This document shows, piece after piece, positions 1 through 64,000 of a stretch of DNA of 64,000 nt (positions within the stretch are counted from its first letter, which is position 1; each line of letters starts with the position of its first letter). Below the pieces are notes generated by a model that was not told the origin of the DNA, did not search any database, and saw only the letters and a program-made list of their open reading frames with translations. Source of the DNA: Cymbomonas tetramitiformis (lineage: Eukaryota > Chlorophyta > Pyramimonadophyceae > Pyramimonadales > Pyramimonadaceae); assembly GCA_001247695.2 (NCBI GenBank), contig LGRX02027793.1, forward strand, positions 1 to 64,000, in the 5' to 3' direction. The translations under genes and the position numbers were made by a program.

Positions 1-513
1 TGCTATTGCGTGTCATGCTATGCAGAATGTGTGTCGTCCATGCCGACGTCCGAGAACTGTTTGGAGAGCTCGCATGTGGATTTGTGGAGGGAGGTGGAAT
101 TGATGCCCGCAACGGGTGCGGGCGCGGCAAGGGTGCGGGAGTTGGTGGAGGAGTATGCGAGTGATGTGAGTGTAGCGGTGCGGCGCGGATGCATCATCGC
201 GGTCCACCGAGACCCGGCGGACCGCACACACGCCTACTACTTGGTGAAGGCGTTATCCGCCGTGACGGAGGTTGGACCTAGGGGGCGCCGAGATGACTAT
301 GGGCAATATTTTGCCCCGGGAGAATTTGTGGTTTCGGGGAGGTACTTTGAATGGGAAGATGCCGATGTGAGAGATGACTACATACTAGACACAAGTAAAA
401 AGTGCTTGATCTCTTGTGAAGCCGTGCGTGCAACCGATGTGCGCCTAGTTAAAGGAGGGGATGTGTACAAGATGCCTGCTGCCGAGCATGAGCGCGTGTT
501 ATCACTGTTGTAA
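1..513 (+). CDS. 3' part of an unknown protein-coding exon
   Basis: The frame is open from the left edge of the window to a TAA at 511-513, so the N-terminus lies outside. The visible N-terminal part is Cys-rich (CYCVSCYAEC). The middle has a compact folded-looking segment with YYLVKALS, DDYGQYFAPGEFVVSGRYFE and KKCLISCEAV. The order 'Tyr-rich strand, GEFVVSGRYFE, KKCLISCE' is loosely reminiscent of BAH or Tudor-like chromatin readers, but I cannot assign a family. GC content and third-position bias fall abruptly after the stop, where AT-rich DNA and a 348-bp satellite begin, which supports real coding. A GTG or ATG near position 10-15 could be mistaken for a start, but the frame is open upstream of it. 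Confidence 0.5.
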   Translation, partial: CYCVSCYAECVSSMPTSENCLESSHVDLWREVELMPATGAGAARVRELVEEYASDVSVAVRRGCIIAVHRDPADRTHAYYLVKALSAVTEVGPRGRRDDYGQYFAPGEFVVSGRYFEWEDADVRDDYILDTSKKCLISCEAVRATDVRLVKGGDVYKMPAAEHERVLSLL

Positions 514-595
514 TTTTTGCATTCAAATATATAGTATGGGATTTGGCATTCACAATGCAATAATGATAACATTTTTTGCATATTTATGCTCAAGC

Positions 596-1520
596 ATTTG
601 AACAAACTTGGGGCATCACAATTTTGATGTGACGCGCATGCATGCCAAGTGCAAAACATGATTTCCTGCGGTTTGCAGTGCCCAAAATGGCCCCGCACGA
701 CTACTCCAAAGCCCTAAATGTCAAAAATAACATTTTTGAGTTTGTCTAAACCTTCTCCAAACTTCTCCAAAAATATCAAGCCGTATAACAACATTTACCG
801 AAATTATGCACTTTCTAGCGGACCCCGCATACGCGAAACCCCTGCTCTCACCGCCAATATTTCACCCGCCAGCAACCCTAAGTCCCTAAAATCTTGGCTA
901 TGCAACTTTCAAGTGCCTTCAACTAACTTGGTGCACCTCCCCAAACTCGGCGGTGACCTTTTATCAACACATTCATGCGACGCGCATGCATGCCAAGTGC
1001 AAAACACGATTTCCTGCGGTTTGCAGTGCCCAAAATGGCCCCGCACGACTACTCCAAAACCCTAAATGTCAAAATTTTATATTTTTGAGTTTGTCTAAAC
1101 CTTCTCCAAACTTCTCCAAAAATATCAAGCCGTATAACAACATTTTCCGAAATTATGCACTTTATAGCGGACCCCGCATACGCGAAACCCCTGCTCTCAC
1201 CGCCAATATTTCACCCGCCAGCAACCCTAAAACCCTAAAATCTTGGCTATGCAACTTTCAAGTGCCTTCAACTAACTTGGTGCACCTCCCCAAACTCGGC
1301 GGTGACCTTTTATCAACACATTCATGCGACGCGCATGCATGCCAAGTGCAAAACACGATTTCCTGCGGTTTGCCGTGACCAAAATGGCCCCGCACGACTA
1401 CTCCTAAACCCTAAATGTCAAAATTTTAGATTTTTGAGTTTGTCCAAACCTTCTCCAAACTTCTCCAAAAATATCAAGCCGTATAATAACATTTTCCGAA
1501 ATTATGCACTTAAGTATGTA
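596..1520. repeat. 348-bp satellite, about 2.7 copies
   Basis: Near-identical blocks recur with a period of about 348 bp. The phrase beginning cctaaatgtcaaaa occurs near 713, 1063 and 1411, and the block with gacgcgcatgcatgcc recurs near 631, 978 and 1328. The first copy is partial. Reading frames of 92-141 codons across it are repeat by-products. Each unit contains a single ccctaaa, which is not a telomeric array. Confidence 0.9.
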
Positions 1521-1629
1521 ACCCCCGTATGTAACCCCCGTCCACCCACGCGTGCCACATGCCTTATCTCCCATACTTAACCATACATGACCACTTCCGC
1601 GACTCAGATGGGATGGATTGACTGTTTTT

Positions 1630-2620
1630 TGTACTCACCCATATGGTGCGCGATTCCTATAGTTTAGCATTTTTGAGAACCAATTTTCATGTTGAGAATC
1701 CGATATTTGATGTCCACATATGTCAGTTGCATGTTACCACAACCCTAATTTGGGTTTAAAGGTCCCAAAATGGACTCAAATTGCAGTTTTAGCCACATTT
1801 TAGCAACTTTCACCTTGATTGCGCCCATATGGGGCGCGATTCCTACGGTCTAACATTTTTGAGAACCAATTTTGATGTTAAGAATCCGATATTTGATGTC
1901 CACATATGTCAGTTGCATGTTACCACAGCCCTAATTTGGGGTTTAAGGTCCCAAAATGGACTCAAATTGCAGTTTTAGCCACATTTTAGCAACTTTCACC
2001 TTGATTGCGCCCATATGGGGCGCGATTCCTACGGTCTAGCATTTTTGAGAACCAATTTTGATGTTGAGAATCCGATATTTGATGTCCACATATGTCAGTT
2101 GCATGTTACCACAACCCTAATTTGGGTTTAAAGGTCCCAAAATGGACTCAAATTGCAGTTTTAGCCACATTTTAGCAACTTTCACCTTGATTGCGCCCAT
2201 ATGGGGCGCGATTCCTACGGTCTAGCATTTTTGAGAACCAAATTTTCATGTTGAGAATTCGATATTTGATGTCCGCACATGTCAGTTGCATGGTACAATA
2301 ACCCGAATTTGGGGTTTAAGGTCCCAAAATGGACTCAAATTGCAGTTTTAGCCACATTTTAGCAACTTTCACCTTGATAGCGCTCATATGGGGCGCGATT
2401 CCTACGGTCTAGCATTTTGAATAACCAATTTATATGTTGAGAATCCGATATTCGATGTCCGCATATGTCAGTTGCATGGTACAATAACCCGAATTTGGGG
2501 TTTAAGGTCCCAAAATGGACTCAAATTGCAGTTTTAGCCACATTTTAGCAACTTTCACCTTGATAGCGCTCATATGGGGCGCGATTCCTACGGTCTAGCA
2601 TTTTTGAGAACTAACTTTCA
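1630..2620. repeat. 187-bp satellite, about 5.3 copies
   Basis: The marker gcgcgattcct recurs near 1648, 1832, 2019, 2206, 2393 and 2580, giving a period close to 187 bp. Units differ by a few per cent and the last one breaks off at about 2620. It directly follows the 348-bp satellite but shares no obvious sequence with it. Confidence 0.9.
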
Positions 2621-3360
2621 TGTTGGTGGTGACAACTCCGAGATGGAGGATGGTGGAGATGAGACGACATGGGTTGTGTATGCTCTATACGCATGTCGCC
2701 CTCGCGGCGGCCTCGTGTTGGCATCGGATGCGGATCGGTGTCATTCCACCGGAATTTTTGTTCACTGCATGCATTGCCTGTTAATTTTGCATCGGCCGCG
2801 TCGACATGAGCATAACCGCGTTGCTCTCCCCGCAGCGGAGGTCCGAGGTGCTACAAGCGGGCATCACGCAGCTTTCGCCGTTGCAATAAGTGAACGTGCA
2901 ATGGGCCCTTTATTATGAGTGTGATAAACACCTCAGAGGATAGGGAATTGATGTTATTTGTGGTTATGATTTATGCATGTTAAAATCTTCCCATATTCAC
3001 ACGATCGCGTAGACGCGTACGTAATCGGATCAGACAGGATGAAGCGGATGGCCACTCGTTTATTATTTGTGCAGCGGTGATTATAAAAATATTCATCTCA
3101 TCAAGCGATCAGAGGAATTCGTCACAATCTATCCATCAATGAAGATATCAAACTATGTTGAAATGCTTACTACTCATCATAGCATTATGTATGGCAAGAT
3201 GCCATGACGTGAGTTATTGGATCGCCCATCTCACATCCATGGGTTTATAACATAAAACACATTTTATGTTCTCGCTCCTCGCCAGCATAACAACATACTC
3301 GACCTCTGTGTGTTCACATTGAGTGTGTCTATGTCAATGTTACTTGTTGCCACTTTTGCT
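2621..3360. other. Unannotated spacer
   Basis: A moderately GC-rich stretch (2621-2920) can be read open on the plus strand for about 100 codons. Its start lies inside the satellite and I recognise no domain. From 2920 to 3360 the sequence is AT-rich without repeats, RNA gene or supported exon. Confidence 0.4.
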
Positions 3361-3412
3361 CTACTCTCGATGACATGGTCTACAAGTGCATAATATATAC
3401 TCGTGCCGCGGA

Positions 3413-3895
3413 TCAAACTTTCCTCTTGTTGCCTCGGCCACGAGCAACAACTTGCGGTGTGGCCGCAGATGATGTAGTTTCTCCTGGCCCTTTGCCTCGC
3501 CCACGAGCAACAGGTGGCTGTGCAGCCGCAGATGATGCAACTCTCCCTCGCCCCTTGCCTCGGCCACGAGCAGCAACTTGCGGCACCGCCGTTGATGACG
3601 ATGCAGCTTCGCCTCGGCCCTTGCCTCGTCCACGAGCAACAGGTGGCTGTGCAGCCGCAGATGATGCAACTCCCCCTCGCCCCTTGCCTCGGCCACGAGC
3701 AGCAACTTGCGGCACCGCCGTTGATGACGATGCAGCTTCGCCTCGGCCCTTGCCTCGTCCACGAGCTACAAGTGGTTGTGCAGCCGCAGATGATGCAACT
3801 CCCCCTCGCCCCTTGCCTCGGCCACGAGCAGCAACTTGCGGCACCGCCGTTGATGACGATGCAGCTTCGAAAAATATACGAAAAATATGAATGAG
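3413..3895 (-). CDS. Repeated basic RGRGKGRG reading frame (possible 3' exon)
   Basis: A 126-bp unit is repeated about 3.5 times; each unit itself holds two related 63-bp halves. On the minus strand it encodes alternating Ala/Ser-rich linkers and basic blocks of the type VARGRGKGRG, ending in RGRGNKRKV and then a stop. RGRGKGRG blocks resemble AT-hook or GAR-like nucleic-acid-binding tails. Because 126 is a multiple of three, other frames are open too, so openness alone is weak evidence. It lies downstream of, and in the same orientation as, the three-exon gene at 5438-6650 and could be an alternative C-terminal exon. A joining phase could not be established. Confidence 0.35.
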   Translation of the reverse strand, partial: LIHIFRIFFEAASSSTAVPQVAARGRGKGRGGVASSAAAQPLVARGRGKGRGEAASSSTAVPQVAARGRGKGRGGVASSAAAQPPVARGRGKGRGEAASSSTAVPQVAARGRGKGRGRVASSAAAQPPVARGRGKGPGETTSSAATPQVVARGRGNKRKV

Positions 3896-3949
3896 CAAAA
3901 TAATCTTGATTATTATTGTTGTGAACATAACTTCATCATTATTATGCAA

Positions 3950-5170
3950 CTTTCCCCCGGATCATTTCATACACACACACACACACACATATATGTATAT
4001 ATATATATATACATATTATATCACTCTAAAAACACCATATATATATATATATATGGCCCTGGAAGACTAATGAAACTCCATAATGAAAATTATTTTTTCC
4101 AAAAGTGTGCCGTGTGCGCGTGTGTGACCTTGCTCATGCATTTGTATCGTGGATGGATACATATTGTTATATATGTGTGTATGTGTGGTGCGGCCTGTGT
4201 GGTTTTAGCATGTTTCATATATTACGCATGCTCGGATTTGCTATGCGTGCATGTATAGGCTGTGGCATAATTGTCATTGTGAACATCACTGCATCATTAT
4301 TAGGCAACTTGCCCCCGGAGAATTTTCCATCCATATTTGTTGGCAATGTGATTCTAGACTTCATCAAAACCCAGCAAAATAATTAAGTAATCAACCTTGT
4401 TTTGTTTTTGTGCAGTGTTGTGTGTGTGTGTGCGCGCGCGTGCGCACGCGCGTGTGAACATGCTTGTGCGGCATGTGTATGAATGGATGCATATTACTGT
4501 GTGGGGGGGTGTGGCTTTGTGTGCAGGCTGTGTGGCTTTAGCAACTTGTCTAAATTAGGCATGCTCGGATTTGCTATGTACATTTGTATAGTAGTAGGTT
4601 GCATAAACTAAATTGTGTATGCTTGGATTTGCTATGTATACTATCTTGTATATAAGCTGTATATACAAGTAGTATACATAGCAAATCCAACCACACTTCT
4701 ATTTTAGAAAAGTTGCTAAAGCCACACAACATAATACAGCCTATACAAGATAGTATACAGAGAAAATCCAAGCATGCTTAATTTAGAAAAAAAATGCTAT
4801 ATCACCCATGCAGCCTATACAAGTATACATAGTAAATCCAGGCCTACATAATTTAGAAAATTTGCTACTAAAGACACAACATATTACAGTATATGCACGA
4901 GATAGTATACCTAGTAAATCCAAGTATAAGTATACACATTGTGATATATCACAGCCTATACAAGTATACATACTCAATCCAAGCATACATAATTTAGAAA
5001 AGTTGCTACATCGCAGTCTACACAAGTATACAACATAGCAAGTACACGCGTACTTAATTTAGAAATTATGCTAAAGCCACACAGCCCGCAACACATAACA
5101 ATATTCATTCATCCATACACACACACACACACGCGCGCGCGCACACACACGCACACACACATATTTAAGT
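3950..5170. repeat. Microsatellites and imperfect inverted repeats
   Basis: (CA)n and (TA)n runs occur at about 3971-4060 and 5111-5165, and (TG/CG)n at 4418-4450. Between them a phrase containing ggatttgctatgtatac recurs in both orientations. It is direct near 4215, 4565 and 4622 and inverted near 4675, 4755, 4830, 4905 and 4975, with a dyad centre near 4655. The phrase ctttagcaactt with taaattagg also appears inverted. No gene is supported; the structure could extrude hairpins or be a decayed foldback element. Confidence 0.65.
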
Positions 5171-5295
5171 ATTTTGCAATCTGCAACTACACGCATACAC
5201 TTACACACAATGCGTGGTGGTAAGCCAGAGTGAATACTAATGTGTACACTTACACACATGAGCACACATGAGCACACACATTATCACGAGCTTAC

Positions 5296-5437
5296 CTTGA
5301 GGTTTGCTTCCGCTGAAATCTCCACCTTGACGATAGTACCAAGTCCGATGCCCCCAAACATCCAGCATCGGAGCATATTTGATTCTGGCCCACCCTCTCG
5401 CTGCTTGACACCGTATTTCGATTGAAGATGAATGCTA
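5296..5437 (-). other. Coding-like extension ending at a GT donor
   Basis: Immediately downstream of the stop of the three-exon gene, the minus strand is open in a shifted frame containing MLRCWMFGGIGLGTIVKVE and ends at a strong 5' splice site (CTCAAG|gtaagc, boundary 5296). It looks like real coding sequence. Either an alternative acceptor upstream joins it to the gene, or a frameshift separates it from exon 3. Acceptor-like CAGs exist at several positions and I cannot choose between them. Confidence 0.45.
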
Positions 5438-6650
5438 TCAAGCTGTGTATTTTCGGGCAATTTGTGTATGTGGAATCCGCTGAATGTCGTCGATCTCAGC
5501 AGGCGTTAACAACTGCTTGCATAATGCATCGATGTCTATCTTCGTGGTGCCATCCATTATGTCAGCTACCATTCGCAGTCCTGCCATCTGCACTGCATGC
5601 TTCTCTTCTAGCAGCACGGTGCATGCAGCATCAAGTTCTGTTCAAAAAGAAACCACGGAATATATCATCTTATTAGCACGTATAACCATCGATGCATGGT
5701 GGTAAGTCAGCATCAAAGTTAATAACACATATGTGTGCGTGCATGTAATGAGCGTGGACCTACCTCGGATACGATGTTTGTCGGCGTGCGACACGGAGTG
5801 CATTGCGTTGATCGCCTCACATTGTTTATGAGATATATACTCCCCAACTTCTTTGTAACTAGATAATGGTGTCGCAGTGTCATGTGGAGATGTCACCTCC
5901 ACATTTACATCTGATGCAACTACCTTCAGCAGTGGTCGTTTGCGCGGTGTGGTAGTCGTCACTTCGAAAGTAGCACGAGCTGAACTTCGAAGCTCCCTTT
6001 CATGCAACACCTCTGCAGCCGTGTCGATGGCAGTCGTGGCAATGTTATTGGCGGTATGCTCTTGGGCTGCAACATATCCGATCACCGGCACCGCGTCATG
6101 TCGCCGCATACAACTGACACAATGCGCAATCTCTGCATGGTGCGCATATGATTGTGCATAGGTACACGGACGACGCGCGTATTATTACCATTATTATAGA
6201 GCGCATACGTTGCCATTATGTCCACAATTAACATCTGCCGTACCAATATGATAATTCACAATAAGCGTGTGCATGCGTACCATCATCGGCTGTGCAACTT
6301 TCCGATCTTGAACGGCCTCTCCTTGTTAACCACTTCGCGGGGAGTTGATTAGTTGCAGCGTCATCGCCGTCTGTCTCAACTATCAATTGTCGCTCTACAT
6401 TGATGATAAAATTACTGTCCGAAGCCGAGAAAGCAGATACGCCATTCTTTCTACGATCCCGCAACGTCGGCGCATCAGTTTGTATTATTGAAGTCGGAGC
6501 TCCGCGTGGATGTCGCCAGTCGTGATCAAAAGGAGGTTGCTGGGGCAACAAGTGCGCGTTGCTGCAACCTGCCTGCTTAGAGACACAGCGCGAACACTTA
6601 TCGTTGGCCGCAAAGTTTAGGATAGAACACGCCTTTCTATTGCTCGCCAT
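5438..6650 (-). CDS. Three-exon gene, 312-aa protein with Cys-rich N-terminus
   Basis: Exon 1 is 6650-6281 (ATG, MASNRKACS), exon 2 is 6132-5764 and exon 3 is 5637-5438 (TGA). The donors are GATGATG|gtacgc and ATCCGAG|gtaggt; the acceptors are ccatgcag|AG and ttgaacag|AA. Both introns (148 and 126 bp) interrupt a codon after its first base, giving GAG and GAA (Glu) on splicing, so 939 nt read cleanly. The N-terminus has closely spaced cysteines (CSILNFAANDKCSRCVSKQ, then GC), and exon 2 begins with HCVSCMRRH, suggesting zinc binding. Exon 2 has a basic TPRKRPLLK stretch. Exon 3 is helical and acidic (LLEEKHAVQMAGLRMVADIM). I recognise no family; a nuclear or mobile-element-associated role is possible. 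Coding-like sequence continues past the stop to a donor at 5296, so this C-terminus may be one of two. Confidence 0.65.
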
Positions 6651-7350
6651 ATCAGTTGCGAATAGGTTCGGCTACACGACAACAACTATGCGGCAAAATC
6701 GCGCATACCGCCATTTGCGTATGCGCCATTGACGCTCGGCTTTGACACGCTCATGCGCGAAAATTCTCGAGAGACTGCCTCTAAAAAGATTGCAGAAGCT
6801 TACGAAGTAATGCCGTGCATGGCGCTCGCGAATTCAAGCAACCGGCTTAACAGTGGCTTCACAGTGGCTATCGGCTTCAACGTAAGCTTCTGTAAGCCAA
6901 GCACTCAGGAATTTATAAATTCGCGCCAATTCGGCGTTTCAGGCACCGTGTAATTATTGGTTCGAACATACCCCCCCCTTCGCACCCGACCATCGTCCCA
7001 ATTCGGCGTGTGGGGACCAGTACAACATCCATCCCATCTGAGTCGCGGAAGTGGTCACATAAGCGGAAACTTAAATCGCTTATATCTCACGATCTAGAAA
7101 ATCAGAAGTTTTTTGTAAAGTCGACCTCGCGTAAGACATACCTTGATTTGGGGTGCACACACACACACACATACTCTATTATATACACCATGTCGCACCG
7201 CGCACGGGGACACCACGCATAAAACAATGACACCTACTAAGTTGGCCCTGGAAAACTGCAGGACGATATCAGCTACCACGGATGGAAACACATTCATACA
7301 CACATATATGTACATATGCACACCTAAAGATTTTGAGATGTGATGTTGGT
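6651..7350. other. Upstream region of the three-exon gene
   Basis: This holds the presumed divergent promoter region just above the ATG at 6650. No TATA box or other motif stands out. A short CA microsatellite (7158-7172) and a C-run (6969-6977) are present. No exon or repeat is supported. Confidence 0.4.
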
Positions 7351-8045
7351 CCACGAAAGTCGTCCGTCCGCCCGGTCCGCCCGGTCCGTCCACTCCGTCC
7401 ACAGTGGACGGACCGGCCGGACGGAGTGGACGGACGGACGGACGGAGTGGACCAAACATTCTTAACATTCTAAGATTTCGCAAATTAGGGCTCCCATACT
7501 TAAACCCATACTTAAGGAGTGTAACGCGTCGGCCCGCGTCGACGCCTGCGTTTTCCCATACTTAAGAAAATTTATTTATTTTTCTTCATACTTAAGGAAT
7601 ATACACTAACTCCCCCCTTCCCCCCTAACCAGGGACTCAGGGGGTATAACCCAGTCGTATGCGAGTGTCAAACGTGCGTCAGAGAGACGAACCTAACCAC
7701 AGAGCTTGACAATCGTATACGATTGTCAAACGTGAGTCAAGCAGTAACCCTGTGATTTTTTGTTTCATATTTTTTGGGCATTCACACAGAGCTTGACAAT
7801 CGTATACGATTGTCAAACGTGAGTCAGGCAGTAGCCCTGTGATTTTTTGTTTGATATTTTTTGGGCATTCACGGATGATGCCATGCGCGACAGTCACAAT
7901 GGTGTGGCGTACATAGTCCCCCCCGACGGTTCCAGGATTCCGGCGGTTCCGAGTTCGGCCTACGCTTTTCGGTCTATACGGGCTATAGAAATTATTAATG
8001 AACACGCGATACAGTTCTGGCAATCGTGTACGATTGTCGAACTGT
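7351..8045 (+). repeat. Left arm of foldback element
   Basis: Matches 10020-10567 in inverted orientation. The innermost shared block is the one with gaacacgcgatacagttctg (left, near 8000) versus its complement near 10045. It contains a direct duplication of about 87 bp (7700-7785 and 7787-7872), each with one palindrome site. Confidence 0.75.
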
Positions 8046-8429
8046 TTCAAAACCCTCTATTATAATACAAGCTGCGAGATACAAGTGGTAGTCCTCCCCC
8101 CCCAACTTCATTTCGAACTCGAGTCCAAGTCGGTGAAGGTCGTAGAGGAGGTGGGCGAGATTTTTCATAAAAAAAAAGCTCGTCTTATTGTTATAAGTAA
8201 AATAGAAATTATAATCCGTCACAGTAGTCTGCTTCGTACTTGCTAACTACTGCAAGGAAACTCCACGACACCTGCTTCAATGTCGGAGTGAATGCGCATC
8301 AAAGCCCGGTAGAGGCTATAAATTGGCATCTGAACTGGTCTGACAAGTTTTGGCGTAACATCGATTTTCCTGCGAATCCTGCGATATCTCGTGCGAATAA
8401 ACAAGGCAGCGACTACGCCAGGCTCGGAC

Positions 8430-9290
8430 ACAGTTTTGACAATCGTGCACGATTGTCAAAACTGACCACGACGTCAGGCTCGGACTAGCTTTTGACAATC
8501 GTGTACGATTGTCAAAGCTTGCGACTACGAAAGGGGGCCGGACCTAGCGCCCAAGCTTGACAATCGTATACGATTGTCACGCGTGAGTCAGGGGGCCGGA
8601 CCTAGCGCCCAAGCTTCACAATCGTATACGATTGTCACGCGTGAGTCAGGGGGCCGGACCTAGTAGCGCCCAAGCTTCACAATCGTATACGATTGTCACG
8701 CGTGAGTTAGGGGACCGGTCAAAGCTTGCGACTACGGCAGGCTCGGACTCAGCTTTGACAATCGTATACGATTGTCAAAGCTTGCGACTACGGCAGGCTC
8801 GGACTCAGCTTTGACAATCGTATACGATTGTCAAAGCTTGCGACTACGGCAGGCTCGGACTCAGCTTTGACAATCGTATACGATTGTCAAAGCTTGCGAC
8901 TACGGCAGTCTCGGACTCAGCTTTGACAATCGTATACGATTGTCAAAGCTTGCGACTACGGCAGGCTCGGACTCAGCTTTGACAATCGTATACGATTGTC
9001 AAAGCTTGCGACTACGGCAGGCTCGGACTCCGAAGCTTTGACAATCGTATACGATTGTCAAAGCCGGCGACGTTTTTTTAAGTCTAATTCTTGAGTCTGT
9101 ATAGAAAAGCTGGGTTTGACAATCGTATACGATTGTCAAAGCTGGCGACGTTTTTTTTAATTTTTAATTCTTGTCTGCATAAAAGCTGGGTTTGACAATC
9201 GTACACGATTGTCAAAGCTGGCGACGGTTTCTTTTTTGTGTGTCTAATTCTTTCAGAGTCTGTAGAAAAGCTGGTTTTGACAATCGAATT
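8430..9290. repeat. Array of 20-bp palindromes GACAATCGTATACGATTGTC
   Basis: About 14 copies of the perfect or near-perfect palindrome lie here. They are regularly spaced at about 56 bp between 8758 and 9000, with identical spacers containing cttgcgactacggcaggctc. Spacing and spacer sequence differ at the edges (8559-8700 and 9040-9290). Four or five more copies lie in the arms (near 7709, 7796, 8021, 10028 and 10206). Central variants are TATA, TGTA, TACA and TGCA, while the CAATCG half-sites are conserved. This conservation of dyads suggests a dimeric protein-binding site or repeated cruciform. Confidence 0.85.
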
Positions 9291-9299
9291 TGCGAATTT

Positions 9300-10019
9300 C
9301 AAAGTTGACTAAACTTCACTATATCATGTGCGGAATGCAATCTTTATGCATACATTCTTCGAAAAATTTAGCACGGTTTTGCCCCATTCTTTTTATTTTT
9401 TAGGTTCTTCATGCATACTTTCTTCGAAAAATTTAGCACCGGTTTGCCCCATTCATTTTGTTTTTTAGGTTATTCATGCATACATTCTTCGAAAAAGTTA
9501 GCACCGGTTTGCCCGGCATTCATTTTGTTTTTTGGGTTATTGCTGCAAACATTCTTCGAAAAATTTAGGGGGGTATTCATGGTTGCAGGCTTTTTGGGGG
9601 TCTAACGTCTAAGTCTTTCAGAGTCTGCGGAAAAGCTGGTTTTGACAATCAGATTGATATTCAGATTTTTTACATCTGTCATTTTGCTCTACGTTAGATT
9701 TCCATTTTCAAAATTTGCTAATTTTGCTCTACGCTAGATTTCAGATTTCCTTTTTTGGAATGCTTGATTTCAGAGTTTTTACATCTGTCATTTCGCTCTA
9801 CGTTAGATTTCCTTTTTCAAATTTTGCTAATTTTGCTACGCTAGATTTCAGATTTCATTTTTGGAATGCTTGATTTCAGATTTTTACATCGTCATTTTGC
9901 TCTACGTTAGATTTCAAAACTGGTTCGGACCCCCCCCCACCCCCCCATATTATTGTTGTGGGGTTCGGTGTAAATTTTTTACTAACAACAAAACAATTAC
10001 AAATAAATTCGTTTGGGAA
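9300..10019. repeat. AT-rich degenerate tandem blocks inside the foldback element
   Basis: A block with cattcttcgaaaaatttagc and ggtttgccc recurs near 9353, 9418, 9480 and 9548. A second block with gctctacgttagatttc recurs near 9687, 9730, 9795 and 9900. No coding sequence is seen. Confidence 0.6.
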
Positions 10020-10567
10020 ACATTTATGACAATCGTACACGATTGTCAGAACTGTGTATCGCGTGTTCATTAACAATTTCTATATAGCCCGTATAGACCG
10101 GACTAGGAAAGAATGGGAAATGATCCTCCTAAAGGCCTCAAGCGATTTAAATATTGCCAAGGAGGGCATGGGCCGATGCAAAAAATCACAGGGTTACTCA
10201 CGTTTGACAATCGTATACGATTGTCAAGCTCTGTCCTTGGGTTCGTCTCTCTGACGCACGTTTGACACTCGCATACGACTGGGTTATACCCCCTGAGTCC
10301 CTGATTAGGGGGGGGAGGGGGGAGTCAGTGTATATTCCTTAAGTATGCAGAAAAAAAATTAAATTTTCTTAAGTATGTGAAAACGCAGGCGTCGACGCGG
10401 GCTGACGCGTTACCCTCCTTAAGTATGGGCTTAAGTATGGGCTTAAGTATGGGCTTAAGTATGGGAGCCCTATTTTGCGAAACGTTAGAATGTTAAGAAT
10501 GTTTGGTCCACTCCGTCCGTCCACTCCGTCCACAGTGGACGGACCGGACGGACGGACGGACGGAGTG
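10020..10567 (-). repeat. Right arm of foldback element
   Basis: Reverse complement of the left arm. It includes a 12-bp block cttaagtatggg repeated four times (10421-10466), which occurs only twice in the left arm, so the arms have diverged by slippage. Confidence 0.75.
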
Positions 10568-12167
10568 GACCGATATCATTCCCCCTGTAAAACCCTACGC
10601 TAAAAAGCTGGGATTAATATGCTCACTCGCCCGAAGGGCATAACTGAAATTTTCTTTTCAAAGAAGCGAGGTGATCATAATGTTGAGTTGATCATTACTT
10701 GTATATTGAAATTGTATTAGTTAATAATAGTTTGGTTCTAATGATTATACCTAAGTTGAACTAGAAACTTCACTTGCATCGCAAGAAGATGCGACCCGGG
10801 ACGTGGCGCGATTTGCCCTGTACGAGACTTATTTTTTAAGTCACCCAAATTCTATTTTGATATTTTCTAACTTCCACCCCCCTCCAAAATGGGGTCACGC
10901 GCCTAAGCACCTATATATTTTCGAGAAAAACATGGCTTAAAATTGGCTCAAAGCAATGTAAATGAAGAACTTGGCTTAAAGCAATGTATCATGAGTACAC
11001 ACTAGTTCATGACCGGCGGAGGCTTCTATGCATACAAAACGATACGCACTATATCATGAGTAAGCACTAGTTCATGATTGTTGGAGGCTTCTATATGCGG
11101 ACAAAATAAGCAGCAAATCATGACTAAAGACCGCTTCAGGAAACAATTCGGGAGTTCGGGTGCGGAAGACAACACTTGATTATAATATTACACTTTACAC
11201 ATTCACCCGTGCTTGTTGTACAGTAATGATTCACACTTAAGAATATCATCAATGTAAGAATATCGGACCGGATTTTGTGCCCAAATCGCTAAGAACATAT
11301 GTTAGCACCGCGCTAGAAAATGGGGGATATTCTTGACCAGCCATGAGCTAAGAATATCGGGATCGGATATAATGAGAAACCGTGAAACCCGGGGGCGAGA
11401 GTTTATGCCGCGGAGGCCATAACCTGCGAGATATATAGGTATAACAATATATATCACGTAAACATGGATAAACTGTATAACAAGATAACGAAATATATAC
11501 GGGCGCTCGGCAACCCTATGACCTGGTGAATTGACACCCGCTTGATTTTGATCTCAAGAATTTTCGCATGCATTTCGCGTACCTCTATTTGATTTGCGTC
11601 GATCCATTCACGAGACGGAAGGGTGGCAGCACAATTACAAGACACCACGTGAATGTATATCAGGTATGATTTTATGGTTCATTACATCCGTGACTAAAAC
11701 CCTGATTCCGGATTCAAGTTCATGCGCGGTCACTCAACGCATTGTTGATGCTTGGTAAAGAGCAAGAAAGCTCGTGTGATAAGAATTAACTGATATCAAT
11801 CTGTATCGACAATGTGTGTTACCGAATGTTCCATGGTGGCCAGCCAAGGAGTTACGAGAACACTTTTCTTGATACGATGTTTCCATCATAAGGGTAGAAT
11901 GCCCTATTGCAGTTCTTGGGATGCTGCCCAATGCACTAAGGTGCGTGGCATTCAAATTGCCGAATCAATCCTCATCATGTATTTAGAGTCATGTGTAATG
12001 CCCTTATATATTGAGGATTCATTTATGAAATGGCAAGGGATGAATATGACAATTTATTGATTTATCCAAATCTTGAACATAGTCAAGAGTCATATGTCAA
12101 GGACAAGTCAATGATGTATATCCAGAGGATATGATAAGGGAATGATAAATTGATTTCTCCTGCACCG
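10568..12167. other. Downstream flank of the giant gene
   Basis: AT-rich DNA without a supported exon. A local direct repeat of about 70 bp (block with gtacacactagttcatga near 10996, and a relative near 11060) is the only structure seen. The 3' UTR of the minus-strand giant gene should lie just below 12168; no convincing polyadenylation signal could be singled out. Confidence 0.4.
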
Positions 12168-12629
12168 TTAGCACTCCTGCGAGGCTGGGTTCTCAGACTC
12201 AAAGGAAACGGATAGTGACGGAGCCGGAATTTGATTGGCACCGACATGGATGGGCTCTGATGGGGCCCAGGAAACTACCTGGATCGGTCCATCGAATCCG
12301 GGTTGGGCCTGGCTTTGTTGTTGACACTGATCTGAGAAGATTGGGTTGCATATGACCTCATTGACGTTGCTTGCCTCATCTTCCCGTTGGGCTGCTTCAT
12401 TGTGCTGCACGATGCTGGCTGAATTATTCTGACTGAGCTTCTTGAGTATCCGTATGATCTTATGTTTCAGTTCAACAAAGGCTGGTAGGAAAATCGGTAC
12501 GACGAGAGTCATGGCATAGGTGAGAAGCACGATCTGCAACAATAAGATAGCAAGACCAACCGCGAATCCACTAGCTCCATCGGATAGCTTGAAGCCCACC
12601 AGCACCATTTGCACAATAAATTGGTTGAG
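12168..12629 (-). CDS. Giant gene, terminal exon
   Basis: Acceptor ggtgcag|CTCAACC at 12629, phase 0; 462 nt including the stop TAA at 12168-12170. It encodes a membrane stretch (QFIVQMVLVGFKL, then GLAILLLQIVLLTYAMTLVV), a basic juxtamembrane segment (ELKHKIIRILKKL) and a polar cytoplasmic-type tail rich in Gln, Ser, Glu and Pro ending ENPASQEC. It joins in phase to the exon ending at 13994. Confidence 0.75.
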   Translation of the reverse strand, partial: LNQFIVQMVLVGFKLSDGASGFAVGLAILLLQIVLLTYAMTLVVPIFLPAFVELKHKIIRILKKLSQNNSASIVQHNEAAQREDEASNVNEVICNPIFSDQCQQQSQAQPGFDGPIQVVSWAPSEPIHVGANQIPAPSLSVSFESENPASQEC

Positions 12630-13193
12630 CTGCACCACACCAAAATCGCCACTGATTCATTTACACGCTTCATATCCTACCATAAGGACTCTACTACGAG
12701 CCCTACACTCTCACATTACCTATCTCTACTACAATAAGAACACCAACTTCATCGTGCCTGCATGGCTGGAAAGGTCTAGCAACACGATCAGAGGTGGATA
12801 AACAACTAAAAATACTCCTTTGGAGAATTCCCAAAGGGCACAAAACCTAAAATTGAGCGCGAATGAGCAACGGGTACGCAGTGTGCTTAACTTGGGTATG
12901 TTTTCACCTCCCCACAATTGGTATGCAAGAGAAAGGGCCTTTCTCGATGACTACGAGAGGACAATTAGATTTCGGAACAAGTCTGGATATTCTCGAGGAC
13001 ATCTGCGACAAGGCATTTTTTTGGTTATAGCACAAGCAGATACATTCTTGATGACCGGGATGGTGGGGGCCTCGTGGTGGCTAGGTCGCAACAAGTAGTG
13101 AAGCGTTATATGATCGTGCATCACAAGTGCGCTGCATGTACACCGATACTTAGCACTTTGAGATTAGGCAACGGAAAGTAAATACAGACAATA

Positions 13194-13796
13194 GAGAGGT
13201 TCCGATTTTCGATTGCAGGTTACGGATTGCAAATTAGTGTCATCGTCATTGTGACGTTCCCGTAATCCGGAATCGGGTAACTCGGAACGCATGTGAAATG
13301 CGAAATTGATTCCGAAATCTGTCCAGGCCGCATTCCCAATTAGTTAAGGATGTCATCGTCGATCGAGCGATGCATTGAAATATTATTCCGACGTGGCGGG
13401 CTGCGATGCTCGCATTTCTGAGTGTTGTGCTGTTGCTTGCTCGCTCTTCGCTCGCTCTTCGCCGCTTTTCGCGGTCTTGGCGCAGTGGTATACGATACGC
13501 GGCTGCAGTAACAACGCATGTGACACAACACGTAAATCAAATTGACCGCTAGATTATAAGAATCTGTAGCATATTCCAAATCTATGATTTCGATGCCGAA
13601 ATGAACCTTAGCTTGTAACTTGTAATCGGTGTCCCGAACTACGAAAGAATTAACACTGGCATCCCGAAGTTTGGGATGTCGTAACTTGTAATCCGTTTTC
13701 CGGATTACAAGTTAAGGTCATCGATGTCATGCAAAAAAGGGAATCTATGACCTTAACTTGTAATCCGTAACCTGTAATCGAAAATCGGAACCTCTC
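13194..13796. mobile_element. MITE-like element with about 39-bp terminal inverted repeats
   Basis: The left end gagaggttccgattttcg and the right end cgaaaatcggaacctctc are perfect complements. The match continues inward with one or two differences through the ggttacggatt block. The 603-bp interior has no coding capacity and holds a strong hairpin (taacttgtaatccg, loop ttttc, complement) at about 13682-13714. Flanking TA-like bases hint at a 2-3-bp target duplication. It lies in the intron between the last two exons of the giant gene. Confidence 0.75.
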
Positions 13797-13993
13797 TTAT
13801 AGAGATGCGCCATGCGTTACATCAGAGAGTAGTTAGATCTTAGTCAGAGCTCGTCACGGGGCCATGCATCATTTCCATACTCTGCTCTGATTGGTCGGAT
13901 CACGGGGCAAAAAGTCCATCTCAGTGTAGCCACGTGATATGGAGAATAGTGAAGGCGGGATGAGATGGTGGACACAGGGTCACCGTGTCTCAC

Positions 13994-14173
13994 CAGGATA
14001 CAAAGAGCAAGATCGTCCATGGAATCTTCCTTATACGGGGAGTAGCGCTGATGCAGGCTAAGGGCGAGGACCGAGATGAGCACCGCGAAAACCAGTGCCG
14101 CGTTCTCCCCGGCTATCATTCTCACCAGCACGACTATCCCGGTTTGCAGCAGCCGCCGAATAATTTCCACAGT
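13994..14173 (-). CDS. Giant gene, membrane-span exon
   Basis: 180 nt, phase 0 on both sides: acceptor ctcgtgcag|ACTGTG, donor ATCCTG|gtgaga. Encodes EIIRRLLQTGIVVLVRM, a second hydrophobic helix (AALVFAVLISVLALSLHQ) and SPYKEDSMDDLALCIL. Upstream (14260-14340) the minus strand has a coding-like run with FFFIWSLEKQF that may be one further exon; its boundaries could not be fixed. Confidence 0.7.
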
Positions 14174-14488
14174 CTGCACGAGCAAACCCCGTTGTGAAGT
14201 GCACGAACTACCCTGAGCGCGTGAAGTAACAAGGGTAAACATAGATGCCAGATCAAGGAATTGTTTCTCCAAGGACCAGATGAAAAAAAAGTTCAAGTCG
14301 ATACTTGGACCCGTTGACCGCTTAGTGTGGAGTGATGGTGCCGTAGTTGCATCAACTGGATATCTCATCGAGTTTTTCTGTAGGTACTCGCTGGCTGGAT
14401 TTTCAAGTGAGCACGTTCCTAGTCTACGAACTAAACGCCGAATCTGAATTTTGTTTCAAGCACCTCTTGCATAAACAATGCCTTTGGT

Positions 14489-14745
14489 TTGCATATGCGA
14501 GCCAAGGTTGCGGTCATCACCGAGGTTCAGCAGCGGAACTACAAGCAACTGCCTCCTGGTTCCTTTGACGTGATCTGGGCGACTCCTCCTTGCAATGAGT
14601 ACAGTCAAGCCAACAGCACTGGCGGATGCCAGCTACACACGGCCAGCAGACCTACGCTTGTGTACGACGCACATTGCAGATCCTAGACTATCTGAATTCC
14701 GGACACTGGTTTATGGAGAACCCGATAGGAGAGGTTTCCTTTTGC
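14489..14745 (+). pseudogene. DNA methyltransferase-like fragment (frameshifted)
   Basis: The plus strand encodes PGSFDVIWATPPCNEYSQA, then in a shifted frame TLQILDYLNSGHWFMENPIG. The order 'FDVIWA.PPC.EYS' followed by 'W..ENP.G' matches the catalytic PC loop and ENP-type motif of C5 cytosine methyltransferase-like proteins found in phages, giant viruses and protists. The N-terminal AdoMet-binding part and the C-terminal target-recognition part are missing, and one frameshift lies near 14645. It sits antisense in an intron of the giant gene. Confidence 0.55.
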
Positions 14746-15397
14746 TTGGTTTTGAACAGTAGTGCATTCATGTTGTAATTACTGCACTAGTATAAGCAAA
14801 CCTACGCGCGTGGAGAGACCTGTATGCATGTGCGTCGATGTAAACTGTAAAATTGTTCCAGAGACTATTTCTGATCCAAACACATTGAGATACAGAAACT
14901 TGTTGAGCTGGTGATGACTGTTTCATGACCAGGGATCAGAAGTTTTACACTGAAGGGGATTTACCACAACTCTCTTACGGCTGAACTAATAAAAGTAGAT
15001 GTCTTGCGCTCCTGTCTGTGCTCCCCAATGCCTTACATCGACATGCTAACCCTGCACTTGCCCCTAAGCCTCAAAGTCCGAGAATACCCTACATAGCTAG
15101 TAGTCCGTGTCCAAGGATTCCCATCCCGCATGCCCTCGCACCTGCCACCAATAATAGGCGTCCTCGAAGGGGTCCCAAAGTGGGCCAAGTGCCTGCGGCA
15201 AGCATCCGCACCACAGTCATCCAATGCCTGGTCATCCACAAGTTTTGTCGGTGGCTGAGAATTGTATGCACGCCCCTTACCAACTTGCAGTACTGACGGC
15301 TGGATCGGCGGGGGGGGGGGATTGACTATTTTGACATTTGATATAGACTATTTGATTGCTGCCAAGCAGCGGGGCATCTCAGGATCGCCATCCTCAC
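14746..15397. other. Intron sequence, nothing recognised
   Basis: Part of the intron below exon 15398-15887. A G-run occurs at 15309-15320. Short open frames overlap on both strands but none has domain or splice support. Confidence 0.4.
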
Positions 15398-15887
15398 CTT
15401 GCTGTATTTGGGGTCGTCGAGCATTGTCACCGGGGCCATGGTGATGAACCCCTTATCACCCGCGTCCTCCTTTTCGTAGCAGTGCACTCCCTTGATCAGC
15501 CGCCCGTCGCTTGTCATGATCATGCTCCCCTCCTCGCTGCCAGCCACACTGCCGCACTCCACAAAGGCATCTTTGGGGAGGTAGAAGTCCACAGGGGGAG
15601 CAGTCTGCATGTCCTCCGAATTTAGGGCGTAGAAGGAACCGCTGAGCTGGACGGCGACGACATCATTCTCGGAGCAAGGGATCCACACGCCCTGCTGCAC
15701 CAGGTCCACGTGGCAGTCCGCCACCTGGCGGGGCATTTGCACCTTCTGGTAGCACCGAAGTCGCCTCATGCAAACAAAGAGCAGAATTGGAAGGCCAAAC
15801 ACATACGTGGCAATGGTGAATGCTGCGGCGGCGACCGCCACCCACCACTGCGTTGTGTTGCACTCACTGGCGCTGTCCTCCTTCAGC
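15398..15887 (-). CDS. Giant gene, membrane-span plus loop exon
   Basis: 490 nt: acceptor ggcatgcag|GCTGAAG enters at phase 2 and completes a Trp codon begun in exon 16615-16784; donor AGCAAG|gtgagg leaves at phase 0. Encodes SECNTTQWW, a transmembrane helix (AAAAFTIATYVFGLPILLFV) with a following basic MRRLRCYQK, then a long hydrophilic domain (WIPCSENDVVAVQL, FYLPKDAFVECGS, MLDDPKYSK). The topology fits an intracellular or extracellular loop between membrane helices. Confidence 0.75.
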
Positions 15888-15924
15888 CTGCATGCCCCCA
15901 ACACATGGAAGGGTAGAGGCTCAC

Positions 15925-16350
15925 ACTGCTGCCTCGCATTGATGGAGGGGAGTTAGATGCTCACACCGCTGCCTCGCATTGATGGAGGGGCGGGGCTAGA
16001 TGCTCACACTGCTGCCTTGCATTGATGGAGGGGTGGGGCTAGATGCTCACACTGCTGCCTCGCATTGATGGAGCAGGGTGGGGGTAGATGCTCACACCGC
16101 TGCCTCGCATGATGGAGCGTTGGGGTGTAGATGCTCACACTGCTGCCTCGCAATGATGGAGGGGGGGGGTGGATGCTCACACAGCTGTCTCGCATTGATG
16201 GAGAGGGGTGGGGGTAGATGCTCACACTGCCTCGCATAGATGGAGGATTGGGGTGTAGATGCTCATACTGCTGCCTCGCATTGATGGAGCGGGGTGGGGG
16301 TAGATGCTCACACTGCTGCCTCGCATTGATGGAGGGGTGCACCGAATTGG
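15925..16350. repeat. Intronic minisatellite, about 57-bp unit, about 7.5 copies
   Basis: Units contain gatgctcacactgctgcctc and gcattgatggagggg with length variation in the G-rich linker. The array starts about 40 bp upstream (in gene direction) of the acceptor at 15887, so it lies against the 3' splice site. Confidence 0.85.
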
Positions 16351-16614
16351 TAAGCACTGCCTGCCTTGCATAAGACACAGGACTTCTTATGCGCTCATCG
16401 GTGCGGCGCTCTGGACCATCTAACCCTCACAAGGGCCTTGCACAGCGTAACGAGAGGTGCAAAATGAGGATGGAGGGATGCAGACGATGACCGTGTGGGC
16501 GATCCAAACGTTTCCTAATCTTGGCCGCAGATGAAACCTCACACGTTGACACGTGGCAACAAGAAAAGCATGGGCGCGGCCGGTCCTCAGTGCAGGGCGC
16601 CAGGGTGCACGCAC

Positions 16615-16784
16615 CACTTTTGAGTGTGCAGATCTTCGGCATCGAAGGCCACATCTTCACAGTTGAACAACTGGAGCATGAGGGTGGAGATGCCCGGGTG
16701 CACGAACATGAGGAGGAAGATGGCCGCGCCCGCGCAAGCCGCCCTCATTTCCAGGTGCCACTGCAGCTCGATGGTTTGAAGCTC
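16615..16784 (-). CDS. Giant gene, membrane-span exon
   Basis: 170 nt, entered at phase 0 (gagtggcag|GAGCTT) and left at phase 2 (AAAAGTG|gtgcgt). Encodes ELQTIELQWHLEMRAACAG, then a helix AAIFLLMFVHPGISTLMLQL followed by FNCEDVAFDAEDLHTQK. The 'hydrophobic-HPGIS-LF.C' pattern resembles a pore-proximal segment of TRP-like C-terminal regions, but this is only a resemblance. The phase-2 junction with 15887 restores a Trp codon, strong support for the pair. Confidence 0.75.
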
Positions 16785-17028
16785 CTGCCACTCTCCCCCC
16801 CTCCCTTTGCCTCACGCTCTTAATCGCCACATAACAATCGACTCCAGAAGTGACAGTGGTGATGACACTTCTGAAATGCAGGGTAGTTGCAGCGTCCAGA
16901 TACTAGCACGCCATTGTGAGCAGAGGGATTCCCAAGCCGGGCGCAGCCAAGGAGGTATGGAAGACCAACATGTCTGTGGCACACTGAAAATAAAGTGAAA
17001 AATACAGATGGACAGCGCGTGGACGGAC

Positions 17029-17613
17029 GTTTGACTGCAGGTCGGAGGGTGTCTCCTCGGCGGCCGGCTGCTGATGACGGGCACGGAGGTGCGCCAGGTA
17101 AAGATACATCATTGCCGAGAGCGCGCATAGGACCGTGGGCGTGACCGTTGACTGCCAGAAGGCAAACCAGAAGGAGGAGGTCCCCAGGAATGGTGCGAAG
17201 TAGTGGGAGAAGCAGCGCATGTTGAGCATCGTATCTAGGTCCAGATTCACCAAGCTGAACGGCACCACGAAGTGCCTGATAAACGGGGGGATGATCTCCG
17301 CGTCATAGATGCTGGTGAGCTGGCCCATCACCTGCGCGTACCCAATGACCATGCTGAGCGCGTCCCTCGCCTCCAACAGCTGATTGGCGGCTGTCTGTGC
17401 CCCCCCGCTTTTGATGTCCTCGACGATATCCTCCTGCAACTCACGCATGGAATTTGAACGGCTCGCCCTGAGAAAGAGCATGAAGAGCAGGACTACACCA
17501 GTTCCCAGCACGACCGTCACCAGCACCACCTGCAACAGGATGGCGATCCGAGAGGGACACTGGTGGCAGCTGTCCTTCAGGGCGCTTGGGTAGTGGTCCG
17601 CAGAGCATATCAC
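17029..17613 (-). CDS. Giant gene, first membrane-span exon (3' boundary tentative)
   Basis: Acceptor aatccgcag|GTGATATGC at 17613, phase 0. Encodes the last Cys pair (SALKDSCHQCPS), then TM helix AILLQVVLVTVVLGTGVVLL with a basic stop-transfer, an amphipathic loop, and a second span near TVTPTVLCALSAMMYLYLA. The low boundary 17029 (TCAAAC|gtccgt) gives phase 0 and 195 codons but is a weak donor. The frame continues open to 16903 (TMAC, stop), and a good acceptor tttattttcag at 16998 could start a small extra exon. Confidence 0.65.
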
Positions 17614-17696
17614 CTGCGGATTTAGCCGCCACAAAACCTAGGTGAGTCGTACCTTTGGCAGCCAGCGGGGGAAATATGCCACCGAGTATGTTGGAA

Positions 17697-17832
17697 CGTA
17701 TATACTAATAAGACTCAGTGTCGCAGAGCTGGAGCAGTGGACGTATATACTAATAAGACCCAGTGTCGCAGAGCTGGAGCAGTGGACGTATATACTAATA
17801 AGACCCAGTGTCGCAGAGCTGGAGCAGTGGAC
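17697..17832. repeat. 45-bp tandem repeat, 3 copies
   Basis: Three near-identical copies of a 45-bp unit containing tatatactaataagaccca and gcagagctggagcagtgg. They lie in the intron between exons 18031-19077 and 17029-17613. No role is evident. Confidence 0.85.
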
Positions 17833-18030
17833 GTGTCTGCACCCGTTGGAGAAAGTTTCGGCAAGAGCAAATGCGAAATGCACGCAGTGAGCAAAACAGC
17901 CGGAAACGGGCTATAACTAATAACTTCTCTCGACGGCGTGCAGTATCACACAGGGTCACAACGGTGCGCCGCACTGCAGTCCAACTGACATCTTGCGGCA
18001 ACACAGGCAAGGGGCTCTGTCTCTTCCCAC

Positions 18031-19077
18031 CAGTGTCATGCCGCCGCACATGACCCCTTCGGTGTAAGCATCAGAGTCGCACAGCGCTAGCTTCTCCACG
18101 CTGGCAATACCGCTGCCCGTGCGCGCATTGTTGCGCCCTCCAATCGCGCACTCGTCCTCATCCGCGTGGTTATCATCGGCGACGGCATCCTCCTCCTCCT
18201 CCACAGAGCTGCAGGCGTCCTTCACCCCACAGTCATACAGGCGGTCCAGAAAGCATTGCGTGGGGTCCTCGTGTCGCTGGCAGTACCGCGCGTTGGGCGC
18301 AAGCCAGTGCCCCGGGCACACCACGTATGTATCACCCCCGGGGCAGGTGACGCCCTCGGTGCACTTCAAGCAGGCGCTATCGTTGGAGAAGCTAATGTGA
18401 TTTGCTTCGCAGAGCATGCACTTCTGGGACCTTGATGAGTACCCGTCCACAGGGTACTCTCCCGGCACGCAGTAGCGGAGCGGTACCGCAGTGTCGCTAG
18501 AGCTCACCTCCTCCTCCACGTCAAGCTCAGTGGTGACATGCAGGAGGCAGATATCCCCTGGCATACCCACCAGCTGCAGGTCGTGGCGGAATACGGCGCT
18601 GCCATTGACAACCCGCTGCTGGAAACCGTCACCAGTGAACGTGCATGGCGACCCAGCGCTATTCAGCAGCTTCACCGTCAAGTCTGCGTTTGTTACCACC
18701 TCCTCGTTTGCGTCCGTCACCTCCACCTCAATGCCGTGCACGAGGTCATACCCCCCCGCCTCCTCCGCCTGGGTCTCCGCCACCCGCAGCCCGGTGGCCC
18801 GGGAGGCCCAGCCTGAGGGAGAGTCATACCCCGCGGTATTGCCTGCAGATGCCACGTCCTCCGTGCAGCTGAGGCACTCCGGGGGCTCTGGCGACACCGT
18901 CAAATTATCTGGGTCCCAGAAGATGATGGAGCCTCCCCCCAGGGCGGAGTTCTGCTCGTACTGCAGGTTTGCCAGCTGCGCCGCCGGCGCCGGGTGGCTC
19001 TCGGTCAGGCGCTCGCGCATGTAGAATACCGCACCCTCCCCGAGGGCGTTGTTGTTCAAGAACCGGCTGTCACGTAT
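18031..19077 (-). CDS. Giant gene, large exon: last beta-helix coils plus Cys-rich region
   Basis: 1047 nt (349 codons), phase 0 on both sides: acceptor cgtggcag|ATACGT, donor ACACTG|gtggga. Opens with beta-helix-type coils (IRDSRFLNNNALGEGAVFY, YEQNSALGGGSIIFW), then an immunoglobulin/Big-like segment (GGYDLVHGIEVEVTDANEE, DLTVKLLNSAGSPC), then the Cys-rich array: VPLRYCVPGEYPVDGYSS, KCMLCEANHISFSN, CLKCTEGVTCPGGD, VVCPGHWLAPNARYC. An Asp/Glu-rich insert (VEEEEDAVADDNHADEDE) and CDSDAYTEGVMCGG follow. Cysteines occur in C..C and C....C spacing as in GCC2/GCC3 (ephrin-receptor-like) modules. It joins at phase 0 to the exon ending at 31128 across an intron that holds the nested retroelements. 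Confidence 0.8.
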
Positions 19078-19349
19078 CTGCCACGCCACATCACGCTCGT
19101 CATTCCCAGTTGACCCAGACACAGCCACAGAGCAACGATGGGCATTCAGAGGACAGAGGAGTTGGTGCCGCACAGGGCGGCACCGTGCATGCATGCTGCC
19201 GACGGGAACAGGTCTTTGGCGCCTGGGCTACCTAAGATGGGTTCTGACATGACTGAGAGGAAGAATCGTGGGACCTGACATCAAGCTGGAGCTAAACCCC
19301 TCCCCCCTCTCTATATGCCCCTGAAGGGATATTTCTATGTATTTCAAGC

Positions 19350-20006
19350 ATTTCTCTTTTGCACGGATCCTCATTTGCCAAAGGCAGGCACTGCAATACA
19401 TTTCATTCAAAAGATTTTGTAAAGTGTTTAAAATGCATTTTGTGCTTTTTACATGCTTTCTAAATTCAGAGTTTTGATGAAATCTCCAGGCTGACTGCAA
19501 GTCACCAAAAGGAAAGAGTCTCTGGGTCGGGAGCGGTGGGAAGAGCAACAGGAACAGAGCTGAACAGTCGTGTCGGTTCGGGCTACTTGTACACATCCTG
19601 TTCTGTGTCACGGACCAAACATCGTGCATGTGTCATCTGTCATAACTCAAGCTTCTGACCACTGTCGTTCTCACCAGTGAGAATTGCAGTGGCCCCAGTT
19701 ACACAAGTCTGCCTGTGTCGTCTGTCATCAGCTCGACTGCAGTCGGAGTCACGGCTGCCTGTGATAATTGGTAGCAACGGATCTCTAAAGTCTGAAACCA
19801 CCAAAATTACATTGCACTCCAACTTGAACATTTCTCTTTTGCACGGATCCTCATTTGCCATGTCCCAAAGATCAAAGAGGCACACACGATTTACTGAAAA
19901 TCTACTGTGAACAAGTTAACCAAGCAAAGTAGGAGTCCATGTCCTTGTCCCTCACAGCTGTCGGATCGATGTAGTGCTGTACTGCTGAGGACTGCTGTGA
20001 CCATTC
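19350..20006 (-). mobile_element. Detached 3' end of YR copy 2
   Basis: On the minus strand, 20006 to about 19905 encodes the end of the recombinase including the nucleophile context QHYIDPT and a stop; then B1 (near 19830-19860), A2 (about 19830-19540) and the spacer with B2 ending at 19350 follow. Identity with the copy 1 terminal region (24937-25320) is high but not perfect. Confidence 0.8.
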
Positions 20007-20169
20007 TGTTTAAATCGGAGTGCAACAGAGTTTTAGTGGTTTCAGAATTACAGAATCCGTGACTCATGCTGCAGTAGAGCTGAATGACACATGTAGCTCC
20101 GTGACACAAACAGGATGTACAAGTAGCCACGAACCGTCGTGCCTGTTCAGCTCTGTTCCTTTTGCTCTT
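20007..20169 (+). repeat. A1 terminal repeat of copy 1
   Basis: Direct repeat partner of 24966-25128; only one difference was noticed (gtcgtgcc versus gtcatgcc near the end). It begins immediately after copy 2 sequence, defining the 5' end of copy 1. Confidence 0.85.
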
Positions 20170-20422
20170 GCAAACAGGAACTTCACGGGTACCTAAAGTA
20201 CTCTGTGAGGCACACTGCAAATTGATTTTGTACTTTTCCTTCACCTGTTTCATTGGTAAACAGAAGAGTAGGTAGTGACTAAACTACTGGCTGTGAACGA
20301 GGATTCGACGGCAACGGGAGCCTCATCGGTGAAACGACGGGACGTCAGCTCGGCTTCAAAAATCGACAGCCTGCTGCTGCTTTTGACCGTCTTCAACTGT
20401 TACTCCCTTTGAGGGTAAGGAA

Positions 20423-21418
20423 ATGTCTGGAGATTCAAAGTCGAAGAAGGATCTGGAGGATTTCCCTCCCCTCCCGGGGAAGCCTAGCAACGAGCAGGCT
20501 TCCCCTCCCCCTACTACTCAGGATTTGTTGATGCAACAAGTTCTGGTGCTGCAAAAACAGCAAGGGGCCATCTTAGAGATGCAGAGGCAGCAGACGGAGG
20601 AGCATCGTCTGTTGCGTGATGAGCTTCAACGGCAATCGGAGATCAACGTTGCGTTGGAGGCAAAGATCGCGGCGAAGTCAGGATCATTGGACTCGGACGG
20701 TGCTGCAAAAAGTGCGGAGCAGCTCCTGGAGAGGAGAAAGAAGCTGGCGTACGTGCCAGAAGCTTCTGGCAATCCTTTCCCGCCACGGCCGGCTACGTTG
20801 ACATCGAGGATGCCTCAGCTGTACGACCTGCACGGAAGCAAAACGTACGACGCTCTTTCCAAGAAATCTAACTCTTCAATGAGGTACGAGTGCTTGGTGC
20901 TGGCTCCGGCCTTGTCGTACCTGCATGACGTTGTTTGTGAGTGCAACGACACGTTGGACGTGGCGGACGACGGCGATTTGTCGTACGAAAGCTTGCAAAA
21001 TCGTTTTCACGCAGTCTCTAACTCGGTTCACGGTGTGTACGCAATGTTGTGCAACCGGTGGACAATGCTAGAACTGCGTGGACAGCTGGAACAGGAGCCG
21101 GGGTCTTCGCAGCGTGGTGGTGCTGATGCTTTACGTGCAAAATTGCAGTTCGTGGAGGACAGGGTGTACCAGGCTGCGGACGGACTGGTGGCCGATGAGG
21201 TGTTGCAGCAATGGCTGAACGACTTCGACAAAAATCGTGGTAAGGCGGTGCTGAGTACGACGGCTAAAAATGCGGCTAACGCTGATTCGCGGGGTTCAAA
21301 AGAAGATCGGGATCGGCGTTGGCGAGAGTGGAAGAAGCACGATGAGGACAAGGACGGCAAGAAGACAAATGGTAAAGGCGGTAAGGGCCGGGGCGCTAAG
21401 CCCGCGGCCGATGCGTGA
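20423..21418 (+). CDS. Copy 1 ORF1, gag-like
   Basis: 331 codons. The N-terminus has LEDFPPLPGKP, conserved in copies 2 and 3. Residues 35-85 are Gln/Glu-rich and heptad-like (LQKQQGAILEMQ, LLRDELQRQSE), predicting a coiled coil. The middle is a conserved globular region (KLAYVPEASGNPFPPRP, RMPQLYDLHGSKTYDALSKK, CNRWTMLELRGQLEQEP, AKLQFVEDRVYQAADGLV). The C-terminus is strongly basic (KKTNGKGGKGRGAKP). By position and layout this is the nucleic-acid-binding structural protein of the element. Its TGA (21416-21418) overlaps the ATG of ORF2. Confidence 0.8.
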   Translation: MSGDSKSKKDLEDFPPLPGKPSNEQASPPPTTQDLLMQQVLVLQKQQGAILEMQRQQTEEHRLLRDELQRQSEINVALEAKIAAKSGSLDSDGAAKSAEQLLERRKKLAYVPEASGNPFPPRPATLTSRMPQLYDLHGSKTYDALSKKSNSSMRYECLVLAPALSYLHDVVCECNDTLDVADDGDLSYESLQNRFHAVSNSVHGVYAMLCNRWTMLELRGQLEQEPGSSQRGGADALRAKLQFVEDRVYQAADGLVADEVLQQWLNDFDKNRGKAVLSTTAKNAANADSRGSKEDRDRRWREWKKHDEDKDGKKTNGKGGKGRGAKPAADA

Positions 21419-23481
21419 TGTGTTTGCCGCCACCCCGGCCAGCGCAACAGCCCTCTCCGGGTGTTGGTCGGGGGAAACTCACCGTGCAGCATCAGGTGAG
21501 AAAGCAGAGGGGAGCTTGGCGTGCAGCAGGCGCCAGTGCAGAGGTGATGCAGTGGATTACACAAGGGGTGAAATTGAGGTGGAAGCGTTCGCCGCCACCT
21601 CGGTTCGATCACGGTGTGTCACTGATGGATGCGTCTTTGCAGCAGCAGGCGTGGCTGAACGCAGAGAAGGAGCGGCTGTTGGAGAACGGTGCATGGACGA
21701 GAGCAAAGAAGAGATCGCACGTGTCGAGAGCTTTTCTAGTGCCAAAACCCGGTATGAACAAGTGGAGGTTGGTTGTGGATTTCAGGTGGCTGAACCCGTG
21801 GTGTGTGAAAAATCGTGTAAAGATGGAGACGCTGAAAAAGTTGCGCAGGCTAGCGAAGCCGGGGGACTGGTGTTTCAGCTTCGACCTGCAAGACGGTTTT
21901 CACGCACTGGGGATTCACCCGGATTTTCAGCACTTCATGCAGTTCGACCTGCAGGGAGAGCTTTTTCAATGCTCGGCAGTTCCGTTTGGGTGGAGCGACG
22001 CTCCTCGTGTGTTTTGCAAGTTCGTACGTGTGATGGTGGAGGCGCTGCGTTCTCCACAGGCAGCAGAAGATCGCAGGGAGATCAAGAAGCTGCGGGACGG
22101 TTCCGCAGTACGACAGCGATGGTCAGTCCGTCGCAGAGCAGGTGGCGCTGGCGAGAACGCGATCAAGCACAGCGGGATGCGAGTGCTACCGTACATGGAC
22201 GATTTCTTGGTGCTGGTCGACTCTCAGAGAGAAGGCTTTTTGTGGCGAGAGAAGGTCCAGCAGGTGCTTCACCGGCTGGGCCTTCGGCGGAACGAGAAAA
22301 AGGGACAGTGGGATCCGGTTCAAGTTGTGGAACACCTCGGTTTGGAGGTGGATCTGCGGCTGGGGCAGTTTCGAGTTACGGAGCGGCGGGTGCACAAAAT
22401 TCACGTCAAGGCGAAGGAGATTCTGTGCGATGCTGCTAGAAACCGAAGGTGGATTCCGGCGAGGAGGCTGGCTGCCTTTACAGGGCTTTGCCAGTCAGTG
22501 TACCTGGCGGTGCCAGCTGCGAGGCTCTACTTGAGGGAGCTTTACTTCGTGTTGGCGGAGAAGAGCAGCTGGGGAGCAAAGGTAAAAATCTCTCGTGCAG
22601 CTCGGAAGGACTTAGAGTGGTGGGCCAGTTTGCCTGTGATGAGCAGATGGAACGGCCGCAAGATCTGGAGATCTCCGACGAGGGCAAAGCTGCACACAGA
22701 CGCGTCGATGATGGCTTGGGGAGGGGTGCTGAACCTCAAGTTCCCCGCGAGAGGTTTTTGGTCGGACGAGATGCGCAACTGGCACATCACGCACTTGGAG
22801 CTCGAGGCCGTGTACAAGACCGTCCAGGCGTTCCTGAACGAGTTGGAGAGCAAGGTGGTTCGTCTTTACTGCGACAACCAGGCAGTGGTGGCCATGCTCT
22901 CGCACTTCACCTCCAGGAACCCGGACTTGATGAGAAGAATGAGGAGACTCTGGTCACTTCTGGACCTGCACGACATCGAGCTGCAAGCTCGTTACATCCG
23001 CAGCGAGGCCAACGTGTGGGCCGACAACCTTTCTCGTTGCGAGGATCTCGACGATTGGAGGCTGAATCGCGAGTGGTTCGAGTGGGCCAACAAGCAGTGG
23101 GGGCCCTTCACGGTGGACCGGTTCGCTTCCGAGATCTCCACGCAGCTGCCTCGGTACTACGCTGCGTGGAAAGACCCGCGATGCGAAGGCGTGGACTCTC
23201 TGGCGTACGACTGGCGGGGGGAAAAAAATTGGGTGAACCCTCCGTGGGCGTTGTTGGACGAAGTGGCGCACAAGTTGCAGGAGGAGGGGGCTGCAGCCAC
23301 GGTGGTGGCCCCGTACTGGCCAGGTCAGTCCTGGTTCTGGGAGTTGGAGGCGATTGCGACCGAGGTAGTCATCATGCCGAGGCGCCGGGACCTCTTTACT
23401 CCGAGCAGGCTGGGAGGGTCCGAGCTGCTCGGGCCCTCGAAGTGGGACGCTGTGATGTTCTTCATCGAGGCCTCCCAGTGA
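21418..23481 (+). CDS. Copy 1 ORF2: reverse transcriptase / RNase H / methyltransferase-like
   Basis: 687 codons, intact. RT: RAFLVPKPGMNKWRLVVDF (residue about 105), DGFHALGIHPDFQHFM, SAVPFGWSDAPRVF, and the catalytic YMDDFLVLVDS at about residue 260. RNase H of DIRS type: LHTDASMMAWGGVL (about 425), HITHLELEAVYKTV, LYCDNQAVVAML, RSEANVWADNLSR. The C-terminal 130 residues contain VDRFASEIS, WVNPPWALLDEV and ATVVAPYWPGQSW. The NPPW motif and position match the adenine-methyltransferase-like domain described in DIRS-type elements. All visible catalytic residues are present, so this RT could be functional. The ATG overlaps the ORF1 stop (tgATG). Confidence 0.85.
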   Translation: MCLPPPRPAQQPSPGVGRGKLTVQHQVRKQRGAWRAAGASAEVMQWITQGVKLRWKRSPPPRFDHGVSLMDASLQQQAWLNAEKERLLENGAWTRAKKRSHVSRAFLVPKPGMNKWRLVVDFRWLNPWCVKNRVKMETLKKLRRLAKPGDWCFSFDLQDGFHALGIHPDFQHFMQFDLQGELFQCSAVPFGWSDAPRVFCKFVRVMVEALRSPQAAEDRREIKKLRDGSAVRQRWSVRRRAGGAGENAIKHSGMRVLPYMDDFLVLVDSQREGFLWREKVQQVLHRLGLRRNEKKGQWDPVQVVEHLGLEVDLRLGQFRVTERRVHKIHVKAKEILCDAARNRRWIPARRLAAFTGLCQSVYLAVPAARLYLRELYFVLAEKSSWGAKVKISRAARKDLEWWASLPVMSRWNGRKIWRSPTRAKLHTDASMMAWGGVLNLKFPARGFWSDEMRNWHITHLELEAVYKTVQAFLNELESKVVRLYCDNQAVVAMLSHFTSRNPDLMRRMRRLWSLLDLHDIELQARYIRSEANVWADNLSRCEDLDDWRLNREWFEWANKQWGPFTVDRFASEISTQLPRYYAAWKDPRCEGVDSLAYDWRGEKNWVNPPWALLDEVAHKLQEEGAAATVVAPYWPGQSWFWELEAIATEVVIMPRRRDLFTPSRLGGSELLGPSKWDAVMFFIEASQ

Positions 23482-24880
23482 GTCACTACGTCACTGACGT
23501 GCGCAAGAGTTCATCGACATGTACGTCAACGGGTGAGGTGACCGTGGGAACGAAGATCGAGGTGTTCTGGGAGGATGACGATCGTTTTTACCCGGGTTTG
23601 GTGACCGAGTTCAACGAGGAGGGAAAGGCTCATGTGCTGTACGATGACGGTGACGAGGAGACCTTTCTGAGGAGACCTTTCTGAGGAGAATTTTAAGATC
23701 ATCAACGATTCGGGTGTGTCCGAGCTGACGAACGAGGCAGAAGACAGGAACAATGAGAACGTCAAGATCGGAGGCGACATCAAGAAGAACAAGCGCGGCA
23801 GTGCAGTAAAGAACTTCCTTGCTCAGTCATTGTGTGAGCGATGGAAGAGTGAGTTGGGACAGTCCCGGCTCTCAAAACTGGCGGTGGAGATGCAGAAAAA
23901 AGCGTTGCTGGACTCGACGTTGGGCAACTACGGACCGAAGGCTGAGCGTTTCATTCAGTTCTGTGTGAACAGCCAAATGCAGTGGTTGCCGGCGACGGAG
24001 GCGACGGTTTTGCTCTACATCGCTTCCATTCTTGACGACGGGGGGGTGAAAGCGACTTCTTTGCAGCCCTACCTCTCCGCCATCAACAACTACCATGAAG
24101 ACTTGCGTTTCCCTGGACCAGCGAAAGGTCGTGCTGTGACCCGAGCTGTGAAGGGGATGGAGACGATTCAGACGGAGCTGGCGATGCTGGACGAGGAGAA
24201 CATCGAGACACAGCGAACATGGTTACCGGCGAGACACGTACGATGTGTACATGAAGCAGCACTGGCGTTGACACCGTGTTCATCGGAGGAGCTACTCTTG
24301 TTGAGAGCTTACGTTTACGTGGTCATTGCCTTTTTGACATTTGGCAGACCGGACACGGGTACTTCGTTGTCGAGACAGCACGTACACTGTGGAGACAGCG
24401 AGTTCTCGGTGGTTCTCTTGAAAGAAAAAGGGAGACGACATCGCCAGGTGAAGAGACGTTTGTGCATTCCCTGGCGTGGGATCGACAGGCTGAGGGAGCT
24501 GGTGTTGCACTGGCAAGAGCAGCGTGATGCAGCCTGGCATGCAGCGTGGAGTAAAACTTCGAGAACTCAACCTACGTCTTACTGGCTGCTACCCGAGGAC
24601 CAGAAGAATGTTAAGGCTTCAGCAACAAACGACTGGATCAGTCTGGCTCTTGGTGAGCTGGATTGCAGGCCCCCAGAGGGGGGTCACTTTTCTGCACACA
24701 GCACTCGGAAGGGTGCAGCGACGTGTGCACGAGCTGTGGGTGTGGCGATGGAGAAGGTGTGCTTTTTTTGGAGGATGGTCACAGTTCTCTTCGGCGATTC
24801 AGCACTACATCGACCCGACAGCTTTGAGGGACACAAACATGGACTACTACTTCAAATGGTTAACATGGCCACAGTGACAG
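23470..24880 (+). pseudogene. Copy 1 ORF3: Tudor-like domain plus tyrosine recombinase, two frameshifts
   Basis: Encodes an N-terminal Tudor/Agenet-like module (TKIEVFWEDDDRFYPGLVTE, then AHVLYDDGDEET), a charged linker, and a tyrosine recombinase. The N-terminal SAM-like part has LGNYGPKAERFIQFC and YLSAINNYHEDL. Box I is FGRPDTGTSLSRQHV; box II is AHSTRKG; the nucleophile region is SAIQHYIDPT. Two lesions are visible: a 14-bp tandem duplication (23661-23674 = 23675-23688) and one extra T in the T-run 24763-24769. The frame overlaps the end of ORF2, and no ATG clearly precedes the Tudor module, suggesting frameshift or coupled expression in intact relatives. Confidence 0.8.
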
Positions 24881-24965
24881 AGAGCAGTTTTTTTTTTTTT
24901 GTGTGCCTCACAGATTTCTTCAAATCTCTGGTTTCATGGCAAATGAGGATTCGAGCAAAGAGAAA

Positions 24966-25128
24966 TGTTTAAATCGGAGTGCAACAGAGTTTTAGTGGTT
25001 TCAGAATTACAGAATCCGTGACTCATGCTGCAGTAGAGCTGAATGACACATGTAGCTCCGTGACACAAACAGGATGTACAAGTAGCCACGAACCGTCATG
25101 CCTGTTCAGCTCTGTTCCTTTTGCTCTT
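24966..25128 (+). repeat. A2 terminal repeat of copy 1
   Basis: Partner of A1 (20007-20169). Preceded by B1 (24937-24966) and followed, after about 162 bp, by B2 (25291-25320). Confidence 0.85.
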
Positions 25129-25320
25129 CCCACCGCTCCCGACCCAGAGGACTCTTTCCTTTTGGTGACTTGCACAGACAGTCTGACATCTCATCAAAAC
25201 TTGAATTTAGAAAGCATTTTCAAAAGCACTAAATGCATTTAAAAACACTGTACAAAATCATTTAATGAGATTTATTGCAGTGCCTGCCTTTGGCAAATGA
25301 GGATTCGAGCAAAGAGAAAT

Positions 25321-26697
25321 CCGAAGAAACACACTTTCTCCATCATTACACCAACGGCTCGAGCGAGCACACGTAGCTGCACCCTTCCAGGTACTGTGTG
25401 CAGTAAAATGACCACCATCCGGAGGTGTGCAGTTCAGCTCACTGAGAGCCCAACTGATCCAGTCATTTGCAACTGAAGCCTTGTAGCTCTTCGGGTCTTC
25501 CGGTAGCAGCCAGTAACCGTCCGGCTGTGTCCTCGAAGTTCTGCTCCACGCTGCGTCACGATGTGCTTCCCAGTGTGGGACCAAGTCTCTCAACAGTGGT
25601 ACCCCATTCCAGGGAATGCACAGGCGCCTCTTCACCCTGTGATGCCGGCGCTCTTTCTCCCGAAGGAGAACAACCGAAAGTTCCTCATCGTCGTGCTGCA
25701 CGTGGACCCGCGACAGTGATGTTCCCGTGTCGGGTCTGCCGAAAGTAATGAAGGCAATCACCACGTAGGAAAATGCTCGAAGTAACTGCAGGTGTGCTGA
25801 AGACCTCGGTGACAGTTGAAGAGCTGCCTCATGCACACGTCGCACGTGTCTGGCTGGAAGCCACGTGCTCTGTGTCTCGATGCTCTCCTCCATCACTGCC
25901 GCCTCCGCTTGGATTGTAGCCATTCCCTTCACAGCTCGAGTCACAGCACGACCCTTTGCCGGTCCGGTTAGGCTCAAATCCTCGTGGTAGTTGTTGATCG
26001 CTGAAAGATACGGCTGCAAGGAAGTTGATTTAATGTTCCCGGCCTCAAGTAAAGAAGCCAGGTACAATAACACAGTCGCCTCTGAAGCCGGCAACCACTG
26101 CCGATGTTGATGCTGGCAGAAATACACAAAGCGTTCCGCCTTCGGGCCGTAGTTACTCAGCGTTGAGTTCAGCAGCGACCGTCGCTGCATCTGAATCGCC
26201 AGGTCAGTAAAAGCTGACTGACCCAGCTCACCTCTCCATCGTCCACACAGCGAACGAGTAAAGAAGTTCTGCGTGTCACCACCGCGCTTATTCTCTTTGT
26301 AGTCGCCACCGCACTTGTTCTCTTTGTAGTCGCCACCGCGCTCCATGTTCTCGTTCAACACCTCCGCTGTCTCACTGTTCTGCTTGTACACACCCGCGCT
26401 GTGCAAGATGTTAAACTTCTCCTCGGACAAGTTCAGAGTCTCCTCGTCACCGTCGTCGTACACCACGTGTGCCGTACCATCCTTGTTGAAGCTCTTCACA
26501 CTCCCCGGGTAGAACTTGTCATCGTCCACCCAAAATATTTCAAGTCTAGTACCCACGGTCACCTTAGGTGTCTTCGAAGTCACCGAGTAACTCTTCAGTT
26601 GAGCAGCAAAGTAACTCACGGGGAGGCCTGGATAAAAAACATCACGGCGTCCCATTTGGAGGGCCCTAGCAGTTCGGACCCTCCAAGCCTGCTCCAA
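25321..26697 (-). pseudogene. Copy 2 ORF3: Tudor-like plus tyrosine recombinase, cut by copy 1
   Basis: The Tudor-like module is intact (TRLEIFWVDDDKFYPGSVKS, HVVYDDGDEETLNLS). The linker carries a short duplication (GGDYKENKCGGDYKENKRGG). Recombinase: STLSNYGPKAERFVYFC, TFGRPDTGTSLSRVHV, but box II reads AHSTWKG, replacing the catalytic Arg by Trp. The frame is cut at 25321 by copy 1; the Tyr-containing end is displaced to about 19905-20006. The apparent tail after the cut (ending INLIK) is read-through into copy 1. The frame overlaps the end of ORF2 by about 80 nt. Confidence 0.8.
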
Positions 26698-28690
26698 GTG
26701 AACAGATCTCTACGCCTCGACATGATGATCACCTCGGTCGCCAGCGCCTCCAATTCCCTGAACCAGGACTGACCTGGCCAGTACGGAGCTACCACCGTCG
26801 CAGCAGCCCCCTCTTCCCGCAGCTTGTGCGCCACTTCGTCCAGCAACGCCCACGGAGGGTTCACCCAATTGTTCTCCCCTCGCCGGTCGTACGTCAGCGA
26901 GTCCATACCCTCGCACAGAGGGTCTCTCCACGCCGCGTAGTACCGAGGTAGCTACGCTGAGATCTCGGACGCAAAACGATCCACAGTGTAGGAGCCCAAC
27001 TGTCTGTTGGCCCACTCGAACCAATCGCGGTTGAGTCTCCAGTCGTCCAAGTCCTTGCAGCGAGAAAGTTTGTCGGCCCACACGTTGGCCTCGCTGCGGA
27101 TGTACCGAGCCTGCAGCTCGATGTCGTGTAAGTCGAGGAGCGACCACAGTCTGCGCGTCCTCCTCATCAAGTCCGGGTTCCTCGAGGTAAAGTGAGAGAG
27201 CATGGCCACCACCGCCTGGTTGTCGCAATACAGTCGTACAACCTTGCCCTCGAGCTCTCGTAGAAAAGCTTGCACTGTCTTGAACACCGCCTCCAACTCG
27301 AGGTGTGTGATGTGCCAGCTTCTCATCTCGTCTGACCAAAAACCTATCGCTGCGTGCTTGAGGTTGATCACTCCACCCCACGCTGTCATTGAGGAGTCTG
27401 TGTGAAGCTTCGCTCTCGTCGCTGGTCTCCAGATCCTGCGTCCGTTCCACTTGCTCATCACCGGAAGTCTCGACCACCACTTGACGTCTGACTTCGCCGC
27501 CCGTGATATCTTCACCTTCGATCCCCAGCTGCGTTTCTCCGCCAGCACGAAATACAGCTCTCTCAGGTAAAGTCGTGCCGCCGGCACTGCGAGGTACACC
27601 GACTGGCACAGTCCTGTAAAAGACGCCAGTCTCCTCGCCGGAATCCACCTCCGATTTCTCGCTGCGTCGCACAAAATCTCCTTCGCTCTGACATGAAGGC
27701 ACGTAGGTTTTCGTACATGCTGGTCTGTCACACGAAACTGTCCGTGTTTCAAATCCACCTCTAGGCCAAGGTGTTCGACAACTTGGACTGGATCGCACTG
27801 GCCTTTCTTCTCGTTGCGCTGTAATCCCAGGCGAGTCAGCACACGTCGTACACGATCTCGACTCAACAAGCCGTCCTTGTACGAGTCCACTAGCACCAAG
27901 AAGTCGTCCATGTACGGGAGCACACGCATTCCACCGTGTCGGTTGTCGTTCCCGCCAGCGCATCCCGCTCTGCGTCGTACCGACCATCGCTGTCGCACTG
28001 CTGAACCGTCCCGAAGGCGACATACAACTCTGCGATCTTCCGCTGCCTCCGGTGAACGCAACGCTTCCACCATCACACGAACGAACTTGCAAAATACCCT
28101 CGGTGCATCGCTCCACCCGAACGGTACTGCCGAGCACTGGAACAGCTCTCCCTGGATGTCGAACTGCATGAACTTCTGAAAGTCCCGGCGAATTCCCAGT
28201 GCGTGGAAACCGTCCTGCAAGTCGAAGCTGAAGCACCAGTTGTTCGGCTTCGCCAGTCTGCGCAGCTTCTTCAGAGTCTCCATCCTCATCTTGTTCTTCA
28301 GACACCACTGATTTAGCCAGCGAAAATCGACTACTAGCCGCCACTTGTTCGTACCCAGTTTTGGCACCAGAAAAGCGCGAGAAACGTGAGATCTTTTCGT
28401 CGCTCTTGACCACGCACCGTTCGCCAACAGTCGGTCCTTCTCCACTTTCAGCCACTGCTGCTGCTGTGGAGTAGCGTCCAGAAGTGAAACCCCGTGATCA
28501 AACACAGGTGGAGGACCCGCCTCCCACCTTAACCTGCAGCCTTCCGTGATTCACTGCATCACCTCCGCACCGGCGCCCAATGCGCGCCAGGATCCCCTCC
28601 GCTGTCTCACCCGTTGCTGAACGGTGAGACTGCTCCGACCAACGCCCGGAGAGGGCAGTTGCGTTGGTCGGAGTTGTCCCAGGCACATTA
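26616..28690 (-). pseudogene. Copy 2 ORF2: RT / RNase H / methyltransferase-like, two nonsense codons
   Basis: Starts with an ATG overlapping the ORF1 TAA (taATG near 28688). A TGA replaces the Trp codon of MQWIT near 28550, and a TAG replaces Gln in EISAQLPRYY (near 26950). Otherwise conserved: RAFLVPKLGTNKWRLVVDF, YMDDFLVLVDS, LHTDSSMTAWGGVI, LYCDNQAVVAML, SEANVWADKLSR, WVNPPWALLDEV. The catalytic YMDD and RNase H acidic residues are intact, so decay is recent. Confidence 0.8.
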
Positions 28691-29677
28691 ACCATCGGCC
28701 GCGGGCTTCGCGCCCCGGCCACCTTTACCGCCCTTACCGAGCGGTTTTTTGTCTTCGTGCTTGTCATCCTTGTACCTACCGCCGCCCTTGTTGCGCGGTT
28801 TCCAGCGTCCGCTTCCCGTCTCAGCATTTGCCGCCAGCTTTGACGTCGTGTTCAGCATCGCTCTGCCTCGTGACTTGTTGATTGAAGTCGTCCAGCCACT
28901 GCTGCAACACCTCATCCGCCAGAAGACCATCCGAAGCACTGTACACACGGTCCTCCACGAACTGAAGCTTCGCGCGTAGTGCCTCTGCGCCTCCCCGCTG
29001 AGAGGAGGAAGGATCAGCTTCCAGTTGAGCACGCAGCTCAAGCATCGTCCAGCGGTTGCACAGCATTGAGTACACACCCTGGACTGAGTTCATTATCTCA
29101 TGCAAACGTTGGTGTAACGTGTCCAGCGTTTCATCTCCTGCCTCACACAGGAATCAAGTGCATCATTGCCATACGTGACAACATCATACAGGTACGACAT
29201 CGAAGGCCCCAAAACCACACTCTCGAACTTCATCGACGAGTTCGATTTTTTGGCCAACACGTCGTACGTCTTGTTTCCGTGTAAATCGTACAACTGAGGC
29301 ATCCGAGACGTCAGACTCGCAGGCCGTCGCGGGAAGGGGTTGGCCTTTGCCTCAGGGACGTAGGCCAACTTCCTTCGGCGCTCCAACAGCTGCTCTGCTG
29401 TCTTCGTCGCGCCGCCGCCGGTGTCTGATGCAGCCAGCTTCGCAGTTGCTGCTGCGATCTGAGCCTCCAGTGACTCGTTAATCACCGTCTGCCTGTGTAA
29501 CTGCTCGCGAAGCAACCGTTGCTCCTGAGCTTGTTGTTGTTGCAGGTGCAATATCGACCTCAGCAGGTCTTCTTGCGATGGTGACGGTTCAGGGGTAGAA
29601 ACCCTGTCGGTCGAACCACCAGGTTTCTTAGGGAGGTGTGGGAAATCCTTCAAATTAGAGAAATCCTCACCAGACAT
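28688..29677 (-). pseudogene. Copy 2 ORF1, gag-like, two frameshifts
   Basis: The same layout as copy 1: FSNLKDFPHLPKKP at the N-terminus, coiled coil (LLRSILHLQQQQAQEQRLL), KLAYVPEAKANPFPRRP, RMPQLYDLHGNKTYDVLAKK, CNRWTMLELRAQLEADP and basic C-terminus GKGGKGGRGAKPAADG. The frame changes near 29120-29150 and again near 28830. The stop overlaps the ORF2 start as UAAUG. Confidence 0.75.
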
Positions 29678-30182
29678 CGTGTGTGGCAGAAAGGAAAACT
29701 AGATCTACTGAAGAGTTGTGTTTTTTCCTCTACGGATCTGCTCACGTCGCTGTCGATCGTGTCGTACAGCCTAGTGGTCTTGTCACGACCTACTCTACTG
29801 TTTACAATTGAAACAAGTGATTGAAACTTACATAAATGTTTTTGCAGTGTGCCTCACAGGATACAGAGTATCCGTGAAGATCCTTTTTGCAAGAGCAACA
29901 GGAACAGAGCTGAACAGTCGTGTCGGTTTGGGCTACTTGTACACATCCTGTTCTGTGTCACGGACCAAATATGGTGCATGTGTCATCTGTCATAACTCAA
30001 GCTTCTGACCACTGCCGTTCTCACCAGTGAGAATCGCAGTGGCCCCAGCTGTACACAAGTCTGCCTGTGTCGTCTGTCATCAGCTCGGCTGCAGTCGGAG
30101 TCACGGTTGCCTGTGATAATTGGTAGCAACGGATCTCTAAAGTCTGAAACCACAAAAATTACATTGCACTCCAATTTGAACA

Positions 30183-31127
30183 TATCGCAGCAGGATGACA
30201 AGCAAACACGTTTAGCAGTCTCAGCAATGTCACTGATATAACTATCATCTATTATTAACTGCTATCTTTTTTCTTTTCTTTCTGCCGTCCCGTTCCTCTT
30301 TCTTACTTCCTTTTGGATTCCCTTCCTCTCTTTTAGCAAAATGCCTCCCTATGCAAGCAGTCCTTTCGTGCAGCCGTCACCCAGCCCTCCAACACTTATC
30401 CCCCATACACAAGCAACTCAGAGTGGACGGGTGGGAGGGTTTTACAGAATCTGAGAGCGCAGAAGCAGAAGCTTTCGGGGTCAAGCTTGCAAAAGTTCCC
30501 CGGCCCGCGTGAGCTCACGGAGCTCTGCTGACTCCGATCGTCAATACCGTAACGGTGTGTCACGAGCGGGAACTGTGTCGGGCCGATCGTGTGTCCCCAC
30601 CCTCTATCGGCCCGAACCGGCGTGCCCCCCTCCCATGAGCGACGGTCGACGCTGTGATTACTGCTTTAAATTACCTGAATTATTTCTAAAGCAATAATTC
30701 TGAATTATTTCTAAAGCAATAATTCTGAATTATTTCTACAGCAATAATTCTGAACATATTCAGGTGCGGGCTTCACAGGGCCGCACTCGCATGGAAGGTG
30801 TATGTCAGTGTTGTGATCTTCAGCTATTGCTCATAGGTCAGAATATTGGGGAAACACATGAAAACTTGCGGTTTTTACGATTCTCCAATATCTTTTGCCA
30901 TACTCGAGGCCAACCTGTTGATATCCCCCATAGTAGGTCCGCCTCCGGTATTTTGGTATCGATAGGTCCGGGAACAGTCCAGTAGGCCATACATTGACAC
31001 TGGTACATGGCATCAGTCATGTTCCACCTAGGCTACCCTACATCCAGGCTCACATTCGCTCGCGATCGGCTCCTCTACCCGTGACCAATGACAATAGGGG
31101 ATTGAGCTGGAGATTGAAAACACGCAC
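30183..31127. other. Intron sequence with 25-bp triplicate
   Basis: Intron between exon 31128-31370 and the nested retroelements. A 25-bp AT-rich unit (tgaattatttctaaagcaat then aattc) is repeated three times at about 30677-30752, and each unit can form a small hairpin. The rest is unremarkable. Confidence 0.5.
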
Positions 31128-31370
31128 CTCAGCCACTTGGCTTGGGAGCGTGAATTGGAGGAAGGCTGACCCGCCTTCCTGTGCTGTGTTCCCAACGCAC
31201 AATGATTCTATCAGCGTGAGATTGCCGGCTGAGTAGAACCCCCCCCCGCTACCCGCTTCCGCAACGTTGTTCTCAAAGCTGCACCCATCTAGCCTCACCG
31301 TAGTGCTGCTGTCTGCCCACAGCCCACCGCCGCTGGTACCGTTGTTCTGTGCAAATATTGTGGATCTCAC
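31128..31370 (-). CDS. Giant gene, beta-helix exon
   Basis: 243 nt, phase 0 both sides: acceptor gggcctccag|GTGAGA, donor GCTGAG|gtgcgt. Encodes about three coils: STIFAQNNGTSGGGLWADS, TTVRLDGCSFENNVAEAGSG, GGFYSAGNLTLIESLCVGNT. The repeated N-T/V-A ... GGG-L/F pattern is the beta-helix signature of this protein. Confidence 0.8.
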
Positions 31371-31553
31371 CTGGAGGCCCACCCACACTACTCCATAAGT
31401 GGCCCACGTGATCCGAGGTTAGGCCGGCATGCGCCACACCCGGCTTCGCAGTCTGCAGGGTTTGCCACCTTGCTTCACAACACAGCTCCCTGTGCGGAAA
31501 GTATGGGGACTGCTGGGATGATGGGGACCAGCTCCGGGCGAGGTGGGGCTCAC

Positions 31554-31978
31554 CATGGCCTGTGCCTCCCCGACCACCTTCAGAGCACTCCCAGGGTGCA
31601 GCTCGAAGTGGCTGCCCTCCACCACCACCTCTGCGCCACTATCCACAAGTACGCCTGCTGCCGAGCCATGCGCAATGTTCACGCGTACAATGGCGTCCAT
31701 CATGCTGACGCGGCCCGCTGAGACCGCCAATCCGCCGCCATCGCCACCGGAGTTGCGCTCCACCACCGTGCCGTTGCGCAGGGCCGCCTCTGAACCGGTG
31801 CTCACTGCGATACCACCCCCGTCGCCTGCAGCTCGGTTACCTGTGATGCTTGAGGCGTCCATCTCCAACGTCCCATAGCCAACCACGCACACACCGCCTC
31901 CGTCGACCTTTGCTTCGTTATCCGCAACCCTCGAGTTATTGCGAACCACAATGGTAGCGCTGGCGCCGTAGATACCTC
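31554..31978 (-). CDS. Giant gene, large beta-helix exon
   Basis: 425 nt; enters at phase 1 (catatcag|GAGGTATC) and leaves at phase 0 (GCCATG|gtgagc). The first two bases complete a Gly codon begun in exon 32341-32503. Encodes about six coils: SRVADNEAKVDGGGVCVVGY, SSITGNRAAGDGGGIAVSTG, TVVERNSGGDGGGLAVSAG, IVRVNIAHGSAAGVLVDSG, GSHFELHPGSALKVVG. Confidence 0.8.
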
Positions 31979-32340
31979 CTGATATGCACCCTTCCCGCCC
32001 CTCCTCCCTCCCATCTTAGCAAACTCCTCGCCTTCACGGGGTCTTCGAGGACGTATAACTATTTTTGCGCCTTCCATGTAATGATCTGTGATGCTGGAAA
32101 TACATCCGTTCATTCAGTGTGCATTTGATGGGTTGCGTAAAAAGCGGGGCTCTACTGCATGCATGCAACAACAGCTTCTTCAAGCACGGAGTCAGGAAAG
32201 AAGACACTTTGAGCATGCTCCAAAATGAGCGTATACCAGCAGAAGGTGGAATTCGCACAAGAATTGAGGAAGAGGGGGTCAGGCAGGCGGGCTGGAGGTC
32301 TGGTGGGTAGGTAGGCGGGTGGTTGCAAGACCTCCACTAC

Positions 32341-32503
32341 CCATGCTCACTGTGTTGTTCACCACAAGTGACTGACCAATTAGGACTTGGCTGCCGTTCC
32401 CCGCGCTGATGGCCCCTCCGACAAACAGATCTGCGGTGTTGGAGCTAACGGTGACACCCACCATGCTCAGCACCGCTGAGTCCCCCAAACACACGGCGCC
32501 ACC
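32341..32503 (-). CDS. Giant gene, beta-helix exon
   Basis: 163 nt; enters at phase 0 (gactagcag|GGTGGC), leaves at phase 1 (AGCATGG|gtagtg). Encodes GGAVCLGDSAVLSMVGVTVS, SNTADLFVGGAISAGNGSQV and QSLVVNNTVSMG. The phase-1 exit matches the phase-1 entry of 31978. Confidence 0.8.
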
Positions 32504-32680
32504 CTGCTAGTCCCCCCATCTCCCAGCATGCACCAGGCAGTGGTTAGATGTGCTGGGTAGCGGCCCGCGGACTAGGAAGTTTGACTTCCGCTGCTAACAA
32601 TATATACACTTATCGAATTAATTTAGCAGAATAAGTGAATACTCTATTTTTCACTGTAACTCTGAAAACAACAATAATAC

Positions 32681-32905
32681 GTGTCTTAGCACATCCGTCA
32701 TCTACCTGGTTTGTTACTATTTTATAATTACCATAATAAGTGTCTTAGCACATCCGTCATCTACCTGGTTTGTCACTATTTCATAATTATTATAATAAGT
32801 GTCTTAGCACATCCGTCATCTACCTGGTTTGTCACTATTTCATAATTATTATAATAGGTGTCTTAGCACATCCGCCATCTACCTGGTTTGTCATTATTTT
32901 GGGGC
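32681..32905. repeat. 59-bp tandem repeat, about 3.8 copies
   Basis: gtgtcttagcacatccgtca recurs at about 32681, 32740, 32799 and 32858. Intronic; AT-rich second half (tttcataattattataat). Confidence 0.85.
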
Positions 32906-33185
32906 CATATCTGTCCTTGTTACTCAGGATCATATATCTCTAATCCTACGTGTACTTGTATACTCTGTCGACTGTATTACTAGTTACACTTTTGAACTAT
33001 TCAAACTCTACTGTTCATAAAGTTATCATGTATGCACCTAGGCTTCATACAATCAGTACAGCATGCAATACAGCTTCCTGACTTCTCTGTACACAATGAT
33101 AAAGTTCGCAATGATTCATTATGTGCCAGCAGTGTCAACACTGAGAGCCTCATGCATTTCCCTACAGACCACTGTTAAACATCCA

Positions 33186-34873
33186 ATGGCCCTAGCATGT
33201 CATCACCCGCATTACCACCTATCTATGCGTGCGGCTCATCTGCGGACATGTCACATGTCCGAGCATGTCATCACCCGCGTACCACCTATCTATGCGTGCG
33301 ACTCATCCCAGCGGATAGGTCACATGCCCGAGCATGTCATCACCACGTACCACCTACAGTATCTATGCGTGCGGCTCATCAGCGGAAATGCCACATACTC
33401 CTGGCATGACATGTCATCACCCGCATTACCACCTATCTATGCGTGCGGCTCATCAGCGGATATGTCACATGCCCGAAATGTCATCAACCGCATTACCACC
33501 TATATATGCATGCGACTCATCAGCGGATGTTACACGCCCTAGCATGTCATCACCCGCATTACCACCTATCTATGTGTGCGACTCATCCAGCGGATATGTC
33601 ACATGCCCGAGCATGTCATCACCCGCATTACCACCTATCTATGCGTGCGGCTCATCATGGGATATGTCACATGCCCGAGCATGTCATCACCCGCATTACC
33701 ACCAATCTGTGCTGCGGCTCATCCAGCGAAATGCCACATGCCCTAGCATGACATGTCATCCACCACGCATTACCGCCTATCTATGCGTGCGACTCATCAG
33801 CGGACATGTCACATGCCCGAGCATGTCATCACAATACCGCCCATCTATGCGTGCGGCTCATCCGCGGATATGTCACATGCCCGAGCATGTCATCACCCGC
33901 ATTACCACCTATCTATGCGTGCGGCTCATCCGCGGACATGTCACATGCCCGAGCATGTCATCACCCGCAATACCACCTATCTATGCGTGCGGCTCATCAC
34001 TGGACATGTCACATGCCCGAGCATGTCATCACCCGCATGACCACCTATCTATGCGTGCAGCTCATCAGCGGACATGTCACATGCCCTAGCATGACATGTC
34101 ATCACCCGCATTAACGCCCATCTATGCGTGCGACTCATCAGCGGACATGTCACATGCCCGAGCATGTCATCACCTGCATTACCACCTATCTATGCGCGCG
34201 ACTCATCAGCGGACATGTCACATGCCCGAGCATGTCATCACCCGCAATACCACCTATCTATGCGTGCGGCTTATCAGCGGACATGTCACATGCCCGAGCA
34301 TGTCATCACCCGCATGACCACCTATCTATGCGTGCGGCTCATCAGCAGACATGTCACATGCCCGAGCATGTCATCACCCGCATTACCACCTATCTATGCG
34401 TGCGGCTCATCAGCGGATATGTCACATGCCCGAGCATGTGCATCACCCGCATTACCACCCATCTATGCGTGCGGCTCATCAACGGATATGTCACATGCCC
34501 GAGCATGTCATCACCGCATTACCACCTATCTATGCGTGCGGCTCATCAGCGGAAATGCCACATGCCCGAGCATGTCACCACCCGCATTACCACCTATCTA
34601 TGCGTGCGGCTCATCAGCGGACATGTCACATGCCCGAGCATGACATGTCATCACCCTCATTACCATCAATCTATGCGTGCAGCTCATCAGCGGATATGTC
34701 AAATGCCCTAGCATGTCATCACCCGCAATACCGCCCATCTATGCGTGCGGCTCATCCGCGGATATGTCACATGCCCGAGCATGTCATCACCCGCATTACC
34801 ACCTATCTATGCGTGCGGCTCATCAGCGGACATGTCACATGCCCGAGCATGTCATCACCCGCATTACCACCTG
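33186..34873. repeat. 68-bp intronic minisatellite, about 24 copies
   Basis: Units contain atgtcatcacccgcattacc and ctatgcgtgcggctcatcag, then cggacatgtcacatgcccga. Variants such as an inserted acatg, dropped bases and acatgccctagc distinguish copies. 68 is not a multiple of three, so plus-strand frames up to 251 codons cycle through the same unit and are not genes. The array ends about 7 bp inside the 5' splice site of exon 34880-34962. Confidence 0.92.
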
Positions 34874-34879
34874 ACGCAC

Positions 34880-34962
34880 CTGTTGCACGGCATTGTTGCC
34901 ATCTAACCACCCGCCGGCCTCGAAGTGGACCGAGCTGTTTGTAGTCACATAGACCGCTCCTC
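34880..34962 (-). CDS. Giant gene, beta-helix exon
   Basis: 83 nt; enters at phase 1 (aatgcag|GAGGAGC), leaves at phase 0 (CAACAG|gtgcgt). Encodes GGAVYVTTNSSVHFEAGGWL and DGNNAVQQ. The phase-1 entry matches the phase-1 exit at 39900, restoring Gly and giving the coil junction NTAGGGAVYV. Confidence 0.8.
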
Positions 34963-35019
34963 CTGCATTCATTGGTTGCCTTCCACCCCTTCACCTACAT
35001 TGTGACCTGTGACAAGTGT

Positions 35020-37200
35020 GACGCTTTCAAGTAGCAGTGACGATTTGATAACAATGACAAATAAATATACCAACCGTCGGGGTCACAACTCCAGTCCTTT
35101 TTGTGCACTCGCAAAAAGAACTTCACGTGAACACCATTTGGGAGTTCACCGTGTGGCACACTGCTATTTATTTAAACAGTTTTATACACTTTAGTTTCAG
35201 TACTTCACTGAGTAAATTGTGTTTTCTAGATGGATGGTAGATCTAATAGGTCAGGCGAATCTCCGATCAAGTTGCCTTCGACTGGAAAAGCCTTTAAATA
35301 CGAGTCAACCAGATTAGTGACTCCCCTTCAATCGGGAACTCCATCCCCACCCAATTCCAAGGACAAGAACACGCTGCCTCCCCCTGCACCAGGATCTTAC
35401 TGTCAGTGGGAAGGAGAGCTTCATCAAGATCCTGATAACGCAGCAACATCAGACGCAAGCTAGTAGGAAATTTTAGCAAGAACAGCAACAGCTACTGATC
35501 ACCACAGCGAGTGGTCAGATTGCTCAGCTGGCAGTGAGCAAGGTGTCGAAGACGGCAGACCCTGATCTGAGTCTCTGCTAAGAAGAATTCGGCCGACATA
35601 ACTACTGCTGTCCTACGTTCTGTTCGACAGTAAGCACCAATTCCCTCCATGCCCTGCAAACTCGACCGTAGGATGCCGCAATCCTGCAAACTCGACCGTA
35701 GGATGCCACGGAGGTACCCCATGTGCTCAGACATGACATACAATGGTCTCTCAGAGAAGGCGGCTTTGTCAATAAAGTAAGAGTACATGGTACCCGCACC
35801 AGCACTCACGTTCCTACACCACAGCCTTACATTCACCAAGGACACTGTGGAGGGCTTGGAGGCAGAGGAGTTCCCTTCTAACGTCATACTGGACAGAAAC
35901 CTGGCAGTCTCGAACTCAATGCACGACGTCCATTGATTATTGTGCAAACACTCCTCCATGTCGCAGCTACGCGCGAGCATCGACGCGGAGGGTACCTCCA
36001 AGTCGGACACTGACGGATTGTGTACAAAACTGAAGTTGGTAGAGGACTGTGTGTTCCAAGACATCGAGGATCTGATCATTGACGAGCTGATCAAGGAGTA
36101 ACTCGTCGATTTTCACACATCGAAGATCAAGGGCGTCATGTATGGCTCGGTACATGACGCCAGAGACATGGTCCTGGACGCAAGAGTCAACGTCAAATGA
36201 TCAGCGTGGGTTGAGAGCACTGCATAGTGGTGAATACAGTGCGCAATGGACGGGTGCCAAGGATGACAAGGAGCGAAGACCGGCTGGACGGGTAAAGTCT
36301 GTACGGATGCCAAGGATGACAAGGAGCGGAGACCGGCTGGACGGGTAAAGTCTGGATGGATAATCAAGGGCGCAGGGGCATAAGAGCTCAAGCCAATGTC
36401 CACTAAAGTGTGTGGCACCGTGCTGCCTGGTGCCAACACCTTTGGGCGTCAGGTAGAAGTTTCCTCCCACTATAAGACAATAAGTGAGACCGCGCAAAGG
36501 TACATGGCGCGGCATGCGCCAATTCGGAGGGCATCTCGCGGGTTTCATGAGGAGTGAAGATGCATTGGTCACCAGGACCTCCCCCATGGTTTGGCCACGG
36601 TATCTCACTCCGAGATGCGACTCCGTAGCAACAAATATCATGGTTCCCTACAGCTTTTATCTCACGTCTACGTATTTACTGCCGCTGCTTGTGTGTTCAT
36701 TCAATATTCATGTTCTGGCATGGGACGACTGTGGGCAAGCTGAATTTAGCACATTCCAAAATGAGCCGCTGGGAACCCAACGAAGATTTGGGTAGGTTTC
36801 GGGGTAAGGCCCCCCCAACTTACTCAACTTATTTTTCAACGATGGGGGAGGGGTCGTCGTTGCGTCGGAATGTGAGATTTTATCCCTCCCCATTATTTTT
36901 ATAGTAAGTTACTTCCGAGAATTATGTGGAACCCCCTTCCCCCCTCATAATACCCCCAAATCCCACAAATATCACCGAAGTCATCATCGGGTACATAGCA
37001 TTGCACTGCTCATCACGCATCATCGAACATCTCGCTCGACGTTGGCGCCTCGAGCGATGCGATGATGTGACACACTCGAGAGTGCGATGACTACTACCGC
37101 GACCAGCCAGTGCCTCCATTCAAGACCACGAGAAGGCAGGCTGAGAGGTTCCGAGCTGCTCAGGGCCATGTTCCACATTTCCGCCTCCCGGTGAGTCACT
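35020..37200 (+). mobile_element. Decayed, internally deleted YR retroelement
   Basis: 35080-35200 resembles the 5' untranslated region of copies 1-3 (gcaaaaagaacttcacg, gtgtggcacactg). 35230-36105 is a gag-like ORF1 relic with several stops; recognisable pieces are GLSEKAA, VPAPALTFLHH, TKLKLVEDCVFQDIED and LIIDELIKE, aligning in order with ORF1 of copy 1. A short piece near 37140-37200 (gaggttccgagctgct, then cccggtgagtcactac) matches the end of ORF2. RT, RNase H and recombinase are missing. Confidence 0.6.
36106..37130. other. Non-coding filler of the decayed element / intron
   Basis: Contains a 57-bp local duplication (36250-36350, ggatgccaaggatgacaagg type) and otherwise nothing that can be assigned. 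It may be unrelated DNA inserted between the ORF1 relic and the ORF2 end. Confidence 0.35.
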
Positions 37201-37504
37201 ACCTTTCAACGACCAAACACTTAAGTCTGAGCTGGTAGCTTAGACAGCGCTGGCTAGACAAAGGCTATCTATTTAATGGATGCATGGCAATGTGGCTTTT
37301 GGCAGTGAGATGTGAAGTACAGCAGAAACAGTAAAAATATGATTTATCGTTGTGCTAGTGAACACAGAGTGCAAATGCGGAAGTGTTTGTCAGCGTTTAT
37401 CAGTGCTGGCCGACAGGGGCATGGAGCTCACCTTGCGATGCGGAGTTGGCCAATAGCACGGAGAGGGTGAAGAAATGGACCCTGGAGCTCACCGCACAGT
37501 ACAG

Positions 37505-37612
37505 TGCGCCACCTGCGGATCATGTTCTGTGTGCATGTCAGAGCGCCACCTGCGGATCATGTTCTGTGTGTATGTCAGAGCGCCACCTGCGGATCATATT
37601 CTTTGTATATGT
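37505..37612. repeat. 37-bp tandem repeat, 3 copies
   Basis: Unit contains gcgccacctgcggatcatgt and tctgtgtgcatgtcaga. The third copy has diverged. Intronic. Confidence 0.8.
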
Positions 37613-38067
37613 CAGTGCCAAATTGCAGGTGTGACATCTTGAGTCCCCGGCTTTAGTGCCTTAGTATTGTGGTGACATTGTATCAGATTAGGGGTAAGTA
37701 GGTCGAGCACGTGCGATTTTGGCCACCAACTCTGAATACCGATTCTGCTCATCTTCAACGCCAATTGCATGGCGGTGTTATCTAGCTCTCATCTCAGAAC
37801 TGTGAACTCACCGTGGAGGACTTTAACCCGACACCGACCCAACATATTGGTGCGGAATGATTATAGAAACATATTGGTGTGGAATAATTCTCACTGATAT
37901 CAGAATGTGACAACGGTGTCATCTCAGAACGTCAACACGCAGCGTTGTGCGGCGGAAAAGTAACTCTTAGTTTGACCAGAGACAGGGATGAAGGCACGCC
38001 AAAGAATGGGCAAACCATGGACTGGGCGATGATATGGATTGGACACACGGATTGGTCCACACCACAG
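37613..38067. other. Intron, nothing recognised
   Basis: No exon, RNA gene or repeat could be supported before the 21-bp minisatellite begins. Confidence 0.4.
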
Positions 38068-39705
38068 ATTGGGCAAGCCACTTTTCTAGCGCTCGAAGCC
38101 GCTTTTCTAGCGCTCGAAGCTGCTTCTCAAGCGCTCGACGCCGCTTTTCTAGCGCTCGAAGCTGCTTTTCTAGCGCTCGACAGCCGCTTTTCTAGCGCTC
38201 AAAGCCGCTTTTCTAGCGCTCGACAGCCGCTTTTCTAGCGCTCGAAGCCGCTTTTCTAGCGCTCGAAGCCGCTTTTCTAGCGCTCGACAGCCGCTTTTCT
38301 AGCGCTCGACACCGCTTTTCTAGCGCTCGACAGCCGCTTTTCTAGCGCTCAAAGCCGCTTTTCTAGCGCTCGACAGCCGATTTTCTAGCGCTCGAAGCCG
38401 CTTTTCTAGCGCTCGAAGTCGCTTTTCTAGCGCTCGACAGCCGCTTTTCTAGCGCTCAGTCGGCACTGGCTCAGAAGCCATGCACCAGCACTTTCGAGAG
38501 CCCTTTTCTGGCCTTTCGACAGCTTTTCTAGCTGCGACAGCGCTTTTCTAGCGCTCGGGCAGCGCTTTTCTAGCGCTACGACAGCCGCTTTTCTAGCGCT
38601 CGACAGCCGCTTTCTAGCGCTCGTGGCAGCTTTTCTAGCTCGACAACCGGCTTTTCTGAGCGCTCGACAGCTGCTTCTCAAGCGCTCGACAGCCGCTTTT
38701 CTAGCGCTCGACAGCCGCTTTTCTGGCGCTCGGCGGCCCGCTTTCACAGGCTCGACGCGGCCGCTTTTCTGGCTCAGGCAGCGCTTTTCTGGCTAGGCAG
38801 CCCGCTTCTCTAACGTCGAAGCCGCTTTTCTAGCGCTCCAAAGCTGCTTCTCAAGCGCTCAAAGCCGCTTTTCTAGCGCTCGACAACTAGCTTTTCTAGC
38901 GCTCGAAGCCGCTTTTCTAGCGCACAAAGCCACTTTTCTAACGCTCAAAGCTGCTTTTCTAGCGCTCAAGCCTTTTCTAGCGCGCGACAGCCGCTTTTCT
39001 AGCGCTCATAGCTTTTCTAGCGCTCAAAGCCGCTTTTCTAGCGCTCGACAGCCGCTTTTCTAGCGCTCGACAGCCGCTTCTCTAACGCTCAAAGCCGCTT
39101 TTCTAGCGCTCAAAGCTGCTTCTCAAGCGCTCAAAGCCGCTTTTCTAGCGCTCGACAGCCGCTTTTCTAGCGCTCAAAGCCGCTTTTCTAGCGCTCGAAG
39201 CCGCTTTTCTAGCGCTCGACAGCCACTTCTCTAACGCTCAAAGCTGCTTTTCTAGCGCTCGACGCCGCTTTTCTAGCGCTCGAAGTCGCTTTTCTAGCGC
39301 TCGACAGCCGCTTTTCTAGCGCTCAAAGCCGCTTTTCTAGCGCTCGAAGCCGCTTTTCTAGCGCTCGACGCCGCTTTTCTAGCGCTCGCTTTTCTAGCGC
39401 GGCTTTCTAACAGCCAGCTTTTCTAGCGCTCGACAGCCGCTTTTCTAGCGCCCGAAGCCGCTTTTCTAGCGCTCGACAGCCGCTTTTCTAGCGCTCAAAG
39501 CCGCTTTTCTAGCGCTCAAAGCTGCTTCTCAAGCGCTCGACAGCCGGTTTTCTAGCGCTCGACAGCCGGTTTTCTAGCGCTCGACAGCCGGTTTTCTAGC
39601 GCTCAAAGCCGCTATTCTAGCGCTCGAAGCCGCTTTTCTAGCGCTCAAAGCCACTTCTCTAACGCTCAAAGCTGCTTTTCTAGCGCTCAAAGCCACCATT
39701 GGCAG
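38068..39705. repeat. About 21-bp intronic minisatellite, about 75 copies
   Basis: The unit gcttttctagcgctcgaagcc varies at the linker (cgacagccg, caaagccg, cgaagctg). Each unit has the palindrome AGCGCT. The block 38470-38830 is more irregular, with indels. Frames on the minus strand (SARKAAVER type) are repeat by-products. It lies between exons 34880 and 39900. Confidence 0.92.
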
Positions 39706-39899
39706 CAAAAAGATAAAGCAAATCCATCGATGGAACCCCAAATCCCAATCAAACTGCACCCCATGTGTCGGGGGAGCAAGGTAGAATTGTCGGATGTGCT
39801 TTGCAGGTGTCCTACCACGGCCCCTATGTCACACTCGTGCACCGCATGGAGGAACGCCGCTTAGGAGTGCGCGGGTGAGGCGTGCTTTGCCTGTGGAAC

Positions 39900-39981
39900 C
39901 AGCTGTGTTTTGCTCGAAGAGAACGTCCTGATGCAGAAACAAGCTACTCATCCTGCTAACAGCGATGGCGCCTCCACCCTC
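39900..39981 (-). CDS. Giant gene, beta-helix exon
   Basis: 82 nt; enters at phase 0 (tgcactcag|GAGGGT), leaves at phase 1 (ACAGCTG|gttcca). Encodes EGGGAIAVSRMSSLFLHQDV and LFEQNTAG. The donor is weak, but the phase matches the next exon. Confidence 0.7.
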
Positions 39982-40218
39982 CTGAGTGCATCTCCCATCC
40001 CCCAAAGCGCGCACATGGTCATCGTACGAGCTATTCAACAGGCCGGCGTGCTGGGGGAAGCACAAATGCCACCCATTTCCCTCCGCTTCACGGAGGTCAA
40101 TGCCTATGCCTTGGTAATAGGCAGCGCATACGTTGCTAAGAGATCATAGAGATTCTCATGTTGAACTGTTTCTGAGTTGATGCCCAAAGCTGAGTAATTT
40201 GCCGCTAATCAAGCACAC

Positions 40219-40296
40219 CTGCGCTTGATTCTTGCTGAATGTGCTGCCTCTTATTTCCATAACTCCATATTCAATGATGACACCTCCGCCTGTGGC
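40219..40296 (-). CDS. Giant gene, beta-helix exon
   Basis: 78 nt, phase 0 both sides: ctcacctacag|GCCACA, GCGCAG|gtgtgc. Encodes ATGGGVIIEYGVMEIRGSTF then SKNQAQ, a single coil. Confidence 0.75.
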
Positions 40297-40799
40297 CTGT
40301 AGGTGAGCGCCCCATAACCACCCTTATTCCGCCACTGTTAGTCCCAGAGGCCAGAGGGAAATTATTGCCGAGCTAGAGCCGTGTGGGACGTCCCACACAG
40401 CTCAAGTTCAAACAAACATGTTTTAAGATCTGGAATCCAAGTTATCTCAACAACGCGTAGAGCCTATGAACTTCTGGACTGACACACAGTTGATCCCGGG
40501 ATGGGTGTAGGTGGAATATTTTTCTCAAAATGCTACCACATGTTGATACCTAAGACTAGCGCTACAGCCGACTCGATTGATAGTTCGGTGTCGCATCCAG
40601 TGATCCGAAACTGGTCTCTGTGTCCTTTTGGTGGCTCCTTCTATCCTTGCAATATGTTTTGTGTCGCTCCGCCACTTTATGTGCTGCTCTGTGCCCCTTC
40701 GCTTCGCCCAGAGATCCATCTGTTCAACTTTCCAAGTAATTTCATGCCGCGCAGCCCTCCCCCCTTGCTGTAGCCTCATTCGAGCTCTGCTGCACATCT

Positions 40800-41450
40800 A
40801 GTCCTGGAGGGTTTCTTGGTACCTGAGGTTCCCTCTGTGTGTGTGCTTATGCTTGGACCGACTCCTTGGCACACTGTAGGCGCAGAAGACCGGCTGCAAT
40901 ATGTACCCACGCCGGGGATCGAAGGATTCACACACACTTCGGGACACTTATCCGGAATCTCTGGAGCTCACTAGTGAGGAAAGACCCTCTAAGCCTTACT
41001 GAGACAAGTGAACCCCTTTGCATCTGCACCACCGCCGCGCTTTTGCTGTGTCTCTAGAGCTGGGTCACCCTTGTACCCCGAGCTGTGGAGCCATATCTCC
41101 AGCACCAAGCCCACGCGCAGGACCACCCCTCTGCTCCCTGAGCATCACTGGGCCACTTGAGCCCCTCTGCGACTGCCCTGCCGGCGCACTGCTGTTGTGT
41201 CAATGAGGCTGGCTCACCTCCGCCCCTGGAGCCACCTCTTCATCACCAAGCCCACACTGGGGACCACCCCGCTCACCTCTACACGCTCTAGAGCCTGTTT
41301 TCTAGAGAGCTCGCCCACCCACAACAAAACCAGAATCCCCAAGGGCTGAGAATGATAAACCAAATTGCCCTCATTCAAATCTGCGCACCCACCACCGACT
41401 CGCGCCTGCCACCCACTACCCGGAGCGCCAACACTGTGAGATTGAAGCCC
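40800..41450 (-). mobile_element. LINE-like fragment (inverted relative to 53.9-54.5 kb)
   Basis: Reverse complement of this block matches 53930-54250 (blocks with gggcaatttggtttatcatt / ggggattctggtt / gtgggcttggtgatg) and 54395-54500 (gagctccagagattccggat, cgtgggtacata). It is a 5'-region fragment of the same element family, with no complete domain. 41450-41850 may be more of its leader. Confidence 0.6.
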
Positions 41451-41850
41451 GTGGGAATAATTGGGGGGGGAAATATTTTTTCGATTATTCGGGAAGTACT
41501 GAGGAGGAAGTTTCTGACCCACAAAACATGAGCCCGAGGCTCGGCGAGGAACTGTGAATTTTTTGCGGTTTTTTTTAGTTACAGAATTTCTCGGAACGGA
41601 GTTCCGATTAATTCTGCAGTACGACTTTTCTGACTGTTGATTGGTCGACCGTCGACAGTGGAACTGTAGATCGGTCATAGAGACTGTCACAGAGAGCGTC
41701 ACTGTACGCTCACTTTGGTTCTCACCGGTGAGAATCGCAATGGTTCCAGTAGACACATAGTCACGATATGTCTGTTCGCATGGTTGGAATGCGAAAGGTT
41801 GGTCGACAGCGTTTGAAATAAGCTGCGACATCTGAAAGCACCTCATTGTG

Positions 41851-42713
41851 CAAGAACTTCGGGCTCCGAGTCTACCAATTCAAAAAGTTCCCCACACCCA
41901 CCACTGCCTTGGGGTATAGAACTTGCAGGTCCTCGTAAGACCCTGCAGTTGGGCTGACTCTTCTGCAACCTAGTTGTTGCCTCACACCTCCCTAGAAGTA
42001 TTTGTCAGTTTGTGGTGTGAATGTCAATGTTGAATGTAGAATGTCAAAAATGGTGCTTATAAGCACCACCTTTGACCTCAGAAATCTATCCTCCTGGGAA
42101 GTACTTTCACACTGAATGCCTTGTGAGGATACTACGAGCTTGAGCAGTGCGCTCCACGTATGCGTTGTAACTGTCGTGGCGCACTGCTCCTACTTGGGGT
42201 CCCATCCCCACAGTTGCCTGTTCGTCCCAAGCCCTCACTTGTAGGCGGTCAGCGCTGTCAGGTTAGATTCTGAGGCTCACAGGAGTCCGGTGCTTGTCTG
42301 TGGCATCGACCTTGAGATTGCTGTATGACACGCCTACCACCCCTTGGGCACGCACAAACAAAAGCTCCCAAGTCCACCTCCGTCTCTATCCCATAGAACC
42401 ACCGAGGCCCACCTCCCCGTCCTCCTCCGGGTATTGCCACAATAACTATTGAAATCTTGTGCGCTTGGTTGTTTACTGCGCATGCCTTGACCTACTGTTG
42501 GATGTAATGACTTAAACTGGTACGCTGCGTATCACGACAACTGGGCATGTGCGCATCGGAAATACACACAAGGTATGCCTCACTCGCTTGCAAACAGATA
42601 CAGCAGGTCACATCCGTGGATGCTGTGAGCATATTTCGGATCCAATACTACCCTCTACACCGCACACTAGGGGGGGAAGCAGCGCATGTATGGGAGCTGT
42701 AAGGAGTACTTAC
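41851..42713. other. Intron with exon-flanking segmental repeat at its end
   Basis: Mostly featureless. From about 42570 to 42713 the sequence (cagatacagcaggtcaca, then gcgcatgtatgggagctg) recurs upstream of exons 46935 and 53198, showing the exon was duplicated together with about 150 bp of intron. Confidence 0.55.
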
Positions 42714-42794
42714 CGCACGGTTACCATTGATGCTGCTATTCGTAATCGTCAAGGTGCTGCCCTCAGAAATATAGGCAACTCCCCCAGATAAATA
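42714..42794 (-). CDS. Giant gene, beta-helix exon
   Basis: 81 nt, phase 0 both sides: catgccag|TATTTA, CGTGCG|gtaagt. Encodes YLSGGVAYISEGSTLTITNS then SINGNRA. Nearly identical to the exon at 53198-53278. Confidence 0.8.
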
Positions 42795-42979
42795 CTGGCA
42801 TGATAACACAATGCACTCAACCATCCCCACGACACCCCATGAGACACCTGCACCAAACACGTCCCCTTCATCCTCTTTCCTTTCTGAACATTGATTCAAG
42901 TGTGCAGCTCGACAATAAAACTGTGGCACGGCGCGTCCCTATCTAATTCCACCCCTCAGCCGCGCTACTTAATGTCCGG

Positions 42980-43290
42980 CTTTGTGAGTGAGAGTGTCTG
43001 CAGTGTGCTTGGTGCGCTGTCAGCCCCGCGTGCTTCAGAGTGCAGGTAGGTTACAGTGTGCTTGGTGCGCTGTCAGCCTCGCTTGCTTAAGAGGGCAGGT
43101 AGTGTCTGAAGCACACGGGTGACAGCGCACCAAGCACGCTGCAGCACACGAGAGTGACAGCGCACGAAGCACGCTGCAGCACACGAGGGTGACAGCGCAC
43201 CAAGTATAATGTGGACACTCTCACTCACAATGAAAGCTGTTGCTAGATGACGGCGGCCTCAGGCGTCGCATCGTGTGACCAGATGATGCA
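42980..43290. repeat. Repeats with inverted halves (gtgcttggtgcgctgtcag)
   Basis: The phrase gtgcttggtgcgctgtcag occurs twice (near 43018 and 43058), and its complement occurs three times (near 43118, 43155 and 43190), so the block can fold back. The same family recurs at 52640-52805, followed in both places by related DNA (cactctcactcaca, ggcctcaggcgtcgca type). Confidence 0.7.
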
Positions 43291-43835
43291 TGCACCCCAA
43301 GCGATGTTATGGGCTGGGTTATAGCTGTTTTTCCCATCTATTTTTAGCGATGTTATGGGCTGGGTTACAGCTGTTTTCCCTATCTATTTATAGGTTACAA
43401 CTGTTTTCCCTATCTATTTTTAGGTTATAGCTGTTTCCCATATATATTCTTGTTCGCTTGTGTCTCGACTATCCCGAGGACGTGGCCGAATTGTAATGCA
43501 GTTTACAAAGGCTTGAGAGACGGATGGTGACGCCATGTGGGAGACTGGGAGATTTGGGTTGACCGCACAACTGTCCCTACGACCATCCTTGCACTTCAAG
43601 TGCTCCCCCAGATCCCACCCTATTGTGGCACAGTGGACCCCATCCTCCTCTGGGAGCTCTTGGTCAAAGGTAATCTCGCCGCCCAATGCCTCCAACCAAT
43701 GAATGCGGGGTTCTTTTCCACCCATTGCAGGCTGTCTACGGGGCGCATCATACAATCCAGCCCCTCCGCGGCATCGACGGGGAAGGTGGTCTTAGGAATC
43801 GTCTTATCCCTCCTCGTCGATGTAAAAGTGGGCTG
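43291..43835. other. Short direct repeats; unclassified minus-strand frame
   Basis: 43290-43440 carries ttatgggctgggttatagct-type units two to three times. On the minus strand, 43755-43420 is open for 111 codons (RIHWLEALGGEITFDQELPE) with no splice signals or family recognised; it may be chance. Confidence 0.35.
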
Positions 43836-45910
43836 ACCACTTCAGAGACCCAGTGGTGTCTTAAGACCGGTGAACGGGTGCGGGCGACGAGACGGAGACG
43901 GCGTGAGGAGGCGACGACACGTCTGCAGGGTGTGTCTGGTGCCGAAGCCGGGGATGAACAAGTGGCGTCTTGTGATGGACTTCAGCTGGTTGAGCGCGCA
44001 CTGCATCAAGTAGCCCTGCAAGATGGAGACGCTGTATGAATCGCCAAGCCGGATAAGTGGTGTTTTAGTTTCGACCTCCAGGACGGGTACCACGTCGTGG
44101 GGACCGACTCCGCGTTCCAGGAGTACATGCAGTTCGACGTGCGGGGGGGAATCACTCCAGTGCGAAACCCTTCCCTTCGGGCGGAATGACTCCCTGCGCA
44201 ATTTCCTCGAGGTGATAAAAGTCCTCGTGGAGTGCCTTTGCTCTCCTTGGTCCGCAGCGAATCAACAAGAACTGCTGAAGCTGCAAAGCGGAAGCAAGGC
44301 ATGCAAGCGCTGGGCAGCCGAGCTGCAGAATGTGGCCTGGAAGAACATCAGCAAGGAGCGCAAGTGCTCCCCTACACGGACAACTTCTTGGTGTCGTTGA
44401 GCAGCAAGGTCGAGGCTCTCAGAGAACGCGAGCTGGCGAGCCGAGTTCTACGGCGACTTGGTTGGAACGCAAGGAGAAGAAGGTGCAATGGGAGCCCACG
44501 CAACTGGTGGAGCACTTCGGGTTAGAGGTCCACCTGAAGGCGGGACAGTTCCGCATGACGTCTCCACAAAATCCAGCAGGCGAAGGCGCTTCTCAGCGAG
44601 GCGTCTCGGAAGCGGAGGGGGTTTCCATCATGGAAGCTTGCAGCATTCACGGGACTGTCAGTCGGTGTACCTAGCAGTTCCTCGAGCGGGATGTATCTCA
44701 GGGAGCTCCACTTCGTGATCTCCACGAAGCGGGGATGGGGCGCAAAGGTGAAGCTCACATGTCAGGCGTGGAGCGACATCGAGTGGTGGCTCAGGCTGCC
44801 GGCTCCGAGCCGGTGGAATGGGCGCAAGATCTGGCCCAATCCCAGACGAAGCTGCACACGGACTCGTCATTGTTTGTAAGGGGAGGGGTGCTGAACCTCA
44901 AGCACACGGTGAGGGGGTTCTGGCCGGACGAGTTCCGCTACCTGCACATCACGCGTCTGGAGCTAGAGGCCATCTACAAGACAGTGCAGTCGTATCTGAG
45001 GGAGCTCATCAGCAAGGTGGTGCAGCTGTTCTGCAAGAACCAGGTGGTCGTGGCCATGCTCCCCTACTTCACTTTGCGGAACCCCGAGCTGATACGACGG
45101 ATGCGACGCCTGTGGATCCTCCTGGACTTAAACGGTATCAAGCTCCAGGCGAGATACATCAAAAGCGAAGCAAACAAGTGGGTGAATCGGCTGTCTCAGG
45201 ACTGGGACGTGGACGATTAGCGGATAAATTGGAGGTGGCTCCAGGTGGATAGAGCGGGAAACGCACCGACACACTGCGGACCGGTTCGGGTCCGAGCTCT
45301 CTGCTCAGCTGCCGTGTGATAACGCGCAGTGGTACGACCCGGGCTGCGAGGGGGTGGACTCATTGGTCTACTCCTGGCAAGGAGATGTCAATTGGGTACA
45401 CCCACCCTGGTCTCTGCTCGACGAGGTGGCGCACAAGCCGCGAGAGGAAGGGTGTGCAACCACGAGGGTAGCGCCCTACTGGCCGGGGCAGATGTGGTTT
45501 TAGCGATTGCAGGCCTTGGCCGAGAAGGTGGCCATCTTGCCCAGGTGTGGGGAACTCTTTACTCCCACCAGGCTGGGAGGTTCCGAGCTGCTTGGGGGCC
45601 CAAAGTTGGACGACGTCATGTTCCACATGTCCACCTCCCAGTGAGCCACTGCGTGCAGGACGGGAGGAGAGCGGCCGAGCGGGACCGGCAGCCGCAGCTG
45701 GCACAAGGTTGCATGGTGAAGGCCTACAGGCTGATCAACGATGCTTGGTGCATCGGCACAGGGGGGGAGACCACGGTGGATGGCAAGACTCCCGAAAGCT
45801 ACGATGACGGTGACACGGAGTTCGTGGACATGAGCAAAGAGAAGTATGAGGTGGTCTCGGCTGCGGCTACGGTACCGAGCGGCTGGGATGCGGCGCTTCA
45901 GGAGCGCTAG
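43836..45910 (+). pseudogene. Decayed YR-element ORF2 with Tudor-like relic
   Basis: Pieces in order: CLVPKPGMNKWRLVMDF, LPFGRNDSLRNF, LPYTDNFLVSLSSK (catalytic YMDD changed to YTDN), KLHTDSSLFVRGGVLNLK, HITRLELEAIYKTVQ, LFCKNQVVVAML (RNase H Asp changed to Lys), RYIKSEANKWVNRL, WVHPPWSLLDEVAHK, and finally ESYDDGDTEFVDMSKEKYE, a remnant of the Tudor-like module. Numerous frameshifts and stops; no recombinase remains. It is more divergent from copies 1-3 than they are from each other, so it is an older insertion or another subfamily. Confidence 0.8.
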
Positions 45911-46934
45911 AGAGGGGAGCTGGGTTCCTAATAAGCATAACGTAAGGTAGCAATGCAGCGCAAGAAGTGTGATTGTTGTTTGTGAGCGGCGGATATATTG
46001 CAAGGACAGTACGTGGAGTAAGTCTTAGATGTATTTATTTACTTTTCAGAAGGTTGGACAATGGTGCACAAGCCTCGTCGACCACCCCGTACGGTGGTAG
46101 AGACCGGAGTGTTAGGAGCGTAAACAAGACGCTCATCAACTTCAGTATTTTCGGAAACAAGCCTGCGTGGGGAGGCACATTGAGCTTCTGGGATGTCATT
46201 GGGTATGCGACAGGTCAAAATCCGTGATGCCTCTGCTTATCAATTATTTTTCGTTTTTCGTGGTTTATTTTGCTTCTATACTACCGCCGGCGAGTCTTGC
46301 TTCCCTTGATGTGACGGCCCGTATCGGAAATGAGGAACTGTGATCTGGTGATGAACATATCAGAGGTTGACAAAGTAAAGTCAATCTCGGGAGAGTTCTG
46401 AGGTTTTGCCTGAGATTACTGGGAGTTGGCAACGATTGAGTACGACGCCTGGGAATTGTGCCATCACTAGTTGAGAGATGAGCCGACAACACTGAGTAAT
46501 GAAACTACCATATGCACATAGAGGGCGATTGTAACCAGGTGTTGTGCTATCGGTACCTGTACATAATTTATGCGAGGTAGTACATAACATTATACTAAGA
46601 AAGGAGCGTGAATGCAGTGCACTAGACACGCAATATGAATGATGATGATTTTTTAAACATTAGATTTGTCATACCGCTCGCCATATGAATATTCCATTCC
46701 TCCAAGCCACCGTCTCATTACATTTCCATCTTCAGTCGGTTTATTTCGAAGCATGACATTTGAGCCTGTGCACATTTGACATGCACACAAGGTGTGCCGC
46801 CCTCGCTTGCACACAGATACAGCAGGTCACGCCCGTGAATACCGCGAGCATGCTGTGGAGCCAATAATATCCACTACAATGCAAACTGCTTGGTACCGCG
46901 CGACGCGTGTATAGGTGCTCTAAGGAGTACTCAC
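45911..46934. other. Intron; includes a plus-strand exon-like piece and segmental repeat
   Basis: 46049-46204 (+) has a polypyrimidine acceptor (ttacttttcag) and a donor (TTGG|gtatgc) around an open stretch. 46670-46934 is homologous to 52880-53197 and 42570-42713. The rest is unassigned. Confidence 0.45.
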
Positions 46935-47012
46935 CGCACGGTTATCCGCGATGGTGCTATTTATGATAGTAAGCGTGCTTCCTGCATAAACGTAGGCAAC
47001 TCCCCCATATGC
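46935..47012 (-). CDS. Giant gene, beta-helix exon
   Basis: 78 nt, phase 0 both sides: catggcag|GCATAT, CGTGCG|gtgagt. Encodes AYGGVAYVYAGSTLTIINST then IADNRA. Confidence 0.8.
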
Positions 47013-50000
47013 CTGCCATGAAAAATCAATGCACAACACCACCCCCATGACACAAAACTCACGCCTCCGCATTGAATACCCCCCATTCATACCCTTCATA
47101 AATCACTGCGAGCTATTATTCTGGTCATTTGTATGAATGTGCCCGTGATCTTTTCCACTTTGTGCAAAGTGGGAGAAGTGGCTCACAAACAATTCAATGC
47201 AATTTAACGAATTCAACGAATACCGCCCTCCCCAAATCGGAATTGCTATGGTAAATTGGAACATAAATTGGTACGTCGGATCTGATAATAGTGCCAGGAG
47301 GTGTGAATATCCTATCATTATGAGATCTATCTTCGAAGTTGGCACCCGTCTCTGATAATCACAGACGTGTACATTAGACGTTCAGCAACCCATGCCGAAT
47401 TGCTTTTTCACTTCTCAAGCTCCCAGCTGCTTCATGTCGTTTTTGTTTTGTTTTTTTGAAAGCGCAAATGCAAATCTTGAGACCGTACGAGTGCTTACGT
47501 GCACCCGTTCTTTCTTATTTGCGTTGCCGTGCGTCGTCGAAGGGCTGTCGTTGATACCGATTGTCTTGCCTGGCAAGCCTGAGAAGTTTGTGCGGCTCTT
47601 GATGACTTCGCCACATACGTTTAGTGTTCTTGCCACACGGCGCTCTTGCGTTCGGTGAACCATGTGGCGGAAATCTCCAGGTTTCTTAGGGCTTGCCACA
47701 ATGCCGCCCATTGATTGCTTTATGATTTGCCTATCAAGGGGTGGCTTACGGTGTAGCCTTATCTTGTCGAATGGTTCTGGAAGACACTTTCTGGTTCCTA
47801 TGGTTAAGACCTATCGCAGGCGGCACGATAACATTGGGTTGCCATGTAGGAAGAAAATGGAAAAAAGCCAAGAATGCCCGAAACGCCCTTCCTTCCACGC
47901 ACATGCCCGGGACGGTGCAAAGATTCTCCACAATAGGTTGTAGAGAAGAAGAGGACGGGGTTGTCAAGTTCCGGCCAGATTGGGGTCATTCTACATGATT
48001 GGCGCTTGTCGGCTTCCACATAGTCCACGTCACAATCCACCTCGAGAAGGGGGATTTTCCTACTTGAAGCCTGCCTGAGATCCTCTTACGTCGTGGTTAC
48101 CGAATGCCAACATTAGACCTCACCGCAACCCACTGTGGTGTCCTGGTGTTTGCTCGATCCCACGGAATGGCGAAGAACTAGTGGACATGAGGACCGCCTT
48201 CGCGTATGGAGAAGGGCCTGATCATGTGTGCTGACGAGGCAATTATTCTGCAAGGAGATTTTTTCATGGGATCCACTGAAGAGCTTGTGTATTTCAAGAT
48301 ATGGCTTACGCGAAGGCGATTTGACCATAACTTTCCAATACCTTGGTCAGTTTGATTTCCGAAGTGCGCAATATGCTTAGTATGCTTTGGGCATCGTATT
48401 TATCCAATAAAAGATTTTCATACACTATTGTCTTAACTCGCCTTCGCATAAGCCATACCTTGATTTCGTAAATTTTGTGGCGTTGTCTGCTCTTTTACAA
48501 CACATGCTTCTCATTTGCTTGTGTTGACATCCTCCTAGCCAATGGGTTGGCTGTATGAATGCTCCTTTTGCGTGCACTTGGTTGGGCATGCCGAATGCTG
48601 GGCATCGGTGTTCATGTTTTCTTTGTGTTGTTTTTTTGCATTGTTCAACTACCAAGATTTTTTTCTGCTTATCAGTATCGTTGTTTTTTGCATCCGTGTT
48701 CTTATCCACATCCATAACAAGTGTGTCATCGGACAGTCACCGTACGGTCCCAACTCTTTTTACCGGAACGCCAGACAAAATAAATGTATGCCCGAGTTGA
48801 GAATCTTCCCGGCCACAACTCGTGGGGCAATCTCCACTTCTCTGACGGCATTGATATCCTAAGAAATTTCCTTCGATGCAAGAGAACACGGCGGAAGCGC
48901 ACGGCCGGAGCCTTCTTGAATCGTGTTGGCCCAAGATCCGGGCTTAAGAGGTTGCCATGCCTTCCTCGGGTGTTTCATGTAAAGCGTCGCTAGCAGGGGC
49001 CCAATAATCTTAGACATGCTCTTCACGAACGGGTGACGCAGAATGGCCCATAATGTGGTGGCGGGCAGACCGTGAGACTCTCATCCAGCCAAAGGCTCGG
49101 GAGTATAGATGGTGGCAGATGGAGAAGAGCTAGCCAGAGAGGCTGTAGCTTGGGAGAAGAGGAGAGGAATTAGACTTGCTACACTAAATGTGATTTCTAA
49201 TGAAACTAGCAAGCAACCATTCCTGCTCGTTTCTTGCAGTGTTGTCTTGTGGGCACCCTGTTTGCATTTTGTTTTCGGGAATAATCAGAGTTTGCTTGCG
49301 TGATGTTATCTATGTGGCTCTCAGTGGTAGGGACTCTGCGATTTTGGCTGTTGCCATTTGGCTTGACATTCTGCTTGATTCATGCTGGCACGCCCGTCGG
49401 ATTATGCTATGTCCTTACCGTTAGGGCGACCCAGGTTGCTCTACCTTGAGACATAACTTCCTACGATGTCTCTTTTGTTTCTCTCGAAACACATATGCAT
49501 ACCACAGCGTCACCTTGTGTTATCCTCCACTGCACCTTATTATGAGATAGTTTGAGCTCATCGCATATTGGTTGTATATGTGACACTGTGTATGAGACGG
49601 AGACTGCTGTTTGTCAGGAGAGAGTTTTCTTTCAAAAAGAGGAGCCAGGCTGACTATGCCAGTTCAAACCCTTTCCGAAGAGAGTGCCGAGCAGCTATTG
49701 CAAAGAATTAACTGATTATAACACTACAGCGCCACATTCTGGCATTCGGTAGAAGGGTAGTAAAGAGAGAGACGAATGTTAACAGAACAAAACGATGACG
49801 GATACTAGCATGCTTTCAATAATGATTGATGCTGAACCATCGAGTTGCATATTACAACTGGCAACGTCAATATACTCTTGCAAACAAGATATTGCCCGGT
49901 GTCTTTGTGTGTGCATATATGTATGCCAGTGACTCACAGCGCAAATGCACCCTTTCTGAATATTGACGTGTGCAGCGTTGCAGTGTAAGCTATTAGATAT
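47013..50000. other. Long intron segment without recognised features
   Basis: No domain, RNA gene or tandem repeat could be supported. A short inverted repeat (agatatggcttacgcgaagg near 48298 versus its complement near 48433) brackets about 110 bp. Several frames of 60-106 codons exist on both strands (for example 47662-47943 + and 48425-48715 -) with no recognisable family; one may be a decayed transposable element. Confidence 0.35.
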
Positions 50001-51455
50001 GATCAGTTCATAGCCAGCGCCAGCCAGTAGGCATGATCAGTCCATAGCCAGTGCCAGCCATCAGGTATGATGAGTCCGCTAGCTAGTGCCAGCCATTAGG
50101 TATGATGAGTCCAGTTAAAGCCAGCCATTAGTATGATCAGTCCATAGCCAGCGCCAGCCATTAGGCATGATCAGTTCATAGCCAGCGCCAGCCATCACAG
50201 TGGCATGACTGCCCATAGCCAGCGCCAGCCATCAGGTAAGGACCAGTCCACAGCTGTGCCAGCCATTAGGTATGATCAGTCCATAGTCAGTGCCAGCCAA
50301 TAGGTATGATCAGTTCAGGGCCAGTGCCAGCCATCAGGTAAGTGACCAGTCATAGCTGGGGTGCCAGCCATTAGGTATGATCGTCTGCATAGCCAGCGTT
50401 CTCAGCCAGTAGGCATGATCAGTCATAGCCAGCGCCAGCCATCAGCTATGATCAGTTCATAGCCAGTGCCAGCCATCAGGCATGATCAGTCCATATTAGT
50501 GCCAGCCATCAGGTATGATCAGTCCATAGCTGAAGCTGCCATTAGGTATGATCAGTCCATAGCCAGCGCCAAAGCCAGTAGGCAAAGTGATCGTGGTTCA
50601 TAGCCAGCGCCAGCCATCAGGTATGATCAATCCATAGCTAGTGCCAGCCAATAGGCATGATCAGTCCATAGTCAGTGCCAGCCAGTAGGCATGATCAGTT
50701 CATAGCCAGCGCCAGCCATCAGGTATGACCAGTCCATAGCTAGTGCCAGCCATTAGGTATGATCAGTGCATAGCTAGTGCCAGCCAGTAGGCATTAGATC
50801 AGTCTCAGGTAGCCAGCGCCAGCCATCAGGTATGATCAGTCTATAGCTAGTGCCAGCCATTAGGTATGATCAGTCCATAGCTAGTGCCAGCCAGTAGGCA
50901 TGATCAGTTCATAGCCAGCGCCCAGCCATCAGTATGACCAGTCCATAGCTATGCCAGCCATTAGGTATGATCAGTCCATAGCCAGCGCCAGCTAGTAGGC
51001 ATGATCAGTTCATAGCCAGCGCCCAGCCATCAGTATGACTAGTCTATAGCTAGTGCCAGCCATTAGGTGCGATCAGTCCAGCCAGCGCCAGCCACACAAG
51101 TAGCGATCAGTTCATAGCCAGCGCCGTCATCAGGTATGATCAGTTCATAGCCAGCCAGCCATCAGCAGGCATGACTTCGTGTGCATAGCTAGTGCCAGCC
51201 TATTAGGGGTATGATCAGTCCATAGCCAGCGCCAGCCAGTGGTGGCATGACTGTCTATGCCGCGCCAGCCACCAGGTATGATCAGTGTGGCCAGCCAGTG
51301 CCAGCCATTAGGCAGATCAGTCATCCATAGCCAGCGCCAGCCAGTAGGCATGATCAGTTCATAGCCAGCGCCAGCCATCAGGTATGACCAGTCCATAGCT
51401 AGTGCCAGCCATCAGCTATGATGAGTCTATAGCTAGTGCCAGCCAGTAGGTAAAT
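50001..51455. repeat. About 34-bp intronic minisatellite, about 42 copies
   Basis: Units alternate tatgatcagtccatagctag and tgccagccattagg with variants (agttcatagccagcgccagc). Many one-base indels give a ragged period, which might be true decay or assembly/sequencing error. It lies between exons 46935 and 51727. Confidence 0.9.
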
Positions 51456-51726
51456 ATAAGGTGCCTGTGAAATAGCATTGTTTTCCTCCATGCCATGCTG
51501 CTGCCCCATACGCATGGAATGGGGTTTTGATACGAGGCTCGTGGAAATAAGCCCCACAGCACCTACACTTTAGCACACGAGAGTGGAAGGGTATCAAGCA
51601 CACACGCCGGCACTCTCACTCACATTGCATCTGCTACCACTTTCGCTAGCATCGGGACTCGCTTTGCACAACCAGGTTGCACATGCACTCCACGCGCTGC
51701 ATTCAAGAACATTCAAGAGAACTTAC

Positions 51727-51810
51727 CGCACTGTTGCCACTGATTGTGTTATTCGTGATAATCAATGTGTTGTTCCCATCAATGTCCGTATATATAACTC
51801 CCCCATAGAG
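51727..51810 (-). CDS. Giant gene, beta-helix exon
   Basis: 84 nt, phase 0 both sides: catgacag|CTCTAT, AGTGCG|gtaagt. Encodes LYGGVIYTDIDGNNTLIITN then NTISGNSA, the most diverged of the four related exons. Confidence 0.8.
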
Positions 51811-53197
51811 CTGTCATGATGAAATAATGCACACCAACATCCTCACGGCATTCCTCTCTCCCCTTTGCACCTAACGCTCCCCTCCACTATCCATCCATTC
51901 CAAAGATCGATGCTCATGTGATGCACATCAACAATATAAGCCGCAGCATGATGAGCCGCTCGCCAGTGCCAGCCGTCAGCCGTATATATACCTCCGAAGG
52001 CAAACGCTGCAGCGTCTCCAAATGCCGCATACACCAGTTGATCGCAAACTGCCTACCCGCTGAAAATTCCGCCACTCGCAGAGATCGCTGCTGCCAACTC
52101 AGCTGCCTCCGCAGTTCCGAACAGTTCGCAACTCCAACAACGGATTCACCAAGGAAAGTGCCACAAAGACACTAGAAATATTCCACGACGTACACCGCAC
52201 GAGCATAAAAAACGGCAACGAAGAAAGTCGAAGCTCGGAACCGTCCGACGGATCACGAGACAGCCACACTAACAAGCCGCGCGACAACCACAAGCACGAG
52301 AAGTGAACGACCCCAACATTCGTCGTCAATTCCACACGTCAAGAAAAGTTCGCACTGCAGAACCACTCGCCCGAATTGAAGCCTTGCGAAGAAAGAAAAT
52401 TACTTCACTGTCGCGTGTAAACGTATCCTGCAGCAACTCCGCGGATCGCGAACCAGTAGACGAAAGCAGAAAGATCTCCACAGAAATACACGACGAAAGG
52501 CCCGCCTCCGTGACACCCCGATTGGGGCGTCACACACTCTGTGTCATATTCCGATCGGGCCCCCATCCCGGGCGCGGCAGAGTCGCGCCTGCTGCAATTC
52601 CAGTACAGAATAAACGAAAATATCACAGGCGATAATTGAGAAATGCACCCTGAAGCGCACGAGGCTGGCAGCGCACCAAGCACACTGCAGCCTACCTGCA
52701 ATGTGAAGCACACGAGGGTGACAGCGCACCAAGCACACTGCAGCCTACCTGGACTCTGAAGCGCACGAGGGTAACAGCGCACCAAGCACACTACAGACAC
52801 TCTCACTATTCACACAACCTCTACTAGGTCATGTTAGCCTCAGGAGTCGCACTGTGTGATCAGATGGTGCACGCACCCTAAGCACCACATGCACCGTACC
52901 GCTTGCCATATGGATATTCCACCGAGCTAACCACTGTCCCATTACATTCTCATGCTCACCGCAGTATGCTGTGCATCACGGCATCTGAGCATGTGCCGAA
53001 AAAGAATGTGGTCCCCCATATGTGGTCCCTGAGAAGAAGATTGTGGTCCCCCATACAAACAAAATGTGCTGCCCTCGCTTGCACACACATACAGCAGGTC
53101 ACACCCGTGGACGTCGCGAGCAAGCTTCAGATGCCCACTACTCCGCAGACTGGGGGGGCAAGCTGCGCGTGTATGGGCGCTCTAATGAGTACGTACC
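51811..53197. other. Intron with beta-helix-like relic and repeats
   Basis: On the minus strand 52034-51960 reads AFAFGGIYTADGWHW, possibly a dead beta-helix exon. 52640-52805 holds about three 57-bp units with cagcgcaccaagcacactgc, related to 42980-43290. 52880-53197 is the segmental repeat shared with 46670-46934. No other gene is supported. Confidence 0.5.
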
Positions 53198-53278
53198 GCA
53201 CGGTTATCATTGATGCTGCTATTCGTAATCGTCAACGTCCTGCCCTCAGAAATATAGGCAACTACCCCAGATTTGGAC
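53198..53278 (-). CDS. Giant gene, beta-helix exon
   Basis: 81 nt, phase 0 both sides: attacag|TCCAAA, CGTGCG|gtacgt. Encodes SKSGVVAYISEGRTLTITNS then SINDNRA. The outer boundary may be off by one base. Confidence 0.8.
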
Positions 53279-53929
53279 TGTAATGATAACCCAATAACAC
53301 ACATCACCATCCCCACGACCATCCCACGACATTCCTCTCACTCCCCAGCACCAAATCCTCCCCTCCACTATCCATACTTTGCGAACGATGATGCTAATCT
53401 GCAGCTTTACTATGAAGACCACGATTTGATAGATGTTGGAATTCCGTTAGGTAGTATCGCAAAATGCAAACAATATTTACCACTCGTAAACTTTATAGAC
53501 AATGCACTCGGCAAACCGCCGTGAATTTAGGCGCCATATCATTAGTTTACGATTTGGTCATGCTTTGTCGATGGTTGGTCGGCTGATCGCGGAGCAGGGC
53601 GAGGGTGAAAGTTCTGGTCTCATATCACTCACAGGTTCTCACTAACTGTCACAACACTCAGATCCCTCACGGTAACTGTCCAAATTTGCTCGTACTACTG
53701 CAACGTATCTGCATCGTTGCTTTCTTATTTGAGTCTACTGTTACAATCAGTGTTGTAGGGTTTCGGCCCCTTAATTTAGGGTGTCTCAGGGTTTCTTTTG
53801 CTCTTAACATCGTATTGCTGGCAGGCACACTGCATAGCATCTTGTCCAAATATGAGTGCAACGGCATGGTTGTGGTTTCAGTATCAGGGAACCGTGACTC
53901 CCGCAAGGCAATCAGTGCAAGGGCTTCAG

Positions 53930-55720
53930 TCACGTGGAGTTTGTGCTGGGGGTAGAGGGCTACAGGTGCAAGTTGGTGGCGGATGCGCAGGTTCGGATGA
54001 GGGCAACCCAGTTTATCATTTTCAACCCCTTGGGACAGCCCTTGGGGATTCTGGCTGTGACGTGGGTGGGCAAGCTCTCTCAAGACCAGGCTGTAGGGGC
54101 AGAGTGGTGGCGTGGGATGTGGGCTTGGTGGTGGAGGGGTGGCTCGAGTTGCGGAGGTGAGCCGGCTCCAGAGGCACAGCAGCAGTGCACCGGCAGGACA
54201 GCCGCAGAGGGGCTCAGGTGGCCCAGTGAGGCTCGGTGAGCAGCGGGGTGGTCCTGCGCGTGGGCTTGGTGGTGGTGATATGGTTTGCGCAGCTCGGGGG
54301 GCAGGGATGATTCGGATTCAGGCACAAGGCAGTAGTGCGCTGGCGGTGCAGATGCAGAGGGGCTCGGGATGCTCAGGGACGCTTAGGGGGTCCCATTCTT
54401 CACTTGTGAGCTCCGGAGAATCCGGATAAGTGTCCCGAAGTGTGTGCGGAATCCTTTGATCCCCGGCGTGGGTACATAGTGCAGTCTTCTGTGGCTACGG
54501 GGTGCCAAAGGAGTCGCAAGGATAAGCATTCACACACATGCTGGCGGTGCGGATGCAGATGGGCTGTCAGCGACTTCCCTTCCTTGATGGTGCCGAAGAA
54601 GATGTGGGGACTGTTCATCGAGTGTGTGATGGTTGCACTTCGGAGGATGCGGGTGGACACAGAGGACGTCGAGGCCTACAAGCTGCTCTTTTTGCTCTCG
54701 TGCCTGGTTCTTCAGCCGGTCCTGCAGGGGGTGAAGCAGGGTGTGGCCGAGGTCATTAAAGAGCGTTGCGCCCGCTTCCTGCGCGGTGAGTGGGAGGGGC
54801 TGCATGCGGAGGTGCCGGAGGATCGACGAGCTGTGGCCGAGGCGGATGAGGAACGAGTGCTCTGAGAAGCTGTGCGGTTGCTGAAGGCGGGGCAGCTGGC
54901 AAAGGCATGCGAAAGGCTGGAGCTGGCCAAGCTGGCACCGGCGACGGAGTAGACGTTGCTGAAGCCGGAGCGGTTGCATTCAGCAAAGACAGACAGGAGG
55001 CAAGATGCGGGGAAGGATCGCCGGCGGGAGCTTCGGGAGCAGGCGCTTTCGATGAGGCAATACGTAATCTGCTGCGGGCCTCCAGACCGGGCAGCTCTCA
55101 GTGGCGCTGGGAGCATATGTGGGCGGTCCATGTCTCCGGTGGGCGGGATGCACTGTTGGAGGTGTGCAACCATCTGGCGCGGTGGGTTGGGCCCCGGCAG
55201 GGGTTCGGGAGTGGTTGGCAGGCGATAGGTTACTGGCGTTGCTGAAGGACGACCTCAGCGTCAACGTCCGGCCGATTGAGTGTGGCGAAGTTCTCCAGAA
55301 GCTCGTGGCGAAGGTCATATGCAGGCAGCGTGTGAAGGCCTTCAGGGCTCAATTCTGTGGGCGGCGACAGGATGACGAGCATGGTGGACTGCGGGCGCAC
55401 CAGATTGGGCGGATCGACGAGAAGGGGTGGAGAGGTTGGTGCTGATGGACAGGGCGTGGGAGGACACGTTCAAGGAGACAGACTATGCCACGCAGGATGG
55501 ATTGGGTGGTGGGACTCAGGAATCTGAAGGAACGCAGCATGAGCAGTCTGGGCAGGCTTCCAGCGGGGCAGGCGTGATGACATCGAGGCTTTTGGAGAGC
55601 ATGGAGGATGTGCAGCGGGAGGCGGATCATTTGAGCAATGCATTGCTCACATGCAAGCATTTTCCTTTCGATGGAGACAGTTTAGATGGAGTCCATCTAA
55701 ACGGGATAACAAACAATTAA
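53930..55720 (+). pseudogene. Decayed LINE-like (non-LTR) retroelement
   Basis: 54440-54700 encodes FDPRRGYIVQSSVATGCQRS, KDKHSHTCWRCGCRWAVS (a Cys-rich finger) and a helical stretch. 55020-55245 has ASRPGSSQWRWEHMWAVHVS and RDALLEVCNHLARW. 55215-55440, in another frame, has GDRLLALLKDDLSVNVRPIE and CGEVLQKLVAKVICRQRVKA, which resembles the 'RPI...GE.L.RL..K' entry into the reverse transcriptase domain of non-LTR elements. The catalytic part is absent. At least three frame changes are seen. The family assignment is by motif memory and is moderate. Confidence 0.6.
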
Positions 55721-56145
55721 TGCAGATATCACGTAGTCGGTAAACATCTCCGACGATTTCTTGATTGGACTATTGATGGGACACCCCTTTTCAATTTTAA
55801 GCATTTGTAGCGAAGACGGTGACGTGTTGCCTTGTTCAACGAGGTCAAGACTGCAACGGAATCGTTCGTCTTTTGTGTCTTCGAATTCTGATGGAAATGT
55901 ACGAAGAATGAGCTAATAAAGGGGGTCAGGCTCATATCTGCCGCTCAAGTATTACACCCAAAGCATCTCCAGCCGTGTTGCAGATGGCATCACTCTGCCC
56001 TGAGATTCATTTCAATGATATCCAACATATCACCACCTAACAAAGTGAGCTGCGCTCTCCCACAGCCTAAATTGCTCACCAAAACCAAGGGTGACGGGCA
56101 ACCAACGTGGAGCTCCAGCAGACGCGAGCTTCACGAAGCACCCAC
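55721..56145. other. Intron, nothing recognised
   Basis: AT-richer than the exon array that follows. The first unit of the exon/intron tandem array begins at about 56090. Confidence 0.4.
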
Positions 56146-56223
56146 CCAGGCAGTGTTCCCGGTAATGTTGCCTTCGCTGATTAACACATCGCCGCTGGAG
56201 TCTATGTAGGCAAACCCTCCATC
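56146..56223 (-). CDS. Giant gene, beta-helix array exon 8
   Basis: 78 nt, phase 0: tgtcacag|GATGGA, GCCTGG|gtgggt. Encodes DGGFAYIDSSGDVLISEGNI then TGNTAW. Confidence 0.75.
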
Positions 56224-56322
56224 CTGTGACACCATACCCTCATCCCCGGCATCATGGCTGCACGCGATGGGCACTCAACGTGGCGCTCCAGCAGGAGAGA
56301 GCTTTTACGAAGCACCACCCAC

Positions 56323-56400
56323 ATCAGCAGTGTTCCCGATCATGTTGCATTCGCTGATGGACACATCGCCACTCTTGTCTATGTAGGCGACACCTCCACG
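56323..56400 (-). CDS. Giant gene, beta-helix array exon 7
   Basis: 78 nt, phase 0: gtgtcatag|CGTGGA, GCTGAT|gtgggt. Encodes RGGVAYIDKSGDVSISECNM then IGNTAD. Confidence 0.75.
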
Positions 56401-56589
56401 CTATGACACCATACCCCCATCCCCGTTCCCCAGCGGGTGATCAGTGCGCCTCTCTGCATTGGCGCCCACATACACGCCCACCCACCAATTCCCTCCTCCG
56501 CATCGGCTCACTAGCATCATGGCTGCACGTGATGGGCACTCAACGTGGCGCTTCAGCAGGCGCGAGCTTCACAAAGCACCACCCACCAC

Positions 56590-56667
56590 ATCTGCAGTGT
56601 TCCCAGTCATGGTGCATTCGCTGATGGACACATAGCCGTTGGAGTCTATGTAGGCCACACCTCCACG
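56590..56667 (-). CDS. Giant gene, beta-helix array exon 6
   Basis: 78 nt, phase 0: gcgtcgtag|CGTGGA, GCAGAT|gtggtg (an alternative donor three bases on would add Val). Encodes RGGVAYIDSNGYVSISECTM then TGNTAD. Confidence 0.75.
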
Positions 56668-56853
56668 CTACGACGCCATACCCCCATCAACGTGCCCCAG
56701 CAGGTGATCAGTGCGCCTCTCTGGATTGGGGCCCATATACATGCCCACCGACCGATACCCTCCTCCGCATCTGCTCACTAGCATCATGGCTGCATGCGAT
56801 GGGCATTCAACATGGTGCTTCAGCACGCGCGAGCTTCACGAAGCACCACTCAC

Positions 56854-56934
56854 CTTAGTTGCAGCGTTCCCGGTCATGTGGCATTCGCTGATGGACACAT
56901 CGCCGCTGGAGTCTATGAACGCCACACCTCCGCG
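56854..56934 (-). CDS. Giant gene, beta-helix array exon 5
   Basis: 81 nt, phase 0: tgtcgcag|CGCGGA, ACTAAG|gtgagt. Encodes RGGVAFIDSSGDVSISECHM then TGNAATK. It has the strongest donor of the array. Confidence 0.78.
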
Positions 56935-57129
56935 CTGCGACACCATACCCCCATCAACGTACCCCAGCAGCGGATCAGTGCGCCTCTCTGCATCGGCGCC
57001 CACATGCATGCCCACCGACCAAATACCCTCCTCTGCATTTGATCACTAGCATCATGGCTGCACTTGATGGGCGGTCAACGTGGCGCTCCCGCTGGTGTGA
57101 GCTTCACAAAGCATCAACGACCCACCCAC

Positions 57130-57210
57130 CTCAGCTGCAGTGTTCCCGGTCATGTTGCATTCGCTGATGGACACATTGCCACTGGAATATATGCAGGCCA
57201 CACCTCCGTC
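57130..57210 (-). CDS. Giant gene, beta-helix array exon 4
   Basis: 81 nt, phase 0: tgccacag|GACGGA, GCTGAG|gtgggt. Encodes DGGVACIYSSGNVSISECNM then TGNTAAE. It is the last exon before YR copy 3. Confidence 0.75.
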
Positions 57211-57724
57211 CTGTGGCACCATGCCCCCATCCCCGTGCCCTACCAGGTGATTAGTGCGCCTCTCTGCATTGGCGCCCCATACATGCCCACCAACCGATAC
57301 TCTCGTTCAAATCAGTTTCTGCTAACTATTGGAATCTCCAATGCCTGCTGATTAGTTTGGTGTAAAGTGTTTGAAAATGCATTTAGTGTTTTTTTGAATG
57401 CTTTTTAAATTCTAGTTTGATGAGATGTCAAGACTGTCTGCAAGTCACCAAAAGGAAAGAGTCTCTGGATTGGGAGCGGTGGGAAGAGCAAAATGAACAG
57501 AGCTGAACAGGTGTGTCACTTCGTGGCTACTTGTACGTCCTGTTTGTGTCATGGAGCTACATATGTCATGCGGCTCTACTGCAGCAGGAGTCGCAGATTC
57601 TGAAAGTCTGAAACCACAAAAATTCCGTTGCAATCCAATTTGAACTCTCTCTTTTGCGCGAATCCTCATTTGCCATGAAACCAGAGATGAAACTGTGAGA
57701 CACACAAAAGAAATCTGATCTCTG

Positions 57725-59100
57725 TCACTGAGACCATGTTAACCACTCGAAGTAGTAGTTCATGTCTGCGTCCCTCAGAGTTGTCAGGTCATTATAGTGC
57801 TGCACTGCAGAAGAGAACTGTGACCAGCCTCCAAAGAAACACACTTTCTCCATTGCAACACCTACAGCTCGAGCACACATCGTGGCACCCTTCCGAGTGC
57901 TGTGTGCAGAAAAGTGGCCGCCCTCCGGGGGTTTGCAATCCACCTCGCTGAGAGCCAGACCAATCCAGTCATTAGCAACTGAAGCCTTGACGATCTTCGG
58001 GTTCTCGAGTAGCAGCCAGTAGCCATCAGGTTGAGTGCTCGAAGACCTGCTCCAAGCTGCATCACGGTGCGCTTCCCAGTGCAACACCGGCTCTCTCAGC
58101 CGATAAACTCCTCTTCAGGGAATGCACAAGCGCCTCTTCACCAGGTGGTGCCATCGTCCTTTCCCCTTAAGGAGAACCACAGAGAGCTCATTGTCGCCAC
58201 ACTGAACGTGTTGTCGTGACAACGATGTCCCCAAGTCTGGCCTGCCGAAAGTCACAAAGGCAATGAGCACGTAGGTGAGGGCTCGCAACAATCGTGGCTC
58301 TTCAGCAGACTGCAGTGTCAGGTTCAGCGCTGCCTCGTGTGCACGTCCTACGTGTTTTATTGGCTGCCACGTCCTCTGGGTCTCGATATTTTCCTCCTGC
58401 ACCGCCAGCTCCGCCTGGATGGTTGCCATGCCTTTCACAGCTCGGGTCACAGCATGGCCCTTCGCTGGTCTAGGAAGCAGGTCCTCGTGGTAGTTGTTGA
58501 TTGCTGACAGGTACGGCTGCAAGGAAGCTAATTTGACGCCTCCGTCTCTCCGCATGGAGGCGATATAAAGCAACCCAATTGCCTCCGTCGCTGGCAACCA
58601 CGGCCGTTGGTGCTGTTCACAAAAATGAATGAAGCGCCGCGCCTTCGGCCCGTAATTGCCCAGCGTCGTGTCCAGCAGTGCTTTCTTCTGCATCTTCACT
58701 GCTAGCTCTGTGAGCCGGCACTGTCCCAACTCACCCCTCCACCGCTCACAGGGTGAGCGCGTGAGGTAGTTCTCTACTGCACCACCGTGCTTGTTCTCTT
58801 CGTAGTCGCCTCCGCGGTCGATGTTCTCGCTGTCCACGTCTGCTGCCTCGGCCGTCAGCTCCGACAAGTCCGCGCTGTCAATGATCTTGAAGTTTTCCTC
58901 AGATAGGTCAAGTGTCTCCTCGTCGCCGTCGTCGTACAGCACGTGCGCCTCACCGTTTTCGTTGAACTTCTGCACCACTCTCAGGTAGAAGCAGTCATCG
59001 TCCTTCCAGAACACCTCGATTTTTGAGCCCTCGGTCGCCTTGCTAGCCGTCGTACACATCGCCGATCTCTTGCGCACTTCAGCAGCGTAGTAGCTCACGG
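57725..59100 (-). pseudogene. Copy 3 ORF3: Tudor-like plus tyrosine recombinase, one nonsense codon
   Basis: Tudor-like module: SKIEVFWKDDDCFYLRVVQK and AHVLYDDGDEETLDLS. Recombinase: TLGNYGPKARRFIHFC, TFGRPDLGTSLSRQHV, KRRLCIP followed by a TGA where copy 1 has Trp (near 58115), then the same frame resumes to AHSTRKGATMC and FFGGWSQFSSAVQHYND, ending WLTWSQ. All visible catalytic residues (box I Arg, box II His and Arg, Tyr) are present, so a single base change separates this gene from an open frame. Confidence 0.8.
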
Positions 59101-61520
59101 GCAGGCCTCGATGAAGAACATCACAGCGTCCCACTTTAAGGCTCCGAGCAGCTCGAACCCTCCCAGCCTGCTCGGAGTGAACAGGTCTCTGCGTCTCGGC
59201 ATGATCACCACCTCGGTCGCCAGAGCTTCCAGGTCCCTGAATCAGGATTGGCGCGGCCAGTACGGAGTCACCACCGTCGCCGCAGCTCCTTCCTCCCGCA
59301 GCTTGTGCGCCACCTCGTCCAGCAATGCCCACGGGGGCTTCACCCAATTGTTCTCCCCCCCCCTAGTCGTACCCCAAAGAGTCCACGCCCTCGCATCGCA
59401 GGTCTCTCCACGCAGCGTAGTACCGTGGAAGCTGCGCGGAGATCTTGGAAGCGAACCGGTGCATCATGAACGGGCCCAGCATCTCGCAGGCCCACTCAAA
59501 CCAATTTCGATTAAGCCTCCAGTCGTCGAGGTCCTCGCAGCGAGAAAGGTTGTCGGCCCACACGTTGGCCTCGCTGCGAATGTACCGAGCTTGTAGCTCG
59601 ATGTCGTGAACAGAGTCTTCGCATCCTCCTAATCAAGTCCAGGTGTGCTATAGGACAACGTGCAATGTCATACGCGAGGTGACGTAATAGTGTCACACAT
59701 GTCTATAGTGTCATGCGCGCCTTGAATACGCATCCGGGGACCCCTGTCGTAAAGGGAAATCCCCCTCGTGGGAGTGCACAGTACCACTGTACTGTGCAAT
59801 AATGTGTCATACTGCAGTAGTGACACCTAGCACTGCATAATACTGCATGAGAAGTACCTGATAGGTCAATGGGACTTGACCATGCTGACTAGGATCAACT
59901 GAGAGTTGAGAGAATGGGCAAGTGCCACAAAACAGTTGAGTTTTCTTATGTGCTTTGAGCCGACAGTACTAATATCTGTATACTAATTCTTACTGCAAGT
60001 ATATGCATTAAGTTGGGACATAGTACCTAAAAGTGACATAGTTCACTAGACCTGTATAAGACATAATATAGAACCTTGTATTATATGTGTACCACAGTGT
60101 GCTATAAGTATGGAGTGTTACAGCCGACTCCTACACCAGGTTCCTGGAGGTGAAGTCTGGTTGTCGCAGTAGAGTCGGACGACCTTGATCTCCAGGTCCT
60201 TCAGGAACGCCTGCACGGTCTTGTACACGGCTTCCCGCTCCAGGTGTGTGATGTGCCAGTTGCGCATCTCATCCGGCCAGAAACCTCTCGCGGGGACTTG
60301 AGGTTCAGCATTCCTCCCCAGGCCATCATCTAAAAGTCCGTGCGCAGCTTCGTTCTCATCGGGGACCTCCAGATCTTGCGCCTGTTCCACCTCCTCATCA
60401 CAGGCAGTCTGGACCACCTCTCTAAGTCCCCTGGTGCTGCACGCAAGATTTTTACCTTTGCTCCCCAGCTTCCGCCAGCACGAAGTAGAGCTCCCGTAGG
60501 TAGAGTCTCGCTGCTGGTACTGCCAGGTACACCGATTGGCAGAGCCCCGTGAAAGACGCCAGTCTTCTTTCAGGAATCCACCTCCGATTTCTTGCTGCGT
60601 CGGACAGGAACCCCTTGTGTGAATTTTGTGCACCCGACGCTCCGTGACACAGAACTGTCCCAACTTCAGGTGTACCTCCAAGCCAAGGTGCTCCGCCACC
60701 TGCACTGGATCCCATTGGCCATTATTCTCGTTCCGTCGTAGGCCCAGCCGATGAAGCACGAGTTGAACTTTTTCTCGAGGCAGAAAGCCTTCTCGCTGAG
60801 ACTCGACGAGCACCAAAAAATAGTCCATGTACGGCAGCACCCGCATCCCGCTGAGACGGTTCGCGTCCTCGTCAGTGCCACCTGCTCTGCGACGGACTGA
60901 CCATCGCTGTTGTACCACGGAACCGTCCTGTAGCTTCTTGATCTCCCTGCGATCTTCTGCTGCTTGCGGTGAACGTAGCGCCTCCACCATCATGCACATG
61001 AACTTGCAGAACACCCGCAGTTGCAGTTCCACCCGAACGGGACCGCTGTGCATTGAAACAGCTCCCCTAGCAGGTCAAACTGCATGAACCGCTTAAAGTC
61101 CGGGTGGATTCCCAGTGCACGAACCCGTCCTGCAGGTCGAATCTGAAGCACCAGTCACCCGGCTTTGCCAGCCTGCGCAGCTTCTTCAGCGTCTCCATCT
61201 TCACATAATTTTTCGCACACCACTGGTTCAACCATCGGAAGTCCACCACCAGTCTCCACTTCTTCGTACCCAGTTTCGATACCAAAAAGGTGCGCGAAAC
61301 GTTCAATCTCCTCTTCGCTCTTGTCCACGCACCGTCCTCCAGCAGCCTCTCCTTCTCTGCGTCCAGCCACACCTGCTGTTGACGCGAAGCAGGTCAGTGA
61401 CACACCGTGGTCAAACGGAGGCAGAGACCTGCACGTCCACCTCAACTTCACGCCTTGAGTGATCCACTGCATCATTCCCGCGCACCATGCTCCCCTCCGC
61501 TGTCTCACCTGCTGCTGCAT
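59100..61520 (-). pseudogene. Copy 3 ORF2: RT / RNase H / methyltransferase-like, multiply broken
   Basis: RT: RTFLVSKLGTKKWRLVVDF, FDLQDGF, then LPYMDYFLVLVES, where the second catalytic Asp of YMDD has become Tyr. RNase H: the LYCDNQ motif is present (near 60160), but the domain is interrupted by the 492-bp solo LTR, and a deletion of about 17 bp follows. The distal part has NVWADNLSRCEDLDDWRLNR, HRFASKISAQLPRYYAAW and NPPW-like codons read as VKPPWALLDE. Several frameshifts. Confidence 0.78.
59644..60135. mobile_element. Solo LTR (492 bp) with 5-bp target duplication
   Basis: The insert begins TGTGCTATAG and ends ACTCCTACA. It is flanked on both sides by ccagg (59639-59643 and 60136-60140), and it interrupts the RNase H codons of copy 3 where copy 1 is continuous. 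TG...CA ends plus a 5-bp target duplication are the hallmark of an LTR-retrotransposon or retrovirus-like LTR left after recombination. No internal coding region. Orientation undetermined. Confidence 0.85.
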
Positions 61521-61599
61521 CGAGTGATGTTTCCTGACCAGTGCCCGGAGAGGGCTGTTGCACTGGTCAGGGTAGCGACATCGCTACATTATGATCGGC

Positions 61600-62471
61600 C
61601 GCCGGTTTCAAGGCCCCGGCCCTACCGCCTTTTTCCATTAGGTTTCTTGCTGTCCTTCTCACCATCTTACTTCTTACGCTCCTTCCACCCCGCGCGTCCG
61701 GCATTTGCCGCGTTCTTGGACGTCACTGCCATCAGTGCTTTGCCGCGGGCTTTTTGTAGCTCCTCCCCGCTCGGTGAAGAACCCGGTTCCTGCTCCAGCT
61801 GTCCGCGCAGTTCCAGCATTGTCCACCTGTTACACAACATTGCGCACACGCCGTGCACCGAGTTGGATCACTGCTTGAAAGCGTTGTTGTAGCTCGTCGT
61901 ACAACAGGCAGCCGGCCACCGCAGTGTCCAGCGTGTTGCTGCATTCAGCTACCATGTCGTGCAGTAAGTAAGACAGCGCCGGAGCCAAAACTAAGCACTC
62001 GTACTTCATTGAAGAGTTAGACTTCTCGGAGAGGGCGTCGTAAGTCTTGTTCCCGTGCAGATCGTACAGCTGCGGCATTCTCGTTGTCAACCTCGCCGGC
62101 CGCGGCGGGAACGGATTGACGGAGGCTGCTGGCACGTACGCCAGTTTCCTCCTTCTCTCCAGAAGTTGTTCAGCAGTTTTTGCCACGGTGTCCGGGTTCG
62201 ATGTCCCAGACTTCGCTGCAATCTTCGCTTCCAACGCAACGTTGATTTGTGATTGCTGTTGAAGCTCGTCACGCAGCAGGCGATGCTCCTCCGCCTGCTG
62301 CCTCTGCATTTCCAGCATCTCCCCTTGCTGCTTTTGCATCGCCAGAATTTGTTGCATCAGCACTTCCTGTGTAGACTGTGCTGCGGGGGAAGGGGAAGCC
62401 TGTCCGATGTCGGGCTTCTCCGGGAGGGGAGGGAAATCCTCTAGATCCTTGTTCATTGAACTTCCTGCCAT
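61600..62471 (-). pseudogene. Copy 3 ORF1, gag-like, frameshifted
   Basis: N-terminus MNKDLEDFPPLPEKPDIGQA, coiled coil (LAMQKQQGEMLEMQRQQAEE), KLAYVPAASVNPFPPRP, RMPQLYDLHGNKTYDALSEK. The frame is lost near 61865 and resumes as CNRWTMLELRGQLEQEP; part of the region after SGEE(L) is deleted relative to copy 1. The basic tail is recognisable to about 61600. Confidence 0.75.
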
Positions 62472-63048
62472 CTAGTCACTCACGAAGAAATCACATTGAA
62501 AACAACTCACACTGCTCTGCTGTCGTTGAGCTGTCGTTTGCCGATGTAAGATCTGTGAGATCTCCTGCTGTCGTCGATCGCCGTTGTACAACCTAGTGGT
62601 GTAGTCACTACCTACTCTGCTGTTTACAGGTGAAAGAAGTGAAGAAAATTTTACAAAATCTGATTTGTAGTGTGCCTCACAGAGTACCGCAGGTACCCGT
62701 GATGTTCCGTTTGCAAGAGCAAAAGGATCAGAGCTGAACAGGCGTGTCGCTTCATGGCTACTTGAACATCCTGATTGTGTCACGGAGCTACATGTGTCAT
62801 TTGGCTCTACTGCAACAGGAGTCGCGGATTCTGAAAATCTGAAACCAAAAAAATTCCGTTGCACTACAATTTGAACAGAATACTTTCTTGCAAATGCTTG
62901 CTGTGTGTTTGGTATGTCTTGCTCACCCTAGCAATAATTTGCAAATTACCCACTGCTGATCTCCAACATTGACTAGCATCATGGCTGCACTTTATGGGCA
63001 CTCAACGTGGCGCTCCAGCAAATGCGAGCTTCGCAAAGCGCCACCCAC

Positions 63049-63126
63049 CTCAGCTGTGTTCCCGGTCATGTTGCATTCGCTGATGCACACATCGCCACTG
63101 CTGTATGTGTACGCCACACCTCCGCC
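63049..63126 (-). CDS. Giant gene, beta-helix array exon 3
   Basis: 78 nt, phase 0: gttgcag|GGCGGA, GCTGAG|gtgggt. Encodes GGGVAYTYSSGDVCISECNM then TGNTAE. Confidence 0.75.
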
Positions 63127-63245
63127 CTGCAACACCATACGCCCATCAACGTGCCCAGCAGGTGATCAGTGCCTCTTTGCATTAGCGCCCACATAAATTT
63201 GCACCGACCGATACCCTCCTCCGCATCTGACAAAGCAGCACCCAC

Positions 63246-63323
63246 CTCAGCAGTGTTCCCGGTCATGGTGCATTCGCTGATGGACACATAGCTGCTGGAG
63301 TTTACGTAGGCCACACCTCCACG
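63246..63323 (-). CDS. Giant gene, beta-helix array exon 2
   Basis: 78 nt, phase 0: tcacag|CGTGGA, GCTGAG|gtgggt. Encodes RGGVAYVNSSSYVSISECTM then TGNTAE. Confidence 0.75.
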
Positions 63324-63509
63324 CTGTGACACCATACCCCCATCAAGGTGCCCCAGCAGGTGATCAGTGCACCCCTTTACATTTGCGCCCAAATGCATGC
63401 CCATCCAACGATACCTTCCTCCGCATTGGATCACTAGCATCCTGGCTGCACATGATGGGCATTCAACGTGGAGCTCCAGCAAGCGCGAGGTTCACAAAGA
63501 AGCAACCAC

Positions 63510-63590
63510 CTCAGCTGCACTGTTCCCAGTCATGGTGCATTCGTGGATGGACATATCGCTACTGTTGTATGTGTAGGCCACACCTCCACG
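63510..63590 (-). CDS. Giant gene, beta-helix array exon 1 (first in window)
   Basis: 81 nt, phase 0: cgtcgcag|CGTGGA, GCTGAG|gtggtt. Encodes RGGVAYTYNSSDMSIHECTM then TGNSAAE. Being phase 0 and lacking a start codon, it must be preceded by further exons outside the window. Confidence 0.75.
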
Positions 63591-63782
63591 CTGCGACGCC
63601 ATACCCCCATCCCCGTGCCCCAGCAGGTGATCAGTGCGCCTCTCTGCATTGGCGCATGCTAATCCACCGAAACCCTCCTCCGCATCTGCTCACTATCATC
63701 ATGGCTGCACGCGATGGGCACTCAATGCGGCGCTCCGGCAGGCGCGAGCTTCACAACGCACCACCCATCAAAACAACAAAGT

Positions 63783-64000
63783 GAGGTTGCAGCCGTCCTG
63801 CTTGGAATGGGCCTTACTAAAGTATGGAGGGTGAGCAGTGCGGCTTGGCTTGGGGGGTTTGCGCAAGTTTGGGAAGATATGCGAGAGCTCTTTCCGAGAG
63901 TGACGGTAGGGGCCGAGGACCTCAAAGCTGAGAGTGACCTGCCATATGTCAACTCTCTGCAAGCGGCCATGCACAAGCTGTCGGAGGCAGTGGAGGTGAT
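63783..64000 (+). pseudogene. LINE-like element, C-terminal-type fragment (runs off window)
   Basis: Open to the right edge: SAAWLGGFAQVWEDMRELFP, DLPYVNSLQAAMHKLSEAVE. The 'GLGL..A....AA(W/Y)LG' style followed by 'LP....L..A' resembles the region after the RT domain in the LINE-like proteins whose N-terminal part is seen at 53.9-55.7 kb. No start or splice site is needed if it is a truncated insert. Moderate to low certainty. Confidence 0.4.

Follow-up and report, generated by a model that had tools for sequence, protein, structure and literature searches.

A candidate 75-kb gene with a tandem array of one-rung beta-helix exons in Cymbomonas tetramitiformis

The window analysed here comprises bases 1-64000 of a 101,937-bp contig from Cymbomonas tetramitiformis, and it raises the question of whether minus-strand coding segments scattered among its repeats belong to a single gene. 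The original prediction joined 24 such segments into a single gene exceeding 51 kb, whose introns were said to host the whole repeat landscape and whose product would be a surface protein with beta-helix, cysteine-rich and multi-span parts. We estimate a probability of about 85% that the locus is one minus-strand nuclear gene of at least 75.4 kb and one of 13 close genomic copies, as judged from its sequence.

Extent and exon structure of the gene

Our first rebuilt chain, made with knowledge of the predicted coordinates, contained 25 minus-strand exons in one open frame and was afterwards corrected with paralogs. The resulting model has 26 exons within the window (63590-12168), again in a single open frame, rather than the predicted 24 (Table 1). 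The published model, CYMTET_41756 (P0002), corresponds to only the last seven of these exons. Position 63590 is not the start of the gene, as the exon array continues upstream of the window. The full model has 51 exons and 2384 amino acids over 75.4 kb (contig 87569-12168), of which 51.4 kb lie within the window, with compatible phases throughout and no stop codon in the open frame. Because its array exons were picked for the absence of stops, this openness is partly a product of exon selection. Its 50 introns have a median length of 190 nt, and the longest is 12,050 nt. The size given originally thus appears to be an understatement, and the gene may extend beyond 101 kb. The annotated start of CYMTET_41756 was rejected as the gene start, since we read the sequence around it, on the upstream side of the c1 acceptor, as intron; where it is annotated, five close paralogs instead run into w6.

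The coordinates named in the prediction fit the rebuilt chain (63590, 57130, 39900, 34962, 34880, 32503, 32341, 31978, 31128, 19077, 16615, 15887 and 12168), with 53278 becoming 53277. However, two of the three junctions offered as diagnostic are wrong in detail. For the phase-1 junction 39900/34962, the donor is a GC at 39891 that is unchanged in both paralogs where w2 was found (C22057 and C24991), and the exon 37512-37432 lies in between. For 32341/31978, the donor is 32332, and GTCTTG follows the same site in all three paralogs. The third junction, 16615/15887, is correct: it is present in the published model, and 11 of 15 relatives are gapless across it. In addition, 57130-53278 is not one intron because four array exons (56934-56146) follow 57130. 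The earlier chain had therefore missed one exon (37512-37432), misplaced two donors and skipped four array exons. Between w1 (40296) and c7 (12629), each of the 13 junctions is crossed without a break by one or more annotated paralogous proteins, including that of the 12-kb intron with its two nested DIRS-type retrotransposons. The upstream part, consisting of the array and v exons, would belong to the same gene on the evidence of gene order, splice signals and phase; no annotated Cymbomonas protein was seen to cover it, and of the 120 matches listed out of 1621, none that carries a name is from Cymbomonas. Some donors are weak (GTCTTG, GTCCGT and GC).

Table 1. Exons, mobile elements and minisatellites in the window
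Feature	Position	Strand	Evidence
One-rung array exon u1, phase 0-0, first of eight in the window	63510..63590	-	AG/GT, open frame; profile 50.8 bits
Array exon u2	63246..63323	-	Open-frame model, profile match
Array exon u3	63049..63126	-	Open-frame model, profile match
Array exon u4	57130..57210	-	Model, profile; adjoins u3 when element 3 is removed
Array exon u5, absent from the original chain	56854..56934	-	Model, profile match
Array exon u6, acceptor TAG	56587..56667	-	Model, profile match
Array exon u7, acceptor TAG	56323..56400	-	Model, profile match
Array exon u8	56146..56223	-	Model, profile match
Second-type rung exon v1	53197..53277	-	GTACGT donor, phase 0-0; profile 40.0 bits
Rung exon v2	51727..51810	-	GTAAGT donor; profile 35.5 bits
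Rung exon v3	46935..47012	-	GTGAGT donor; profile 41.0 bits
Rung exon v4	42714..42794	-	GTAAGT donor; profile 42.5 bits
Rung exon w1	40219..40296	-	85% identity to P0005 residues 25-51
Rung exon w2, GC donor	39891..39981	-	P0005 match; GC donor shared by C22057, C24991
Exon x	37432..37512	-	87% to P0005 residues 80-109; splice sites kept in C22057, C24991
Rung exon w3	34880..34962	-	Paralog match, junction continuity, conserved splice sites
Beta-helix exon w4	32332..32503	-	Paralog match, junction continuity, conserved splice sites
Beta-helix exon w5	31554..31978	-	PF13229 E 5.9e-7 on open frame 31419-32015; junctions, splice sites
Beta-helix exon w6	31128..31370	-	Paralog junction continuity, conserved splice sites
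Exon c1: last rungs, Ig-like and Cys-rich domains	18031..19077	-	In P0002; dN/dS 0.22-0.40
Exon c2: Cys-rich end, hydrophobic segment	17029..17613	-	In P0002; paralogs
Exon c3: hydrophobic segment	16615..16784	-	In P0002; paralogs
Exon c4: hydrophobic segment, loop; in-frame shorter than P0005	15398..15887	-	In P0002; paralogs
Exon c5	15142..15192	-	In P0002; paralogs
Exon c6: hydrophobic segment	13994..14173	-	In P0002; paralogs
Exon c7: final hydrophobic segments, tail and stop codon	12168..12629	-	In P0002; paralogs
DIRS/PAT-like element 2, intron w6-c1, contains element 1, ends approximate	19350..30186	-	296-bp repeats 95.6%; RVT_1, RNase H, integrase SAM-like domain
DIRS/PAT-like element 1, nested in element 2	20004..25320	+	163-bp split repeats 99.4%; RVT_1 7.2e-13
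DIRS/PAT-like element 3, within one array unit	57317..62971	-	Joined flanks form a 261-bp unit, 183-nt intron
Degenerate DIRS-type fragment, intron v3-v4, ends approximate	43842..45910	+	66-73% to elements 1-3; reading frames
Unclassified degenerate repeat with open frames, intron u8-v1, ends approximate	53918..55720	+	76% copy at 40836-41453
34-bp minisatellite, intron v2-v3	49988..51452		
21-bp minisatellite, intron w2-x	38075..39694		
68-bp minisatellite, intron w3-w4	33189..34872		
43-bp minisatellite, intron c3-c4	15911..16339		

The exon array and the intronic insertions

At the 5ˊ end of the model, 32 exons are copies of one 78-99-nt exon with phase 0 on both sides. They form tandem exon-plus-intron units of approximately 267 bp, each predicted to correspond to one beta-helix rung, that reach position 87569 beyond the window. 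A profile built from 16 one-rung exons ranked those same 16 highest in the window (30.6-56.1 bits), which is circular because they trained the profile; the next match was w5 (10.4 bits), and the best scores on the plus strand and in the reversed window were 5.0 and 8.5 bits. Outside the window, the profile recovered 25 further copies of at least 20 bits, none used for training and all on the minus strand, with a best plus-strand score of 3.2 bits among the matches listed. By these sequence matches, the array exons exceed chance. The dN/dS ratio across all 32 units is 0.54. For the eight window units alone it is 0.77 (0.41-1.75), and their exons are 82.2% identical versus 81.6% (5ˊ side) and 77.3% (3ˊ side) for their introns. 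These eight units were rejected as sufficient evidence for selection, for which all 32 are required.

Hosting of the whole repeat landscape in the introns was too strong a claim because satellites at 1-12 kb sit 3ˊ of the gene. As a group, the three large elements resemble DIRS/PAT-type tyrosine-recombinase retrotransposons in reverse transcriptase, RNase H, a putative integrase SAM-like domain and split direct repeats, but differ in having a Tudor-like stretch ahead of the integrase part. Elements 1 and 2 match RVT_1 (7.2e-13 and 1.8e-13) and RNase H (2.3e-6 and 1.5e-6), and the scanned frame of element 3 matched no Pfam family. A tyrosine recombinase in place of a DDE integrase may be indicated by the SAM-like integrase domain, a profile match that passes its cut-off only in element 2 (23.5 versus 22.3) and falls below it in elements 1 and 3. 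The split repeats of elements 1, 2 and 3 measure 163, 296 and 162 bp, with identities of 99.4%, 95.6% and 88.9%, respectively. Joining the flanks of element 1 allows the frame of element 2 to resume, and joining those of element 3 restores an array unit in which u3 adjoins u4. The one frame scanned in the unclassified repeat gave no Pfam family above cut-off.

Paralogs and alternative interpretations

Besides the window's own model, there are 15 relatives, seven at 78-82% identity and eight at 30-44% in the C-terminal part. The seven close paralogs, P0003-P0009, are CYMTET_15009, CYMTET_20138, CYMTET_53813, CYMTET_42174, CYMTET_49343, CYMTET_14258 and one EukProt model. At NCBI they are named 'hypothetical protein', and in UniRef two carry the name 'TRP C-terminal domain-containing' and one 'Right handed beta helix'. 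They share exon order and splice sites with the window gene in the loci that were read. Unlike it, all seven proteins start at model residue 321 or later and include no exon array; the P0007 and P0008 models open with transposon-like sequence. Conservation of splice sites extends across three paralogous loci, where the acceptor is kept at all 25 sites found and the donor at all 22 that could be assessed. The order of array, second exon type, beta-helix and cysteine-rich exon recurs in two of three loci with enough sequence, C5020 and C22057, on one strand in each. Sorted by eye, array exons number 32 here, approximately 24 in the C5020 stretch and nine in C22057. At the P0005 locus (C24991), the 27.8 kb retrieved on the upstream side of w1 contain no array or v match of 15 bits, and C5020 yielded no w1, w2 or x, which indicates that family members differ. 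Exon c1 shows dN/dS well below 1 against seven loci (Table 1), and w1 gives values above 1 in both comparisons (26 codons). A single gene of more than 51 kb, as predicted, is thus supported by paralogous proteins that cross its 3ˊ junctions, shared exon order, splice sites and purifying selection.

Other interpretations must be weighed against this one. At least two genes might be present, one downstream that comprises w1-c7 (c1-c7 in the annotation) and, apart from it, an upstream gene or fragment carrying the array and v exons. The published model does begin at c1, P0005 begins just before w1 at the locus that yielded no upstream array or v exon, and the v4-w1 junction is not bridged informatively by homologous proteins (2 of 15; 5 and 7 of 16 identical). 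Nevertheless, we regard a division as improbable, given that w1 opens at an acceptor, that phases fit across the model, that exon order and strand are repeated in C5020 and C22057, and that five close paralogs run into w6 at the annotated start. Moreover, the tblastn C-terminal matches, among those listed, fall only at 12-19 kb, with no second C-terminal region seen between the exon groups.

A pseudogene in decay is slightly less probable still; its frame would be open through chance or recent origin, and insertions would have stopped its expression. Large insertions, weak donors, in-frame c4 deletions relative to P0005 and an array dN/dS not clearly below 1 in the eight window units fit such decay. 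However, the 51-exon model is free of stops (albeit with array exons chosen open), and c1 is constrained. Furthermore, in neutral simulations of the eight units all frames and splice dinucleotides survived in just 1.0% of 20,000 runs, and their exon indels are all 3 nt (one site, four units). We consider it very unlikely that paralogous pieces were misjoined during assembly. The assembly is a hybrid one, and its authors describe this repeat-rich genome as tetraploid and still in fragments (PMC10675990); P0004 is identical to the window product over 191 residues and approximately 80% identical thereafter. Both points would fit misjoining. Yet two other contigs independently show matching exon order, and element 3 splits an array unit whose halves fit.

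The predicted product and its possible growth

If the locus is a single gene, its product is predicted, partly from a paralog, to form a right-handed beta-helix followed by an Ig-like domain, a cysteine-rich domain and approximately six membrane spans. The architecture originally proposed is supported by the paralogous proteins that cross the 3ˊ junctions. PF13229 (117.9 bits; curated cut-off 25.9) and PF02415 (67.3 bits; cut-off 20.6) are matched, as in chlamydial polymorphic membrane proteins and autotransporter adhesins, and the predicted paralog fold is near 7akv chain G from a complex of Vag8, an autotransporter passenger. In contrast to those proteins, the C-terminus has several hydrophobic helical segments, the rungs are separate exons, and the 14 families that 16 members match at E values of 0.1 or less include no autotransporter barrel. 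Structure prediction performs poorly for the membrane part (P0002 has a mean pLDDT of 57). Its hydrophobic segments and the UniRef names of two paralogs recall TRP channel domain proteins; PF06011 is matched in one of 16 members (E 0.0017), neither P0002 nor the window's own product. As a guess from its architecture, the protein probably resides in the plasma membrane, its helix exposed to the exterior, where it would act as an adhesin or receptor. Because Cymbomonas is a bacteria-eating green alga, prey contact is one possible role.

Genes for collagen and leucine-rich repeats also have symmetric exons that each encode one structural repeat. In this gene, unlike in those, each exon would encode a beta-helix rung, and whole retrotransposons break up the array. 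On the single-gene reading, each array exon would supply one rung, and gain or loss of a unit would lengthen or shorten the helix with the frame intact because the units are phase-symmetric; retrotransposons and minisatellites would insert in introns and be removed by splicing. We further suggest, tentatively and at less than even odds, that the helix grows one rung at a time as a phase-symmetric exon and its intron are duplicated in tandem. Unit number would differ among family copies, giving a length-variable receptor or adhesin whose ectodomain varies between paralogs and perhaps strains. Retrotransposons would be tolerated in the array because they lie within introns.

The introns, up to 12 kb here and with one of 17.7 kb in a paralog, contrast with a mean of 297 bp that PMC5741210 gives for CEGMA core genes of this alga in an older assembly. 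According to PMC10675990, the published gene models were made on a repeat-masked genome, and the published model for this locus is confined to its final 7 kb; in repeat-rich algae, genes and their proteins may therefore be longer than annotations suggest. An array of phase-symmetric exons, each encoding one rung, would offer a simple and testable way for a beta-helix to grow.

Exon chain within the window

The window is eukaryotic nuclear DNA comprising bases 1-64000 of contig C18659 (101,937 bp), and in a protein search the 3ˊ part of its product is 100% identical to P0002, the published Cymbomonas tetramitiformis model CYMTET_41756. The original prediction of a minus-strand exon chain was refitted by eye and by script, with its coordinates known beforehand, giving a fitting chain of 25 exons in a single open frame. 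When annotated paralogs were aligned by tblastn, one annotated protein of 1517 aa (P0005) followed the chain exon by exon from 40299 to 12195. This alignment adds one exon missing from the predicted chain, exon x, and moves two donors. With these changes, the model for the window runs through 26 exons (5118 nt, 1705 aa) with no internal stop. The donor of exon w2 is GC, and an identical GC donor is present in the paralogous loci on contigs C22057 and C24991.

A minisatellite spans the acceptor of exon x, such that this 3ˊ splice site sequence exists in tandem copies. Relative to P0005, exon c4 is missing two segments of about 70 and about 40 residues, both in frame.

Positions of features on contig C18659
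Feature	Position	Strand	Remark
3ˊ part of the gene	40296-12168	minus	28 kb
Exon x	37512-37432	minus	added from P0005
Minisatellite	37502-37615		37-bp unit
Exon c4	15398-15887	minus	
Stretch identical in P0002 and P0004	19194-18622	minus	191 residues
Integrase frame, element 2	25258-26709	minus	Tudor-like stretch, PF21743, E 0.0002 (below cut-off)
Integrase frame, element 3	58115-59362	minus	Tudor-like stretch, PF21743, E 0.027 (below cut-off)
Satellites outside the gene	0.6-2.6, 3.4-3.9, 7.4-9.6 kb		
Satellite blocks with palindrome	7600-9300		3ˊ of gene
Exon t0	87569	minus	start of the extended model
Facing frames	91038-94947	minus; plus	634 aa; 496 aa

Continuity of the 3ˊ and 5ˊ parts

On the evidence of related proteins, the 3ˊ part is predicted to belong to one gene. 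All 13 of its junctions are continuous in at least one close paralog, where continuity means an ungapped alignment over eight residues on either side and the relatives are predicted proteins rather than transcripts. The w1-w2, w2-x and x-w3 junctions are supported by P0005, and the last also by the paralog P0006. Three proposed links are upheld by these predicted proteins: 31128/19077, across the 12-kb intron, is bridged by 5 of 15 relatives, 34880/32503 by nine and 16615/15887 by 11. Upstream of w1, no annotated protein is informative, as only distant beta-helix repeats align (0-2 of 15 relatives, 2-7 identical residues of 16).

Support for the 5ˊ part is instead genomic and comes from two paralogous loci that repeat the exon order. 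Contig C5020 carries a t0-like rung (68% identity to t0, in the corresponding position), the array of one-rung beta-helix exons, v-type rungs and w3 to w6, with the fetched stretch stopping just inside c1, as located by the genome-wide c1 search; none of w1, w2 and x was detected in it. Contig C22057 carries the array, v-type rungs, w1 to w6 and c1 to c5. Rung matches of at least 15 bits all lie on one strand (30 versus 0 in C5020, 15 versus 0 in C22057). Contig C24991 contains w exons, yet its 27.8 kb upstream of w1 shows no match to array or v exons, and the 7.8 kb of sequence in C8169 includes w6 and no rung matches.

Beyond the window, C18659 carries a further 25 rung exons, also on the minus strand, 24 of the array type plus the distinct t0. 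Each of these 25 could be given an AG and a GT of compatible phase, with the script picking the best open option for exon ends. The extended model comprises 51 exons (7155 nt, 2384 aa) spanning 75,402 bp, and its 50 introns have a median of 190, a mean of 1365 and a maximum of 12,050 nt. If two candidates near 101 kb belong to it, the gene would exceed 88 kb and reach the contig end. Upstream of the array, two long, similar frames face each other as a large inverted repeat.

Each array unit (~267 bp) consists of an exon of 78-99 nt, phase 0 at both ends, plus an intron. Two of the window units have TAG rather than CAG at the acceptor, a stop if read through, yet a valid acceptor. Among the eight window units, exon identity is 82.2%, close to the 81.6% for the 5ˊ intron flank, with 77.3% for the 3ˊ flank, and dN/dS is 0.77 (bootstrap 0.41-1.75); all frames, AG and GT survive in 1.0% of 20,000 neutral simulations. 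Over the full set of 32 array units, dN/dS comes to 0.54 (bootstrap 0.33-0.90). Exon c1 gives 0.22-0.40 against all seven fetched loci. Of 18 comparisons for the w and x exons, 16 give values below 1, and both exceptions are w1.

Insertions and repeats

The introns were proposed to host the whole repeat landscape. This holds for the three DIRS/PAT-like elements, a further DIRS-type fragment, four minisatellites and several shorter tandem arrays, and for one unclassified degenerate repeat, but satellites in three regions lie outside the gene. Element 1 is nested in element 2 within the w6-c1 intron, which measures 12,050 nt with both and 1213 nt without them. Element 3 lies inside one array unit; its removal leaves a unit of 261 bp with an intron of 183 nt. 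Because this resembles the other six introns that separate array exons in the window (99-195 nt, three of them 186), u3 and u4 must have adjoined before the insertion. Split-repeat identities of 99.4, 95.6 and 88.9% for elements 1, 2 and 3 are consistent with the nesting, in which the inner element is youngest.

In C5020, element 1 is matched over its entire length (82%) by a copy between array exons, and C22057 has element fragments within its own w6-c1 intron; the C24991 stretch yielded no such element. A Tudor-like stretch occurs in the integrase frames of both element 2 and element 3, and by eye it resembles the start of the P0007 paralog model. In the satellite blocks 3ˊ of the gene, a palindrome around CAATCGTATACGATTG is common to several different repeat units.

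Gene family and published annotation

The models of paralogs P0007, P0008 and P0009 carry either a transposon gag/integrase-like start before the beta-helix exons or about 40 foreign residues at w6-c1, which are probably annotation artefacts from the same kind of intron. P0002 and the paralog P0004 are identical over their first 191 residues, including those upstream of c1, and then about 80% identical; this could reflect an allele, gene conversion or an assembly effect. Contig C7633 (31,465), taken as the contig of P0004, ends 251 bases upstream of its own c1 copy.

Introns in core genes of C. tetramitiformis are reported to average 297 bp (PMC5741210). The genome is described as 914 Mb with 68% interspersed repeats and tetraploidy, and the published gene models as products of Red masking and BRAKER2 (PMC10675990). 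Such repeat masking may account for the shortened model CYMTET_41756. Literature searches found no published work on this Cymbomonas family, which is already annotated. Searching its own genome with exon c1 gives 113 matches at E ≤0.001, 13 of them, counting that of the window, at 82% identity or more over nearly the full length, and the genome-wide number points to a large family.
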